Shown in pieces: positions 1 to 64,000 of a stretch of DNA of 64,000 bases (its first letter is position 1; each line of letters opens with the position of its first letter). Source of the DNA: Deltaproteobacteria bacterium RIFCSPHIGHO2_01_FULL_43_49. Its GTDB lineage: Bacteria > UBA10199 > SPLOWO2-01-44-7. Location: positions 186,001 through 250,000 of the forward strand of contig MGRG01000008.1 of assembly GCA_001798075.1 (NCBI GenBank). The letters are read 5' to 3'. The position numbers were made by a program, and so were the translations under genes. The notes under the pieces are model-generated. The model ran no database searches. It was not told where the DNA came from and saw only the letters and a program-made list of their open reading frames with translations.

Positions 1-274
1 GGGCCAGTGTTGTTAGGAGACTCTCCATGCTGATGCCTGCCTTGAAGAGGGTGTGAAACTGCCTTGTCATTAAGACGATCTCCTCGTCTTTCACTTTTCT
101 AAAAAGTTGAAAGTCTTCTGGGAACCATCCTTTTCCTTGTATCTGTCTGACGGCCAGTGGAATCAAACCTTGTTCTGCAAGGAGGTGTTTGATGGGTTCA
201 CTTGCAGCCCCTTCCAGCTTGCCGGTAACAAGTATTCCTTTTTGATCTCTGGCACGGTAGGCGAAGAAAGGCAT
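1..274 (-). CDS. Type II secretion / type IV pilus inner-membrane protein GspF/PilC family, N-terminal part (runs off window)
   Basis: Reverse-strand translation from ATG at 274 gives MPFFAYRARDQKGILVTGKLEGAASEPIKHLLAEQGLIP, typical GspF/PilC N-terminus; overlaps the GspE stop codon (TAATG). Confidence 0.85.
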   Translation of the reverse strand, partial: MPFFAYRARDQKGILVTGKLEGAASEPIKHLLAEQGLIPLAVRQIQGKGWFPEDFQLFRKVKDEEIVLMTRQFHTLFKAGISMESLLTTLA

Positions 275-1965
275 TAATCCTCCTCTGTTACGCGTAAGAC
301 TTCTTCAAGTGTGGTGATTCCTTCTTCTATTTTGTGGATTCCGTCTTGCCTGATGTCGGTCAGACCCATTTTTCTTAACTCCTTTTCAATTTCAACATCG
401 CCGGCTTTTTTATAAATGAGTTCGCGAATTGTTTCTGTCATCGGAGCCAATTCAAAAAGACCGATTCTCCCGCTATAGCCGGTTAAATGACATTTTTTAC
501 ACCCTTTACCTTTGAATGCCTTTTTGACCATTTTTGCATAGGAACCCATTTTTTCTGGGTCAAGGGGTATCTCTTCGCGACATTGGGTACAAATTTTTCT
601 CACCAATCTTTGCGCCAAGACACCCTGAAGGGCAGAGCTGAGCAGGAACGGTTCAACCCCTAGATCCACAAGTCTGGAGATCGCTCCTGCTGCGGTGTTG
701 GTATGCAAAGTAGACAACACTAAGTGACCCGTGATAGCAGCGCGGACAGCAATGCTTGCTGTTTCGCCATCTCTAATTTCACCAATCATGATGACATCGG
801 GGTCTTGTCTCAAAACAGAACGCAAAATACTGGCAAAAGTGAGCCCTGCCTTTGCATTGATAGCCACTTGAGAAACCCCTTCAATTTCACTTTCGATAGG
901 GTCTTCAATGGTTATAATATTTAACTCCGACGAATTGATACGCATCAGTGATGCATACAAAGTCGTCGATTTTCCAGAACCGGTGGGCCCTGTTACCAAA
1001 AAAATTCCGTGACTTTTGGCAACCATCTCTGAAAAAATTTTGCGGTCATCCCTGGCAAGCCCTAAATCGTCGATGTTACGTAGTGATTCCTTTGCCAAGA
1101 GACGCAAAACAATTTTTTCTCCATATTGTGTGGGGCAGGTGGATATTCTCAAATCGAGGGTGCGACCCATCAAACGGAGTCGAACGCGCCCATCTTGAGG
1201 GATGCGATGCTCTGCGATGTCGAGACCTGCCATGATTTTGATTCGAGAGACGATGGCAATGTGCATATTGCGGGTAAAGGTTGCTCGTTCATTGAGAATG
1301 CCATCCAGGCGATAGCGGACACGACAGCTATCGTGGGAAGGTTCAATATGGATATCGCTGCCACCTTCTGCCCACGCATTGCAAATCAAGTCATTGACAG
1401 CGGTGATGACTCTCTGGCCGGCTGCGATCTCCTTGATCTTTTTAAATTCCATGTCACCAAGGCCGATTCCTTCTGTAATCGTCTCAACACTACTAATTCG
1501 CTTGCCAATTTCTTCTACAGGCTGTCTTGCATAGCCTTCATCAAGTTGATTCTGAATTTCTTGAGGACTTGCAAGGTAGGGGACGATCTCACGACCGACA
1601 GCTGCTTTGAGGTCATCGATTGCAAAGGAATCCAAAGGATTGGCCATGGCTACTTCAAGTTTATTGCCCAACTTCCTGATGGGGATTGCCCCATGACGTT
1701 TTGCAATAGCAGCCGGTATTTCTCTCAATAGGTGAGGATCAATTTTTTTGTTTTGTAGAGAAACAAAAGGGACTTTGAGTTGCCGACTCAAAAAATCAAG
1801 GAGCTGAGCCTCATTAATAAATCCTTTTTTGACGAGGACAAGCCCTAGGTCCTCACCTAAGTTTGCCTGAGTCACCTTGGCGACGGCGAGCTGTTCTTTA
1901 GTGATAAGACCATCCTTAATGAGATCCTGTGAAAACTTGGCGACGGAAGGGAGGGCTAAAGTCAT
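274..1965 (-). CDS. GspE/PilB family secretion/pilus assembly ATPase
   Basis: 563 aa; N-terminal MshEN-like domain; Walker A GPTGSGKSTTLYA; IEDPIE, GEIRDGETA motifs; CxxC...CxxC zinc motif near C-terminus. Confidence 0.95.
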   Translation of the reverse strand: MTLALPSVAKFSQDLIKDGLITKEQLAVAKVTQANLGEDLGLVLVKKGFINEAQLLDFLSRQLKVPFVSLQNKKIDPHLLREIPAAIAKRHGAIPIRKLGNKLEVAMANPLDSFAIDDLKAAVGREIVPYLASPQEIQNQLDEGYARQPVEEIGKRISSVETITEGIGLGDMEFKKIKEIAAGQRVITAVNDLICNAWAEGGSDIHIEPSHDSCRVRYRLDGILNERATFTRNMHIAIVSRIKIMAGLDIAEHRIPQDGRVRLRLMGRTLDLRISTCPTQYGEKIVLRLLAKESLRNIDDLGLARDDRKIFSEMVAKSHGIFLVTGPTGSGKSTTLYASLMRINSSELNIITIEDPIESEIEGVSQVAINAKAGLTFASILRSVLRQDPDVIMIGEIRDGETASIAVRAAITGHLVLSTLHTNTAAGAISRLVDLGVEPFLLSSALQGVLAQRLVRKICTQCREEIPLDPEKMGSYAKMVKKAFKGKGCKKCHLTGYSGRIGLFELAPMTETIRELIYKKAGDVEIEKELRKMGLTDIRQDGIHKIEEGITTLEEVLRVTEED

Positions 1966-2053
1966 GGTTTAATTATATAAAATTAAAGGGGACAAGGAAA
2001 GCACCAGAGTTAAAACTTGCAAAAGTTGAATCAAATTGCTTATATACGCCGCT

Positions 2054-2158
2054 CAATTCGCTCGCGCCGGCAAAGCCGGACGCTCGCTAAAGTCAGGTGG
2101 AGAATTCCATAGCTCCCCCTGACAACCCCCATCGGTTAGGGAATTTGTTGGCGAATTG
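2054..2158. repeat. Nested palindromic element (outer stem CAATTCGC/GCGAATTG; inner hairpins CCGGCAAAGCCGG and GTCAGGtGGAG...CTCCcCCTGAC)
   Basis: Inverted repeats read directly from sequence. Confidence 0.7.
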
Positions 2159-2168
2159 GTTAAAGATA

Positions 2169-2215
2169 GTAGTGAAAAAGTAGTGGGTGGCCCGCAGTGT
2201 TCTCTTTTTCACTAC
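2169..2215. repeat. Short D-type palindrome S1 (GTAGTGAAAAAG/CTTTTTCACTAC enclosing GGGTGGCCCGCAGTGTT)
   Basis: 12-bp perfect stem; core matches D-family repeats. Confidence 0.8.
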
Positions 2216-2225
2216 CACTTAAATT

Positions 2226-4010
2226 ATGATCAACGATTTTACAATTCGTGTCGCAACGGTGAATGGTTCTGGAAGCCAATCGGCGAACTCTATTTTAATC
2301 AAGGCCCTTTTTTACATGGGGATTCCCGTTGCCGGTAAGAATATTTTCCCATCCAACATTGCAGGACTCCCCACTTGGTACAACATTCGTGTCAGTAAAG
2401 ATGGCTATGTGGGTCACAGGCGTGACGCCGAGATTTTGGTGTTGATGAATGCAGACACCTTTCAAGAAGACCTCGCCGGGGCCAAGCCGGGAACCGTAGT
2501 CATTTATCATGATAAACTAACCCAGCCAGGCATGCGCTCCGATTTGGTTTATTATCCAATTCCTTTTCAAAAATTGGTGATGGAGTGTTGTGAAGTGGCG
2601 ACCTTACGCAAACTGGTGATCAATATGATTTATGTGGGTAGTGTGGCCGCGCTCCTCGATATCGATTTGAATCAAGTTCGCCATGCTTTGGAAAAACAGT
2701 TTCACAGCAAACCAAAAGCGGTTGATCTGAACTGGAAGGCCATCCAAGCGGGTGTTGATTATGTGAAAAAAAATATCAAGAAGAATGATCCTTTTCGTGT
2801 CAGTGCGATGGACAAAACAAAAGGCAAAATTTTGATTACAGGCAATGATGCGGCCGCGTTGGGCTGTTTGTTCGGGGGTTGCACTGTTTTTTCATGGTAT
2901 CCGATTACTCCAGCCTCCAGTGTCGGAGAAGCGGTTATCCAATATTTTTCAAAATATCGCCGCGAGTCCAAAGACAATCAGGCACGATTTGCCGTTGTTC
3001 AGGCGGAAGATGAATTGGCCGCTTTGGGAATGGCGATTGGGGCAGGGTGGGCAGGTGCTCGTGCGGCTACATCCACCTCGGGGCCCGGCATTAGTCTGAT
3101 GGCCGAGTTTGCGGGGTTGAGCTATTTTGCGGAAATCCCCGCGGTAGTTTTTGATGTTCAGCGTCTGGGCCCCTCAACCGGCCTTCCAACAAGGACCAGT
3201 CAGGGGGATATTATTTTTACCCAGTTTTTGTCCCATGGAGACACACAGCACTTGGCAGTGATTCCATCGAATCCTCAAGAGTGTTTTGAATTGTCTCAAG
3301 AGGCTTTTAATTTAGCAGAGGAATTTCAGACCTTGGTTTTTGTTTTGTCTGATCTTGATTTGGGCATGAACAACTGGATGTCGGAACCTTTTTCTTATCC
3401 TAAAGAACCTTTTCAACGTGGCAAGGTTTTAACGGCAGAGCAACTTGAGAAATTGGGTGGGTTTCACCGTTATGCAGATGTGGATGGCGATGGAATTTGT
3501 TATCGGACACTTCCAGGAACTAAACACCCCAAGGCCGCTTATTTTACACGGGGCTCTGGGCATACAGAGCAGGCGACCTATTCTGAGGACACAGAAGATT
3601 GGCAAGGTGTGTTGGATCGGATTGCTAAAAAAATTGAGACGGCGAAAGATAGAGTCCCTCAACCACTGATCGATAGAGTGAGTGGCGCTAAGATTGGATT
3701 GGTTGCCTATGGATCTTCTGATTGCGCATTAATAGAAGCGAGAGATTTTTTAAATGGAAAGGGTTTGAAGACAAATTATTTGAGAGTTAGGGGGTTGCCC
3801 CTCAATGGAAAAGTAGGGAAGTTTGTTGAAGAGTGTGACAGGGTCTATGTCGTCGAACAAAATCAACAAGGACAGATGGCGAATCTGATGAAAATGGCGT
3901 ATCCGGGGTTGGCGGGGAAGCTCAAGTCCGTTTTGCATTATGACGGACTCCCTATCGATGCTGCAAATATTACACAACAGATTTTGAATCGGGAAGGAAA
4001 GGCTAGTTAA
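2226..4010 (+). CDS. korA: 2-oxoacid:ferredoxin oxidoreductase, fused gamma-alpha subunit (KorA-type)
   Basis: 594 aa; N-terminal gamma domain (TVNGSGSQSANSILIKALFYMGIPV), alpha domain (GNDAAALGCLFGGCTVFSWYPITPASSVGE). Confidence 0.9.
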   Translation: MINDFTIRVATVNGSGSQSANSILIKALFYMGIPVAGKNIFPSNIAGLPTWYNIRVSKDGYVGHRRDAEILVLMNADTFQEDLAGAKPGTVVIYHDKLTQPGMRSDLVYYPIPFQKLVMECCEVATLRKLVINMIYVGSVAALLDIDLNQVRHALEKQFHSKPKAVDLNWKAIQAGVDYVKKNIKKNDPFRVSAMDKTKGKILITGNDAAALGCLFGGCTVFSWYPITPASSVGEAVIQYFSKYRRESKDNQARFAVVQAEDELAALGMAIGAGWAGARAATSTSGPGISLMAEFAGLSYFAEIPAVVFDVQRLGPSTGLPTRTSQGDIIFTQFLSHGDTQHLAVIPSNPQECFELSQEAFNLAEEFQTLVFVLSDLDLGMNNWMSEPFSYPKEPFQRGKVLTAEQLEKLGGFHRYADVDGDGICYRTLPGTKHPKAAYFTRGSGHTEQATYSEDTEDWQGVLDRIAKKIETAKDRVPQPLIDRVSGAKIGLVAYGSSDCALIEARDFLNGKGLKTNYLRVRGLPLNGKVGKFVEECDRVYVVEQNQQGQMANLMKMAYPGLAGKLKSVLHYDGLPIDAANITQQILNREGKAS

Positions 4011-4012
4011 CT

Positions 4013-5074
4013 ATGGCAGAACCACAATCACAAACAACACCTTCACAGCCGGCACAGCCCAAGACAAACCGGCTTGGGCTTACGAGACAACAATATACCG
4101 GCTCTCCATCCACTTTGTGTCCAGGTTGTGGGCATGATTCGATCACCAGTTCTCTTATTACCGCTTGTTTTGAACTTGGAGTGGATCCGGTGGATCTCAT
4201 CAAGATGAGTGGCATCGGCTGTTCTTCAAAAACACCGGCTTATTTCATGAGCCAATCGTTTGCCTTCAATGCGGTCCATGGAAGAATGCCCTCTGTCGCA
4301 ACAGGGGCTTTACTAGCTAACCGGGAGTTGAAGTGTATCGGGATCAGCGGTGATGGAGACACCGCCTCCATCGGGATGGGGCAATTTGTTCATTTGTTAA
4401 GGCGCAATGTCCCAATGCTTTATATCATTGAGAATAATGGTGTCTACGGTTTAACCAAGGGTCAATTTTCTGCAACGGCCGATTTAGGCTCCAAGCTAAA
4501 GTCAGGACTCGCCAATGAATTTCCGCCTGTTGATTGCTGTGCCCTTGCAATTGAACTCGGTTGCAATTATGTTGTTCGTTCTTTTTCAGGAGACAATAAA
4601 CAGTTGGTTCCTCTTATTAAAGCAGCATTGTCTCATAAAGGGACGGCTCTCTTAGATGTGATCAGCCCTTGTATTACTTTCAACAATCACGAAGGCTCCA
4701 CGATGAGCTATGATGCGGTTCGTGCCCACGACATTCCACTCCATGAAATTGGTTTTGTCCCCCACTTTGAACCGATTCAAGCCGATTTTGAGCCAGGGAC
4801 GACAAAAGACATCGTGCTGCCAGACGGTTCTCATATTCGTTTAAAAAAATTGAATCGCGATTATGATCCGACGAATAAACTTCTAGCCTTGAAAACTTTA
4901 GCAGAGTCTAAAGAAAAAGGGGAGCTCCTCACCGGCTTGATCTATATCCAGGAAGGAAAACCGGATTACAATGAACTGATGCACTTGAGCGACACCCCTT
5001 TAGCCCATCTGACCGAAAAGGAACTAAAACCAACACCTGCAGCACTTCAAGAGATCATGCAGGAGTTGATGTGA
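4013..5074 (+). CDS. korB: 2-oxoacid:ferredoxin oxidoreductase beta subunit (TPP-binding)
   Basis: 353 aa; CPGCGHDSI, GISGDGDTASIGMGQFVHLLRRN..ENNGVYGLTKGQFS. Confidence 0.93.
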   Translation: MAEPQSQTTPSQPAQPKTNRLGLTRQQYTGSPSTLCPGCGHDSITSSLITACFELGVDPVDLIKMSGIGCSSKTPAYFMSQSFAFNAVHGRMPSVATGALLANRELKCIGISGDGDTASIGMGQFVHLLRRNVPMLYIIENNGVYGLTKGQFSATADLGSKLKSGLANEFPPVDCCALAIELGCNYVVRSFSGDNKQLVPLIKAALSHKGTALLDVISPCITFNNHEGSTMSYDAVRAHDIPLHEIGFVPHFEPIQADFEPGTTKDIVLPDGSHIRLKKLNRDYDPTNKLLALKTLAESKEKGELLTGLIYIQEGKPDYNELMHLSDTPLAHLTEKELKPTPAALQEIMQELM

Positions 5075-5388
5075 TTCAAAAAGAGCTTGTCAAAAAACGT
5101 TTCCCAAATTGGTTGCCGATTCCGCGTTCCTTAAAAGCTGCTTCCCAAGCAATTGTTGTCTCGGAGGATGATTTGTTTCCCAAAGGGGAAGTTGTAAAAT
5201 TTTTTCAAGGCCAAGATTATGGTTTTATCAAGGACCAGCACGGCCGGGATATTTATTTTCACTTGAGTGAGTTGACTTTGGTTGGCCCCAAAAAATCTAG
5301 AGAGCATATTAAGGTGGGTGCCAAAATTGGCTATGATTTGTCGTGGACTTCCAAGGGGGAGCATGTCCGCCGCCTTAAGATATACTAA
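5071..5388 (+). CDS. Small protein with cold-shock (CSD/OB-fold) domain
   Basis: GEVVKFFQGQDYGFIKDQHGRDIYFHLSEL matches the CSD pattern; 4-bp overlap with korB. Confidence 0.75.
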   Translation: MIQKELVKKRFPNWLPIPRSLKAASQAIVVSEDDLFPKGEVVKFFQGQDYGFIKDQHGRDIYFHLSELTLVGPKKSREHIKVGAKIGYDLSWTSKGEHVRRLKIY

Positions 5389-5520
5389 AAATTCTAAACA
5401 CTAAATCCGAAATACTAAACAAATTCCAATGGCCCAAATTCAAATATCCCAAACGATTTGGATTTTGGAAAATTAGGATTTGTGATTTGTTTAGGATTTA
5501 GATATTAGAATTTAGGATTT
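5388..5520. repeat. AT-rich imperfect inverted repeat (AAATTCTAAacaCTAAATCC ... GGATTTAGatattAGAATTT)
   Basis: Left and right halves are reverse complements apart from small gaps. Confidence 0.7.
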
Positions 5521-5522
5521 CC

Positions 5523-6743
5523 ATGAAACGTTTTTGTTACTTAGTTTTTTTCATTATCCTGGGGTGCCCGTTTGTAACGGATGCACAAACATTAAGGTTG
5601 TGGGATTTGCCGAAGGCTTTCAAGACCTCCGAGTTTAGTTTTTTTCCCATCCCCGTTTTTGAAAACGATCCAGCCAGTGGCCAGCGCTATGGCTTCATGC
5701 CAACTTTTCTGATGAGAAATGAAAAAAATGAAATCATTTCTATTTTTGTCGCTGCTTATACTTATAACAGTATTGTGAACCACGGCGGTTTTGCCGGGGC
5801 CTTTTTGTATCCTTCTCCCGAGGAGCGCTTAAGATTATTTGTCCGCGCCAGCGAAAATTTTGAGAGAGATTATTATCTGCAATATCAAAACAATTTGGGT
5901 TTGGATGGCAAACTCGATTGGGAAGCGGAAGTTGAATATTGGCAAAATCCCTTTGAGATGTTTTTTGGTTTTGGACCCAATACCACCAAAAGTACGCAGA
6001 CCAATTTTGTTTCGAGTTTGTGGTGGCTTAAAGGAAGGGTTGCCTATGAATTTTTGCCTGACTTTCATCTTCAGCTGGAAGAAAAATTACTTCGCTTGAA
6101 GATGAAGCAAGGGGCGATCAATTCTCTAGCCGATACGCGGGCCTTTTTTGCGGGCAACTCCCAAGTAGGTGGTTTTAATCAATTCAATCATCGCCTTTCA
6201 CTCTTTTGGGATACGAGAGACGACGAGATTTTCACAAAAAAAGGGCATTATTTAGAATCCTACTTTTTGGCCTCTCATCAGACATTCAACGCGAATCGTT
6301 TTTTTGATGGTTTTGGATTGCATGCCAAAAAAGTTTTTACACTCAAAGATCGTTTTACAACGGTTGCATTTTTGCGCGTTGAACAATTGTTTGGTGACCA
6401 AATACCCTTTTTTCTGCAAAGTAATTTGGGCGGAGGCAATGATCTGAGAGCCTTTGTCGACAGGCGATTTGTGGGGAGGGGCCGTATTTTACTTGATTTG
6501 GAAGAACGGATTCGCATTGTTCGTTTGCGCATTTTGGGGGCCACAATTGAATTTTCACTCGATCCCTTCTTTGCAGTGGGACAGGTTTTTGATCGATGGG
6601 GAGAAGTTCGTTTTGCAAATCTCCAGCCGGTTGGGGGGATTGGTTTTCGTGGTTTAGCCCCTCCTTCTGTTGTGGGGCGAGTCGATTTAGGGTTCGGAAA
6701 AGAAGGTTTTGAAATCTTCACCACTTTGGACTATCCTTTTTGA
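5523..6743 (+). CDS. Outer-membrane beta-barrel protein, BamA/TamA surface-antigen-like
   Basis: 406 aa; signal peptide; barrel-like alternating pattern; ends in aromatic F (TTLDYPF); LGGGNDLRAFVDRRFVGRG. Confidence 0.75.
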   Translation: MKRFCYLVFFIILGCPFVTDAQTLRLWDLPKAFKTSEFSFFPIPVFENDPASGQRYGFMPTFLMRNEKNEIISIFVAAYTYNSIVNHGGFAGAFLYPSPEERLRLFVRASENFERDYYLQYQNNLGLDGKLDWEAEVEYWQNPFEMFFGFGPNTTKSTQTNFVSSLWWLKGRVAYEFLPDFHLQLEEKLLRLKMKQGAINSLADTRAFFAGNSQVGGFNQFNHRLSLFWDTRDDEIFTKKGHYLESYFLASHQTFNANRFFDGFGLHAKKVFTLKDRFTTVAFLRVEQLFGDQIPFFLQSNLGGGNDLRAFVDRRFVGRGRILLDLEERIRIVRLRILGATIEFSLDPFFAVGQVFDRWGEVRFANLQPVGGIGFRGLAPPSVVGRVDLGFGKEGFEIFTTLDYPF

Positions 6744-6751
6744 AAGGTGTT

Positions 6752-6886
6752 AAAAAGTAACGGGTCTTTTTGTTGAAAATGACGGGCTCCGGGTCGGCTC
6801 AGCTGCACGCCCTCCCCACAGATCGGGCTGACAGCATCGCCGACCACCCGTCATTTTCAACATTTCAAAGTACCCCGCAACTTTTT
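6752..6886. repeat. Nested palindromic element A1 (core 6772-6861, outer stem AAAAAGTaaCGGGT / ACCCCGcaACTTTTT)
   Basis: Core shared with 57168-57257; GTTGAAAATGACGGG/CCCGTCATTTTCAAC perfect stem. Confidence 0.85.
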
Positions 6887-6896
6887 AAATTTTTTT

Positions 6897-7694
6897 ATGA
6901 ATTCAATGATTGCTGCGGCGATTCAGATTACTGCGACTGATAACAAGAAGGAAAATTGGGAGAAGGTTGCGCGGTTTGTTGGCGAAGCAGTATCCAAAAA
7001 AGCAAATTTTATTGTTTTGCCAGAGCATTGGAATTGGTTGGGGAAATCTTCAGACAAAAAATCGGTTGCAGAACGCTTGGAAGGTCCAAGTATTCAATTT
7101 GTTCAAGAGCTTGCAAAAAAATATTCCTGTTGGATTGTAGCTGGTTCAATTGCGGAAACCAACGGTGATAAACCTCCTTTCAACACAACGGTTTTCATTC
7201 ATCCCGATGGGAAATTAGGAAAAGTCTATCGCAAGATTCATCTTTTTGATGCACAAGTGGCGGAAGGGCATAAGGAATCTGATTTTACTTCTGCGGGGCA
7301 GGATGTGGTGGTGGAGGATTTGGGTTGGGCGAATGTTGGTTTGAGTATTTGCTATGATGTCCGATTTCCTGAACTATATCGACAACTGGCTACGAAAGGG
7401 GCTGATGTCTTTGCCATCCCCTCCAATTTTACCATCTTTACAGGTGCCCCCCATTGGGAGGTTTTGGTTCGCGCCCGCGCGATCGAAAACCAATGCTTTG
7501 TTATCGCTGCGGATCAGACAGGTCTGACCGGAGCTGGCTGGGAAGCCCATGGGCACTCGATGATTGTTGACCCCTGGGGTGAAATTTTAGCTCAAGCTGG
7601 AAAACAAGAAGGTGTGATTGTTGTGACACTTGATTTCAGGAGACTTTCCGAGATTCGAAACAAAATGCCCGTCCACTCCCACCGAAAGTTGTAA
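6897..7694 (+). CDS. Carbon-nitrogen hydrolase (nitrilase superfamily, NIT2-like)
   Basis: 265 aa; catalytic triad contexts LPEHWN, YRKIHLFD, SICYDVRFPELYR. Confidence 0.92.
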   Translation: MNSMIAAAIQITATDNKKENWEKVARFVGEAVSKKANFIVLPEHWNWLGKSSDKKSVAERLEGPSIQFVQELAKKYSCWIVAGSIAETNGDKPPFNTTVFIHPDGKLGKVYRKIHLFDAQVAEGHKESDFTSAGQDVVVEDLGWANVGLSICYDVRFPELYRQLATKGADVFAIPSNFTIFTGAPHWEVLVRARAIENQCFVIAADQTGLTGAGWEAHGHSMIVDPWGEILAQAGKQEGVIVVTLDFRRLSEIRNKMPVHSHRKL

Positions 7695-7892
7695 AAATGC
7701 CCCCTCTGAAAAATTGCTTCCACTCGCTGGTTTCGAAAAGACGCTCCTCATTTTGGAGAGTTCCCCAAAATGGGAGCTCGACTCTCGTCCCGCTAATTGA
7801 TTAAACCCCCGCAAGGTATAGCGGGACTCCGAGACGCTTTTCTCAACCAGTTCGTTCGCGCAATTTTTCAACACCCCTCCAAGCGGGCATTT
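7695..7892. repeat. Cloverleaf-like nested palindrome B1
   Basis: Outer stems AAATGCCC/GGGCATTT and TGAAAAATTGC/GCAATTTTTCA; two inner hairpins; core shared with 61732-61891, 16685-16970 and 40019-40269. Confidence 0.85.
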
Positions 7893-7936
7893 AAGATTTT
7901 TCTTGATTTTTCGTGGTTTTAAATTAAAATGCTTTT

Positions 7937-8158
7937 ATGGCTAAAACGGCGACTTTATCGACGGTGATAGACTCCAGTGTCAAAAAGGCGGTGGATCAAT
8001 TTTGCGAGCAACGGGGCTTGAAATTGCGATACCTTGTCGAACAGGCATTGGTTGAGCAAATCGAGGATATGGTTGATTTGGAAGCCTACTGGGCAAGACA
8101 TTCCGAGGAAACGATTCCCTTCCATAAAATTCTTGCATCCCGCAAAAAGAGAAAATAA
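7937..8158 (+). CDS. RelB-like/ribbon-helix-helix antitoxin
   Basis: 73 aa, RHH-like N-terminus, directly upstream of a RelE-like toxin. Confidence 0.7.
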   Translation: MAKTATLSTVIDSSVKKAVDQFCEQRGLKLRYLVEQALVEQIEDMVDLEAYWARHSEETIPFHKILASRKKRK

Positions 8159-8160
8159 TC

Positions 8161-8433
8161 GTGCACGTCTACAAGATTGAATTTGTCAAAAGCGCTAAGA
8201 GGGAATTCGACAAATTACCATCTGCAATCCAAGATAAGATTATTGAGGCGCTCCACCTATTGTCCCAAAATCCCTTTTCCGAATTACTGCGTGTTAAAAG
8301 ATTGAAAGGGGCTGATTCACTCTATCGATTCCGCGTTGGAGATTATCGGATTGTTTATGAAATTAGATCCGACGTGCTTGTCATTGTCGTTATCAAAGTC
8401 GGGCATCGCAAAGACGTCTATCGGAATTTTTAA
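8161..8433 (+). CDS. RelE/ParE-family toxin
   Basis: 90 aa, GTG start; KREFDKLPSAIQDKI...LKGADSLYRFRVGDYRIVYEI...VIKVGHRKDVYR. Confidence 0.9.
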   Translation: MHVYKIEFVKSAKREFDKLPSAIQDKIIEALHLLSQNPFSELLRVKRLKGADSLYRFRVGDYRIVYEIRSDVLVIVVIKVGHRKDVYRNF

Positions 8434-8520
8434 CTGATCAAAAGATAGCGGCTGCTTTCTGACACCTACGTTTTCGAAGGCCCAAAATGATGGATTTAAA
8501 CTCACTCTCCATTGCCATAC

Positions 8521-8554
8521 GGTACCAGGTACCTGGTGGTAAATGGCGCTTACC
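8521..8554. repeat. REP-like palindromes CCAGGTACCTGG and GGTAAatggcgcTTACC
   Basis: Direct inspection; CCAGGTACCTGG (8525-8536) is a perfect palindrome. Confidence 0.6.
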
Positions 8555-9065
8555 GCTTTTCTGGAAAGAATAATGCTTTGACGCCTTCGAAGTATAAATC
8601 CATTTGATCTTGAGGAAGCTCTGCAGACCTTTTAGTAATGATGTTACGTTCGCCAATGGAACGATAACCACCAATGGAATGATGACCATTCTCATCCCAA
8701 TCTTCCCCTTCATGAAATACCACGACATCTTGATAAACAACGACACTAAATCTGTTTCCATTCCGCCGGATATCAACTTCCTCTATCAATTTATCCGGGT
8801 AAGGTGTAAATAACTTTAGGAATAAATGCCACTTTCCCCGATGAGTGGGTGTTTCTCTTTTGAAGTGAAAACCACCGTCCTCTCCTATGCCGCCGCAGCT
8901 TGGAATATAAGAACTTAGAACATCATGGTCACAAGCAGCTTCTCTCTCAAATTCTCTGAGATTCCTTCCAGCCATTTCATTCAGGAGATGATACAAAGAA
9001 TCTGTTTTCTCTGGGGTTTTAGCGCATCTCATAAATAACACCTGCTTTTCACTTCTCCTTCCCAC
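8550..9065 (-). CDS. Hypothetical protein (171 aa)
   Basis: Open frame, no recognised family. Confidence 0.45.
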   Translation of the reverse strand: MGRRSEKQVLFMRCAKTPEKTDSLYHLLNEMAGRNLREFEREAACDHDVLSSYIPSCGGIGEDGGFHFKRETPTHRGKWHLFLKLFTPYPDKLIEEVDIRRNGNRFSVVVYQDVVVFHEGEDWDENGHHSIGGYRSIGERNIITKRSAELPQDQMDLYFEGVKALFFPEKR

Positions 9066-9119
9066 TTATATATCGGTTCCTTTCAAAAAATGTTGCTAAA
9101 ATTTCCGACGGGGCGAGAA

Positions 9120-9905
9120 TTACAATAATTTCAAATAGTTAGCGAGGGTGTTTTGATAATCGTGAGCATTCAGGAAGAAGGCGTCATTGTGGCTGCCGCG
9201 ATCCAGCCAAAGATGCTGTTTGGAATCAGGGGAGTTTTCATAAAGTTTCAACCCTTGAGAAAAGGGAATAATCTCGTCGTTTTTGCTGTGGATGAAAAGT
9301 TTGGGAACATCGATTTTACCAATTTTTTCGATGTTGTTGAATTTGTCACCAGCCAGGAATGCCAAAAAGGGATAATGAGCCCTTGCCATTTCTTTGAGAG
9401 AAACAAAGGGACTTTCTAAAATGATTCCTGCAACCGGGTTTTGTGTTGCAACCTCTAGGGCAACAGCACAACCCAACGATTCTCCATAGAAAAGGATGTT
9501 TTTGGGATCTTTCTTTCGTTGATTGATTAAATAATCATAGGCTGCGAGCCCATCTTGGTAGAGATTTTGCTCCGAAGGAGTCCCTTCACTTTTTCCAAAA
9601 CCAGAATAATCAAAAATGAAAATAGAAACGCCAGTCTCATGTAAAATTTTGATCTTATCGAGGCGATGGCTGATATTGCCCGCATTGCCATGAAAGAAAA
9701 GAAGGCTGGCTTTTTCTTGGGGATGCTCAATCCACCAGCCGTAAAGTTTGCGCCCATCTTTCGTTTGGAAGACGTCTTCTATAAAGACACGCCCAATTTT
9801 TAGAGGGTCCGCGATTAATTCACGTTCTGGAAAATAGACAAGAAGGCGTTCTACAAAATCGGAAAAATTAAAAGCCATTAATCCTAAGCTCAAGAAAAAC
9901 CACAT
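9120..9905 (-). CDS. Alpha/beta hydrolase (BEM46/YfhR-like)
   Basis: 261 aa; HGNAGNISHRLDK, GESLGCAVA nucleophile elbow, SHNDAFF. Confidence 0.88.
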   Translation of the reverse strand: MWFFLSLGLMAFNFSDFVERLLVYFPERELIADPLKIGRVFIEDVFQTKDGRKLYGWWIEHPQEKASLLFFHGNAGNISHRLDKIKILHETGVSIFIFDYSGFGKSEGTPSEQNLYQDGLAAYDYLINQRKKDPKNILFYGESLGCAVALEVATQNPVAGIILESPFVSLKEMARAHYPFLAFLAGDKFNNIEKIGKIDVPKLFIHSKNDEIIPFSQGLKLYENSPDSKQHLWLDRGSHNDAFFLNAHDYQNTLANYLKLL

Positions 9906-11302
9906 TATTTTTTTAAGGCAGCTTCAAAGCGTTTCAAAACTCTTTCTTTTCCTAAAATCGCCATGACCTCAAAGATTCCTGGACTAACGGTGGTGCCGGT
10001 GAGGGCCACGCGGCAAGGTTGGGCAAGCTCCACCATTTTTGAAATGCCTAGCTCCTTCATGATGGCATCAAAAGTGTCGTGAAGTATTTTTTCGTCCCAA
10101 CTTTTAAGAGAGAACAATTTATTCTGCAGTGCTTTGAGTCCCTTTTTCCCATTTTCATTCAGCCATTTTTGGGCGGCGGCTTCATCAAATAAAACTTCTT
10201 CCTTCAGATAAAATGCCGTAATTTGGGCCAGTTCTTTTAGCGTTTTTCCCCGCTCTCTTTCAGAATGGATGGCTTTGGCTGCATAGGCTTCGTCGGCTAT
10301 TTGAATTCCCAATTCTTCCAAATACGGTTTGGTCCATTTCATCAATTCTTTGTCGGAGAGTTTTTTCAAATGTTCGCTGTTTACCCAAGTGCATTTTTCG
10401 ATGTCAAAAACCGAGGGTGCTTTACCGACAACTTTCAGATCAAAATATTCAATCAATTCCTTTTTAGTGAAAATTTCTTGATCGCCGTGAGACCAGCCAA
10501 GCCTTGCCAGATAGTTCAACATCGCTTCCGGTAAAAACCCCATCGATTTATATTCAATCACGGAGACCGCACCATGGCGTTTGGAGAGTTTTTGTTTGTC
10601 GGGACCCAAAATCATCGGTAGGTGAGCAAACTGCGGGATAGGATATTCTAAGGCCTGGTAGAGTTGGATTTGCCGAGGTGTGTTGTTGAGATGATCATCC
10701 CCGCGAATGACATGAGTGATGTTCATCGTGACATCATCTACCACGACAGTGAAATTATAAGTCGGTGTTCCATCGGTTCGCAAAATAATCATGTCGTCTA
10801 GCTCTTCACGATTCACACTAATTTCACCGCGACAAATATCTTGGAAAACAACATTTCCTTTTTGTGGGGCTTTGAAGCGAATACAATATGGTTCGGAGTT
10901 CGAGGTTCGAGGTTCGAGGTCCTTATTCCGGCAGGTTCCTTCATATTTGGGCTTCTTGCCCGCGGCCAGCAGCGCTTTCCGCTTGGCATCTAACTCTTCC
11001 GGCGTACAATAGCATCGATAGGCTTTGTCTTCCTTGATGAGTTTTTCGACATGTTCTTTGTAAAGTTCAAGTCTTTCGAATTGATGAAACGGGCCCTCAT
11101 CCCATTCAAACCCTAACCACTCCATTCCTTTTAGAATCGAATCGGTATATTCCTGAGTGGAGCGTTCCCGATCGGTGTCTTCAATGCGCAAAATAAAAGT
11201 CCCTTTTGCGTGGCGGGCAAAAAGATAATTGAACAAAGCAGTGCGCGCTCCACCGATGTGGAGATGGCCGGTGGGAGATGGAGCAAAACGGACACGAATC
11301 AT
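9905..11302 (-). CDS. gltX: Glutamate--tRNA ligase
   Basis: MIRVRFAPSPTGHLHIGGARTALFNYLFAR; KLSKRHGAVSV; start set to internal ATG at 11302. Confidence 0.95.
   Translation of the reverse strand: MIRVRFAPSPTGHLHIGGARTALFNYLFARHAKGTFILRIEDTDRERSTQEYTDSILKGMEWLGFEWDEGPFHQFERLELYKEHVEKLIKEDKAYRCYCTPEELDAKRKALLAAGKKPKYEGTCRNKDLEPRTSNSEPYCIRFKAPQKGNVVFQDICRGEISVNREELDDMIILRTDGTPTYNFTVVVDDVTMNITHVIRGDDHLNNTPRQIQLYQALEYPIPQFAHLPMILGPDKQKLSKRHGAVSVIEYKSMGFLPEAMLNYLARLGWSHGDQEIFTKKELIEYFDLKVVGKAPSVFDIEKCTWVNSEHLKKLSDKELMKWTKPYLEELGIQIADEAYAAKAIHSERERGKTLKELAQITAFYLKEEVLFDEAAAQKWLNENGKKGLKALQNKLFSLKSWDEKILHDTFDAIMKELGISKMVELAQPCRVALTGTTVSPGIFEVMAILGKERVLKRFEAALKK
10891..10918. repeat. Heptanucleotide tandem repeat (GTTCGgA)(GTTCGAG)x3 inside gltX
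   Basis: gttcgga gttcgag gttcgag gttcgag read directly. Confidence 0.9.
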
Positions 11303-11399
11303 AAAAAGAAGTAGACCAATTTTGCACTTTTTGGCAAGTGAAGAAGGAGAATTTTGGATCTTGAAAAATCCATAAAGGGGTGTAATACTCTTTATTAAG

Positions 11400-11654
11400 A
11401 TGGCAAAAGTAAAGAGAAACAATTATTGGCAAAGAATCTCCATTGATCCGAATGTTTGTCATGGACAAGCCTGTGTCAAAGGTACGCGCATTCCTGTGCA
11501 CCAAATTGTCCATATGTTGGCCAATGATGATTCAGTCGAAGAGCTTCTCAGTGAATACCCCTCTCTCACAAAAGAAGATATTCTAACATGTCTGGACTAT
11601 GTCGCCTCCCTGGCCGAGGAAGAAGTTCATCCTTTTGAAACAGAAATTGGATGA
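11400..11654 (+). CDS. DUF433-family antitoxin-like protein
   Basis: RISIDPNVCHGQACVKGTRIPVHQIVHMLAND typical DUF433. Confidence 0.85.
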   Translation: MAKVKRNNYWQRISIDPNVCHGQACVKGTRIPVHQIVHMLANDDSVEELLSEYPSLTKEDILTCLDYVASLAEEEVHPFETEIG

Positions 11655-11998
11655 AAGTCTTTGTCGATGAAAATATCCCAAAAGTAACGGTGAGTGCTCT
11701 ACGGGAATTGGGGTATGATGTTAAGGATATTCGACAATCCCATCTGAAAGGCATTTCCGATCAGGAAATTTGGGAGTTATGCCAAAGAGAAGAAAGACTG
11801 CTTGTTACAACAGACTTGGGGTTTTCTCATTACCGCCATAAATCTCATTTCGGAATGTTGATTGTTCGTCTTAAACAACCGAATAAGGAAAAAATTCATT
11901 CACGGGTGTTACGCGAAATGAAACGGATGCAGCCAAAGGAGTGGCCGGGTTTGTTAGTTATTGCCCAAGATCGGTTTCAAAGGATTTGGAGGAGTTGA
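11651..11998 (+). CDS. DUF5615 PIN-like protein (putative toxin)
   Basis: MKVFVDENIPKVTVSALRELGYDV...LLVTTDLGFSHY; overlaps the DUF433 gene by 4 bp. Confidence 0.85.
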   Translation: MKVFVDENIPKVTVSALRELGYDVKDIRQSHLKGISDQEIWELCQREERLLVTTDLGFSHYRHKSHFGMLIVRLKQPNKEKIHSRVLREMKRMQPKEWPGLLVIAQDRFQRIWRS

Positions 11999-12985
11999 TT
12001 TTTCAATTTTTGTTCTCACTTTTTCGATCAAATGGTTGTCTTCTTCAGCCAAGCGGCGCTTGAGTATTGGCCAAGCGTTCTTTTTTTCTTGAAGCAGTTC
12101 CTCTGTGAATTTTCCGGAACAGATTTCATCGAGAATGGTTTTCATCGTCTGTTGTGTTTTTTCATCGATGACACGTGGGCCACGAGTCAAGTCGCCATAC
12201 AAGGCAGTATTGCTAATGCGCTTTCGCAATCCCTGGATTCCATGAGCATAAATGATATCAGCGAGTGCTCTGAGTTCTTTCAGGCAGCAATAATAAGCAA
12301 TTTCGGTATTGTAACCGGCCTCGACCAATGTTTCAAAACCAGCTTTGATCAGTGCATTGAGTCCACCGCACAACACAGCTTGCTCCGCAAAAAGATCGGT
12401 CTCGGTTTCCTCTTTGAACGTGCTTGGAAAAACATGCGTGTTTTTGCCACCAATCGCTCCGGCATAATCTTCAACCAATCGATAAGCTCGATCGGTTGCA
12501 TCTTGAGCAATCGCAGTGAGAATGGGAACAGGCTCATTACTCAAATAATGACGGCGCAAAGCATCTCCTTGAAGGGAAGGGGCTACCAGTAGGCAATCCA
12601 TGTCTGGCCTTGGCTGAATTTGTTTAAAATGGATATTAAAACCGTGGGCAAAAATTAGGCTAGAACCTTCTGGTAAATTAGGTTTTAAAAATTTTTCCCA
12701 AAATTCAGGTTGTTCGGAGTCGGGCAAAAGTAAAACGGCGATGTTCACTTCTTTGGCTGCCACTTTCGGATCGGTGATCACTTCCAATTTTTCTTGCTTG
12801 GCTTCAGCAATTCTTTTGCTTTCAGGTCTTAAATAAACCTGCACCTTCCAGCCACTATCCCTCGCATTGAGCGCCTGCGTTTTTCCCTGTGACCCAAATC
12901 CAAAAATGGTTACATTTTGACCAGTTGAACCCATTGTGATAGCCCGCTTAACATGGGTCTTGAGGTTTTGCAATTGCTCCCGCAA
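11954..12985 (-). CDS. Divergent ketol-acid reductoisomerase (IlvC) homologue
   Basis: GFGSQGKTQALNARDSG, FAHGFNI, TFKEETETDLFAEQAVLCGG, GPRVID motifs; TTG start at 12985 or ATG at 12934. Confidence 0.8.
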   Translation of the reverse strand: MREQLQNLKTHVKRAITMGSTGQNVTIFGFGSQGKTQALNARDSGWKVQVYLRPESKRIAEAKQEKLEVITDPKVAAKEVNIAVLLLPDSEQPEFWEKFLKPNLPEGSSLIFAHGFNIHFKQIQPRPDMDCLLVAPSLQGDALRRHYLSNEPVPILTAIAQDATDRAYRLVEDYAGAIGGKNTHVFPSTFKEETETDLFAEQAVLCGGLNALIKAGFETLVEAGYNTEIAYYCCLKELRALADIIYAHGIQGLRKRISNTALYGDLTRGPRVIDEKTQQTMKTILDEICSGKFTEELLQEKKNAWPILKRRLAEEDNHLIEKVRTKIEKSTPPNPLKPILGNN

Positions 12986-13063
12986 CCCGTCACTCCTTCG
13001 CTCAACTTAAATAAAATTGGCTAAAATGCTTGTAAAATCAGCTTGTTATAGATATTAAAATTA

Positions 13064-13129
13064 GCTAGCCCCACCACCTGTTTTTGAGCTAAAAGCCCAC
13101 TTTGTGGACTAAACAGGTGGTGGGGTAGC
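13064..13129. repeat. Long hairpin GCTAgCCCCACCACCTGTTT / AAACAGGTGGTGGGGTAGC with an inner hairpin
   Basis: Near-perfect inverted repeat read directly. Confidence 0.8.
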
Positions 13130-13168
13130 AACTTTTTTGAAAATCTGCCGAAAACTAAAGTAGAGCCT

Positions 13169-14671
13169 ATGACAACGAAAGTAACTACCGTAGACGCTTT
13201 CTTCGAAAAATATGATGACTACCATCGGAAGGCATATGGTTACACTGCCAGGTCCAAGGATAGATCCCAGCGTCTATTAAATGAAGTCTTGGATGATTTT
13301 TCTCGTCTCGATGGGTATGAAAAATATCAGGCTTTCAAACGACTTGAAAATAGACGGGACCTCAGAGCCCTCATTTTCCTAGGGCGAATTTTCAAAAGGG
13401 AACCGTTTTTCTCAGACATTAAAGGATCAGACTTCTTTGACATTGCCCCTCAAGTTATCGGTCGTTTGCAAGAAAGACTTATTAAAAAAGGTGGCGATGG
13501 TCTTTTTGATTTGGCGTTAAGATTTTATTATTTTTCAGAAGATCCAATGATGATGACCGCTACCGCCGTGGATCATAATCTATGGCAAGACAGATATATT
13601 TTAGCTGCTGCCATTTTCTATCTTAAAGATCTTAGCGAATACGGTGAACATTCATATGAAACGATTCGTAGCAATTTTTCTAAAATTTATAAAGAAACTG
13701 CAAATGCAGATGGCAAGAGCCCCCTATTTGATACTGATAATGATGGGTATTTTGATACAGCAGATGCCTTTCCCCTTAATGAACACTATCACACAGATAC
13801 CGATAGGGATGCTGTTCCTGATGAATTGGACTATTTCCCAATGGATCCCACACAATATCTGGGAGTGACAACACTTTATCAGATGGGTTTTAATTATTGG
13901 GGACACAAATATGGTCTTATAGAAAATGAAGATGGTTCCAGAACGCTATGGCTCAGAGTCTGTTTTGATTCCAAGAAAAAGGGACTCGATTTTGAGAAAT
14001 GGGAAAAAGAGGTCAATAGATTTCTCAATGAAAGAATTCCTGAAAGTGAAAAAATTCAGATTCGAGTAGAAGTTGCTACTCCATGGAATGCCCATTACAC
14101 AGTAAAGATAGAAAAAGGAACATTTCGGGAGAATTCAGAGCGCTGGTCTGTTGACATGTTTCATAATGATATTCCTGGTGCCACACATGAGATAATGCAT
14201 CTATTTGGACTTCCCGATCGTTATCATGAAATTGATGTTGGGCAAATACGTGATCACACTTTCACGCCAGGAAAAGATTTGTTAGTAGATAACAATGATT
14301 TAATGAGAAATCATGGTAAATCTTCCAAAATAGATTTGAGAGACATTCGTCTGCTCGCCGCAGAATCTGTGCTATGGCCAGAGCATTTTGCAAACGCGGT
14401 CAGAGGGTTCGGAGGTTATTGGTCTGCATGTGATTGGTTGCGGTGGACTGACAAAGAGGACAAGGAAGGTGAGATGACACAATGTGTTTTATCTAAAATC
14501 GATGAAGCTATAGGAGAGTTTCAAAGGACGCTCCATATTGCACCACCCGCTGCAAAGGTTCTTATAGAGGAAAAAATAACTCAAGCCAGACAAACCAAAG
14601 AAGATGAAGCCCTCAAAAAACCAGGGACCATCCTAGCCAAGTGGGCCTCTTATAGTCTTAAAGTAAAATAG
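13169..14671 (+). CDS. Putative zinc metallopeptidase with thrombospondin-3-like Ca-binding repeats, no evident signal peptide
   Basis: 500 aa; DTDNDGYFDTADAFPLN / DTDRDAVPDELDYFPMDP repeats; zincin motif HEIMHLFGLPD. Confidence 0.65.
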   Translation: MTTKVTTVDAFFEKYDDYHRKAYGYTARSKDRSQRLLNEVLDDFSRLDGYEKYQAFKRLENRRDLRALIFLGRIFKREPFFSDIKGSDFFDIAPQVIGRLQERLIKKGGDGLFDLALRFYYFSEDPMMMTATAVDHNLWQDRYILAAAIFYLKDLSEYGEHSYETIRSNFSKIYKETANADGKSPLFDTDNDGYFDTADAFPLNEHYHTDTDRDAVPDELDYFPMDPTQYLGVTTLYQMGFNYWGHKYGLIENEDGSRTLWLRVCFDSKKKGLDFEKWEKEVNRFLNERIPESEKIQIRVEVATPWNAHYTVKIEKGTFRENSERWSVDMFHNDIPGATHEIMHLFGLPDRYHEIDVGQIRDHTFTPGKDLLVDNNDLMRNHGKSSKIDLRDIRLLAAESVLWPEHFANAVRGFGGYWSACDWLRWTDKEDKEGEMTQCVLSKIDEAIGEFQRTLHIAPPAAKVLIEEKITQARQTKEDEALKKPGTILAKWASYSLKVK

Positions 14672-14719
14672 ATAAAATCAAGCAGCCCTTTTTGTCGGAG
14701 AGAATTCCAAAGGTAATTA

Positions 14720-14749
14720 TTGACAGACTATTTAAAAGACTATTATAAT
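14720..14749 (+). promoter_or_regulatory. Consensus promoter TTGACA-N18-TATAAT with perfect 16-bp palindrome GACTATTATAATAGTC over the -10
   Basis: Read directly; immediately upstream of ATG 14759. Confidence 0.75.
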
Positions 14750-14758
14750 AGTCTTGTT

Positions 14759-15112
14759 ATGGACACCTCTCTCAAGAACATCGATTTTGAACCGTTAACC
14801 GAGGTGAAGGCCAAGTTATCAGAAAAAGTTTCTACGGTCAGTCAGAAGAAGAGACTTTTAGCCATTACCTTAAATGGCAAGCCAACTGCTATTCTGATCT
14901 CTTATTCTGAATTTTTGAATTGGATTCAGGAAACACAACAACCCTACATTCCCCGTCGCTTGAGTTTAAAACAATGGGAAAAGGAGGCGAAACAGCGCAA
15001 AGCAGTAGCCTGTTTGATTAAAAATTTGTTTGATGTTTCTAAACTAAGCAGAAAAGGTCAAAAGCCTTACAAACGCAATGCCCTTAAAAAATTTAAAAAA
15101 ATTTCAGGATAG
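14759..15112 (+). CDS. Phd/YefM-type antitoxin
   Basis: MDTSLKNIDFEPLTEVKAKLSEKVSTVSQKKRLLAITLNGKPTAILISYSEFLNWI. Confidence 0.75.
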   Translation: MDTSLKNIDFEPLTEVKAKLSEKVSTVSQKKRLLAITLNGKPTAILISYSEFLNWIQETQQPYIPRRLSLKQWEKEAKQRKAVACLIKNLFDVSKLSRKGQKPYKRNALKKFKKISG

Positions 15113-15707
15113 ATTGGAAAAAGCCGCCAAGGAAAAAAGTCTTGCCAAACGTGGTGTGAAGATTGCTGCAGTTATTGCCGATGCTCTGCGTACAGTGGGC
15201 GAAGATCCTATTTTAGTCGGCGGGACTGCGGTCGAATTTTATACAGAAGGAGGGTATGCAACCCAAGATATTGATATGGTGACACCGGGTGGCCCAAGCT
15301 TGTTTGAGGTCATGATGAATCTTGGCTTTGAACGGCGCGGCAAAGATTTTATCCATGAAGAGCTTGAAATTTATATCGAGTTTCCAGGAGTCAGTCTAGG
15401 AGGAGAAAGACAAAGTGATCTTTTAGATGTTGATGGGACCCCTTTGCTGATTATTTCTATTGAAGATCTTATTGTTGACCGACTGTGTGCCTACAAATTT
15501 TGGAAATCAGGTATTGATGGTTTGGCCGCTTTGCTTTTGCTGGAATCAAGAAAGGTTGATGAAAAACGATTAAAAACTCAGGCAAAACGCGAAGAGGTGG
15601 AAGATGCCTTGGATTGGGTTGAAGCGGTCTATGAAAAAGTGGTGCGTGAAAAAATGAAAAAGGAAGAGGCCTCCCGCAAGCTTGAAAAATGGCTGCGGAA
15701 AAATTGA
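15078..15707 (+). CDS. Nucleotidyltransferase-fold protein (putative AbiEii/DUF6036-like toxin)
   Basis: [24 protein letters not shown] (GG...DxD), overlaps the antitoxin gene. Confidence 0.7.
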
Positions 15708-15748
15708 GTCATTTGACATCCTTTTCGCATCGCGATAAGGGTCCGGCC

Positions 15749-16102
15749 ATGCAACGTAGACTTTTAAAATCCAAAATCCATCGCGCGCGGGTGACCGATG
15801 CCAATGTTGATTATGAAGGTTCTATCACACTCGATGAATCTTTAATGAAAGCCGCTGATATTTTGCCGTGGGAGATGGTTCATGTTTGGGATGTCACGAA
15901 TGGCCAGCGCCTTGTCACTTATGCTATACCCGGAAAAGAGGGGAGTGGTGTGGTCTGCATCAATGGAGCCGCAGCTCATCAGGTCAACGTAGGCGATACA
16001 GTGATTATCGCAACCTTTGGGGAATATGGTGAAGGGGCTTGTAGAGGTCATGAACCCAAAAGAATTTTAGTTGATTCCAAAAACCAAATCTTAAATAATT
16101 AG
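15749..16102 (+). CDS. panD: Aspartate 1-decarboxylase
   Basis: [56 protein letters not shown] cleavage context. Confidence 0.95.
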
Positions 16103-16108
16103 CCCGCA

Positions 16109-16666
16109 ATGGAAATCATTATCAAAGAGATCCCTGAAGAGGGGATGCAACTTCACTTAGATTCCAAAAAAGATGGTTGGTTTCGCCAAGCCCTCTCTGA
16201 TTCGCTATCCGATTTGTATAAAACTGGCGATAAAGGTGAGGGGGAGTTTGAGTTGCTTCGCATAGGGGTGAATGTCGATTGCAGCGGAGTTGTTGATTGT
16301 GATTGCCATCCCACTTGTTGCCGTTGTCTAAAAGTGTTTCCCTCCCACATGGAAGTTCCCATCCATTTAACGTTAGCACCTCTTTATGAAAGTGAGCGAC
16401 AACTGAAACTAGAACAAAAAGATGAAGTAGCTTTAGTCAAAGACGATTTGGAGTTTTCTTATTATGAAGGAGATGATTTTAATCTAGGAGGGATCATTCG
16501 AGAGCAGGTCATTTTGGCTCTCCCGCTGCAGACTCTTTGTAAAAAAAATTGTAAAGGGCTGTGCCAGCGTTGTGGCAAAGACTTAAACGAAGGGCCTTGT
16601 GATTGTAAACAAGAACAGGCTGATCCCCGCTGGCGCCCCCTAAAAGCCTTTAAGGCCAAGCGTTAA
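16109..16666 (+). CDS. yceD: YceD/DUF177 family protein
   Basis: C-terminal CKKNCKGLCQRCGKDLNEGPCDC...DPRWRPLKAFK. Confidence 0.9.
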   Translation: MEIIIKEIPEEGMQLHLDSKKDGWFRQALSDSLSDLYKTGDKGEGEFELLRIGVNVDCSGVVDCDCHPTCCRCLKVFPSHMEVPIHLTLAPLYESERQLKLEQKDEVALVKDDLEFSYYEGDDFNLGGIIREQVILALPLQTLCKKNCKGLCQRCGKDLNEGPCDCKQEQADPRWRPLKAFKAKR

Positions 16667-16684
16667 AATTTGTTTCATAGATTG

Positions 16685-16970
16685 CCAAACCGGCTACGGG
16701 GCAATTGCTTCCGCTCCCTCTATATTGTATCTAAGCTTGTTTCCGACTGGCTACCTGACTCCGAGGGGATGCAAGGGACGCTATCAAAATGGGGAGTTCC
16801 ACCCCCATTTTGCGCTCTCTCTCGCCCCGCCAATTATTCAATGGCCCCCGTAATGTGTGGCGGGGCTGCGAGAAGCCCTTGCACCCCCTCTCCGTCACGC
16901 CAGTCGGAAACAAGTTCTATTCAAAAAAATAAGGTAGATCACTCACGCAATTGCCATAACGCCGGTTTGG
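16685..16970. repeat. Cloverleaf-like nested palindrome C1
   Basis: Outer stems CCAAACCGGC/GCCGGTTTGG and GGCAATTGC/GCAATTGCC; core GGGACGCTATC[hp1]GCGCTCTCTCTC[hp2]GCGAGAAGCCC. Confidence 0.85.
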
Positions 16971-17091
16971 AACCCCGAACCTCCCACCCATTCTGATTTC
17001 TCCAAAATTCTGTGTGCTAAAAATATTGTGAAAGGGACGCAACTTTTTATACTTTGTGACGATAATAAGAATAGAGGATATAACGGGTATC

Positions 17092-18240
17092 ATGACATAT
17101 AGTGCCAAAATTGATGGTATTCTAGCGGGTGCTGAGGTTCAAGGCACAAGGTATGTTCTTTCCCTCTTGAAAGAATTAGAGTTGAGACCAGAAACTGTGA
17201 AAGGCGCCTTTTCTCAACTGGATGGGGCGCTCCGCTCGTTTACAGGTGTTACCCTCTCCCCACAGGATACGAAAGATCTTTATACATCCATTCAGAATTT
17301 GGGACCAAAAGAGAAAGAACTTCAAGATCGATACCCGAAATTCATGGCACATTTTAACCGATTCCGTGAGGAGCTGGAGTTTGCTGTTGTTGCCGACAAA
17401 GGTTTAGAACTGCGATGGGGAAGTATTCATTCTCAGCCTCCCCCATCCAATTATAACCAAGACCCTTCTCTGCTAAAAATGTTAAGGCGTTTTGGGGTTC
17501 GGGAAGATATTCGTCCAGAAAAAATTAGAGGCCATGTCCTTTCTTTCCATGATGCAGGCGGGACTGAACTGGTTGTTCTCTATTCGGATCAACATACCGC
17601 GGAAAACCAGAGAGATTTCAGTTTTGCCGTGATGGATTTTTGGATGCCCCACGGATTCAACTTTCTTGGAGTAGAAAACCTCTCGAGGGAAACTGGTGAA
17701 TGGGACAATTCGAAGGTCGGTCATGCTCCTGTAGCGACAAGGCCTTTGCTGGCACGATGTCCTGGGGACACTAAGGATGAAAAAAAGAAGCTGGTGGAAG
17801 CAATTACAGGCAGTAGCCCGTACAATGCCTATAGTTATGTTGCTTTGGAGTGTGTTTTTTCTGGGGCTCTGGCTACTTTTGGAATTGATGATACCTCACT
17901 TTCAAATAGGGTTGATCGAATGAGTCCACAAAGGGTAGTGCTTCCGGCTGGGGTATATAAGTTTTATGATGCTATAGTGGCAGTCCACATCGAACGAAGT
18001 CACGTCATGGTCAGGAATTTCTTGGAACTCATGCACGGCGCAAACGCTCAAGACAAAAAGTACAATAAAACACTCTTCTGGGTAGGGGGAATGCATGCCT
18101 CCGACATAAAAGAACACCTAAAAAATAATAGTATAAGCTATGTTGAAATTTTGGTACAAAGTGCGGACTTCAATCTACTTAATGATCTTCTAAAATTGGA
18201 ACCAGCTTACGGCCCTCCTTATTTACGGATTGTCAAATAA
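17092..18240 (+). CDS. Orphan hypothetical protein (~382 aa)
   Basis: Long ORF 17056-18240; start set to ATG 17092; no recognised domain. Confidence 0.6.
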   Translation: MTYSAKIDGILAGAEVQGTRYVLSLLKELELRPETVKGAFSQLDGALRSFTGVTLSPQDTKDLYTSIQNLGPKEKELQDRYPKFMAHFNRFREELEFAVVADKGLELRWGSIHSQPPPSNYNQDPSLLKMLRRFGVREDIRPEKIRGHVLSFHDAGGTELVVLYSDQHTAENQRDFSFAVMDFWMPHGFNFLGVENLSRETGEWDNSKVGHAPVATRPLLARCPGDTKDEKKKLVEAITGSSPYNAYSYVALECVFSGALATFGIDDTSLSNRVDRMSPQRVVLPAGVYKFYDAIVAVHIERSHVMVRNFLELMHGANAQDKKYNKTLFWVGGMHASDIKEHLKNNSISYVEILVQSADFNLLNDLLKLEPAYGPPYLRIVK

Positions 18241-18266
18241 TTGTATTCATCTTTAATAAGATATGT

Positions 18267-18295
18267 AATGGCGCCAGGCACTATTTGGCGCTTAC
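18267..18295. repeat. REP-like hairpin GTAAtGGCGCCA...TGGCGCTTAC
   Basis: Inverted repeat read directly. Confidence 0.5.
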
Positions 18296-18383
18296 TAAGA
18301 AGCTTGCTTAAGCTTCAACTTTTCCACCTTGAATTATCGAGACGCTTTACAAACGCCTATAGTTTGTATATACTTTATCTAAC

Positions 18384-18686
18384 ATGGATTTTTTGAAGCT
18401 GAGTGGTTTCGAGTGGGATGAAGGTAACTTAAAAAAGATTTTAGAGAGGATCGACCCCCATATTGTGGAGATGGCATTTTTAGGGGAACCATGGGTTGCT
18501 TTGAGTCAAAAGTTTTCTAAGGGAGAGCCGAGGTGGTTTTTGATCAATCAGGTAGAAAATAGGCATGTTTTTGTTGTTTTTACGATTCGAGGCAATAAAA
18601 TTAGAGTTGTTTCTGCAAGGCGTATGCATTCGAAGGAGGTGAAACATTATGAAAAAGAATTTAAGAAAAAAGAAAAAACAGACTGA
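18384..18686 (+). CDS. BrnT-like toxin
   Basis: 100 aa; GFEWDEGN...HVFVVFTIRGNKIRVVSARRM. Confidence 0.75.
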   Translation: MDFLKLSGFEWDEGNLKKILERIDPHIVEMAFLGEPWVALSQKFSKGEPRWFLINQVENRHVFVVFTIRGNKIRVVSARRMHSKEVKHYEKEFKKKEKTD

Positions 18687-18942
18687 ACAAGACATTCATG
18701 AATGGCTTGAAAAGACAGACCTTAGAGGCGTCAAAGCCAAGTTTCGGCGCCAAGTTTTTAAAAATGTCAAGCCGACGGATTGGGATGGACTCTACGACGA
18801 AATGCAGGAGAGCAGACCTATTAGTCTTCGCCTTCCTGTTTATTTTATCCACCGTTTGAAGCAAAGGGCTTTAGAAAAAGGAATCGCCTACCAGACACTT
18901 ATTCGCCTTTGGATCGGAGAGAAGTTGAAGAAAGCTGGCTAA
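18649..18942 (+). CDS. CopG/BrnA-like antitoxin
   Basis: 97 aa; SRPISLRLPVYFIHRLKQRALEKGIAYQTLIRLWIGEKL. Confidence 0.8.
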   Translation: MKKNLRKKKKQTEQDIHEWLEKTDLRGVKAKFRRQVFKNVKPTDWDGLYDEMQESRPISLRLPVYFIHRLKQRALEKGIAYQTLIRLWIGEKLKKAG

Positions 18943-19027
18943 GCCATTTATTAAAAAGTTGACTTTTTAGGCCCCTTTGGATAGCTCTTCCGCACGATTC
19001 ACGCTTCACGAGCGACGAGAGACGAAT

Positions 19028-19213
19028 ATGGCCGTTCCAAAGAGACGAAAATCGAAGGCAAGGACGAGGACGCGAAAGGCGCAGCATCAAAAGCCCCCTC
19101 ATGTCGGTTTGAGCATTTGTCCCAGATGTAATGAGCCTAAATATCCTCACCGTGTCTGCCAAAATTGTGGGTATTATGGTGATAAGGATATCCTCCAGTT
19201 GGAGAAAAAATAA
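19028..19213 (+). CDS. rpmF: 50S ribosomal protein L32
   Basis: MAVPKRRKSKARTRTRKAQHQ...CPRCNEPKYPHRVCQNCGYY. Confidence 0.97.
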   Translation: MAVPKRRKSKARTRTRKAQHQKPPHVGLSICPRCNEPKYPHRVCQNCGYYGDKDILQLEKK

Positions 19214-19216
19214 AAT

Positions 19217-19450
19217 ATGGCGTTAGAAGGCAGGGTACGCGAAATTATTGCCGAACAACTTGGAATCAGCGAGGAAGAAGTCCAGCCTGATTCTTCTTTT
19301 ATGAGCGATTTGGGTGCCGATTCTTTAGATACTCTTGAGTTGATGATGGCCCTGGAAGAGGAATTTGAAATCGAAATTCCCGATACCGATGCTGAAAAAT
19401 TAGAAACTGTCCAAAAGTTAGTTCAATATCTGGAAACCAAAACTCAATAA
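19217..19450 (+). CDS. acpP: Acyl carrier protein
   Basis: [31 protein letters not shown]. Confidence 0.97.
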
Positions 19451-19451
19451 C

Positions 19452-20840
19452 TTACATCTCTCCCTTAGTTGGAATTCCGTATTTTTTCAACAAATTGCGA
19501 ATGTGTTTGCGATCAACTTTCGCCTCTCTGGCGGCTTTGGATAGATTGTGATTGTGGCGCTTGAGTAAATCTTCCAAATATTCTTTTTCAAAAACTTCCA
19601 CAATTTGCTGTTTGGCCTCTTTAAAGGGGAGATCGGCATTGACCTTCATTCGATCGGTTCTTTCTTCTCCTTCACCCATTTCGGCAAAAATAAAGTCGAG
19701 ATGCGAGCGGGCAATCGTGCTTCCTTCCACAAACGAGCAGGCCCTTTCGATAACGTTGGCCAGTTCTCGGACGTTGCCTGGCCATGGATAACGCATCAAG
19801 AGTTTTAGAGCATCATCTTCAACACGGGTCACTTTCAAACCGGTTGCTGTTTTGTTGAATTTGCTATCCGTCAGCAATTTTTGAATAATCAAAGGAATAT
19901 CTTCAGCGCGATCGCGAAGAGGAGGAAGCGAAATTTTGACGACCGACATGCGGTAATATAAATCTTCTCGAAAACGACCCGCCTCAATTTCTTTTTTGAG
20001 ATTGCGGTTGGTGGCTGAAACAACACGGACATCGATACGAGTTGGCGTATTAGCACCCACACGACGAATTTCGCGGCTCTCCAAAGCCCTTAAGAGTTTT
20101 GGTTGCAAGTCGAGCGTGAGTTCTCCGATTTCGTCTAGGAAGACGGTTCCCCCCTTGGCGGCTTCAAAAGCGCCGGCCCTTGAGCGGATCGCGCCCGTGA
20201 AGGACCCTTTTTCATGTCCGAAAAGTTCACTTTCAATCAGGTTGGGTGCCACACCCGAACAGTCAAAAACCATGAAGGGATGGGATTTGCGGGTTGAATG
20301 TTCATGAATGGCCCTTGCGACCAAATCTTTGCCGGTTCCCGTTTCTCCTTCAATGATGACAGTGGCGTGGGAGGGCGATATTTTTTCCAAAATAGCAAAA
20401 ATTTGTCGCATTTTTCTGCTTTTGCCCGCCATCTGTCCAAAGATTTCTTTGGTGGAGGGTTCAATAGAGATTTTTTCATCGAAAGCGACAAACTCCAGCA
20501 TCGTGTTACCAATTTTGATTGTGTCGCCAGGCGCTAAATAAGCCTCTTTTACTTTACTCCCATTCAAATAGGTGCCGTTGGTAGAGCCCAAATCGCGCAA
20601 AAGAAAACTGTCTGAGGAATATTCAATCTCCAAATGATTTCTGGAAACTGTTTTGTCGGTAAGGGGCAAATCATTTGTTTCTCTTTTTCCAACAGCCGTC
20701 AGATTTTTGTTGAGTGTAATCTTTTTGTTTTTATTCGGACCTTCAATCACCACAAGCTGACATTTTCTAAGGCTCACCACTTCCGGCGCCTCTTCTAGTT
20801 TCAAAAGATCTGTTTTTGTTTCAAAATCCTTTTCTTCCAT
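19452..20840 (-). CDS. FHA-domain sigma54-dependent transcriptional regulator
   Basis: N-terminal FHA (DKTVSRNHLEIEY..LGSTNGTYLNG), AAA+ (GETGTGKDLVARAIH, GSFTGA), Fis-type HTH. Confidence 0.95.
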   Translation of the reverse strand: MEEKDFETKTDLLKLEEAPEVVSLRKCQLVVIEGPNKNKKITLNKNLTAVGKRETNDLPLTDKTVSRNHLEIEYSSDSFLLRDLGSTNGTYLNGSKVKEAYLAPGDTIKIGNTMLEFVAFDEKISIEPSTKEIFGQMAGKSRKMRQIFAILEKISPSHATVIIEGETGTGKDLVARAIHEHSTRKSHPFMVFDCSGVAPNLIESELFGHEKGSFTGAIRSRAGAFEAAKGGTVFLDEIGELTLDLQPKLLRALESREIRRVGANTPTRIDVRVVSATNRNLKKEIEAGRFREDLYYRMSVVKISLPPLRDRAEDIPLIIQKLLTDSKFNKTATGLKVTRVEDDALKLLMRYPWPGNVRELANVIERACSFVEGSTIARSHLDFIFAEMGEGEERTDRMKVNADLPFKEAKQQIVEVFEKEYLEDLLKRHNHNLSKAAREAKVDRKHIRNLLKKYGIPTKGEM

Positions 20841-20858
20841 ATTACCTCCTAATCGGTG

Positions 20859-20957
20859 TGCTAAAAAATAGGCGGGTCCTGTCCCTCCGTGTTTCTGTGG
20901 GGGCCCCTAACAAAACCCCACAGCAAACACTCCGGGCCACCCACCTTTTTTTTAGCA
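20859..20957. repeat. D-type nested palindrome, copy D1
   Basis: Outer TGCTAAAAAA/TTTTTTAGCA; core TCCGTGTTTCTGTGGGGGCCCCTAACAAAACCCCACAGCAAACACTCCGGGCCACCC. Confidence 0.9.
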
Positions 20958-20967
20958 TCCTCATTAA

Positions 20968-23265
20968 TTACCTTTCTAAATCGACGTTAAATGCTTTGCT
21001 TTCTCTATCTTCCAAATCAAACGAACGTTCCCAAGATCGATAACCATCCAATTCAATTCGTAGTGTGTGTTCTCTATCCCGCTTGATTTTTTGAATGGTC
21101 AGGGGGGTTTTTCCCAAATTTTTTCCATTGAAGTATACACTTGCGCGGGGTGGTGTAGAGCTGATTTCAATTTTGCCATAGAGAGTTCCCAGTGAACAGT
21201 TAACCGACGCGGTTTCGCCGTCTCGCACTTGCACAACCTGTCGGCAAGGCATTTTATCATCACCTTTGGTCACCAAAATTCTTGTAGAGCCAGCCTTGAC
21301 TCTAATGGTTGCAGGGGTTTGGCCTTGTGGTTCGCCATTGATAAAAATGTCAGCCCCGGAAGGGTTAGAAGAAACCCTCACCATTCCTTCTCCACCGACA
21401 GTCGGTCTCGGTTCTTCAGTCTGTTTTTTTGGCTCTTCGACCGGCTTTTTCGGTTCTTTCTTTTGAATTTTCGCAGGTTTCTCTTCCAGAGGTGGCTTTA
21501 TAGGAGGTGGTGGTGTTGTTTCGGGAATTGTAGCAACAGGAGGCGGTTTTGCCTCGACGGGTGGGGGTTGCACCTCAACCGGCGGGAGTGGTTCTGGCAA
21601 TTTCTCAATCGGTTTTAGAGAGGCAAGAATTTTTTGAGGGGTTGCGTTGAACAATGTTACTTGTTGTTCAAAATCAAGATGCTCTGGTTTGGAAACGGTC
21701 ACCCTATATTCGGTGTTGAGAGAGAGATCGTCTAATGTTGCGGGTGTCACTTTGCCCGTCGTGATCCCATTAACCAGAATCGCAGCCCCTGAAGGCTCAG
21801 AAATCACGTTGAGAACCCCCAAATTTTTAGAAAGGGTTATGCTGAGTGTCAGTGGGGTTTCATTATCCAAATGAATTGTTTTTTCGATACGGCCATATTT
21901 TTCCAATGCAAGTGCAACGACATGATCTTGATCTGTTTTAAGATTTTCTAAAATGGCGGGTGTTTTGTACTCTGTTGTCTTGCCGTTGATAAAAATATCG
22001 GCCCCCGGAGGTTCGCTGACAATATGTAGTGTCCCACTGATCACTTCTTGCTGGATTTTTTTCGGTTGCAGCACCAATTTCCAGGTTAGAAAACTAAAAC
22101 CTGCCAGAAGGGTGGCGATCAAGAATCGGGTCCATGGAAATGGTTTTCTGCGCGGCGAAAAAGTTTCACTGATGGTGATCGATTTGACGACGGAGACCGG
22201 TCTGGTTGAATCTAGCGCTGCTGCGCCTGTTTCTCGATGAACGATGTTTTCTTGTGTTGGACTTTGAAGGAGGCTGATAGACCCGGTCTTGGCCTCCAGC
22301 ACCTTTTCTTTTTCCTCGGTGCTGACTTCCCGGCGCATTTCATCTCGAAAAAGTTCTTGAACAAAAAGGGCCAATTTGCGCGGCGAAAAATCGGTATAGG
22401 TTGCGTATAGAAATTTTGTCAGGGCAATTTGCATGTCTCCCGCCGAAGAGTAGCGATCTTCCGGCTTGTAAGCCAATGCCTTGGCAATGATTGGTTTTAA
22501 AGGTTCCAAAATAGATTCCGGCAATTTACTGGCGTCAATGCGTGTGGTGCGAATCTTCTTTAAAACTTCGAATTGAGACTCACCGGTGTAGAGCTTTTTG
22601 CCCGTCAATGCTTCATAGACCAAAATGCCGAGCGAAAAAATATCGGTATGAAAATCGATTGCTTTTCCCATCGCTTGTTCAGGTGACATGTAGGCGATCT
22701 TGCCTTTTAAAATTCCTGCCATCGTATGCGAAATGTTCATGGCGGCTTTTGCGATACCGAAATCAACAATTTTAACCTCCCCTTCATAAGAAATCAGAAC
22801 GTTTTGGGGGGAGATATCGCGATGGACAATGCCTAAAGGTTGGTTGTTGGAATCGGCTTTTCTGTGGGCATAATCGAGCCCTTTGCAAATCTCGCTGGCG
22901 ACATAGACCGAAAGATCAATCGGCAACTTTTTATTTTTTTCGCGAAGTCGATAGAGAATATCACGCAGGTTGACTCCATGAATAAATTCCATCGAGATAA
23001 AATAGTCATCGCCTAATTTCCCCAAATCATAGACCTGAACGACATTGGCATGCGAAAGGAGAACGGAAAGTTTGGCCTCATCAATGAGCATGTCAATAAA
23101 TTCTTTGTCGGCTGCGGCGTGTGGCAAAATTCTTTTGATGGCGAGTAATTTTTCAAACCCCTCCGCCCCATAGGTTTTGGCTTTGTAAATTTCCGCCATG
23201 CCGCCTACCGCCAGTTTTTCAATGAGGACATATTTGCCAAATTGTTTTGGTTCAAAGTTTGCCAT
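20968..23265 (-). CDS. Serine/threonine protein kinase with PEGA domains
   Basis: 765 aa; GGMAEIYKAK, IVHRDISPQNVL, DFGIAK; TM segment; repeated PEGA motifs (SEPPGADIFINGKTT). Confidence 0.93.
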   Translation of the reverse strand: MANFEPKQFGKYVLIEKLAVGGMAEIYKAKTYGAEGFEKLLAIKRILPHAAADKEFIDMLIDEAKLSVLLSHANVVQVYDLGKLGDDYFISMEFIHGVNLRDILYRLREKNKKLPIDLSVYVASEICKGLDYAHRKADSNNQPLGIVHRDISPQNVLISYEGEVKIVDFGIAKAAMNISHTMAGILKGKIAYMSPEQAMGKAIDFHTDIFSLGILVYEALTGKKLYTGESQFEVLKKIRTTRIDASKLPESILEPLKPIIAKALAYKPEDRYSSAGDMQIALTKFLYATYTDFSPRKLALFVQELFRDEMRREVSTEEKEKVLEAKTGSISLLQSPTQENIVHRETGAAALDSTRPVSVVKSITISETFSPRRKPFPWTRFLIATLLAGFSFLTWKLVLQPKKIQQEVISGTLHIVSEPPGADIFINGKTTEYKTPAILENLKTDQDHVVALALEKYGRIEKTIHLDNETPLTLSITLSKNLGVLNVISEPSGAAILVNGITTGKVTPATLDDLSLNTEYRVTVSKPEHLDFEQQVTLFNATPQKILASLKPIEKLPEPLPPVEVQPPPVEAKPPPVATIPETTPPPPIKPPLEEKPAKIQKKEPKKPVEEPKKQTEEPRPTVGGEGMVRVSSNPSGADIFINGEPQGQTPATIRVKAGSTRILVTKGDDKMPCRQVVQVRDGETASVNCSLGTLYGKIEISSTPPRASVYFNGKNLGKTPLTIQKIKRDREHTLRIELDGYRSWERSFDLEDRESKAFNVDLER

Positions 23266-23266
23266 G

Positions 23267-23860
23267 TCAGAGTCTCGTTAAGAAAATAATGAAACCGATT
23301 GCAAGAATGACACCGATTCCAATTAGAATTCGTTTTTTGATGTTGAATTTGGTATCGAATGCTTTCTGCCATTTCAGCGCTGTTTTTGCTTGAGGCGATT
23401 TTTGAAGTTCACGCATATTCCAAGGTCCGCTGGTTTGCGCTTGTTTTATTGTTATTTCCAGATGGGGCGGCGTATGTTTCCAATACTCTTCTGGTATTGT
23501 TGTGCCTGTTTTTAAATTTTTTATTTTTAGGAAATCTTGCCAATTGTGGATCAAAAAGCTGACATTCTCCGTGACACGCCCATCTTTCCAAACGAGATCA
23601 GCTTCTGCCGTTGGGGCGCCGTGCCTCGGTGTTGCTCTCTTAAGAAGGAGTCTTTCAATCTGGGCGAGTGGAACGCGAATTGTTTTTGACACACTTGTCT
23701 CGCTGGCAAACTTTTCCTGATAAAGGGATGGATTTTTCTGCTGAAAAGTGGGGAGATCTTCCTGCTTTCTTTCCTCCCGAGGCTTGTCCCTTTTTGTTTC
23801 TGTTGTCCCCGCTATGGCGTAGGGGGGAGGCGGTTCTGGTTTATCAATTTTATCAACCAT
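23267..23860 (-). CDS. Hypothetical protein with C-terminal TM helix
   Basis: 197 aa; abuts the kinase gene; C-terminal IKKRILIGIGVILAIGFIIFLTRL. Confidence 0.6.
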   Translation of the reverse strand: MVDKIDKPEPPPPYAIAGTTETKRDKPREERKQEDLPTFQQKNPSLYQEKFASETSVSKTIRVPLAQIERLLLKRATPRHGAPTAEADLVWKDGRVTENVSFLIHNWQDFLKIKNLKTGTTIPEEYWKHTPPHLEITIKQAQTSGPWNMRELQKSPQAKTALKWQKAFDTKFNIKKRILIGIGVILAIGFIIFLTRL

Positions 23861-23956
23861 AAGCTTTTGTCCTTTAGGGGGTGGCGTCTATTTACACCAG
23901 ACCCTATGGGAACTCTAGTACCCATTTTAACTGGTTCGGCATGATTTATGCAAATG

Positions 23957-23981
23957 CCAAAAGGTAGTGACTACCTTTTGG
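23957..23981. terminator. Perfect hairpin CCAAAAGGTAG-TGA-CTACCTTTTGG overlapping the yggT stop codon
   Basis: 11-bp perfect stem; no clear U-tract, so terminator role uncertain. Confidence 0.45.
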
Positions 23982-24285
23982 TAATGATGGAGGAGGCTAG
24001 GTCGTATAAAAGTTGGACCCCAACCGTTTGAATAATGATCAGGACAAAAAGGACTATCATAGGGCTGAAATCGATACCGAAGCGGAACAAGGCCTTCGGC
24101 AAAAAACGACGGACCTGCCAAAAAACCGGTTCCGTCAATTGACGCAAAATTCTCACAATAGGATTGTATTGATCGGGATTAACCCACGAGAGTAAAACCG
24201 CAAAGGCCACCACAAAGGTGTAAATGTTGATAATGATGTTCAAAATTTTTGCAAGCGCCAGAATCAAATAGGCCAAGGCGTTCAT
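23971..24285 (-). CDS. yggT: YggT family membrane protein
   Basis: 104 aa; two TM segments; SWVNPDQYNPIVRILRQLTEP. Confidence 0.9.
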   Translation of the reverse strand: MNALAYLILALAKILNIIINIYTFVVAFAVLLSWVNPDQYNPIVRILRQLTEPVFWQVRRFLPKALFRFGIDFSPMIVLFVLIIIQTVGVQLLYDLASSIITKR

Positions 24286-25100
24286 ATTTTTCTTAATTCA
24301 CCTGCTCTTTTTGTTGCTGCTTCAATTGCTTTGACCATCATATCCCAAAAACGAAATTTCTTTAAAACTTTTGTTGCGGCCCAAGTGGTCCCTTTTTTGG
24401 AAGTGACACGGGAACGCAACTCTTCCGGGTCAAGCCCCGTTTGAATCACCATCAACGCGGCCCCTAATACCGTTTCCAAGGTCAGTTTTTTGACCATGGC
24501 TTGAGGAAGGCCGATTTTTTTGCCGGCCTTCATGAGGGCTTCGATCAACGCAAAGACATAGGCTGGCCCTGTGCCGGAAAGGCCAGTAATCGCATCCATC
24601 CATTTTTCATTGGGAACAGCAACTGTTTTTCCCACGGCTTCAAAAATCTGATGGGCAAATCGTTTTTGTTTGGATAAAACTCCCCGGCCACAAAAAATAC
24701 CGGTCATACCCGCATCAATCAAAGCGGGTAAATTGGGCATGACCCTTACCAATGCCGAATGATTTCCTAAACCCCTCTTGAGTGTTTTTGTATCAATGCC
24801 AGCCGCGATGGAGACAATGAGGTGCGATTTTTTTAAATCTTTTCTGATTTCGGTCAAGACCTCATCCATGTTCTGTGGTTTGACAGCCAAAATGATTGTT
24901 TGTGCCCCCTTTAAAATCTTTTCGTTCGATGATGTCGTGTGAATGCGGTATTTGCGGCGATGCGACGCAAGCTTTTCTCGATTGGTATCGGAGGCAATGA
25001 CTTCATAAGGCTTGACCAATTGAGATCTCAGTAAACCTCGAATCAAGGCTTCTCCCATGTTACCAGTTCCAATCACGCCTATTTTGTAGAACTTTTTCAT
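24282..25100 (-). CDS. proC: Pyrroline-5-carboxylate reductase
   Basis: GVIGTGNMGEALIRGLL; MPNLPALIDAGMTG; GLSGTGPAYVF. Confidence 0.95.
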   Translation of the reverse strand: MKKFYKIGVIGTGNMGEALIRGLLRSQLVKPYEVIASDTNREKLASHRRKYRIHTTSSNEKILKGAQTIILAVKPQNMDEVLTEIRKDLKKSHLIVSIAAGIDTKTLKRGLGNHSALVRVMPNLPALIDAGMTGIFCGRGVLSKQKRFAHQIFEAVGKTVAVPNEKWMDAITGLSGTGPAYVFALIEALMKAGKKIGLPQAMVKKLTLETVLGAALMVIQTGLDPEELRSRVTSKKGTTWAATKVLKKFRFWDMMVKAIEAATKRAGELRKI

Positions 25101-25104
25101 CGTG

Positions 25105-25749
25105 TTATTTTCTTTCCCCGAATATTGCTGTTCCCACTCGAACTATCGTTGCCCCCTCTTCAATTGCACCTTCAAAATCATCACTCATCCCCATGGAGAG
25201 CTCTGTCAATGGTTTTGGGTAAAGATAGCGTTGATTGATTGTTTTGAGAAGTTCAAAAAGTTTTTTGAAATAGGGGTGCGGGGCCATCGTCATCAAACCT
25301 CTAAGATCGATATTTGATAATTCTTTGAGTTTCGGAATGATTTCTAAGGCCTGCTCAACCGATAAGCCAGATTTTGTTGTTTCACTGGAGAGGTTCATTT
25401 CTAACAAACATTTTAGAGGCTTTGTTGCTTTCTTGTCGATCGCCTGGGCCAATTCAAAAGAATCCAAAGAGTGAAGCCATTCAATAAGGGGCAAGACTTT
25501 GCCCAGTTTGTTTTTTTGGAGGTGACCCAAAAAATGCCAATGGATATTGCTCTGGTTTAGCAAGGGGGCTTTTTCAAGAAGCTCTTGCGCATAATTTTCA
25601 CCAAAATCGATTTGCCCCAAGGCAACAGCTTGCTGGATCTTTTCAATATTTTGACCCTTGCTTACGGCAACCAAACAAATCGCTTGTGGATTCCTGCCAC
25701 TTTTTTGCGCCGCCGCCCCAATCCTTTCTTTTATCTCTTTTATTCCCAT
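25105..25749 (-). CDS. yggS: YggS family PLP homeostasis protein
   Basis: LVAVSKGQ, FGENYAQELLEK, WHFLGHLQKNK, SMGMSDDFEGAIEEGATIVRVGTAIFG. Confidence 0.95.
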   Translation of the reverse strand: MGIKEIKERIGAAAQKSGRNPQAICLVAVSKGQNIEKIQQAVALGQIDFGENYAQELLEKAPLLNQSNIHWHFLGHLQKNKLGKVLPLIEWLHSLDSFELAQAIDKKATKPLKCLLEMNLSSETTKSGLSVEQALEIIPKLKELSNIDLRGLMTMAPHPYFKKLFELLKTINQRYLYPKPLTELSMGMSDDFEGAIEEGATIVRVGTAIFGERK

Positions 25750-25765
25750 CTACTCCTCAACCCTT

Positions 25766-25860
25766 ATAAAAAATGGGTAGGGCCTGTCCCTCCGTGTTTC
25801 TGTGGGGGCCCCTAACTAAACCCCACAGCAAACACTCCGGGCCACCCACCCATTTTTTAT
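25766..25860. repeat. D-type nested palindrome, copy D2
   Basis: Perfect outer stem ATAAAAAATGGGT/ACCCATTTTTTAT plus the D core. Confidence 0.92.
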
Positions 25861-25861
25861 C

Positions 25862-26078
25862 AATATCCCAAATGGTGAAGGGATTGATTTTGAAAGTGCA
25901 TTTGCGCAGGAGCGAGTTCGTATGACGACGAAAAAAGGATCTTGGCTTTCGAAGTTGGGGGTTGACAGAGGAAAAACACCAACTTCGGCAGTTAAAGCCA
26001 AATCCTTTTTTGGGAGGAATAGAACGAGCGGGCGCAGCACTTTCAAAATCAGATCCCGAAGCCAAATTTGGGCGATAT
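25862..26078. repeat. Large nested palindrome E (~215 bp)
   Basis: TGATTTTGAAAGTGC (25885-25899) vs GCACTTTCAAAATCA (26037-26051); inner AAAAAAGGATcTTGGCTTT...AAAGCCAAATCCTTTTTT; outermost ATATCCCAAAT/ATTTGGGcGATAT. Confidence 0.85.
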
Positions 26079-26161
26079 CTGGTTTCCGTTGGAAAAAGCG
26101 TTAAAGGGTTAGTTATTGCCATTGCTTGTCAATCTGTCACAATTTTGATACTTTGAAAATT

Positions 26162-26668
26162 ATGATTTTCAGGTTGTTGCTTCCCATTCTGCTTGCCGGT
26201 TGTGTAAGCCTTCCCAGATCGTTTCATGCCCTACATTACCGCAATCAAACGGTTTTTTTGGATCGCCATCATTCTTATAAGGTGGGTCCTTTATCTGAAG
26301 GCTGGCAAATGCAGGCCAATAAAAATCCGGGAATCCTTTTTAAACACAAAGATTATCACGCAACTATCGCAACGGAAGCGTTGTGTGGGGCAGCTTTTGA
26401 GGACCTCTCTTTGGATCTTTTGACGGAACATTTATTGGTGGGGCTTAAAAATATAAAAAAATCAAAAACGGAAACTTGGCAGTTGAGTGGAAGAGAAGCT
26501 TTGTACACCTTAGCGCAAGCGGAGTTGGATGGTGTAGCCGTACAACTCAACATAGTGGTTCTAAAAAAAAATGAATGTCAGTTTGATTTTTTAGCGACCT
26601 CTTTTCCACAATTTGGGCGGGAGGTTTCAAACGATTTTGAAAATTTTGTGAAAGGGTTTGATTACTAA
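26162..26668 (+). CDS. Putative lipoprotein upstream of the Mla transporter genes
   Basis: MIFRLLLPILLAGCVSL lipobox (LLAGC). Confidence 0.7.
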   Translation: MIFRLLLPILLAGCVSLPRSFHALHYRNQTVFLDRHHSYKVGPLSEGWQMQANKNPGILFKHKDYHATIATEALCGAAFEDLSLDLLTEHLLVGLKNIKKSKTETWQLSGREALYTLAQAELDGVAVQLNIVVLKKNECQFDFLATSFPQFGREVSNDFENFVKGFDY

Positions 26669-26670
26669 GG

Positions 26671-27423
26671 ATGTTTCCTATCTTTCAATTTTTTGAATAT
26701 TTAGGGGGAGTGACGACACTAGCCGGCAAAACGATTGTCGGATTTTTTCGCTATCGCCTCGACTTCTCCAGCTTTGTCTATCAGATCGCTGCAATCGGAA
26801 ACCGCTCTTTTTCCTTGGTTGCCCTCATTGCCATTTTTACAGGAATGGTTATGGCATTACAGTTGGGTGTGGGGTTGGGGCGTTTTGGGCTTAAACTCTA
26901 TATCGGCCAAGTCATTGGCCTTGCCATTGTTCGTGAATTAGGGCCGGTACTCACCTGCTTGATGTTGGCGGCACGGGTTGGTTCCGGTATTACAGCCGAG
27001 CTGGGTTCCATGGTGGTGACCGAGCAGGTTTTGGCCATTGAAGCGATGGGGGCCAATCCTATTGCTAAACTGGTGATGCCGCGCGTGCTGGCTTGCGTGA
27101 TTGCGGCCCCTTTATTGACGGTCATGGCAAATGTCATCGGCATTTTTGGTGGGATGACTGTCACCATGATGGAGGCAGGGGTGACAGGGCGTTTTTATAT
27201 GGATCAAATTTTAAAGACAGTCATTATGCAAGATTTTGTTCAGGGAGTGGGAAAAACATTTTTCTTCGGATTTTTTATTGCCGTGATTGCTTGCTACCAA
27301 GGTTTAATCACAACGGGTGGCACGGAGGGGGTTGGCAAGGCAACGACCCAGGCAGTCGTTTATAGTTCCGTTATGATTTTTGTTTCTGATTTCTTTTTGA
27401 CAAAACTCTTTTTACTTTTATGA
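26671..27423 (+). CDS. mlaE: MlaE family ABC transporter permease
   Basis: 250 aa; REL-GPVLTCLMLAARVGSGITAELGSMVVTEQVLAIEAMGANP. Confidence 0.93.
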   Translation: MFPIFQFFEYLGGVTTLAGKTIVGFFRYRLDFSSFVYQIAAIGNRSFSLVALIAIFTGMVMALQLGVGLGRFGLKLYIGQVIGLAIVRELGPVLTCLMLAARVGSGITAELGSMVVTEQVLAIEAMGANPIAKLVMPRVLACVIAAPLLTVMANVIGIFGGMTVTMMEAGVTGRFYMDQILKTVIMQDFVQGVGKTFFFGFFIAVIACYQGLITTGGTEGVGKATTQAVVYSSVMIFVSDFFLTKLFLLL

Positions 27424-28190
27424 AGCCATTGATCCAGTTTGAAAATGTTCACGTCGCCTTTGGCAAAAACAAAGTGCTAAGAGGGCTTAATCTAGATATT
27501 GTTGATGGCGAAAGCATCACAATTATTGGTGGGTCTGGGTCTGGAAAGAGTGTTGCGCTCAAATTATTGTTGGGGGTGTTGACACCCGATCAAGGCCACA
27601 TCTATTTTCAAGGCAGAGATGTTACAACCATGATCGAAAAAGAGTTAATTGAAATGAGAAAAAAATTTGGAGTGTTATTTCAAGGCTCTGCCCTCTTTGA
27701 TTCTCTGACAGTCCGAGAAAACATCGCCTATCCTTTGCGGGAGCATTTTCACCATTCGGAGCAAGAACTCGACCGGATTGTAACCAATAAATTAGCTCTC
27801 GTAAGTTTGCCCGGTATTGAAAAGATGATGCCGTCTGATTTAAGTGGTGGTATGAAGAAGAGGGTGGGACTCGCAAGGGCCATTGCAACCGATCCCAAAG
27901 TGATTTTGTATGATGAACCGACAACCGGTTTGGACCCAACCAACACGCAGCGCATTAACAGACTCATTCTTCAATTGAAACAAAAGTTGAAAATCACTTC
28001 GATTATCGTGACACATGACATGGATTCTGCTTTTAAAGTGAGCGACCGGCTGGCCCTGCTCAAAGATGGGAAGATCTGTTTTGTGGGAACGATTGAAGAG
28101 GTGCAACATTCGAAAGATAGCATGGTGCGAGGTTTTATAGAGGGTAAGATGGGAGATGGGGAAGCGATCGCTTCGGTGGGAGGAATATGA
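27420..28190 (+). CDS. mlaF: MlaF family ABC transporter ATP-binding protein
   Basis: GGSGSGKSVALKLLLG; LSGGMKKRVGLARA; YDEPTTGLDP. Confidence 0.95.
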   Translation: MKPLIQFENVHVAFGKNKVLRGLNLDIVDGESITIIGGSGSGKSVALKLLLGVLTPDQGHIYFQGRDVTTMIEKELIEMRKKFGVLFQGSALFDSLTVRENIAYPLREHFHHSEQELDRIVTNKLALVSLPGIEKMMPSDLSGGMKKRVGLARAIATDPKVILYDEPTTGLDPTNTQRINRLILQLKQKLKITSIIVTHDMDSAFKVSDRLALLKDGKICFVGTIEEVQHSKDSMVRGFIEGKMGDGEAIASVGGI

Positions 28191-28957
28191 AACTTAAACG
28201 AACAACGTTGATTGATGTCGGCATTTTTGTGGCGGTTGGGTTCAGTGTCGCCTTGCTCGCCATATTTTTTATTGGCCGCGAAAAGAGTCTTTTTGAAAAA
28301 CGCTATACCCTTCTTACTCGCTTCGACAACATCAGCGGTTTGAGAATGGGTGCGGTAGTACAATTGGCCGGTTTGAATGTCGGTTATGTCGATGGGGTTC
28401 GTTTTCCCAAAGAGCAGGGAAGCGAGAAGCTGGAGGTTATTTTACAAGTCGGCAAGTCCTACAAAGAGCGTATCCGCAAAGATTCAAGGGCGAGCATTGA
28501 GACCCAAGGATTGCTTGGAGATAAATATATTTTGATCACGACCGGCAATGCCAACATGCCAGTTCTCGAGGATGGAGAGTTTCTTTTGACGGAAGAGGGA
28601 AGTAGCCTGGGCGCTTTAGCCGACAGCGGCAAAAAAACGATGCAAGAAATTCAAGAAGCGGCCAAAAAGTTTCGTCAAACCTTAGACAAACTTTCTCTTG
28701 AGGATCAAGAGAAAGGAAGCATTAAAAGTATTTTGAAAAATATCGATGGGGCCAGTAACGATTTAGCATTTATTCTTTCAAAGGTTCGCAAGGGGGAAGG
28801 GACTGTCGGTGCTTTATTGACTGACCCTGCTTTATATCATGATTTGAGGGCCTTAATGGGGCACGCCAATCGCAATCAATTACTTAAGAATATGATTCGA
28901 GCCACCATTGCAGAACAGGAAAAGGCGACCTCCAAACCACTCCCCAAAGAAAAATAA
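28187..28957 (+). CDS. mlaD: MlaD/MCE family substrate-binding protein
   Basis: N-terminal TM; FDNISGLRMGAVVQLAGLNVGYVDGVRF; ETQGLLGDKYILI. Confidence 0.92.
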   Translation: MKLKRTTLIDVGIFVAVGFSVALLAIFFIGREKSLFEKRYTLLTRFDNISGLRMGAVVQLAGLNVGYVDGVRFPKEQGSEKLEVILQVGKSYKERIRKDSRASIETQGLLGDKYILITTGNANMPVLEDGEFLLTEEGSSLGALADSGKKTMQEIQEAAKKFRQTLDKLSLEDQEKGSIKSILKNIDGASNDLAFILSKVRKGEGTVGALLTDPALYHDLRALMGHANRNQLLKNMIRATIAEQEKATSKPLPKEK

Positions 28958-29039
28958 ATTTTATCTTTGTAAGCCATAAAGTCCATGTGTTAACATTTCA
29001 TTGTGGGGCAGTCTTTAAACTTTCACTTTAAAAATTTTA

Positions 29040-29081
29040 GGGGACGTTTCCCTCGAAAGGGAAACGCCCCCGTCTGGGGGG
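29040..29081 (+). promoter_or_regulatory. Two mutually exclusive hairpins in the prkA leader, one sequestering a G-rich Shine-Dalgarno-like run
   Basis: GGGGaCGTTTCCC-tcgaaa-GGGAAACGCCCC versus CCCCC-gtct-GGGGG, ending 4 nt before ATG 29085. Confidence 0.55.
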
Positions 29082-29084
29082 TTT

Positions 29085-31157
29085 ATGTCTAGGATTGTCG
29101 ACGTCATTGCCGAATGGCAAGAAAACAAGTCATATCAAGGACTTACATGGGATGGATCGTTTAACGACTATCTCCAAATCGTGGAGAAAAATCCCAAAGT
29201 CTCCAGGAGCGCCTTCCAGCGCATCTACGACATGATCCTGACCTATGGTTTTGAGGAATACACCGAATATAAGAAGAAGATCGTCCACTACAAGTTTTTT
29301 GAAGACCCCATCGACAAAGGCAAAGATGCTCTGTTTGGCATCGATCTACCTTTAATGAAGTTGGTTAACGTCTTCCAGGCTGCCGCAAGGCGTTATGGTC
29401 CGGAAAAAAGAATTATCCTCCTCCATGGGCCTGTTGGAGGCGCTAAATCGACGATTGTTAGATTGCTTAAAAAAGGCCTGGAAAATTATTCCAGAACACC
29501 TGAGGGAGCACTCTATTCCTTTTCTTGGATCAAAAAGAGCCTCAATGACACGCGAAATATTTTTGGAAGCCAAGAAGAGATCGTTTGCCCCATGCACGAA
29601 GAGCCGCTCAATTTAGTTCCGAAGGAATTAAGAGGGAAGGTGTTGGAGGTCATTGGCGCACAACTTCCTGAAGAAGAAAAAATAGTCATCACCAACGAGT
29701 TGTGTCCTTCTTGTCGGTATATTTATCGAGAGCTTTTCAATCTGTACAAAGGAGATTGGTTAAAAGTAGTGGATCATATTCGCGTGAGGCGCATTGCCCT
29801 TTCCGAAAAAGATAGAATTGGTATCGGAACTTTTCAGCCCAAAGATGAGAAAAACCAGGACTCGACGGAACTGACGGGTGATATCAATTATCGAAAAATT
29901 GCGGAATATGGCTCAGACTCTGATCCCAGGGCTTTTAATTTTGATGGAGAGTTCAATATTGCTAACCGAGGTTTGGTTGAGTTTATTGAAGTGTTAAAGC
30001 TCGATGTTGCCTTCTTGTATGATTTGCTCGGTGCTTCTCAAGAGCATGTGGTGAAACCTAAAAAGTTTGCCCATACGTATATTGATGAAGTGATTATCGG
30101 GCACACGAATGAGGCTGAATATCGCAAACTTCAGAACAATGAATATATGGAGGCGTTGCGTGATCGAACCATCAAGATTGACATCCCTTACATTACCAAA
30201 TTACACGAAGAAGTCAAAATTTATTTCAAAGATTACAGCACAGAGAAAGTGAAAGCGAAACATATCGCCCCACACACCATCGAAATGGCGGCCATGTGGG
30301 CGATTTTGACACGGCTTGAAGAGCCAAAAAAAGCAAATCTCGCCTTGATGCAAAAACTAAAACTCTATGATGGAAAAACATTGCCTGGTTTTACGGAAGA
30401 CAATGTAAAAGAGCTTCGCAAAGAGGCGATACGAGAAGGACTGGATGGCATTAGCCCACGCTATATCCAAGATAAAATTTCCAATGCCCTTGTCTCCGAT
30501 GTGGCCGGCAACTGCGTAAACCCTTTCATGGTTTTGAACGAACTAGAAGGGGGCCTAAAACATCACCCTCACATGAGGAGTGAAGAACAGCGCAAGAAAT
30601 ATCGGGAAATGTTGTCGCTTGTTAAAGAAGAATACGACGACATTGTGAAAAATGAAGTGCAGCGAGCCATTTCTGCCGATGAAGATGCGATTGGTCGTCT
30701 TTGTGGGAATTATATTGATCATGTGAAGGCCTACACACAGCGCGAGAAAGTTCGCAATCGTTATACAGGTAGAGATGAGGAACCCGATGAACGCCTGATG
30801 CGCTCTATTGAAGAAAAGATTGATATTCCGGAGTCAAGAAAAGATGATTTTCGTCGCGAGATTATGAATTATATCGGGGCCCTCTCTTTGGAGGGAAAAC
30901 GTTTTGACTATAAGACCAACGAACGCCTCCACAAGGCACTGGAATTGAAACTCTTTGAAGATCAAAAAGATACGATCAAGCTGACCAGCTTGGTTTCAAC
31001 GGTTGTCGACAAGGACACGCAAGAAAAAATTGATATCGTGAAATCGAGGCTCATCAAAAATCATACTTACTGTGAAACCTGTGCGACGGATGTCTTGCAT
31101 TACGTGGCGTCGATTTTTGCCAGAGGAGATATTAAAGAGCGTAAGCCACTGAGCTAA
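29085..31157 (+). CDS. prkA: PrkA family serine protein kinase (AAA+)
   Basis: 690 aa; [22 protein letters not shown]; followed by DUF444 and SpoVR genes. Confidence 0.95.
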
Positions 31158-31165
31158 AATGAATT

Positions 31166-32269
31166 ATGGCCCTAAAAATCGAAAAGGATCTGTCCCGTTT
31201 TCATCAAATCCTTCGAGGGCAAATCAAGAAGGAGCTGCGCAAATTCATGTCGCGCGGCGAAATGATCGGCAAAAAGGGTAAAGACCTCGTCAGCATTCCC
31301 CTTCCTCAAATTGAAATTCCAAAATTTGTCTATGGCCCCAAGCAGGCGGGGGGTGTCGGTCAGGGCGAAGGCGACCCAGGTCAACCCTTGGATGGTGAAG
31401 AGGCCCAAGGTGTTTCCAAAGCGGGCAATTTGCCGGGCGAGCATATTATGGAGGTGGAGGTAAGTTTAGAAGAGCTGGCCGATATTTTAGGGGAGGAGTT
31501 AGAACTCCCCAAGATTGAACCGAAGGGTGAGGAAGATATTATCACCCAACACACCAAATATACGGGGGTTTCTCCCAGTGGGCCTGAATCGTTGCGACAT
31601 TTTAAAAGAACTTATAAAAAAGCGCTGCGCCGTCATATTTTGTCTGGAACCTACGATCCCAAAAATCCCAAAATCATTCCGATCCGGGAAGATCGAATCT
31701 ATCGCACTTGGAAAGAGGTTCACAAACCGCAAAGTCGAGCGTTGGTTTTTTTCTTGTTGGACGTTTCGGGATCGATGGGGAACGAACAAAAAGAAATTGT
31801 CCGGATTGAAACATTTTGGATCGACACGTGGCTTCGTTCTCAATATCAAAATCTTCAAACCCGCTATATCATTCACGATGCGGTGGCCAGAGAGGTCGAT
31901 CGTGAAACTTTTTTTCATACTCGTGAATCGGGTGGAACGATTATTTCTTCTGCCTACAAGCTTTGCCTCAAAATTTTAGAAGAGCAGTATGATATGAATG
32001 AATGGAATGTCTATCCCTTTCATTTCTCCGATGGAGACAACTGGTCAGGAAATGACACGGAGGAGTGTTTAAAACTTTTAGAAGAAAAATTTTTCCCTGT
32101 CTGTAATGTCTTTTGTTACGGTCAGGTAGAAAGTGAATACGGGAGTGGTCAATTTTTAAAAGATTTGCAGGGGAGATACCCAACTCATGAAAAACTGATC
32201 ATTTCTAAAATACCGAATAAAGAATCGATCCCTCAATCGATCAAACAGTTTTTGGGAAAAGGAAAATAA
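31166..32269 (+). CDS. yeaH: YeaH/YhbH family (DUF444) protein
   Basis: 367 aa; [29 protein letters not shown]. Confidence 0.93.
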
Positions 32270-32272
32270 TTT

Positions 32273-33739
32273 ATGTCTTTGCCGCCGGAGTTAGCAAAAA
32301 TCAAGAAAGAGATCAGGGCCCATGCAAAAGACTATGGTTTGGATTTTTTTGAAGTGAGCTTTGAAGTGTTGGATTGGAACCAGATCAATATGGTGGCAGC
32401 GTACGGTGGCTTCCCTAATCGCTATCCCCATTGGCGCTTTGGAATGGAATATGAACGGCTCTCTAAGTCTTATGCTTATGGGCTTTCCAAGATTTATGAA
32501 ATGGTGATCAACAATGATCCTTGTTATGCTTATCTGCTTCATTCCAACAACATGGTCGATCAAAAAATGGTGATGGCGCATGTTTACGCCCACAGCGATT
32601 TTTTCAAAAATAACGTCTTTTTCAAGAATACCAATCGCAAAATGATGGATGAGATGGCCAACCATCGAACACACATTCAGCGCTATGTCGATCGTTACGG
32701 CGTCGATACGGTCGAAACTTTTATTGATGCTTGTCTCTCGTTGGAAAACCTAATCGATTATCATGCCTTGCTGGGAGATAAACGCCTTCGGCCGGAGCCC
32801 AGACTGGAGGAGCCTGGGGTAATGAAAATCAAATCGAAGCCTTATATGGAAAAATTTGTGAATCCCCCCGAATTTTTGGAGGAGCAACGTAAACAATTGG
32901 AGGCAGAAAGTTTGAGTAGAAAGCGGATTCCTGAGAGACCAGAGAAAGATATTCTTGGTTTTTTGTTGGAATTTGGGACACTAGAAAATTGGGAAAGGGA
33001 TACGTTATCGATTGTTCGAGAAGAGGCTTACTATTTCGCCCCCCAAGGACAGACAAAAATTTTGAACGAAGGTTTCGCCACTTTTTGGCATAGTAAGATG
33101 ATGACACAAAAAATTCTCGCCCCTTCTGAGTTTATTGATTATGCCGATCACCATTCTGGCACGGTTGCCATGCAGGTTGGGCAGCTCAACCCTTATAAAA
33201 TCGGACTCGAGTTGTTGAGGGATATTGAAGATCGTTGGAACAGAGGGCGTTTTGGAAAGGAATATAATGAATGCACAGATATGCGGCTTAAAAAAGAGTG
33301 GGATCGAAAGTTGGGACTTGGCCGTGAAAAGATTTTTGAGGTGCGCAGACTTTATAATGATGTGATGTTTATTGATGAATTTTTGACACCGGAGTTTTGT
33401 GCCGAGCACAAAATGTTTGTCTATGCCTTCAACGTGAGTGCCGATCGCTATGAAATCGCAACCCGCGAGTTTGAAAAAATCAAAAGGCAGCTTTTATTTC
33501 AGCTTACTAATTTTGGCTTTCCCATTATTCATGTGGTGGATGCCAATTATAAAAACCACTCCGAGCTTTTACTCAAGCATATCCACGAAGGAGTTGATCT
33601 AAAGATGGATTGGGCCAAAGAGACACTCAAAGCCCTTTTTAGAGCCTGGAAACATCCCGTTCATATCGATACCGTCGTCGACGGTGTTCCTAAAATTCTT
33701 TCGTTTGATGGTACCGACCACCACGAAACCAGACCTTAA
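32273..33739 (+). CDS. spoVR: SpoVR family protein
   Basis: 488 aa; NEGFATFWHSKMM; ADHHSGTVAMQVGQLNPYKIGLELLRDIEDRWNRG. Confidence 0.95.
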   Translation: MSLPPELAKIKKEIRAHAKDYGLDFFEVSFEVLDWNQINMVAAYGGFPNRYPHWRFGMEYERLSKSYAYGLSKIYEMVINNDPCYAYLLHSNNMVDQKMVMAHVYAHSDFFKNNVFFKNTNRKMMDEMANHRTHIQRYVDRYGVDTVETFIDACLSLENLIDYHALLGDKRLRPEPRLEEPGVMKIKSKPYMEKFVNPPEFLEEQRKQLEAESLSRKRIPERPEKDILGFLLEFGTLENWERDTLSIVREEAYYFAPQGQTKILNEGFATFWHSKMMTQKILAPSEFIDYADHHSGTVAMQVGQLNPYKIGLELLRDIEDRWNRGRFGKEYNECTDMRLKKEWDRKLGLGREKIFEVRRLYNDVMFIDEFLTPEFCAEHKMFVYAFNVSADRYEIATREFEKIKRQLLFQLTNFGFPIIHVVDANYKNHSELLLKHIHEGVDLKMDWAKETLKALFRAWKHPVHIDTVVDGVPKILSFDGTDHHETRP

Positions 33740-33790
33740 TATTGTGTAACATACGCAACTTTTTTGGGCATAGCCCGATAATAGGGCAAA

Positions 33791-34750
33791 ATGTTCCAAG
33801 TTACACTTCTATCCCCTTTAGGGGTGCATTTATCAAATGCCTTGGCCCTACACAATGCCACTTCGCATGACGATGCAGTTTTTGCATATCAAGCGATGCA
33901 AGACTTGGCTCAAGAGGTGGGTTTGCCAAATCCGCCCGCTTATCCTAATACCAACTTTCCCTTTGCAGATGTCAGACGTGTTTATATCAGCCCTTTCCTT
34001 AAGGTGTTTAGGGGTATTTTCTCTACTTCACTTACAACTATATTGGATGAGGAAAGTGACAACCTGTTGCTAACAGTAGAAGAAGAGGGATTAGTCTCTC
34101 TCCCTCCTATCTTTCCTTCTCATGCAACTCCTAGGGCCTTTGAAAATGGCCTTCCTCTGGTAGATCTTGTTGATGCTGGGTTACTTACTGTCGAATCAGC
34201 CAGTCGTTATGCAAGAGCTCTCTTGAAAGATTTAAAGGTTTATCGCCCTTTACTTGAAAAAAGAGTCGAGATTGAAACTCAAGTAAAACTCGATATGCTG
34301 GAGATGTTTGGAAAATCTTATGTGCCTGGAAAAGGCTTCGACCCTATTCCTCAAGATCAATTGCCCCGAGCCCTCTACCCTGGTGATGAACCCCTTTTGT
34401 ATTATAAAGTCTACCCTCTGTACTTTCGTCATCTTACACCTCTTTTAGGAACTCTTCTTTTGGGAGGAGTTCATTGTTTTAATTATGTTACCGATCCAAA
34501 AGAGGTTGCTTGGACACAAGCAATGGAGCAAATTGGAATTGCGCTCTTGATTCCATTTATATTCATGTATCTATGTGGCTGGTTTTTCATGGACCGCGAT
34601 GCTAAGAACAGAGCACTTCGAGGAGAACGCCGCGGCGACCTACCAAAAAGATTGATTGAGCGCTTAGAGTCTACGAAAAGTCTTTATCAGGCAACAAAAT
34701 TAGAACATAAAAAGCTTACAAAGAAGCTCCGAAAAGCTGCCTCAAGGTAG
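33791..34750 (+). CDS. Orphan protein with one or two predicted TM segments
   Basis: 319 aa ORF; hydrophobic stretches LTPLLGTLLLGGV and IALLIPFIFMYLCGWFFM. Confidence 0.5.
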   Translation: MFQVTLLSPLGVHLSNALALHNATSHDDAVFAYQAMQDLAQEVGLPNPPAYPNTNFPFADVRRVYISPFLKVFRGIFSTSLTTILDEESDNLLLTVEEEGLVSLPPIFPSHATPRAFENGLPLVDLVDAGLLTVESASRYARALLKDLKVYRPLLEKRVEIETQVKLDMLEMFGKSYVPGKGFDPIPQDQLPRALYPGDEPLLYYKVYPLYFRHLTPLLGTLLLGGVHCFNYVTDPKEVAWTQAMEQIGIALLIPFIFMYLCGWFFMDRDAKNRALRGERRGDLPKRLIERLESTKSLYQATKLEHKKLTKKLRKAASR

Positions 34751-34854
34751 GTGCTTTGTTTTCGTCGTTTCATGGTTCATTTTCGTCACCTTGATCTCTT
34801 CAAATCGAATTTAAAGTAAAAACGTCTGGCATACCGGTTGCAATGGTGACTGGT

Positions 34855-35133
34855 ATGAAATCTATCTCCGTCTCCATTGAAGTTTGCGAAGAGTTGGCTG
34901 AAATTACCGGATGGCGCCAAATTTCTTCTTTTAGCAATGAGGGCTGTCCCTTTGCTTTTCTTTTCGAGTCCCTTTTGGTCGATTATCCAGAAATACTCGA
35001 ACGTTATCCTCCCGAAGCAGAGGTTTTGGCTTTTACCGTCAATGGAGTAGCGCCAACTGACTTTGGTTATCCGCTTCAAAACGGAGATAATCTCCGTTTC
35101 TGGATTCAAAGGGGTGCCTTGGCCTTTCATTAG
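34855..35133 (+). CDS. Possible MoaD/ThiS-like beta-grasp protein lacking a C-terminal GG
   Basis: C-terminal TVNGVAPTDFGYPLQNGDNLRFWIQRGALAFH resembles the MoaD/ThiS C-terminal region. Confidence 0.4.
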   Translation: MKSISVSIEVCEELAEITGWRQISSFSNEGCPFAFLFESLLVDYPEILERYPPEAEVLAFTVNGVAPTDFGYPLQNGDNLRFWIQRGALAFH

Positions 35134-35201
35134 GAATGTTGACATTATGCATATAATAACATATATGAGGGCGGCTTCTTGGAGAAAATGGAGGAAATTT
35201 T

Positions 35202-35474
35202 ATGAAAAAAGAAAAAATACCTGACCCTTACAAAATGAAAAGAATCAAAGCCCCTATAACGCCAGAACAAGCAAAAAGAGCAAAGATTAGAATCACCACC
35301 CATCTTGATATGGAAGTGCTAGATATGATTAGAAAACTAGCCCAAGATTCTGGGGGTAAATATCAGTCTGTCTTAAATCAGGTTCTGCGAGATTATTTTT
35401 TTGATAAAAAAAATGGCCTTGTTGCTCGAGTTCAAAAATTAGAGGAAGCTGTTTTTAAAAAGAAGGCTGCCTAA
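35202..35474 (+). CDS. BrnA/CopG-like antitoxin (orphan)
   Basis: 90 aa; ITPEQAKRAKIRITTHLDMEVLDMIRKLAQDSGGKYQSVLNQVLRDY. Confidence 0.75.
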   Translation: MKKEKIPDPYKMKRIKAPITPEQAKRAKIRITTHLDMEVLDMIRKLAQDSGGKYQSVLNQVLRDYFFDKKNGLVARVQKLEEAVFKKKAA

Positions 35475-36231
35475 GTCGTCGAATGACAAACCCCAAAATC
35501 ACTAGGGTCATTCCTAAAGAAACGGCAAAAAGTTTGTAGGCTTCTACTTGTAATGTTATCCAAAGGTTGAATTTGAGTATTCCAAAGTAAAAAAGAGGGC
35601 CTAAGAGGGCTTGCAAGGGAAAGCGTTTGGCGCCCCAGACGGGAAGTTTTGCTTTAATGAAAAGAAATTTTTCCAAAATCTGAAAGCCGGCAATAATGAC
35701 AAAGGCAACAAGAAGCCATCCCAGAAAATTGCTGACTGGGACCCCAAAATAAAGTCCTCCCTCAGGATAGTAATAAATTTTTCCCAAGAACCATTTTTCG
35801 CCCAGGTTTGCGACAGGGTCGATAATCATATCGGCGACCATCATCAAAATACTGCCTAGCAAAACAACTGCCAAGGGGCGTGATGGCGATACATGGGGAT
35901 CGATTGAGAACTTTAAAAAGTTAGGTTCTAGAAAAAACCAGGCGGTTGCAAAAGAGGCATAGGCAATAAAGGCATACGAAGCCGAATCCCAAACCGGTAC
36001 GCCACCAATGAGAAGTTCGCCCTGCAGATTTTCATAAACATAATGATACAAGCCATAAGGAAATCCATTTCGGATAGAAGAATATTCAGAAACGAAAGCG
36101 ACTGCATAGCCCCATATAAGCCAAATTAAGGCTCTGAAAATCCCTAAGTGAAGTATTGCCAAAACAAAGAACACCAACAAAAAAGCCATGACATACGGAC
36201 GATGTTGGATCGTTGTGACAATGGTTTGCAT
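35455..36231 (-). CDS. CruF-like carotenoid biosynthesis (DUF422) membrane protein
   Basis: Multi-TM; SEYSSIRNGFPYGLYHYVYE; MIIDPVANLGEKWFLGKIYYYPEGGLYFGVPVSNFLGW. Confidence 0.75.
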   Translation of the reverse strand: MQTIVTTIQHRPYVMAFLLVFFVLAILHLGIFRALIWLIWGYAVAFVSEYSSIRNGFPYGLYHYVYENLQGELLIGGVPVWDSASYAFIAYASFATAWFFLEPNFLKFSIDPHVSPSRPLAVVLLGSILMMVADMIIDPVANLGEKWFLGKIYYYPEGGLYFGVPVSNFLGWLLVAFVIIAGFQILEKFLFIKAKLPVWGAKRFPLQALLGPLFYFGILKFNLWITLQVEAYKLFAVSLGMTLVILGFVIRRLRQPSF

Positions 36232-36268
36232 TGTTGAAAATGATTTTTTTTGTAGTATGAGTTTAAAC

Positions 36269-36481
36269 ATGTCTAGAACAAGTAGTGATAAATGGCAACG
36301 GGCAAAGAGGTTTGGTGTCGATGTTTCTTTGTTGGAAGATAACATTAGAAAGTCGATTATGGAGAGGGTATTAGAACATCAAAATGCGCTAGATCTTGTT
36401 TTTGCCTTGGAAGTGGCTGGTCGGGAATATTATGCAAAATTTCGAAAAACTCATCCCAGGTCTCGTCGACGGCGGCGTTGA
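36269..36481 (+). CDS. Small protein upstream of a nucleotidyltransferase (putative antitoxin)
   Basis: ~70 aa; overlaps the downstream NTase ORF by 50 bp. Confidence 0.5.
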   Translation: MSRTSSDKWQRAKRFGVDVSLLEDNIRKSIMERVLEHQNALDLVFALEVAGREYYAKFRKTHPRSRRRRR

Positions 36482-36914
36482 ATTTGTGATTGTGGGAGGC
36501 TTTGCCGCGGTGATTCATGGCGTTACTTTGGTGACTAGAGATTTGGATGTTTGCATCCCCTTCACCGTGAAGAATTGTGAGGCACTACTTCAATCTGTCC
36601 AAAATATTCACCCCTTTCATCGAATGGATAGCAACCGATCTCCCCTTAAGGAAACACCAGAAAGCCTATCCCATTTTAAAAATTTATATTTGAATACAGA
36701 TCTAGGCACAATCGATTTTTTGGGAAGAATAGATGGCGTGGGATCTTATCCAGAAGTTCTAAAGTATGCGGTTAAAATCAAACTATTTAACAGGAGTTGC
36801 AATGTGTTGGATATAGACGCCTTAATCAAAGCAAAAAAGGAAATGAAAGAAGCGAAAGATAAACAGGCAGTCATTCAACTCGAAGCCATTAAGCAAAAAC
36901 AGACCAAAAAGTAA
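36432..36914 (+). CDS. Nucleotidyltransferase-fold protein (putative toxin)
   Basis: FVIVGGFAAVIHGVTLVTRDLDVCIPF. Confidence 0.75.
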   Translation: MQNFEKLIPGLVDGGVEFVIVGGFAAVIHGVTLVTRDLDVCIPFTVKNCEALLQSVQNIHPFHRMDSNRSPLKETPESLSHFKNLYLNTDLGTIDFLGRIDGVGSYPEVLKYAVKIKLFNRSCNVLDIDALIKAKKEMKEAKDKQAVIQLEAIKQKQTKK

Positions 36915-36917
36915 TTT

Positions 36918-37673
36918 CTATTTCCCCTTCTCCAAAAACGGTTTAATCAGATCGATGGGAATTGGAAATAGGGTTGTCGAGTTTTTCTCGGCGGCGACCT
37001 CAACCAATGTCTGGAGGTAGCGCAATTGCAAAGCCATGGGGTGATCTCCCATCAACTTGGCTGCATCCACCAGTTTGGCTGCTGCCTGGAATTCGCCCTC
37101 GGCGCGAATGACCTTGGCCCTTCGTTCACGCTCCGCTTCCGCCTGCTTGGCCATGGCCCGCTGCATTTCTTGCGGCAAATCGATATGTTTCACTTCAACG
37201 TTGCTGACTTTAATTCCCCACACATCCGTTTGCTTATCAATAATTTCTTGGAGTTTGTGGTTGATTTTATCTCTTTCAGAAAGCAGCCCATCAAGCTCTG
37301 TTTGTCCTAGCACACTTCGCAAAGTGGTCTGAGCCATTTGAGAAGTTGCAAAAAGAAAATTTTCCACGGCGACGACCGACTTGTTCGCATCCACAACCCG
37401 AAAATAGGTGACTGCATTTACTTTGATCGAAACATTGTCGCGGGTGATGACATCCTGGGGCGGGATATCCAACACGATAGTTCGTAACGAAACTTTGACC
37501 ATGCGATCGATAGGGAAAAACACTAAAATAATTCCAGGTCCTTTTGCTTTTGCTAGCAGTCGGCCCAGCCGAAAGATAACCCCTCGCTCATATTCCCTAA
37601 GAATTTTGATCGATCCCAAAAGATAGAGAACGATGAAGAAAATTAATGTGGAACCAAAAGTAAAACCAAACAT
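36918..37673 (-). CDS. Slipin (SPFH/stomatin-like) protein
   Basis: 251 aa; [40 protein letters not shown]. Confidence 0.93.
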
Positions 37674-37688
37674 AAATCCCCCTTTGTG

Positions 37689-39038
37689 TCAGACCTTCTT
37701 AACGTATAACTTTAAATTTTCAACCTTTAAAATTTGGACCTTTTCCCCTTTGGGGATAGGCTCGCTGCTTTGGGCATTCCAGAGCTCTCCGGCAATGTAG
37801 ACCTTGCCTGTGGGGTTTAAGTCGATGTCCACCTCGCCGATTTCACCGATGAGGCCTTCGGGTCCGGTGGATATTTTATGGCGGTGTGTTTTTAAAATGA
37901 GTGTCGTGAGGGCTCCGATAATTGCTGTACTGGCCAGAATGGTTGGAATGACAACTTTCAGAGAGACTTTTAAAAATGCGGCGGGCGTGTCGACCAAAAA
38001 GAGGGCCCCAAAAGCGAGACAGACCAAGCCGCCGAACGCTGCAAGTCCGTGAGAGGCAACAAACACCTCCGCCGCCAGCAACAAAAACCCAACGACCGTC
38101 AAAATGATTCCGGCGTAATTAGGGGGAACAACGTGAAATGAATAAAAAGCCAGCAAAATGGAAATCAGCCCGGCAACTCCTGGTCCCCAACTTCCCGGAT
38201 GCGTGATTTCAAACAAGAGGCCATAAAATCCGAGCGTCATCAAAATATAGGCGATATTGGGATTGATGAGAACATTTAGAATTGCCTGGCGCCAATTAAG
38301 TTCTATGGGGACAATGTTAACATCCTTTGTGTTTAGTTTTACCGATCGAGAAGGTAATTTCACCTCTTTGCCGTCCAATTGTCTTAGGAGATCTTGTTCG
38401 TCTGTGGCGATGAAATCAATCACCCCCTGATTTTTTGCCTCTTGCGCTGTCGAGGAGACGCTCTTTTCAACGGCTTTTTTTGCCCACCCAATGTTTCTAT
38501 TTCTGGCCTTGGCAATATTTTCCACCCACGCCAGCGTATCCTGCATGATTTTTTCACTCATGGGAGTTGTCGCCGGTTTTTCCTTCTCTTCTTTTTTCTC
38601 TTTCTTGAAAAGTTTTTCCTTAATTTTTTCTAAAGTCTCTTTGTCCCCTTCTTCACCGAGTTGAACCGGATGGGCAGCGCCCATGTGTGTGGAGGGAGCC
38701 ATCGCAGCAATATGGGCTGCCAAAGTAATGAAGGCTCCCGCCGAGGCGGCCCTAGCACCGGCCGGCGCCACATAGACAATGATGGGAATATCAGCATTCA
38801 TTATCTCTTTTACAATGTTGTGGGTCGTTTGGAGAAGCCCGCCTGGTGTGTCCAAAACAATCAACAAGGCTTGGGCTTTTTCTTCTTGGGCCCTTGCAAT
38901 CGCCTTTGAAAGATACTCTCCAGTGATGGGATGAATGATGTAGTCTTTGATTTGGATTTTATAAATGGGCCCAGCCGCGTAACATTTTAGGGCGGCAAAC
39001 AAGACAACGAGAAAAACAAGTAAGCTATTTCGTTTCAT
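37689..39038 (-). CDS. nfeD: NfeD-family ClpP-class membrane serine protease
   Basis: 449 aa; LDTPGGLLQTTHNIVKEIMNADIPIIVYVAPAGARAASAGAFITLAAHIAAMAP. Confidence 0.93.
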   Translation of the reverse strand: MKRNSLLVFLVVLFAALKCYAAGPIYKIQIKDYIIHPITGEYLSKAIARAQEEKAQALLIVLDTPGGLLQTTHNIVKEIMNADIPIIVYVAPAGARAASAGAFITLAAHIAAMAPSTHMGAAHPVQLGEEGDKETLEKIKEKLFKKEKKEEKEKPATTPMSEKIMQDTLAWVENIAKARNRNIGWAKKAVEKSVSSTAQEAKNQGVIDFIATDEQDLLRQLDGKEVKLPSRSVKLNTKDVNIVPIELNWRQAILNVLINPNIAYILMTLGFYGLLFEITHPGSWGPGVAGLISILLAFYSFHVVPPNYAGIILTVVGFLLLAAEVFVASHGLAAFGGLVCLAFGALFLVDTPAAFLKVSLKVVIPTILASTAIIGALTTLILKTHRHKISTGPEGLIGEIGEVDIDLNPTGKVYIAGELWNAQSSEPIPKGEKVQILKVENLKLYVKKV

Positions 39039-39987
39039 TTTGTTTGCGGATCATCATCAAGAAGGCCTCGACAACGGTGACATCCCACTGCCCGTTTTTC
39101 TTTTCTTTTTCAAAAATTTTCAAGGCATCTTCTTTCGGCATTTTTTTGCGGTAAGGTCTGTCGGTCACCATTGCGTCGTAACTATCGACCACGGCAATGA
39201 TTTTTGCAGAAAGGGGGATGTCTTTCCCCGGAAGATTGTCGGGATAACCTTCCCCATCGACTCTTTCATGGTGTGATCGGATGCAACAAAGGCAAGGGGC
39301 GATTGATTTGAGAGGCTTGCAGATTTCATAGCCGATAGAAGGATGGAGCTTGATATGCGCCATCTCTTCTGGGGTGAGCTTTCCCTCTTTGAGAAGGACA
39401 TCCTCTTTGACACCGATTTTGCCGATGTCATGTAAAAGGGCCCCTTTTCTTAGTATTTCAACTTCCTTTTCGTCCAGGCCCAATGCTTTCGCGACTTGTA
39501 CACTGTAGTGGGCAACGCGATCGGAGTGACCTCTGGTGTAGACATCCTTGGCTTCCAAAGCCTTTGCTAAGCTAAACAAAATATTTTCGGAACGATCGAC
39601 ATCATCGTGGAGGGCTTTTAGATTCAACAGAGATTTGATACGTGTTACTAATTCTAATTTGTTAAATGGTTTTACCAAAAAGTCGTCTGCACCCAATTCG
39701 ATCGCTTTGATTTTGTCATCGAGTTCGGAAAGGGCGGTGATGATAATAACAGGGATAAATTGTGTCTCTTTGTCTTGCTTGATGGCGCGGCAAACTTCAT
39801 AGCCAGAAATTTTTGGCATCATCAAATCGAGCAAAACAAGATCGGGCATGATTTGATGAATTTTTGCCAGGGCCTCTTCACCATCGTAGGCGGTGTCAAT
39901 AGTATAAGGGAAGGATTTGAGCTGGGCTTTGAGGAGATCGACATTAACTCGGTTATCATCGACAATCAAAATTTTGGGCTGGGACAT
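39025..39987 (-). CDS. Response regulator with HD-GYP domain
   Basis: REC (ILIVDDNRVNVDLL, LDLMMP) plus HD-GYP (HDIGKIGV, HHERVDGEGYP). Confidence 0.95.
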   Translation of the reverse strand: MSQPKILIVDDNRVNVDLLKAQLKSFPYTIDTAYDGEEALAKIHQIMPDLVLLDLMMPKISGYEVCRAIKQDKETQFIPVIIITALSELDDKIKAIELGADDFLVKPFNKLELVTRIKSLLNLKALHDDVDRSENILFSLAKALEAKDVYTRGHSDRVAHYSVQVAKALGLDEKEVEILRKGALLHDIGKIGVKEDVLLKEGKLTPEEMAHIKLHPSIGYEICKPLKSIAPCLCCIRSHHERVDGEGYPDNLPGKDIPLSAKIIAVVDSYDAMVTDRPYRKKMPKEDALKIFEKEKKNGQWDVTVVEAFLMMIRKQNETK

Positions 39988-40018
39988 ACCAAAAAGCGTA
40001 GCAGGAAAACCCCCTGTT

Positions 40019-40269
40019 GGCAATCGCTTCCGCTCCCTTCTATTGTTACCTAAGCTTGCTTCCTTCTGGCTACCTGACTGCGAGGGTGTGCAAGGGACGC
40101 TATCTAATTGGGGGCTCTGCCCCCAATTAGCGCTCTCTCTCGGCGATTTTATTTTTGAGCCCCCGCAAGGATAAAATCGCCTGCGAGAAGCCCTCGCACA
40201 CCCTCGCAGTCACGCCATCGGAAACAAGCTTCATGAAAAAAATAAGGTGGGGAAGCCGAAGCGATTGCC
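40019..40269. repeat. Cloverleaf-like nested palindrome C2
   Basis: GGCAATCGCTTC/GAAGCGATTGCC; TGACTGCGAGGGTGTGCaAGGG/CCCTcGCACACCCTCGCAGTCA; two inner hairpins. Confidence 0.9.
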
Positions 40270-40340
40270 ACACATGATCTTCAAACGGCAATATTTTTTG
40301 AAAGGTGTATGGGTTAGGGGTTCGACACTTGAATTAATTC

Positions 40341-41720
40341 TCAATCTTTCTTTTTGAAATAAGATCCCGCAGCTCGAATGCATTGTCTGAAAAAGGCGAT
40401 GTGTTTGGGGTTCAGGTGTTTCACGCTTTCTGGATCGTAATCTTTTTGTGCCGTGAATTTTTCCCAAAGTCCCGCTTCCTGGATTTCCGCAACAATGCTT
40501 AATTTCAATAAATCAATCCATTCGCCATTTCCTTTTTCAAGACCCTGGGTCATGCGATAAACTTGTTCGGGTGGTGCATCCTTTTTAAGATGTGAGAATA
40601 AAGAGCTCATGATAATGGCTTCCTCGCGTCTGTCATGCACTTGTTCTCCGGTACGAAAAAGCTCGTTAATAGTGAGCCACGCATGCATGAGTTGATTTGG
40701 TTCCATCAACTTAAAATCACCGAAGATTTCTTCTGCCATTTGTTCAAAATTACTTTTCTCCTTCTTGGAAATTTTAGCTTTTATAAGTACAAGATAGGCT
40801 TCAATTACCTTGCTGATTTCTTCCAAAGTGGGATTGTTTTTTTGAAAAATATCACGCAGTTTTGGAAATTTTTCGACTAATAATGCTTGATCCCGAAAAT
40901 GTCCTGCTTCATGATCCATGCCGAAAATGAGATCGCTTTCCTTAAGATTGGCATTTGACATCAATCCCAAACGGATTTTGTTCTCTTGACCCGTTAAGGT
41001 CATGGCGAAATGTGGATGTTGGCTGCCAAGCAAGACAACGGGTATTTTGTGAGTTTTTGCATAATCGGATGCCGCTTTGATAAGAGGGGATGTCCACATT
41101 TGAAACGAATGCGAAACAGACAAAGTCAATATTGCGTTGCAAGAAGGTAGGTAATTTGATTCTTGAGGTTGGATGATAGTCGACTTGTCTTCTTCAATTG
41201 GCAAACCCCCTTCTTGTGCAGCTTTACAGGCTTCGTCAATTTGATCACGAGGTTCGGCAGTAAGTGTAATGTCACGGCACTCCACTGACAATATTTTTTC
41301 ATCCTCATCTGAAAATCTTCGCTGCAAATGCCAGCATAGTTGATCATTTTTGACTGGACGATCTAAAAGCACCTCGGCGGGTATAAACTCAGTCACATTA
41401 ATTTCGCCGCAATTGCCCCTACTGGGCGAACATCCTATTGATAGTTTTCCGTTATTTTCTATGTTTAAAACTTTTTCAAAATTATCTATGAATTCGAATT
41501 TCATGACTGTTGGGTTCGAAGAGGTCAGACGTCTAAAGTACTGTTTTTGATCACCCACATTGACCACATAACTTACAGATTGGTCTAACCGAGGCAACAA
41601 ACGGCCTTCATGCTCTTTCAGTTTATTTGAGAGCTCATCAACTCGCTTCCTAGTGGCTGGATCGGAGGATCTGGATACGATAGTAAATCCCACAATTTTT
41701 GTTATGATCGACAATGACAT
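40341..41720 (-). CDS. Orphan protein with HExxH (DHEAGHFRDQ) motif, putative metallopeptidase-like
   Basis: ~459 aa from ATG 41720; single HEAGH motif, no other recognised domain. Confidence 0.55.
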   Translation of the reverse strand: MSLSIITKIVGFTIVSRSSDPATRKRVDELSNKLKEHEGRLLPRLDQSVSYVVNVGDQKQYFRRLTSSNPTVMKFEFIDNFEKVLNIENNGKLSIGCSPSRGNCGEINVTEFIPAEVLLDRPVKNDQLCWHLQRRFSDEDEKILSVECRDITLTAEPRDQIDEACKAAQEGGLPIEEDKSTIIQPQESNYLPSCNAILTLSVSHSFQMWTSPLIKAASDYAKTHKIPVVLLGSQHPHFAMTLTGQENKIRLGLMSNANLKESDLIFGMDHEAGHFRDQALLVEKFPKLRDIFQKNNPTLEEISKVIEAYLVLIKAKISKKEKSNFEQMAEEIFGDFKLMEPNQLMHAWLTINELFRTGEQVHDRREEAIIMSSLFSHLKKDAPPEQVYRMTQGLEKGNGEWIDLLKLSIVAEIQEAGLWEKFTAQKDYDPESVKHLNPKHIAFFRQCIRAAGSYFKKKD

Positions 41721-41836
41721 AAGAATTTCCTTTCGATAACCTCGCAAAGCTTATCGACAGTGCCGAAAAAAAGTTGTGTGTTTTTGCCACATTTTCTAAC
41801 CGCCTAATATTATTACACAATTTCATGGTGTATAGT

Positions 41837-41888
41837 GTAAGTGTCAGACACTTACAAGTGGGTCCCCCATGTAGGTGTCCGACACTTG
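41837..41888. repeat. REP-like palindromes GTAAGTGTcaGACACTTAC and AGGTGTCcGACACTT
   Basis: Inverted repeats read directly. Confidence 0.7.
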
Positions 41889-41945
41889 AGCCGCACACGT
41901 AGCAGTTTGAAGTGCCCCTGCGAAAAACGCTTGCACTTAATGATT

Positions 41946-42032
41946 GAAGCGAAGGGGTGGCCCGGAGTGTTTGTTGTGGGGTTTAGTTAGGGGCCCCCAC
42001 AAAAACACGGAGGGACAGGACCCCGAAGCTTC
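41946..42032. repeat. D-type nested palindrome, copy D3 (opposite orientation to D1/D2)
   Basis: GGGTGGCCCGGAGTGTTTGTTGTGGGGTTTAGTTAGGGGCCCCCACAAAAACACGGAGGGACAGGACCC. Confidence 0.9.
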
Positions 42033-42082
42033 ACGAAGAAGATCTTCTTGACAGAATAGGCTGTTACAGAGATGACTAGCCC

Positions 42083-42418
42083 ATGTTTATTTTAAGGTTC
42101 ATCAAAAAGCTCTTCTTTTTGCTTCTTTTTGGGGGACTTGTGGTCTGGGGGGCTACCTACAAGATCAAGGGAAGGCCCATATATAAGGTAGCGCAGGACT
42201 TCATCGTCTCGGGGAACTATAAAGAGGGTTTTAAAGACATGAAGATGTTTGTGGGTGGGTTTTTGAAATCAGTGGGGGAAGAAATTCAAGAAGGTGTTAC
42301 AAAAGAAGATCAACAGAGATTGGATAGACTGATAAAGGAAAAAGTAAACGAAGGCCCGATACTAAGACAAAGCGGGCAGGGAGCTAAAAATGAACCAAAC
42401 AAAAAGTTGCAAAATTGA
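42083..42418 (+). CDS. Hypothetical small membrane protein
   Basis: 111 aa, N-terminal hydrophobic helix. Confidence 0.5.
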   Translation: MFILRFIKKLFFLLLFGGLVVWGATYKIKGRPIYKVAQDFIVSGNYKEGFKDMKMFVGGFLKSVGEEIQEGVTKEDQQRLDRLIKEKVNEGPILRQSGQGAKNEPNKKLQN

Positions 42419-42677
42419 AGGGTGCAAGCGGGCTTATCGAGCCAAAGGCTTTTGCAATATCCATTTTCACAAATGGCGCCGTGGGGAATTAAAACAAAAG
42501 CCTCGCTACAAGATTTGTGGCGAAGAAAATTGCAAAAAGGCTTTGTTTAAATTTGGGATGTGTGAGGCTCATTATCAAGCGTGGGTTGCCTCGCGAAAGG
42601 GAGGAGCTCCAGCGGATGCCCCACCCCCAGAAAAAACTCCTCCTAAGGAGCCAGCCCCTGAAGCGCCAGCATCTTAA
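42390..42677 (+). CDS. Small protein with two tandem C-x4-C-x9-C-x2-H motifs
   Basis: CKIEGCKRAYRAKGFCNIH and CGEENCKKALFKFGMCEAH. Confidence 0.6.
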   Translation: MNQTKSCKIEGCKRAYRAKGFCNIHFHKWRRGELKQKPRYKICGEENCKKALFKFGMCEAHYQAWVASRKGGAPADAPPPEKTPPKEPAPEAPAS

Positions 42678-43317
42678 AGAAGCTTACCAGCGCATGGTCC
42701 GCCACTATGGTCTTTTGCATTGGTGGCCGGGTGAGACTCCTTTCGAAGTAATGGTTGGTGCCATCCTCACACAAAACACGGCTTGGAGTAATGTTGAAAA
42801 AGCGATTCGGAACTTAAAAAAATCTAATCTGCTAAGCTTTAAAAAACTCTACCGACTTCCACCATCAAAACTGCAAAAACTGATCAAACCGGCAGGCTAT
42901 TTTCGCGTCAAAACCAAACGTCTCAAGAATTTTTTAGAATTTTTAATGAAGGAGTGCGGGGGCGACATTAAAAAACTAAAGCGTCAATCGACAAAAATAT
43001 TACGAAAAAAATTGTTGAATGTGAACGGCATTGGCCCTGAAACAGCCAATTCGATTTTGCTCTACGCCTTGGAAAAACCTATTTTTGTAATTGATGCCTA
43101 CACCAAACGCATTCTCACCCGCCATTACCTCATTGGAGAGCCCCTAAAAAAGCCAAAGGCGACCTACGAAGAATTACAAAACCTCTTCATGAGTCGCCTT
43201 AAACCTAGTGTTTCGTTGTACAACGAATACCACGCCCAGCTCGTCCATATCGGCAAAGACTTCTGTCGCACAAAGCCACGGTGCGAAGCCTGCCCTCTGA
43301 ACGGGCTGAACTGGTAA
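42616..43317 (+). CDS. Endonuclease III-related DNA glycosylase (COG2231-like)
   Basis: HhH-GPD: TPFEVMVGAILTQNTAWSNVEKAI...LLNVNGIGPETANSILLYAL...FVIDAYTKR; start uncertain. Confidence 0.85.
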   Translation: MPHPQKKLLLRSQPLKRQHLKEAYQRMVRHYGLLHWWPGETPFEVMVGAILTQNTAWSNVEKAIRNLKKSNLLSFKKLYRLPPSKLQKLIKPAGYFRVKTKRLKNFLEFLMKECGGDIKKLKRQSTKILRKKLLNVNGIGPETANSILLYALEKPIFVIDAYTKRILTRHYLIGEPLKKPKATYEELQNLFMSRLKPSVSLYNEYHAQLVHIGKDFCRTKPRCEACPLNGLNW

Positions 43318-43324
43318 ACGCTTT

Positions 43325-43888
43325 CTAACGTTCCTTCAAGATACGAGCAGTCTCGATCGTCCCTTTAAATTGAGGGAGAAGGGCGTTAAAGTCCTCATCT
43401 TTCGAAGAACATTCGAGGATGAAGCCTTTGTTCTGATGGCGCCACACCCCAATTAAGTAGCGCTCGTCTTTTCCGGGATTCATCCCGTGCATGAGTGCTA
43501 CATGTCGGCCGTTGATGACTTTCTTTTCAACGCTTTGGATGAAAACCCCTTTGCCTTTGTACATCGTTTTCACTTGTTCGGCAAAAAGATGCGCTGTTTT
43601 TCCCATCAACCCATTTTCTTCGGTGGCATATTTCAACCGAATGGTTGGGTTACGGCCGGCTTGGTGCAAGATCCACTTAACCGGAGAATATGGATCCTCT
43701 TTTTGTTTGACCTTCTGGGTGTCCCACTTTGGGTCCGGTTTGATAAGCTGGAAGACATCGTCAACAACAATTGTTGACTTGTCTAACCACTCTAGGTCTG
43801 CCGCCCATGTGGCTTGCACAAGCAGCAGGCTCAAGATCCCCCATCCTCCCCACGAGATGAGCTTTCTCATGGTGGACTCCTTTCGCAT
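43325..43888 (-). CDS. Exported hypothetical protein
   Basis: 187 aa with signal peptide (LISWGGWGILSLLLVQATWAA). Confidence 0.55.
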   Translation of the reverse strand: MRKESTMRKLISWGGWGILSLLLVQATWAADLEWLDKSTIVVDDVFQLIKPDPKWDTQKVKQKEDPYSPVKWILHQAGRNPTIRLKYATEENGLMGKTAHLFAEQVKTMYKGKGVFIQSVEKKVINGRHVALMHGMNPGKDERYLIGVWRHQNKGFILECSSKDEDFNALLPQFKGTIETARILKER

Positions 43889-43985
43889 TCCACAATTCTA
43901 AAGGGTTAAGGGGATTCTTTCAAGCAACATCTACTATTATTTTTTTGCCTTGTTATCCGTCCTAAAGGCCTATTTTTATACGTCG

Positions 43986-45629
43986 TCAGTTCTTCTTCCT
44001 GAAAAATAAAACGATGATTACAATAATCAAACCCGCAATGACCAAACCTGCCAGCACCAATAAATACAACATTGACGACGGCTTTTCACTTGGCTTTGTC
44101 GTAGGTGGAGCCACCACTTCTGCTTGGGTTGTCGGGGCCTGTGCCGTCGGTGATACGCCAGTCTCCTCTGTTGAAGGGGCCGTCCCCGTTTTGATGTTTA
44201 GGCCATATTGAGTAGGGCCATAAAAGCTATAGCCATTGACATGAAGATAGAGGGGGCCATCCGATTTCGGTGTCGCGTTTTCAATCCGTACCACAGCCCC
44301 TGCATTGGGCGCCGAATTATAAAAGAGACGCACTCGATCTTGATCATAGACCTCCAGTCTCAGATAAGGTTCCATGTTTTGCGGTGTCATAACGATGGTG
44401 TAGGATTCGCCGCCCCTCGCCATGAATTTGTAATAATCGTTGTCCTTTTCACTGAGGAGCCAGTTTTCAGGAAAGTCTCCGGCAGCGATTTCAAGGGCAT
44501 TCATGATATCTTCGCCCGCGTCTTTAGCACTATTTCCATCAAAGTGATTTTTGATTTCAATTTGAAAAGGAGAGTCCTTGTGCATGGGCTCATAATTTGA
44601 GCCGATAAGAATATAGAAGCGCTCTTCTTTTCTAGAGATCACGCCTCCTTGTTTTTTTCCATGGCGTTGTCCGATGATGGTCTCTTTGGTAGTTTCCTGA
44701 AATTCAGAATTCACGATTCGGAAACCAGCGTATGGGTTTTGGTTTTCTTTTGCTTGGTTTGCTGAAGTAATACTGACTCCCTTATCGAGTGTAGCAAGAG
44801 TGACCGTCAGCGATTGTCCCCCTTTCAAATCGACATAAAAGTAGTCATATTGATCTCGGCGCTGATGATGATCCAAATGGTATTCAATCCCTGGTTGAAG
44901 GGGGACGGCATCCTGATATTGATTACCCCCACGAATTTCCTGGCCTCTCGCCTGTTCTGCTGGCTTAGCAATTAAAAGGGCTTTTTGTGTGGCTTGGGTC
45001 AGGTTTTGTGTGAGAGAGGCCGCATCTTTGGCATCGAAATAGGAACCGCCGGTGGCACCAGAGATAGCAGCGAGTTGGGCCTTGGTTTTTTCATCCACAC
45101 GAAAACCAATCGTATGTATGGTCACTTTGAAACCTTGTGCCAAAAGGTTTTTTGCTTCGGCAACGGGATCGCCTCCACAAGTTTCTTCACCATCACTGAC
45201 TAGAATAAGTACGTACTGAGATTCCTTTCCGACAAAATCGCCCGCCGCTGTTTTTAAAGAATAGGCAATCGGCGTGTAACCGTTGGGTTTGATTGCATCG
45301 ACAAGGGTTGAAAAAGAGGCGACATCCAAAGGTTTGAAGGGGACCAAAAGTTCTGTATCTTTGCAGCTCCCTTCTTTATTAGATTTTGGAATCCGATGGG
45401 CATAGACACGCAACGCAACGGGGACATTGGGTGGGATCGTGGCGATCGTTTCTTTGATCGATTTTTTGGCAATGTCCATCTGGGATTCAGTACCTACCAT
45501 GGCAGCCATGCTCCCCGATGCATCCAAAATAAATTCGATATCGACAGGGGCCGTTTGTGCAGAAACATTAATGGCGATCAATAAGCTCGTTACAATAAAA
45601 AGTTTTTTCATAATTCCCCCTTTATTCAA
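43986..45629 (-). CDS. Exported von Willebrand factor A domain protein (C-terminal TM anchor)
   Basis: VDIEFILDASGSMAAMVG (MIDAS DxSxS); C-terminal TM. Confidence 0.9.
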   Translation of the reverse strand: MNKGGIMKKLFIVTSLLIAINVSAQTAPVDIEFILDASGSMAAMVGTESQMDIAKKSIKETIATIPPNVPVALRVYAHRIPKSNKEGSCKDTELLVPFKPLDVASFSTLVDAIKPNGYTPIAYSLKTAAGDFVGKESQYVLILVSDGEETCGGDPVAEAKNLLAQGFKVTIHTIGFRVDEKTKAQLAAISGATGGSYFDAKDAASLTQNLTQATQKALLIAKPAEQARGQEIRGGNQYQDAVPLQPGIEYHLDHHQRRDQYDYFYVDLKGGQSLTVTLATLDKGVSITSANQAKENQNPYAGFRIVNSEFQETTKETIIGQRHGKKQGGVISRKEERFYILIGSNYEPMHKDSPFQIEIKNHFDGNSAKDAGEDIMNALEIAAGDFPENWLLSEKDNDYYKFMARGGESYTIVMTPQNMEPYLRLEVYDQDRVRLFYNSAPNAGAVVRIENATPKSDGPLYLHVNGYSFYGPTQYGLNIKTGTAPSTEETGVSPTAQAPTTQAEVVAPPTTKPSEKPSSMLYLLVLAGLVIAGLIIVIIVLFFRKKN

Positions 45630-47362
45630 CTCGCTTTATTTCTTTTCAACACCAAAACAATAACTAAAACAATCAAAACGAGGAGGATCAGTCCTGCCAA
45701 TCCTATCAGTCCGTATAACAAAATTGTATTGTCCTTGAGGTTTATTCCACCTAGAGTTCCCTGGGTTTGTGCGGGGGGCTGTGTGGGGGTCGGTACAATC
45801 GTGGTTGAGTCTGTTGGAGCTCCCCCGGCCTCTGGTGTTGTTGCTTGTGGGCCGGGTGGTGCCGCCGCGGCTGTTCCTGTGATGTTCAAACTGTAGTTCA
45901 CGGCTTCAATACCGGCGGTTCTGTCGAAGCCATTCACCTCCAGATAAAGTGTTCCATCTGTTTGAGGAACAATGTTCTGAAGTTGCACGGTTGCAGCAGC
46001 AGTGGGCGACGTTTCAGAGGCGACCTGTACTCGATTGGTATCATAAACTTTCAATGTCAATTCAGAGGTTGGTCCCTTTGGAGTTCCACTAAAGGAGTAA
46101 GGAGAGCCTCCTTTAACTGCGAAACGATAAAAGTCTTTATCCTCTGTATCGGAGATCCAATTTTCCGGATAGTTGCCGGCCGTAACGTCGACGGCGTTGT
46201 CGATTGTGTCTCCCACATCTTTTCCTTGATTGGCGTCATAGAGATTTTTGATGGTTATTTTGAAGGGAGAATCCTTGTGGATGGTGCTCGATTCGCTTCC
46301 AATAAGAAGATAAATTTTTTCATCCTTTGTAGCAACTACACTAACTTCTTCCTGGGCATGTTTTCCATTAGCCCAGCCCTTTTTGATCTCCTCAAACTGT
46401 GAGTTCATAAAGCGAACACCCGATGCGGGATTTTCGTCTTCTGTCGCTTTTCCATCTTCGGAAATCGCAATGCCCTTATCCATCGTGGCGAGGGTAACAA
46501 TGAGGGCCTGCCCCTTTTTTAAATCGACATAGAAATAATCATATTGGTCCATTTTTTGATGATGATCGAGACGATATTCGATTCCTGTCTGGATTGGGAC
46601 AGCGCTATTATATTGATCGCCTCCGCGGATTTCTTGTCCACGAACATTTTCAGCCGGTTTGTTCAACAGGGCTGCCCTTTGAGTGGCCGTCATCAGATTT
46701 TTTGTCAAAGAGGCGGCATCGGCAGCATCAAAGTATAAACCGCCTGTTGCATTGGAAATAGCCATCAACTGTGCTTTGGTTTTAGCATCGACACGAAAAC
46801 CGATCGTGTGAATGGTGACCTTGAAACCAAGGGCTAAGAGGTTTTTGGCTTCGGCTACGGGATCACCACCACACGTTTCTTCTCCATCACTCACTAGAAT
46901 GATGACATGTTGCGATTCCTTTCCCACAAAATCTTGAGCCGCTGTTTTTAAAGAATAGGCAATCGGTGTGTAGCCAGTTGGTTTTAAAGAATCGACGAGA
47001 GCTGAGAAAGAGACGACATCCAATGGCTTAAAAGGAACGAGGAGTTCTGTGTCTTTACAGCTTCCCTCTTTGTCTGACTTTGGAATTCTGTGCGCATAAA
47101 CTCTGAGAGCAACCGCAACATTTGCCGGAATGGTAGCGATCGTTTCTTTGATCGATTTTTTGGCAATGTCCATCTGGGATTCAGTACCTACCATGGCAGC
47201 CATGCTCCCCGATGCATCCAAAATAAATTCGATATCGACAGGGGCTTGTGTGCTAACAGTCGCTGTTGTGGGGAGTGTTGTTTGAATTGTTGGAGGGGGA
47301 GGGGATTGCGCGAACACTCCAAATGTTATGCCTAAGACGAATAAAATAATTGACCGTTTCAT
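45626..47362 (-). CDS. Exported von Willebrand factor A domain protein, tandem paralogue
   Basis: Nearly identical vWA domain to 43986-45629; C-terminal TM. Confidence 0.9.
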   Translation of the reverse strand: MKRSIILFVLGITFGVFAQSPPPPTIQTTLPTTATVSTQAPVDIEFILDASGSMAAMVGTESQMDIAKKSIKETIATIPANVAVALRVYAHRIPKSDKEGSCKDTELLVPFKPLDVVSFSALVDSLKPTGYTPIAYSLKTAAQDFVGKESQHVIILVSDGEETCGGDPVAEAKNLLALGFKVTIHTIGFRVDAKTKAQLMAISNATGGLYFDAADAASLTKNLMTATQRAALLNKPAENVRGQEIRGGDQYNSAVPIQTGIEYRLDHHQKMDQYDYFYVDLKKGQALIVTLATMDKGIAISEDGKATEDENPASGVRFMNSQFEEIKKGWANGKHAQEEVSVVATKDEKIYLLIGSESSTIHKDSPFKITIKNLYDANQGKDVGDTIDNAVDVTAGNYPENWISDTEDKDFYRFAVKGGSPYSFSGTPKGPTSELTLKVYDTNRVQVASETSPTAAATVQLQNIVPQTDGTLYLEVNGFDRTAGIEAVNYSLNITGTAAAAPPGPQATTPEAGGAPTDSTTIVPTPTQPPAQTQGTLGGINLKDNTILLYGLIGLAGLILLVLIVLVIVLVLKRNKAS

Positions 47363-49932
47363 GAATTTCCCCTCGGTTGAATAATGCTTAACACATAAGC
47401 GTCCAGATCAATGTATCTTTTGGCTACTTTTAGCACATCTTCTCGGGTGACTTTAAGTATTTTTTCAGGATAGCGCTTTACCTCTTCAAAGCCAAGTCCA
47501 TAAAGTTCGTTAAAAGCGTAAGATTGCGCCAAAGCCGTATTTTTTTGTAACTCCAATTCATAAGTCCCCACCAAATAATTTTGCGTTCGTTCTAATTCTT
47601 CTTTCGAGACAAGCTCACTCGATATTTTTTTGAGCTCGGCCTCGATCCCTTTCAGCGCGGTGGGAACTTTTGACGGTTCGGTTCCCATGTAGACGGCAAA
47701 ATAGCCCGGATGGAGACCTTCTTGCAAAATAGCGGTTACCGAATAGGCGAGGCTCAGTTTATCTCGTAATTCCAAAAAGAGCCTCCCCCCTTGACCGGAT
47801 AAAATGTGCGTTAAGACGGTTAAGGAATGGTGATCTGGACTCTCCAGTGTGGAGCCCATAAAACCAAGGACAACATGGGCTTGTTCCTTTTCTTTGTGGA
47901 CGAGAACTTTTTTGATGGCTGTCGGCTCTGGGTCCTTTTTCGGTTTTTTAAGGGTGATTGTTTTTTTGGATATCTTCATCAATTTTTCTTTTAGAATCGC
48001 CAAAACATCTTTGGATGCAAAATCACCAACAACGCTCACCACCAAATTTTTACTCGTCACTATTTTTTTATAATAATTTTGAAGCTTTGTGGGGTTGAAG
48101 CTGGATACCGACTCCTTGGTTCCTAATGCCCGCATGCCATAAGGATGATGGGGGAATAATGTTTTTTGAAAATGGATAAAGGCAAGCGTTGAGAGGGCAT
48201 CCTCCTGATTTTTTATCGCCTCTAAGGTCAGTTTTTTTTCTTTGACTATTTCTTGAGAATCCCAAGCCGGTTGCAAGAGGCACTCGCAGAAAAGGTCGAG
48301 GCCCTCCCCACAATACTCGCTTAGGAATTCAGCTTTCAGGCCCAGCGAGTTTTTGCCGCTGAAACCGTCAATTTGACCTGCCATTGCTTCAATAACCTCA
48401 GCAATCTCTAAGGCAGAGCGGCTCGAAGTCCCCTTTGTCAAACAACGTGCCATAAGATGATTAATCCCGTTGTTCTTTTTCTCTTCAAAAAGGAGACCTC
48501 CAAGGGAGCCAGAACAAACAGAGACAATGGGTAGCGAGTGGTCTTCTTTCAGAATGAGGCGTATTCCCGGAGCCATTTTGATAAGGGTCGGCTCTTCTTT
48601 GGTTGGTTGGTGCCTTTTGACACTTTTTTCACTCAAGGAAGGCTTTTCTAAATTATTTTGGATGTGGAGACTCCAGCCTTTGCCGTAATCATCCTTGGGA
48701 ACCAACATTGCCGTCGTGAGATTTGTGTTCAAAAGGTAGCGTTTGGCGACATCGATGACATCTTGAGGTTGAACCGCTTGAATTTTTTGATAATACTCCT
48801 CTTCAAAATCGAGTCGCGCGGCGGTTGCCAAAAAGTAGGCCAGTTTGCCGGCTTGTCCCCCAACCGTTTCTTTTTCATAAATTTCGTTGGCGCGAATGTT
48901 GAGCTTGGCCCGTTTGAGCTCTTCTTGTGTGGGGCCTTCTTGCTGGATTTTGTCGATTTCATCCCACAATGTTTTCAACGCAAGAGTTGCCTGGGGGACA
49001 TTCATGTGACCACCCAAAATCATCAGCCCTGGATCGCGAGGGGTATAGGAATAGGCATAGATACTTTGAACCAAGCGTTTTTTTTCTTTCAAAATTTGTT
49101 CCAGTCGGGATGACTCCGAGCCCCCCAATACGTGAGACAAAATATCGAGGGCTGGTGTATCGGGATGTACGATTTGCGGAATGTGAAAACCCAAAACAAA
49201 GTGGATACTTTGGATATTGTCGGGTTGGATTTCGATGTGGGTTTTTAATTGGGGCGGTTCGCTTACTCGGGTGTTGTTTTTAGCAAGACCATCAGGCCGT
49301 TTTTTGTAGTTTGAGAAAGCCTTTTCAATTTTTTTGATCCATTCACCAGAATCAAAGTCTCCAACAACTATCAGAATGGTATTTTCTGGATGGTACCAAC
49401 GAGAGTAAAAGCCAACAACAGTTTCCCTGGAAAACGATTTGACGGTTTTATCAAAACCAATGATGGGTCTGCCATAAGTGTGGCATTGATAGGCCTTTTG
49501 AAACAAAATTTCACCGGCATGGCGAGAAGGGTTATCTCTTTCTCTGCGGATCTCTTCCAGGATTACCTCTTTTTCTCTTTCCAATTCTTCGGCGTCGAAG
49601 GCAGGGTTTTGAACCGCATCGGCCAAAATTTCAAGGCCCTTGTCGCCAAAACGTTTAGCCATGTTGATGTAATAGACCGTCTGGTCGAAAGAGGTGTAGG
49701 CGTTGATTTCGCCGCCTGCTCCTTCCACATCACGCGCGATTTCGCCAACTTTTCGCGTTGGGGTTCCTTTGAAAAGCATGTGTTCAATGAGATGACAAAG
49801 GCCTGCTTCTTCATCGGTTTCATCGGCACTCCCAACACAAACCAGTGTGTTGAGTGATAAGACCGGGGCCGAATGATTTTCTTCCAGAACAACCCTGAAC
49901 CCATTGGAAAGTGTATAGAGTTTCGGTTTCAT
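47359..49932 (-). CDS. M16 family zinc metallopeptidase, two-domain
   Basis: 857 aa; HLIEHMLFKGTPTR (HxxEH), second M16 domain. Confidence 0.95.
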   Translation of the reverse strand: MKPKLYTLSNGFRVVLEENHSAPVLSLNTLVCVGSADETDEEAGLCHLIEHMLFKGTPTRKVGEIARDVEGAGGEINAYTSFDQTVYYINMAKRFGDKGLEILADAVQNPAFDAEELEREKEVILEEIRRERDNPSRHAGEILFQKAYQCHTYGRPIIGFDKTVKSFSRETVVGFYSRWYHPENTILIVVGDFDSGEWIKKIEKAFSNYKKRPDGLAKNNTRVSEPPQLKTHIEIQPDNIQSIHFVLGFHIPQIVHPDTPALDILSHVLGGSESSRLEQILKEKKRLVQSIYAYSYTPRDPGLMILGGHMNVPQATLALKTLWDEIDKIQQEGPTQEELKRAKLNIRANEIYEKETVGGQAGKLAYFLATAARLDFEEEYYQKIQAVQPQDVIDVAKRYLLNTNLTTAMLVPKDDYGKGWSLHIQNNLEKPSLSEKSVKRHQPTKEEPTLIKMAPGIRLILKEDHSLPIVSVCSGSLGGLLFEEKKNNGINHLMARCLTKGTSSRSALEIAEVIEAMAGQIDGFSGKNSLGLKAEFLSEYCGEGLDLFCECLLQPAWDSQEIVKEKKLTLEAIKNQEDALSTLAFIHFQKTLFPHHPYGMRALGTKESVSSFNPTKLQNYYKKIVTSKNLVVSVVGDFASKDVLAILKEKLMKISKKTITLKKPKKDPEPTAIKKVLVHKEKEQAHVVLGFMGSTLESPDHHSLTVLTHILSGQGGRLFLELRDKLSLAYSVTAILQEGLHPGYFAVYMGTEPSKVPTALKGIEAELKKISSELVSKEELERTQNYLVGTYELELQKNTALAQSYAFNELYGLGFEEVKRYPEKILKVTREDVLKVAKRYIDLDAYVLSIIQPRGNS

Positions 49933-49935
49933 GAT

Positions 49936-51354
49936 TTATCTTAACCTAAAAAATGTCCTAATCTTTTGCAAAATTTGGTTGGCCGAAGGGGGTTTTTCGG
50001 TTGGGTAACTGCTTTCGGCCTCCGATAAAATTTTTCCTCGTTCCGCCTCTCTTTTGGCCAACAGTTCACTCAACGTTGTCGAGATATTGGGATTGGCCTC
50101 CAACACTTTTAGCATATCGTTTTTTCGGATCTCATAAAGAAGGCAATCGGTTTTGGCAACCACAGTCGCACTTCGCTCAGCACCAGTCATCAAAGACATC
50201 TCACCAAAAAAATCCCCATCCGATAAAGTGGCCACTGTTTTGGAAAGGCGACTGGCGCCTCGCACAATCACTGTACACTCTCCTTCTCCGATGACATACA
50301 TACTGGTTCCGGATGCTCCTTGTTGAACAATCTCTTCACCTTCGGCGAAATCGAGGACTGTCACATTCTGTGCCAATAGTTCTCGCTCGGATGTTTTCAA
50401 AGGGGCGAGCAATTCAACTTTTTCCAAAACGTTCCTCGTTTTTTCCAGGATTTCTTCATGGGAAGATTCTTTCAATTGAGTTTGAACCCTTATTGGGAAA
50501 GGGACCTTGATGTCTGAACGGCGAAACTTGTACCATAACTGAGTCATAATTTCTGATTTGATCCTGTCCGCACTTTCATAATCGTCGTGAATATCAATCC
50601 AATAACGCACTTCGTATTTGATGGACGAATCGGCAAAATCAATGAGCCTCACCTCCATTTCCCTGTCTGATATGACATCCGGATGATTTCTCAAACATTC
50701 AAAAATGGTGTTACGCACCCGGTTTGGCGCTGTTCTGTATTCCAAACCGATTATGAAGCCGGAGATAATGAGCGTGGAGGGGTCGCTAAAATTAACGATG
50801 TGACTTTTGGAAATGAGATTGTTGGGAATAAAAATCGATTCGTTTTCGGGGGTGAGAAGTTTGGTGGAACGCCAGCTCATACTTTTGACCTGACCTCTGT
50901 ACTTATCGAATGCAACCCAGTCACCGACTTTGTAAGGTTTTTCAACATTGAGGGCCAGACCCGAAAAGAGATTGCTTAATGTCTCCTGAAGGGCCAAACC
51001 GATGATGGCTGTCAAGATGGCGGATGTGGCAATGAGCGAGGTGACATCGATGTTGAGTTTTTGCCTCAACACGATCATCACGACGATAATATAGACAATA
51101 AAAAGAATCAGGTCCCTGGTAATGACTGGGATCGCGATCGCCTTTTTCGAGCCGACAAAATAATCTAGAAAGACAAAAGCGGTGATGCGGATGATTCCAA
51201 AATAAAGGGCAAGGAGGGCTGCAACCCCCATGATCTGTTTGCCCTGTGGCCAGTTGGATAGGTCGAGATAATGAAGGGCAAGCTCTAAAATTCCATATAA
51301 AATAAAAAAACCGACAGGGATTTTGGGGAACTTCCAAGTTTTTTTACTAGCCAT
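49936..51354 (-). CDS. MscS-family mechanosensitive channel with C-terminal cyclic-nucleotide-binding domain
   Basis: TAIIGLALQETLSNLFSGLALNVEKPYKVGDWV; cNMP-binding GDFFGEMSLMTGAERSATVVA. Confidence 0.93.
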   Translation of the reverse strand: MASKKTWKFPKIPVGFFILYGILELALHYLDLSNWPQGKQIMGVAALLALYFGIIRITAFVFLDYFVGSKKAIAIPVITRDLILFIVYIIVVMIVLRQKLNIDVTSLIATSAILTAIIGLALQETLSNLFSGLALNVEKPYKVGDWVAFDKYRGQVKSMSWRSTKLLTPENESIFIPNNLISKSHIVNFSDPSTLIISGFIIGLEYRTAPNRVRNTIFECLRNHPDVISDREMEVRLIDFADSSIKYEVRYWIDIHDDYESADRIKSEIMTQLWYKFRRSDIKVPFPIRVQTQLKESSHEEILEKTRNVLEKVELLAPLKTSERELLAQNVTVLDFAEGEEIVQQGASGTSMYVIGEGECTVIVRGASRLSKTVATLSDGDFFGEMSLMTGAERSATVVAKTDCLLYEIRKNDMLKVLEANPNISTTLSELLAKREAERGKILSEAESSYPTEKPPSANQILQKIRTFFRLR

Positions 51355-51370
51355 ATGTTTAATATGAAGG

Positions 51371-51418
51371 TGTTGAAAAAGTAGCGGGTCCCTCGGGCCA
51401 CCCACTACTTTTTCAACA
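51371..51418. repeat. Short D-type palindrome S2 (TGTTGAAAAAGTAG/CTACTTTTTCAACA)
   Basis: 14-bp perfect stem enclosing cGGGTCCctCGGGCCACCCa. Confidence 0.92.
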
Positions 51419-51491
51419 ATCTCAATATACGTTAAAAGTTCCGGAATTCAACTTGACAATTTTGCCCCCAGAATGCACACATAATGCCCAG

Positions 51492-52214
51492 ATGACAATG
51501 CGTCTCCTCAAATCAACCCTCTTCATCATTGTTTTTAGCACCCTCACTGCAAGTGTTTCTTTTGCGGCAGAGGTTGTTGGAAAAGCGGCTGAGTTGAGTG
51601 GGAAAGTGATGGTGACCCATGAAGGGGAGGCACCAAAAACCCTGGAATATGAAGCCGATATTCTTTTAAAGGATGTTATTGAGACCAAAAAAGATGGAGC
51701 CGTAAAAATTTCTTTTAAAGATGGGACCGATTTGGCCCTTCAGGCAGGCTCCAAAATTATGATTTCGGAGTTTGTTTATAACCCCAAAAAGAAAGAGCGA
51801 AATAACGTCGTCGAGGCGAATTTTGGAAAAGTCCGTCTCATTGTGAACAAGACTTTTGACAAAAGCAAATCGAAAACCGAGGTTAAAACACCTACCGCCG
51901 TTGTCGGTGTGAGAGGGACCGATTTTGCGTTGGATATCGGCACAAAGAGGACAAAAGTTTTTTGCCTGAGAGGGTCGGTTGATACTTTTAACCCGTTATT
52001 CCCTCTGCAAATCGTCTCAATCGGTGCTGGAATGTTTAGTGATGTTTTGGCAGGGGTGGTTCCAGGTTTGCCGATCGCGATCCCTGCTGAAATTCTTAAT
52101 CAAATCCAAAATCAATTTGGTTTCCCCATTACCCCAGAGGGCTTAAAGCAAAAAGCGGTTGAAGAGCTTCAGAGACACGTTCCGATTCCCATTCCAGGCG
52201 GGCTTCCCTTTTAG
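51492..52214 (+). CDS. FecR-domain exported protein
   Basis: Signal peptide; GKVRLIVNKTFDKSKSKTEVKTPTAVVGVRGTDFAL. Confidence 0.85.
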   Translation: MTMRLLKSTLFIIVFSTLTASVSFAAEVVGKAAELSGKVMVTHEGEAPKTLEYEADILLKDVIETKKDGAVKISFKDGTDLALQAGSKIMISEFVYNPKKKERNNVVEANFGKVRLIVNKTFDKSKSKTEVKTPTAVVGVRGTDFALDIGTKRTKVFCLRGSVDTFNPLFPLQIVSIGAGMFSDVLAGVVPGLPIAIPAEILNQIQNQFGFPITPEGLKQKAVEELQRHVPIPIPGGLPF

Positions 52215-52522
52215 GCTAAACCATCATCCATGGCGAGCAGTTTATAGGAATGCTGCCCGATTGTAATCGCGATTCCGCTTTTGTTCCCTTTATACATTTT
52301 ATGAAGCTGTTTGGCACCCGGGTCGGTGTTGGACGCAATGACATGTTTTAAATTTCCTTCTGCGTCTCTTACAACAAGGTCAAAGTTCCCGTCTTTTTTG
52401 AGTTCGATTTTTGCCAGCAACTGTTCTGGCTTCATTCCCTTTTTTACATCCTGCACGGCTAGGGCCTCCATATCGCCCTCTGTTTGTTTGCCTCCATCTG
52501 TGTTGGTAAAATGCGCGTTCAT
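52211..52522 (-). CDS. Hypothetical protein
   Basis: MNAHFTNTDGGKQTEGDME...; strong SD AAAGGAGGTTTAC before ATG 52522. Confidence 0.6.
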   Translation of the reverse strand: MNAHFTNTDGGKQTEGDMEALAVQDVKKGMKPEQLLAKIELKKDGNFDLVVRDAEGNLKHVIASNTDPGAKQLHKMYKGNKSGIAITIGQHSYKLLAMDDGLA

Positions 52523-52615
52523 GTAAACCTCCTTTAAGCAAAATTTTACCTTGAGAGACGCCATCCACCTAGATTTTTTTCTGATTGATTATCCGGCGCT
52601 GGTTTGTTGTTGGAT

Positions 52616-53194
52616 TTACTTGGCTTTTTCTTTTAGTGTCGCGACTACGCTATCAAAACAGGCGCTCGCTTTTTTGTAGGCATCTTTGTTGGCAATCAAA
52701 GTGAAGAAGTAGAGTGTCCCATTACCAAATACGGAAATACTCTTCAGTCTGGAAAAAGCGGAGCCGATTGGTTGTTTTCCTTCCATAAGAAAGGCATCAA
52801 AATCACTTATTTTGATCACTTTTTCTTTGGAGATCTTCACCGAAGATTCTTTGAGATGTTCTGGAAATTCCTTCTTATATTTTTCAACCGTTACTTCTGG
52901 CCTTAAATCTTGAGCCCGCAATTGAATCTGTGCTGAATGGTCGGCGTTTTCCCACATATTTTCTGCCTGACGTTCCCAGAGCGGAGGTTGAAAACTAAAC
53001 GTTTTCCTGTCAACCACCTCACCAATACAATCGGATTGCGCATAGACGAAACAGGGGAAAAGTAAAAAAAATAAAACAAGATAACAAAAATGATGGGAAG
53101 TGGTGGGTGGCCCGGAGTGTTTGTCGTGGGGTTTAGTTAGGGGCCCCACGAAAACACGGAGGGGCAGGACCCGCCACTTTTCGTTAGCTTGCAC
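52616..53194 (-). CDS. Exported hypothetical protein, start codon uncertain (GTG candidates 53194 or 53149, at or inside repeat D4)
   Basis: Signal-peptide-like FCYLVLFFLLFPCFVYAQSDC; no ATG between the repeat and the hydrophobic core. Confidence 0.5.
   Translation of the reverse strand: MQANEKWRVLPLRVFVGPLTKPHDKHSGPPTTSHHFCYLVLFFLLFPCFVYAQSDCIGEVVDRKTFSFQPPLWERQAENMWENADHSAQIQLRAQDLRPEVTVEKYKKEFPEHLKESSVKISKEKVIKISDFDAFLMEGKQPIGSAFSRLKSISVFGNGTLYFFTLIANKDAYKKASACFDSVVATLKEKAK
53098..53180. repeat. D-type nested palindrome, copy D4
   Basis: GGGTGGCCCGGAGTGTTTGTCGTGGGGTTTAGTTAGGGGCCCCACGAAAACACGGAGGGGCAGGACCC. Confidence 0.9.
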
Positions 53195-53201
53195 TTCTGT
53201 T

Positions 53202-54374
53202 TTAAGTTTTTTCAATAGTGTCGAGGAGCATTCGATGTTCGTTTTCATTCCATTTCAATTCAAGGATCAAATCTTGCTGCAGTTTTTTAAGTGTGGTGGG
53301 AACTTCCAGGCCTTGTACAAGGTCGAGATAGATTTTTTGAATATCTTTAATTTCTTTGGCAACGGGAATCTCGACAGTTTTATTAATCCTGGGATCAAAG
53401 ACGAGCGCAATCGGTGTCACTTCGGCGGCCGTCCCCGTCATGCAAGCCCCTAGAAATTTTCCTTCAAAAATCTCATTCAATGGAATGTCTCGGTAAGTGA
53501 TTTCACCCCCTGTTAATCGAATGATTTGGTCAACCACTTTAAGTGTGGTGCCGGGAAGAATGGCTTTGTTGTTTTGTGCAGGGGAGACATATTTCCCATT
53601 TCCCAAATAAAAAACTAAATTTTCACCACTTCCTTCCAAAACATTGCGTTGGGGTGATTTATCCGTCAACAAAACCTCATTAAATTGGTTATAAGCCGCA
53701 AAATTAACGAGTCGCTGACCGGTGAGGTAATTAGCCGCTAGTTTATATTGGCGATTGAATTCTTCAATTCCTTCCTGGGCGACAACGACCGGGGCCCCTT
53801 TTTCGAAGGCCTCTTGCCCCAAATATTTTCCCCACGGTTTGACAGAAATCAAAAAATCGGCACTATGTCCCAGAGAGAAAACTCCGAGACTTCTGTTTGC
53901 TGTCGTTCCTCGCATGGCAACAGGTCGGATATAACAACCTTGAGCGGGCTTTAAAAAACCGGTTCCCAAATTGATCAAAATAGTTTTTATAATAAATTCT
54001 CGAACTTGCGCTTTTGTGTAGGGAAATTGGACAACCGCATCTCGCTTGATTTTTCCGGTAAAGACATTTTTATATTTTGCGGCCAGATCGGGATAGTTTG
54101 TAGAAAAAGTTTGCCATGTCTGGTCCGCTTTAACCGGAAGTTTGAGCCAGGCATACTCCATGGATCGAAAAAATCGATCAACTCTTAAATCAACACCAAT
54201 CAGATTGAGAGTGTCGTCTTTTTTTGCCAGATTTTCATAACAGCGGGCCCCTTCAAAAACAGCGCTCGCGTAGTGTATGGTGTGTTGATAGGTAAACCAC
54301 TCGAAGTTCAAAAAGTCTGGTTTGGCGCTGGCTGGATACCATCTGCCGTTGTAAAAAATGATTTGGGTTCCCAT
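53202..54374 (-). CDS. ilvE: Branched-chain amino acid aminotransferase
   Basis: MGTQIIFYNGRWYPA...; LGVFSLGHSADFLISVKPWGKYLG; GSGENLVFYLGNGKYVSP. Confidence 0.9.
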   Translation of the reverse strand: MGTQIIFYNGRWYPASAKPDFLNFEWFTYQHTIHYASAVFEGARCYENLAKKDDTLNLIGVDLRVDRFFRSMEYAWLKLPVKADQTWQTFSTNYPDLAAKYKNVFTGKIKRDAVVQFPYTKAQVREFIIKTILINLGTGFLKPAQGCYIRPVAMRGTTANRSLGVFSLGHSADFLISVKPWGKYLGQEAFEKGAPVVVAQEGIEEFNRQYKLAANYLTGQRLVNFAAYNQFNEVLLTDKSPQRNVLEGSGENLVFYLGNGKYVSPAQNNKAILPGTTLKVVDQIIRLTGGEITYRDIPLNEIFEGKFLGACMTGTAAEVTPIALVFDPRINKTVEIPVAKEIKDIQKIYLDLVQGLEVPTTLKKLQQDLILELKWNENEHRMLLDTIEKT

Positions 54375-54435
54375 CGGGCCCCTTTCAAAACAGATTTCTG
54401 GATTTCTGACAAGCATTCGTTTATACATGAACGCA

Positions 54436-54528
54436 GCGAGAAAAAGTAGGGCCTGCCCCTCCGTGTTGCTGTGGGGGCCCCTAACAAAACCCCACAGCCA
54501 ACACTGCGGGCCACCCACTTTTCCTCGC
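54436..54528. repeat. D-type nested palindrome, copy D5
   Basis: Outer GCGAG..CTCGC; core CCGTGTTGCTGTGGGGGCCCCTAACAAAACCCCACAGCCAACACTGCGGGCCACCC. Confidence 0.9.
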
Positions 54529-54543
54529 AATATTTATTATACA

Positions 54544-55644
54544 ATGAAAAAACGGATTAGAAAGATAGCGATATTGACCGGAGGAGGGGATTGTCCGGGG
54601 TTGAATGCTGTTATTCGGGCGGTAAGCCGTAGTGCCATTCACGATTATGGTTGGGAGGTTTGGGGAATTGAAGATGGCTTTGCAGGATTGATTGAAGGGC
54701 GTTTTCTTCCTTTAACTATCGATAAAGTTTCTGGGATTTTGACGCAGGGTGGGACTATCCTAGGGACGACCAATCGCACCAATCCCTTTTTGTATGCAAA
54801 GCGTAAAGGTTTGAAGGTTGAATATAAAGATGTTTCCAAACAGGCTCTCCGCTTTTTTCGTTCCGGCCAGTTTGATGCCCTTGTTTGTGTGGGGGGCGAT
54901 GGGACCATGTCTTTTGCCAAGCGCTTTTCAAAGGAAGGCTTGCCCATTGTAGGAATCCCCAAAACCATTGACAATGATGTTCCAGGGACTGAGCGGACTG
55001 TCGGATTTTATTCTGCCGTTCATACAGCAACCGAGGCGATTGATAAATTGCACACAACAGCGGCATCGCACCATCGGGTGATGGTCATTGAAGTGATGGG
55101 AAGAGATGCGGGCTGGCTGGCGCTGGCCTCTGGCTTGGCGGGGGGTGCCGATATTCTTCTGATCCCCGAACTCCCTTTCGATCTCAAAAAAGTTTATGCA
55201 AGAGTCAAACAACGCTCTTCAAAGGGGAGACGTTTCACCATCATTGTCGTGGCAGAGGGTGCTTTTCCATCTGGTGGAGAAAAAATTGTGCAGAGAAAAG
55301 TCAAAGATGTGAGTCAGCCAGTCAGGCTGGGAGGGATTGCCCATTGGTTGGCTAACCAGATTGAAATGGGGACTGACGTTGAAACGAGGGCTACAGTGTT
55401 GGGCCATGTTTTGAGAGGTGGCTCTCCTATTTATCAGGATCGTCTTTTGGCAACGAGTTTTGGTTGTGAGGCAACACATCGCTTAGCTATGGGGGAGCGG
55501 GGAATGATGGTGGGTTGGGGCAAAGGAGAATTTATTACTATTCCCCTTAAAAATCTGGCGGGAGGTTGCAGACTGGTTCCCAAAAACCATCCTTGGATCG
55601 ATGCCTGCCGATCGATGGGGGCTATCTTTGCCGAAGCTGAATAA
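54544..55644 (+). CDS. pfkA: 6-phosphofructokinase
   Basis: ILTGGGDCPGLNAVIRAV; VGGDGTMSFA; GIPKTIDNDVPGTERTVGF; EVMGRDAGWLAL. Confidence 0.93.
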   Translation: MKKRIRKIAILTGGGDCPGLNAVIRAVSRSAIHDYGWEVWGIEDGFAGLIEGRFLPLTIDKVSGILTQGGTILGTTNRTNPFLYAKRKGLKVEYKDVSKQALRFFRSGQFDALVCVGGDGTMSFAKRFSKEGLPIVGIPKTIDNDVPGTERTVGFYSAVHTATEAIDKLHTTAASHHRVMVIEVMGRDAGWLALASGLAGGADILLIPELPFDLKKVYARVKQRSSKGRRFTIIVVAEGAFPSGGEKIVQRKVKDVSQPVRLGGIAHWLANQIEMGTDVETRATVLGHVLRGGSPIYQDRLLATSFGCEATHRLAMGERGMMVGWGKGEFITIPLKNLAGGCRLVPKNHPWIDACRSMGAIFAEAE

Positions 55645-55650
55645 AAGGTA

Positions 55651-55693
55651 GTGAAAAAGTAGGGGTCCTTCGGGCCACCCTCTACTTTTTCAC
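55651..55693. repeat. Short D-type palindrome S3 (GTGAAAAAGTAG/CTACTTTTTCAC)
   Basis: 12-bp perfect stem enclosing GGGTCCttCGGGCCACCC. Confidence 0.92.
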
Positions 55694-55697
55694 ATCT

Positions 55698-55737
55698 TTA
55701 TGTCATTGCGAGCGTTAGCGAAGCAATCTCATTACTT
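55698..55737. repeat. TCATTGCGAGCG...AGCGAAGCAATCTC-type repeat
   Basis: tgtcattgcgagcgttagcgaagcaatctc resembles the widespread CATTGCGAGC/GCAATC repeat class. Confidence 0.7.
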
Positions 55738-56572
55738 CCGGTGATAATTTCAGGTGATGTTGTTTGGCAAGGTCGGCGAGGCTTTCCCAGGTGCCTACAT
55801 CGGACCAGGTGAATGGTGCCTCCACCACAAGTAGGTCTTTTGATTTTTCCATCACGGCATAATCAATCGAAATCGAAGGAGCTTTTTCGAAAAATCCTTC
55901 AAGGGTTGTTTCTTTTTGGAGCAAAGAATAAATTTCAGGCGCCAGTTTTTGGAATGATTCTACCATTTTTGCGACTGGAAAAATAAAAGTGCCTCCGTTC
56001 CAATAGTAGTTACCATCTTGCAGAAACTTCCTTGCGGTTGAGGCATCCGGCTTTTCCACAAACTCTTTTACTTGATTACCCTCTCTATGGAGATAGCCAT
56101 GGTGTGTGGAAGCAAAAGTTGGCTTGATACCAATAGTAACAATGCTGTTTTCTTTTTTGGCAATTTCGCAAGCCTCCTGGATTGATCGAAGAAAGGTCTC
56201 TTCCGGTGTAATGAATTGATCGGATGGTATTGCCATGAGGATAGCTTCTTTTTTTCGTTTCATCAGTTGAAAACTGACCCAAGCAAGACAGGGTGCTGTG
56301 TTTTTCTTCTGCGTTTCTCCAAAAATTTGCGTTTCTTTCATCTGCGGTAACTGCTCTTTGACAAGGGGGATGTAGCGTTGATTGGTCGCAACTAAAATGT
56401 TTTCAGGATCAAAAAGTTTGGCCAGCCGGTCATAGCTTTGTTGCAAAAGTGTTTTTTCTGGGTGGATCAATTTCAAAAATTGCTTTGGTTTTTCAGGGGT
56501 GCTTAAAGGCGCAAAGCGTGTTCCTTCACCGCCTGCCATGATCAACGCGTAGTTTTGATTGGAGAGTTGCAT
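55715..56572 (-). CDS. Mannose-1-phosphate guanylyltransferase-like nucleotidyltransferase (C-terminally short)
   Basis: YALIMAGGEGTRFAPLSTPEKPKQFLKL; FVEKPD; WNGGTFIF; WSDVGTWESL. Confidence 0.88.
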   Translation of the reverse strand: MQLSNQNYALIMAGGEGTRFAPLSTPEKPKQFLKLIHPEKTLLQQSYDRLAKLFDPENILVATNQRYIPLVKEQLPQMKETQIFGETQKKNTAPCLAWVSFQLMKRKKEAILMAIPSDQFITPEETFLRSIQEACEIAKKENSIVTIGIKPTFASTHHGYLHREGNQVKEFVEKPDASTARKFLQDGNYYWNGGTFIFPVAKMVESFQKLAPEIYSLLQKETTLEGFFEKAPSISIDYAVMEKSKDLLVVEAPFTWSDVGTWESLADLAKQHHLKLSPEVMRLLR

Positions 56573-56603
56573 TTGTTTCGAACCAATGTTAGGCAGGCTT
56601 CAT

Positions 56604-57161
56604 ATGGCATTTCAATCAAAAACTCAACTGTTGGAATTTGGGGCGGCCGCGCCAGACTTTAACTTACCAGGTGTGGATGGCAAAACTTATCGACTCTGGG
56701 ATTACAAAAACAAGGCCAAGGCGGTGGTCATTATTTTTGCCTGTAATCATTGTCCTTATGTCCTGGCCTATGAAGATAGAATGATTCAGATTTCGAAAGA
56801 TTATGTGGAGAAGGGAGTTCAGTTTTTTGTCATCAACGCCAACGAAACCAAAAATTATCCGGAAGATTCGTTTGAAAAAATGAAGGAGCGAACCAAAATC
56901 AAAAAATTTCCTTATCCTTATCTGCGCGATGAAGATCAAAAAGTAGCGGAAAGTTTTGGGGCTGGTTGTACGCCGGAGGTCTTTTTGCTCGATAGTGCTT
57001 TAAAACTCCAATACCATGGGCGGATTGATGACAATTGGCAGGAGCCTGCCCAGGCCAAACAGCATTATTTACGGGAGGCTCTCAATGCCGTCCTCGAAAA
57101 GAAGCCTGTTTCCCGCCCCGAAACCCATCCTATAGGGTGTTCTATTAAATGGAGTTCCTAA
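56604..57161 (+). CDS. Thioredoxin-fold AhpC/TSA-type redox protein
   Basis: APDFNLPGVDGKTYRLWDYKNKAKAVVIIFACNHCPYV. Confidence 0.88.
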   Translation: MAFQSKTQLLEFGAAAPDFNLPGVDGKTYRLWDYKNKAKAVVIIFACNHCPYVLAYEDRMIQISKDYVEKGVQFFVINANETKNYPEDSFEKMKERTKIKKFPYPYLRDEDQKVAESFGAGCTPEVFLLDSALKLQYHGRIDDNWQEPAQAKQHYLREALNAVLEKKPVSRPETHPIGCSIKWSS

Positions 57162-57167
57162 ACAGAG

Positions 57168-57257
57168 ATTTTTGGATGACAGGGCCTGCTCGGCTTGCTG
57201 CACGCCCTCCCGACAGATCGGGCTGACAGCTTCGCCGACCACCCGTCATCCAAAAAT
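57168..57257. repeat. Nested palindromic element A2
   Basis: Outer ATTTTTGGATGACaGG / CGTCATCCAAAAAT; core CTGCACGCCCTCCCGACAGATCGGGCTGACAGC...CGCCGACCACCCGTCA shared with A1. Confidence 0.9.
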
Positions 57258-57335
57258 CACGTGGTATTAGGGTTAAAATTTTGTAAGCAACTTTTTTAGA
57301 GGCTTGCCGAAGGTATAGATAGTAAGGAGGTTTTT

Positions 57336-57932
57336 ATGAAAAAGGTGTTTATTCTTTTATTTTTGGGTTTGGCTTTGCAACCTATCGCACAGGCGAGGAT
57401 GTCTGGAGATACCTTCAATTCTGGAGAGAAGGTTACGGCGGGGAAATTATTTTTGAATCAAGTTGATATGGTAAGCCTTTACTTATCAACCGAGCGTGTT
57501 GTTTATGTTCCAAGGTTAACCTCTGATACGCACTTGAGTGTTGAGCTAACAATTCTTGGAATGGGTTCGAATGCTAGTGAAGCCCTCAAAAATTTTGTCA
57601 TGCGTCACATCAATACTTTTAACAAAACACTTCGTGAAAGACTTGAGTATTACACACCGACTTTGGCTAACGAATTTGATCCTACTCAAGATGTCCAGTT
57701 TAGCATCCATGTTGGAACTGATAAAAGGAAAGTAGCGACTTGGTCGGGTGGGCAATGGGCTTGGGTTGAAAGGGTGCAAAAACAGCGTGTGGCAGAAGCA
57801 AGCCCGGTTACTCAAGCAACATCACCGCAACCTTTTACGGAAATTCAGCCTAAGGAAGTTCAGAAAGAAAAGAAGACTTGTGAAAAATCGTGTCCTGCCA
57901 TGATAGGAGAGGAAGAAACACAGGCCGATTAA
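57336..57932 (+). CDS. Exported hypothetical protein
   Basis: 198 aa with signal peptide. Confidence 0.6.
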   Translation: MKKVFILLFLGLALQPIAQARMSGDTFNSGEKVTAGKLFLNQVDMVSLYLSTERVVYVPRLTSDTHLSVELTILGMGSNASEALKNFVMRHINTFNKTLRERLEYYTPTLANEFDPTQDVQFSIHVGTDKRKVATWSGGQWAWVERVQKQRVAEASPVTQATSPQPFTEIQPKEVQKEKKTCEKSCPAMIGEEETQAD

Positions 57933-57974
57933 TTCAAACAACCGTGGTTTTTAGAGGTACCCGTATGCAACTCC

Positions 57975-58277
57975 CTAATTCCACTGGCATTTTTTCTCCA
58001 CACAGCCACATTTCACTCTGAAAGAGTCGGCTCGATAGCAAGCGCGATACTCGCAGATAGTGATCACCGGCTTTTCCTTTTTTCCCTGGCAAACTTCGCC
58101 GGAACACCCGCCTGTTTGGCAATCTGTGTCGGTTTTGCAAGCTTCCCCGGTAGATCGACCACAAAATTCTTTAGGAAGACCCAAAGTATCGGCCTTCAGG
58201 CTTTCAGTAGACCCTAAGACGAGAAAACTGGTCAGTAGAAAAAACAAAATATTTTTTTTCATGCTTTTATTAAACAC
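57975..58277 (-). CDS. Small exported cysteine-rich protein
   Basis: 100 aa; signal peptide; Cys-rich (CGRSTGEACKTDTDCQTGGCSGEVCQGKK...CEYRACYRADSFRVKCGCVEKKC). Confidence 0.65.
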   Translation of the reverse strand: MFNKSMKKNILFFLLTSFLVLGSTESLKADTLGLPKEFCGRSTGEACKTDTDCQTGGCSGEVCQGKKEKPVITICEYRACYRADSFRVKCGCVEKKCQWN

Positions 58278-58280
58278 CTT

Positions 58281-58301
58281 AAAGTTGACGGTGTCAACTT
58301 T
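58281..58301. promoter_or_regulatory. Palindromic operator-like site AAAGTTGACggtGTCAACTTT
   Basis: 9+9 perfect inverted repeat; half-sites match 59837-59849. Confidence 0.65.
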
Positions 58302-58701
58302 GTGATGCCCAACCTTGTTTTTGTAGGAGATCGAAAACTCTTTTTGCGATCTCTTCGCGAATGAATCGCACCGCCTCTAGCGATTTTCCTTTCGGATCGG
58401 GTATTGACCAATCGTCTCGGAGTATTCCCACAACTACAGGGCATGCTTCACCACAGCCCATTGTAATTAACATCTGAGCTTTTTGCGCTAGTTCATCCGT
58501 CAACTTTTGAGGTTTGAGCTGAGAAAGATCGATACCAACTTCGCGCATCACATCAATGACTTCAGGATGGATCTCCTTGGCTGGTTCTGTTCCCGCTGAA
58601 ATCGCAGTTGCTTTTTTGGGGTCCACAAAAGCGTTAAACAAGGCCGCCGCCATTTGGGAACGTCCCGCATTATGAACACATGCGAAGAGGACCGTTTTCA
58701 T
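58294..58701 (-). CDS. arsC: Arsenate reductase, low-MW-phosphatase type
   Basis: MKTVLFACVHNAGRSQMAAALFN; TMGCGEACPVV. Confidence 0.92.
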   Translation of the reverse strand: MKTVLFACVHNAGRSQMAAALFNAFVDPKKATAISAGTEPAKEIHPEVIDVMREVGIDLSQLKPQKLTDELAQKAQMLITMGCGEACPVVVGILRDDWSIPDPKGKSLEAVRFIREEIAKRVFDLLQKQGWASQS

Positions 58702-59768
58702 GGCAACTTTTCTTCTCGAACACATGCTGCCGCCTGAGGAACAAACCAGTGTCGCGTGCGATTGCAAAACGAACAGACGGAGAGCATCACCGGTACCTCG
58801 ACAAGCACCCCCACAACTGTCGCCAAGGCGGCACCGGATTCTGGTCCAAACAAAGCAATAGCGGTGGCCACTGCCAATTCAAAAAAATTGCTCGCCCCAA
58901 TGAGAGCGCCGGGGGCAGCCACGGAATAGGGAACCTCGAAAAAATGCATGAGTCCATAGGTGAGTGAAGCGTTGAAATAGACTTGGAGAAGGATGGGGAC
59001 TGCGATCAATAATACATGCCAAAATTTCCCTGTGACGTTGTCGGCCTGGAAAGCGAAAATACAGATCAATGTGGCGAGCAGTGCCAATATGCTGACCGGT
59101 GAAAAACGGGGTAACAATTCTTTTTCGAACCAATTTTTCCCGTGTTTCCGAATAAACCATGTCCGGAGGGCAATACCAAAAGACAGCGGGATTACGATGA
59201 AAGCAATCACCGAATAGAGCAGGACTTGAAACGGAACCTCCAGTGATGAAGCACCGCTAACCAGAAACCGGACAATGGGGGCGAACAAGAAGAGCATCAA
59301 GAGATCATTTACGGACACCTGAACCAGCGTATAGGCGGGATCCCCCTTTGTGAGATGACTCCAAACGAACACCATCGCCGTGCAGGGCGCTGCCGCGAGT
59401 ATGATGGTTCCGGCAATGTATTGGGCGGCTTCGGAAGGAGTGATCCAGGCTGCAAAGAGATGGCGAAAAAAGAACCAGGCAATCAAAGCCATCGAAAAGG
59501 GTTTGACCAGCCAGTTGACAAAGAGTGTGATGAAAAGACCCCTGGGTTTTTTGCCGATGTCACGGATGGAGGCAAAATCGACCTTCATCATCATGGGGAT
59601 GATCATGAGCCAAATCAACATCGCAATCGGGACATTGATCTGACTTCCTGTCCCGAATTCCCAATGTCTCAGAAGAGCGATTGTGCTCGGAAACAGCTTT
59701 CCGAGAAAGACTCCCACGATCATGCACAAAGCCACCCAAAACGATAAATACCGTTCAAAACGATTCAT
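58698..59768 (-). CDS. ACR3-family arsenite efflux transporter
   Basis: PMMMKVDF; GTIILAAAPCTAMVFVWSHLTKGDPAYTLVQVSVNDLLML. Confidence 0.95.
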   Translation of the reverse strand: MNRFERYLSFWVALCMIVGVFLGKLFPSTIALLRHWEFGTGSQINVPIAMLIWLMIIPMMMKVDFASIRDIGKKPRGLFITLFVNWLVKPFSMALIAWFFFRHLFAAWITPSEAAQYIAGTIILAAAPCTAMVFVWSHLTKGDPAYTLVQVSVNDLLMLFLFAPIVRFLVSGASSLEVPFQVLLYSVIAFIVIPLSFGIALRTWFIRKHGKNWFEKELLPRFSPVSILALLATLICIFAFQADNVTGKFWHVLLIAVPILLQVYFNASLTYGLMHFFEVPYSVAAPGALIGASNFFELAVATAIALFGPESGAALATVVGVLVEVPVMLSVCSFCNRTRHWFVPQAAACVREEKLP

Positions 59769-59836
59769 TCAATTTTTCCTCCTGAACTTCAAATCTAACA
59801 GAATTTTTCTCATCGTCTTTCTTAAATATCAGAGGG

Positions 59837-59849
59837 TTGACTCCGTCAA
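59837..59849. promoter_or_regulatory. Operator-like site TTGACtccGTCAA upstream of the ars operon
   Basis: Same half-sites and spacing as 58285-58297; overlaps a candidate -35 on the minus strand. Confidence 0.6.
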
Positions 59850-59881
59850 TCATGTATCTTATTGGTGGTTAAACGATTAAA

Positions 59882-59921
59882 GCGCCCGTAGCTCAACGGA
59901 TAGAGCATCTGGCTTCGGACC
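59882..59921 (+). pseudogene. 5' part of a second tRNA-Arg copy
   Basis: gcgcccgtagctcaacggatagagcatctggcttcggacc, one mismatch to the intact tRNA at 60111, then diverges. Confidence 0.8.
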
Positions 59922-60110
59922 GCAGTCGGGGAACCCAAAACCGTGTAGTAACACTGTTTTGGGTCGACTGATGTTGATTAACTAAGACTCAAAGGTTTCT
60001 TTCTTGGTAAGAAATTACAAATGCGCTAGGAAGGGTTGGGAGTTGCGGAACTCACGTTCCGCCACGTGTAAGGGGGCTGTATGACTGCCCATCCTACTTG
60101 TGATGAAAGC

Positions 60111-60183
60111 GCGCCCGTGGCTCAACGGATAGAGCATCTGGCTTCGGACCAGAGGGTTGGGAGTTCGAATCTCTCCGGGCGCG
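60111..60183 (+). tRNA. tRNA-Arg (anticodon TCG)
   Basis: GCGCCCG/CGGGCGC acceptor, GCTC/GAGC D-arm, TCTGG CTTCGGA CCAGA anticodon arm, GGGAG TTCGAAT CTCTC T-arm. Confidence 0.95.
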
Positions 60184-60237
60184 CTTTCATCAGCTCTCGG
60201 GATGGGCGCCGTCATACAGCACTATTGAATTTTGCAC

Positions 60238-60258
60238 GTTCGAATCTCTCCGGGCGCG
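60238..60258 (+). pseudogene. 3' part (T-loop to acceptor) of a second tRNA-Arg copy
   Basis: gttcgaatctctccgggcgcg, identical to the 3' end of the intact tRNA. Confidence 0.8.
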
Positions 60259-60274
60259 CCATCGAGGCTTCAAC

Positions 60275-61657
60275 TTACTTTCCTAGATATTTGATGAAGT
60301 CGATTTTGGTAATCAGACCTAAGAATTTTTTGCCTTCCTTAACAATGGCGATCTCGTCTGCCTCAAAAACTTTGAACATCGCATCGATTGGGTCGTCGGC
60401 TTGCAGGGTGTGTAGGTCTGTCTTCATGATGAGACTGATCGAATCTTTGGCGCTCACTTCTCCCTTGGCGAGAGGCCCCAAAATATCACTATCCGCAACC
60501 AGTCCCATAATTTGATTTTTATCCATCACAGGCAACTGAGAAACCCCTTCTTTCGCCATTTTTTCGATGACTTTTCCCACAGTGTCTTTCAGTGTTGCCG
60601 TCACGACCTGACCTCGATCATGGCGTTTGGCTACCAAATCTTCCACAACACCATACGGTGTGGTGATCCCTTCCCAAAAACCTTGCTCTTGCATCCATTG
60701 GTCATTAAAAAGTTTGGAGAGATAGCGGCTTCCCGAATCGGGCAGAATCACAACAATGTTTTGTGGCGTTTTTAAGCTTTGGGCATAACGAATAGCTCCC
60801 ACAACGGCTGCTCCACCAGAACTCCCGACAAAAATCCCTTCTTTTGTCAAAAGTTGTCTCGCCATCTGATACGATTCTTTATCGTAGGCCTTCACCATGT
60901 GGGTCAATTGCTTCAAATCGGTGGTGGATGGAAAAAAGTCTTCGCCGATCCCCTCAATTTTATAGATATGCGGTTTGATTTTCTTTTTGTAATAAAAATA
61001 ATCGTAGAAAACAGACCCTTCCGGATCGACACCGACAATTTTAATATCTTTCTTTTTTTCTCTTAAATATCTTGCAATACCGGTCATGGTGCCGCCGGTA
61101 CCAATGCCTAAAACAACGGCATCGACAGTTCCTTTTGTTTGTTTCCAAATTTCCGGGCCGGTGGTTTTGTAATGGGCTGTTGGGTTGTCGGGGTTGTGAT
61201 ATTGGTTGGCATAAAACGAGTTGGGGGTGACTTCTGCAAGGCGTTTAGCAACCGAGTAGTAACTTCTGGGGTCTTCGGGTTCAACATTGGTTGGGGTCAC
61301 TACCACTTTGGCCCCAAAGGCCCTTAGATTTAGAATTTTTTCTTTGCTCATTTTGTCGGGGATGACAAAAATGAGTTTATAGCCTTTGATGGCCCCTGCG
61401 ATGGCCAATGCCATACCGGTGTTGCCGCTGGTTGCCTCTACGATTGTCCCGCCCGGTTTGAGTTGGCCCCGTTTTTCTGCTTGTTCGATCAGAAAAGAGC
61501 CAATGCGGTCTTTGACCGATCCGCCCGGGTTCATAAATTCCAGTTTAGCAGCAATGATAGAGGGACATTTGCCGACGACTTTGTTAAGTTTGACCAAAGG
61601 AGTTGGCCCGACACACTCCAAAATATTTGCGACAACTCCATGAAATGGTTTTGGCAT
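60275..61657 (-). CDS. Cysteine synthase / cystathionine beta-synthase with C-terminal CBS domains
   Basis: GPTPLVKLN; NPGGSVKDRIG; EATSGNTGMALA; GTGGTMTG; two CBS motifs. Confidence 0.93.
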   Translation of the reverse strand: MPKPFHGVVANILECVGPTPLVKLNKVVGKCPSIIAAKLEFMNPGGSVKDRIGSFLIEQAEKRGQLKPGGTIVEATSGNTGMALAIAGAIKGYKLIFVIPDKMSKEKILNLRAFGAKVVVTPTNVEPEDPRSYYSVAKRLAEVTPNSFYANQYHNPDNPTAHYKTTGPEIWKQTKGTVDAVVLGIGTGGTMTGIARYLREKKKDIKIVGVDPEGSVFYDYFYYKKKIKPHIYKIEGIGEDFFPSTTDLKQLTHMVKAYDKESYQMARQLLTKEGIFVGSSGGAAVVGAIRYAQSLKTPQNIVVILPDSGSRYLSKLFNDQWMQEQGFWEGITTPYGVVEDLVAKRHDRGQVVTATLKDTVGKVIEKMAKEGVSQLPVMDKNQIMGLVADSDILGPLAKGEVSAKDSISLIMKTDLHTLQADDPIDAMFKVFEADEIAIVKEGKKFLGLITKIDFIKYLGK

Positions 61658-61731
61658 GCACGCGCTTTCTAATGAAACTCTTACTAAGTGTCAATGGCGT
61701 AGGGCAGGAGGGGGATGTTCAATGTATGTTT

Positions 61732-61891
61732 GCAATCGCTTCCACTCGCTAGGTTCAGAAAGACGCCCCTCTTTTTGGGGGGATTCCCCAAAAAGGGGGC
61801 TCGCCTCTCAGCCGCCAAATTGATTGAAGCCCCCACAAAGTGTCGGCGGCCTCCGAGACGCTTTCTTCACCTAGTTCGTTCGCGCGATTGC
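61732..61891. repeat. Cloverleaf-like nested palindrome B2
   Basis: GCAATCGC/GCGATTGC outer stem; AGACGCCCCTC[hp1]GGGGCTCGCCTCTC[hp2]CTCCGAGACGCTTTC. Confidence 0.88.
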
Positions 61892-61952
61892 TTTTACACA
61901 CTTTCAAATCATTGCTTCTTGGCACTTTCTATGTATATAAGAAAAAATCCTT

Positions 61953-63125
61953 ATGAAGTCTGTTAATGAACAAATTGAGGTTTTATCTCGTGGTGCTGCA
62001 GAGCTTATTTCACCACAGGAGCTAACAGCTAAGCTCAAAAAGGGAAAGCCTTTACGGGTGAAGGCTGGTTTTGACCCCACCATTGCTGACCTTCACCTGG
62101 GCCATACGGTCGTCATGCAAAAGTTAAAACAGTTCCAGGATTTGGGCCATCAAGTCATTTTTTTGATTGGCGATTATACGGCTCTTGTGGGGGATCCATC
62201 GGGCCAGATTAAAACAAGACCCACTTTGACAAAGAAGGAAGTCGAACAAAACGCCAAAACTTATCTTTCTCAAGCCTTCAAAATTTTGGACAAGAAAAAA
62301 ATAGAAGTTAGGCGAAATAGTGAATGGCTGGGTAAGATGAAACAAGATGACACGGTTGCGTTGGCTGCCAAATACAATGTGGCTAGGATGTTAGAGAGAG
62401 ATGATTTTAAAAAAAGGCATGGAGAAGGTAGCCAAATTACGATCCTCGAGTTTTTATATCCTCTTATGCAAGGCTATGATTCCGTTGTTCTCAAAGCCGA
62501 TGTCGAATTGGGTGGGAACGATCAGAAATTCAACCTCGCCGTGGCGAGGGATATCCAGAGGGCCTACGGTCAAGAACCCGAGGTCATTTTAACATTGCCA
62601 TTGCTGGTTGGGACAGATGGGCAAAAGAAGATGAGTAAGAGTTATGGAAATTATATCGGCATCACCGAATCTCCAAAAGAAATTTTTGGAAAAATTTTAT
62701 CTCTCACTGATGAATTAATGTGGCATTATTACGAGCTCTTAACTCAAGAAAATTTGGGAGAGCTTAAAAAAATCCATCCCAAAGAAGCCAAAGTGAAGTT
62801 AGCAAAAGAGTTGGTCACGCGGTTTTATTCAGAAAAAGAAGCGGCAAAGGCGGCTGAAGAATTTGAAAAAGTTTTCGCCAAGAAGGAAAAGCCAAGTGAC
62901 ATTGAAGAAAAGATTTTAAAGAAAAAAGGGGAGATCCCCCTCGTGGAAATCTTGGTGGAATCGGGTTTGACAACCTCCAAGTCAGAGGCTAGGAGGCTTA
63001 TCCAGCAAGGGGGCGTTAAACTGGATGAAACACGCGTTGAAGATCTTGATAAAAAAATAGAGGCAACTGGAGTTCGGCTTTTGCAGGTCGGCAAAAGAAA
63101 GTTTTTGAAGGTGAAATTTAACTAA
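61953..63125 (+). CDS. tyrS: Tyrosine--tRNA ligase
   Basis: KAGFDPTIADLHLGHTVVMQKLKQFQDLGHQVIFLIGDYTA; KMSKSYGN; C-terminal S4 domain. Confidence 0.95.
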   Translation: MKSVNEQIEVLSRGAAELISPQELTAKLKKGKPLRVKAGFDPTIADLHLGHTVVMQKLKQFQDLGHQVIFLIGDYTALVGDPSGQIKTRPTLTKKEVEQNAKTYLSQAFKILDKKKIEVRRNSEWLGKMKQDDTVALAAKYNVARMLERDDFKKRHGEGSQITILEFLYPLMQGYDSVVLKADVELGGNDQKFNLAVARDIQRAYGQEPEVILTLPLLVGTDGQKKMSKSYGNYIGITESPKEIFGKILSLTDELMWHYYELLTQENLGELKKIHPKEAKVKLAKELVTRFYSEKEAAKAAEEFEKVFAKKEKPSDIEEKILKKKGEIPLVEILVESGLTTSKSEARRLIQQGGVKLDETRVEDLDKKIEATGVRLLQVGKRKFLKVKFN

Positions 63126-63126
63126 C

Positions 63127-64000
63127 ATGCCAAAAAAGTCTTGGAACATTGCGATTGTGGGAGTGACAGGAGCCGTTGGGTGCGAATTGCTCAAAATATT
63201 GGAAGAAAGAAAATTTCCTGTTGGGTCTTTGAAATTGTTTGCCTCAGAAGATTCGTTGGGAAAAACGCTCACCTATGACGGCCACGACTTTCCTGTCGAC
63301 TCCTTGAAAAAAGGCTGTTTCAAAGGTTCTGAGATCGCTTTTTTCAGCGCTGGTTCGACAATTAGTAAAGAATTTGTTCCTCAGGCAGCAGAGGCCGGGG
63401 CTGTTGTGATTGATAACACCGCTCAATTCAGAATGGATAAGGATGTCCCCCTTGTCGTACCGGAAGTCAATGCGCACGCAATTGCCGACTATAAAAAACG
63501 CCGAATCATAGCAAACCCAAATTGTTCTACCATCCAACTCGTTGTTGTTTTGAAAGCCTTGATGAAAAAGGCGCCGATCAAACGGGTGGTTGTTTCGACT
63601 TATCAATCGGTTTCCGGAGCGGGTATCGAAGCGATGGAAGAATTATCCAAACAAACAGTAGCCCTTTTTTCCAATACGAAGATGGAGCAAAAAGTTTTTC
63701 CACATCGCATCGCTTTTAACTGCATTCCACACATCGATGTTTTTTTGGAAGATGGTTATAGCAAAGAAGAATCAAAGATGATGAAAGAAACCTCCAAAAT
63801 TTTGGAAAAGGAAGTCCCCATGACGGCAACCACGGTGAGAGTTCCTGTTTTTTATTCCCATAGTGAGTCGGTCAACGTGGAGTTTACAAGTAAGATCACT
63901 CGTGAAGAGGCGTTTGCCCTGCTTCGCAATGCCGAAGGAGTAGAATTGGTTGATAATCTTTCTGAAAATCTCTATCCTTTGGCAACCGATGCGGCGGGTG
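63127..64000 (+). CDS. asd: Aspartate-semialdehyde dehydrogenase, 5' part (runs off window)
   Basis: MPKKSWNIAIVGVTGAVGCELLKILEERKFPVG...; ANPNCSTIQLVVVLKAL; STYQSVSGAG. Confidence 0.95.
   Translation, partial: MPKKSWNIAIVGVTGAVGCELLKILEERKFPVGSLKLFASEDSLGKTLTYDGHDFPVDSLKKGCFKGSEIAFFSAGSTISKEFVPQAAEAGAVVIDNTAQFRMDKDVPLVVPEVNAHAIADYKKRRIIANPNCSTIQLVVVLKALMKKAPIKRVVVSTYQSVSGAGIEAMEELSKQTVALFSNTKMEQKVFPHRIAFNCIPHIDVFLEDGYSKEESKMMKETSKILEKEVPMTATTVRVPVFYSHSESVNVEFTSKITREEAFALLRNAEGVELVDNLSENLYPLATDAAG

What the first reader, a model, noticed from the sequence alone, without database searches (positions are those of the whole stretch)
2054..61891. Several families of modular, nested, multi-arm palindromes fill intergenic regions: candidate undescribed mobile element system
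About fifteen intergenic regions hold 45-290 bp palindromes built as hairpins within hairpins (2054, 2169, 6752, 7695, 13064, 16685, 20859, 25766, 25862, 40019, 41946, 51371, 53098, 54436, 55651, 57168, 61732). Seen directly: within a family the loops and core are conserved, while stems, especially the outermost ones, differ by locus and still pair perfectly. Inference: the elements may insert into the apex of an existing hairpin (terminators, tRNA arms, other copies), which would produce nested layers and locus-specific outer stems. No transposase is in the window, so mobilisation would be in trans, for example by a Y1 (RAYT/TnpA-like) or other structure-recognising enzyme. I do not recognise these as a named repeat family.
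Basis: partly seen in the sequence, partly recalled or inferred. Interest (0 to 1): 0.85.

Follow-up and report, generated by a model that had tools for sequence, protein, structure and literature searches.

The report
Nested mobile palindromes filling intergenic DNA
This bacterial genome is littered with several families of short hairpin-forming sequences that have recently spread between genes and sit concentrically inside one another like Russian dolls, with outer stems that differ at nearly every site yet pair almost perfectly; the enzyme that moves them is not known.

Summary
The window lies in a 2.23 Mb MAG whose nearest named relatives are "Deltaproteobacteria" MAGs. Family A has about 95 copies genome-wide. 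Outer stems are locus-specific and paired: 44 of 68 copies have 8/8 perfect pairs (shuffled mean 1.7), with 52 different 8-mers. The core is 91% identical between copies, the arms 47%. Arm changes are two-sided (covariation score 0.345 against 0.136 shuffled), with almost no G-U intermediates.

Orthologous sites in same-family genomes lack the element and its outer stem, so the stacks are lineage-specific insertions. Family E carries 3-bp target duplications and is inserted in frame in a phosphoglycerate mutase-like gene. Layers nest concentrically in different combinations (D > W2 > S > A-frame > core).

Insertion into pre-existing terminator hairpins is not supported: no terminator was found at the orthologous empty sites. 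The six Y1 transposase genes have no family A copy nearby.

Best reading: non-autonomous REP/MITE-like palindromes, mobilised in trans, that tolerate or prefer hairpin apices, with stems kept perfect by DNA-level template switching. New variant of a known kind; mobiliser unknown.

The parts
2051..2161 (.). multi-arm palindrome with outer stem CAATTCGC/GCGAATTG
   Evidence: fold
2170..2215 (.). family A remnant: A-frame end GGGTGGCCCGCAGTGTT inside stem TAGTGAAAAA/TTTTTCACTA
6750..6888 (.). two nested layers: W stem TTAAAAAGTAACGGG (6750-6764/6874-6888) with unpaired spacers around W2 stem TGTTGAAAATGACGGG (6771-6786/6847-6862) holding B frame and core 2
7707..7870 (.). family C: conserved internal loop GCTTCCACTCGCT/AGTTCGTTCGCGC, two inner hairpins
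13069..13125 (.). family E, 57 bp, ends CCCCACCACCTGT, flanked by TAG/TAG duplication
16685..16970 (.). family C, largest copy, three nested stems plus two inner hairpins
20850..20966 (+). family A; site empty in same-family genome G002
25766..25860 (+). family A; site empty in G002
25885..26051 (.). unrelated multi-arm palindrome with stem TGATTTTGAAAGTGC/GCACTTTCAAAATCA
40018..40270 (.). family C, stem TGGCAATCGCTTCCGCTCCC
41948..42030 (-). family A inside D-inner-type stem GAAGCGAAGGGG/CCCCGAAGCTTC (internal loop GAA/GAA)
51371..51418 (.). A frame without core: TGTTGAAAAAGTAGCGGGTCC-CTC-GGGCCACCCACTACTTTTTCAACA
53099..53180 (-). family A; site empty in G002
54440..54524 (+). family A between divergent genes; site empty in G002, G003, G005
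55651..55693 (.). A frame without core at the 3' end of the phosphofructokinase gene; absent in G002 and G005
57167..57258 (+). family B, stem GATTTTTGGATGAC shared with one other copy (L011); site empty in G002
61732..61890 (.). family C, same internal loops as 7707

Best explanation
The palindromes are non-autonomous mobile DNA elements of the REP/MITE kind, in several families. Shown: lineage-specific copies; absence of element and outer stem at orthologous sites; concentric stacking of different modules in different combinations; an internal-loop frame, GGG-TCCTG-YCCC...GGG-YCA-CCC, that stays constant while core and outer stem vary, and that recurs with other cores in other families of the class. 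Inferred: an enzyme acting in trans reads the unpaired bases of the folded single-stranded hairpin, so paired bases need only pair; loops of existing hairpins are used or tolerated as insertion sites, which builds the nested layers; replication template switching (quasi-palindrome correction) copies one arm onto the other, so stems drift quickly but stay perfect. The mobilising enzyme is unknown.
For: About 95 family A copies in this genome against 0-1 in each same-family genome. Empty orthologous sites: phosphofructokinase/convergent gene, several window sites, groES upstream, YajQ 3' end, inositol-phosphatase-like boundary where G002 has overlapping stop and start codons. Covariation with 235 double changes against about 18 one-sided changes in the 12 arm pairs; G-T 5 and A-C 9 of 743 arm pairs, so no wobble preference. 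D-outer halves flank A at nearly equal distances in 11 of 12 and D-inner in 20 of 21 copies, never a whole D on one side. W2 hairpins occur with a 28-nt loop (L169:4659), with B, with A, or with S+A set about 10 nt in from each loop edge. Same frame with a different ~100-nt core and four different, nearly perfect outer stems in G017, and with a third core in G015. Family E: TAA, TCA, TGA, TAG duplications at 4 of 5 copies and an in-frame insert missing from relatives' orthologues. Template switching can create and repair stems in one step (PMC8794818).
Against: No autonomous element carrying these ends was found. Boundaries and target duplications are established only for family E. The relatives are distant (about 66-84% protein identity), so insertion was not observed between strains. 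D copies may descend from few nesting events, and finding nests by folding favours concentric ones. In family A the shared arm consensus means part of the stem diversity is divergence of a common stem, not independent acquisition. Empty sites do not show that an insertion hit a hairpin; only the within-genome host comparisons do.
Confidence: 0.6

Rival explanations
1. Insertion into the apex of pre-existing host hairpins, chiefly intrinsic terminators: the outer stem is the old terminator and only the GGG..CCC interior is mobile.
For: A-tract arms sit close to stop codons (codirectional sites: median 26 nt to upstream stop, 84 to downstream start; 31 of 45 nearer the stop; A-tract copies convergent 10, divergent 6). 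W2 and D-inner loops visibly host other modules. Similar A-tract stems in G002 and G015.
Against: No terminator hairpin at orthologous empty sites, several of which are overlapping or abutting genes. Overall 15 convergent and 15 divergent sites. In the inositol-phosphatase-like locus the arm codes for SSDD*, absent from all four relatives shown. Free hairpins of this length are rare in the sample (24 in the own-genome DNA held, few terminator-like).
Confidence: 0.15
2. No transposition of the outer stem: the core inserts, then template switching copies one flank inverted to the other side and makes a new stem from host sequence.
For: In the YajQ locus the arm GATTAA is ancestral coding sequence and is present inverted in the other arm. 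Several arms include a stop codon of the neighbouring gene. Few wobble intermediates. Mechanism established (PMC8794818).
Against: In the inositol-phosphatase-like locus neither arm matches the ancestral boundary. Arms share a consensus across copies. Window 57168 and L011 share the stem at different sites.
Confidence: 0.15
3. RAYT/REPIN system: the elements are REPINs moved by one of the genome's Y1 transposases.
For: Six Y1 genes in the genome. About a third of family A arms read GT(A/G)G before the GC-rich part (my estimate), the REP head described in PMC2817692.
Against: No family A copy near any of the six genes by coordinates; of the four flanks read, three carry GGTACC-type or GGCGTC..GACGCC palindromes instead. 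G002, a same-family genome with a family A copy, has no Y1 match.
Confidence: 0.1
4. Selected RNA elements (for example bidirectional terminators or mRNA-end structures) maintained by selection on RNA pairing.
For: Strong covariation and constant internal loops; A-tract/T-tract stems near stop codons.
Against: Gene orientation random overall; G-T pairs not favoured over A-C in the transcribed strand (2 against 6); absent in relatives at the same genes; one genome-specific burst.
Confidence: 0.07

Closest known systems
Prokaryotic MITEs and Rickettsia palindromic elements (review PMC10969869)
   Same: short, non-coding, palindromic, many copies, lineage-specific; family E has short duplications and an in-frame gene insertion like RPEs
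   Different: locus-specific outer stems, interchangeable cores, concentric multi-layer nesting; no parent IS found
REP/REPIN elements and RAYT transposases (PMC2817692)
   Same: intergenic palindromes, compensatory stem changes, Y1 genes in the genome, GT(A/G)G-like motif in part of the arms
   Different: longer, nested, internal-loop frame instead of a fixed head, and no Y1 gene found bounded by the family
IS elements that target REP hairpins (IS1397, ISKpn1, IS621, ISPsy8; PMC1525189)
   Same: insertion within a palindrome, for ISPsy8 at its symmetry axis, is established behaviour
   Different: there the insert is an autonomous IS; here insert and host are both small palindromes
Yeast mitochondrial GC clusters (PMC4478555), sponge RHE (PMC2800124) and double-hairpin elements
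   Same: mobile hairpins in intergenic DNA with merging and shuffling of units
   Different: organellar; there stems are conserved and loops vary, the reverse of this case
Pithovirus M1/M2 repeats (PMC10664404)
   Same: palindromic MITE-like repeats colonising non-coding DNA without a known transposase
   Different: M1 and M2 alternate side by side and are not described as concentric

Membership tests
MITE | short, non-coding, with terminal inverted repeats and lineage-specific copies | tested here: met
MITE | target-site duplication | tested here: inconclusive
   3-bp duplications in 4 of 5 family E copies; boundaries of A, B, C, D not fixed enough to test
MITE | ends shared with an autonomous IS | tested here: inconclusive
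   D halves occur only as close pairs or near contig ends; whole genome not scanned for all ends
REP/RAYT | Y1 gene flanked by two inverted copies of the repeat | tested here: not met
   no family A copy near any of six Y1 genes; four flanks read
REP/RAYT | GT(A/G)G head 5' of the palindrome | tested here: inconclusive
   present in roughly a third of family A arms (estimate)
REP-targeting IS | insertion at the symmetry axis of a palindrome | tested here: met
   for small inserts in small hosts
REP-targeting IS | transposase gene within the insert | tested here: not met
   inserts are about 45-110 nt
Known Rfam RNA | match above gathering score | tested here: not met

The most novel reading that the evidence does not exclude
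A transposition system whose substrate and preferred target are both folded DNA hairpins: a trans-acting enzyme reads only the unpaired internal-loop bases, so elements carry arbitrary stems, insert into each other's apices and build layered stacks whose cores can be exchanged.
Probability: 0.3. Interest if true: 0.85.

Novelty: new variant of a known kind. Interest (0 to 1): 0.62.

Why it matters
If right, it gives a natural set of nearly a hundred hairpins with one constant internal loop and dozens of different stems, which would show directly what a hairpin-reading DNA enzyme recognises, and a case where perfect stem covariation arises at DNA level, a warning for the use of covariation as proof of RNA function.

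Tried and rejected
Phage, plasmid and viral-contig searches with family A found nothing. A search for widely spaced D ends that could bound an autonomous element found only close pairs or copies near contig ends. Contig ends inside family C copies looked like a multi-copy IS but are explained as well by assembly failure at long palindromes. A pattern search with the family C arm found only the two window copies. Sites 40019 and 41946 were not used as empty sites because the gene between them (40341-41747) had no hit at the syntenic place in the relatives' loci. A literature search for nested bacterial palindromes found no match.

Full report
Setting. The window is contig 8, 186001-250000, of a 2.23 Mb, 98% complete genome. 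Its nearest named relatives are 'Deltaproteobacteria' MAGs; an 857-aa window protein is 71%, 68% and 66% identical in L086, L093 and L087. Gene order around 37-57 kb is largely kept. Five other genomes of the same family, in four other genera, are held (G001-G005) but no second species of the genus was seen.

Observation. All listed palindromes were found. Family A (20850, 25766, 41948, 53099, 54440) is GGGTCCTGTCCCTCCGTGTTTYTGTGGGGGCCCCTAACWAAACCCCACARCAAACACTCCGGGCCACCC between paired arms. By luck a protein query that ran through a copy listed about 96 family A places; 97 loci, 93 of them full, were collected and a covariance model lists 93. Family B (6771, 57167) and core 2 have 22 hits, family C 34 hits including fragments.

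Stems. In 77 non-D copies, arm positions 2-10 pair in 87-94% of copies against 43-67% expected from column composition. On 68 aligned copies, 92.9% of cells pair (81.5% shuffled), 293 cells change on both sides (89 shuffled), and the score is 0.345 (0.136 shuffled; slid versions at most 0.115). In arm columns 1-12 I count 235 double changes and about 18 one-sided standard changes. Over arm positions 2-11 there are 696 Watson-Crick, 5 G-T and 9 A-C pairs. RNA-level compensation would be expected to leave more G-U. Identity between copies falls from 0.91 in the core and 0.93 in the frame to 0.48 in arms 1-11 and 0.26 in flanks.

Mobility. Orthologous sites in same-family genomes lack element and stem: 53099, 54440, 55651, 57167, 20850 and 25766. 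In the inositol-phosphatase-like locus (L195) G002 reads TTGAAAAAATGATTGATCCC, stop overlapping the next start; the own genome has ATTTTAAAAT, then CGTCTGACGACTGACGGG...CCCGTCAGTCGTCAGGTCATTCG, then TAATTTATGATAGACCC. The last residues SSDD come from the insert. G004, G005 and G001 carry different hairpins or repeats at the same boundary. In the YajQ locus G005 is empty and the own arm includes the ancestral GATTAA. Family E sits in frame in a phosphoglycerate mutase-like gene (L158:18061) and is absent in relatives' orthologues; flanks of four of five copies show TAA, TCA, TGA, TAG.

Nesting. Thirty-two D-inner loci hold A, core 2 in the A frame, W2 with B, or W2 with S and A; L171:14805 and L206:746 have five to six layers. 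D halves lie at matched distances on both sides of A. W2 hairpins occur with a 28-nt loop (L169:4659) or with A, B or S+A inside, S+A leaving about ten loop bases on each side. This is the direct evidence for insertion at hairpin apices, and it concerns palindromic hosts, not terminators.

Wider distribution. The frame recurs with other cores: G004 (core 2), G015 (GGATAAAAAAATGGC stem), and G017, where four copies share a ~100-nt core but have four different outer stems. The strict frame pattern matched 3 of 385 genomes, with no match for the reversed-pattern control in the genomes listed.

Mechanism. Shown: spread, nesting, constant unpaired frame, two-sided stem change. Inferred: trans-acting, structure-reading enzyme; apex use; template switching (PMC8794818) as the cause of perfect drifting stems. 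Y1 genes exist but their surroundings carry no family A copy. Enzyme identity stays open.

Verdict. Real and unusual, close to known MITE/REP biology but with combinatorial concentric nesting and locus-specific stems for which I found no named counterpart in the library searched.

Noticed in passing
window 13131-13165, 17040-17055, 57300-57330; also L046, L052, L123 and relatives L086, L220: Recurrent leader-like motif A(A/G)GCAACTTTTT...(G/C)CCGA or GACGAAG upstream of genes, conserved across genera; no Rfam match; candidate regulatory RNA.
   Followed up: no
window 60101-60192: tRNA-Arg(TCG) whose acceptor stem is extended by about ten perfect flanking pairs, TGATGAAAGC/GCTTTCATCA.
   Followed up: no
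window 5389-5513: AT-rich imperfect 56-nt inverted repeat AAATTCTAAACACTAAATCC..., with similar short hairpins at L005:2796 and L026:154.
   Followed up: no
G000 C13:2682, C12:121725, C2:13858, C12:79275, C6:40267, C14:188652: Six Y1 transposase genes; three of the four flanks read carry GGTACC-type or GGCGTC..GACGCC palindromes.
   Followed up: partly
L093:11411-11541: In a relative, an inverted-repeat pair GGGCACCTCTAAAAAC (IS5-like by memory) holds a GTCATTCTGAGC...GGATGAC palindrome at its centre: nesting in another genus.
   Followed up: no
L020 around 1400-1625: A D element flanked by an imperfect ~25-nt direct repeat TATAAAAAGTTAGGCTCCTAACATC.
   Followed up: no
G000 C1, C5, C6, C7 contig ends: Contigs end inside family C copies.
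   Followed up: partly
L025:1501-1593: Family A copy in the signal-peptide region of a gene, reading frame apparently kept open (428 codons).
   Followed up: partly
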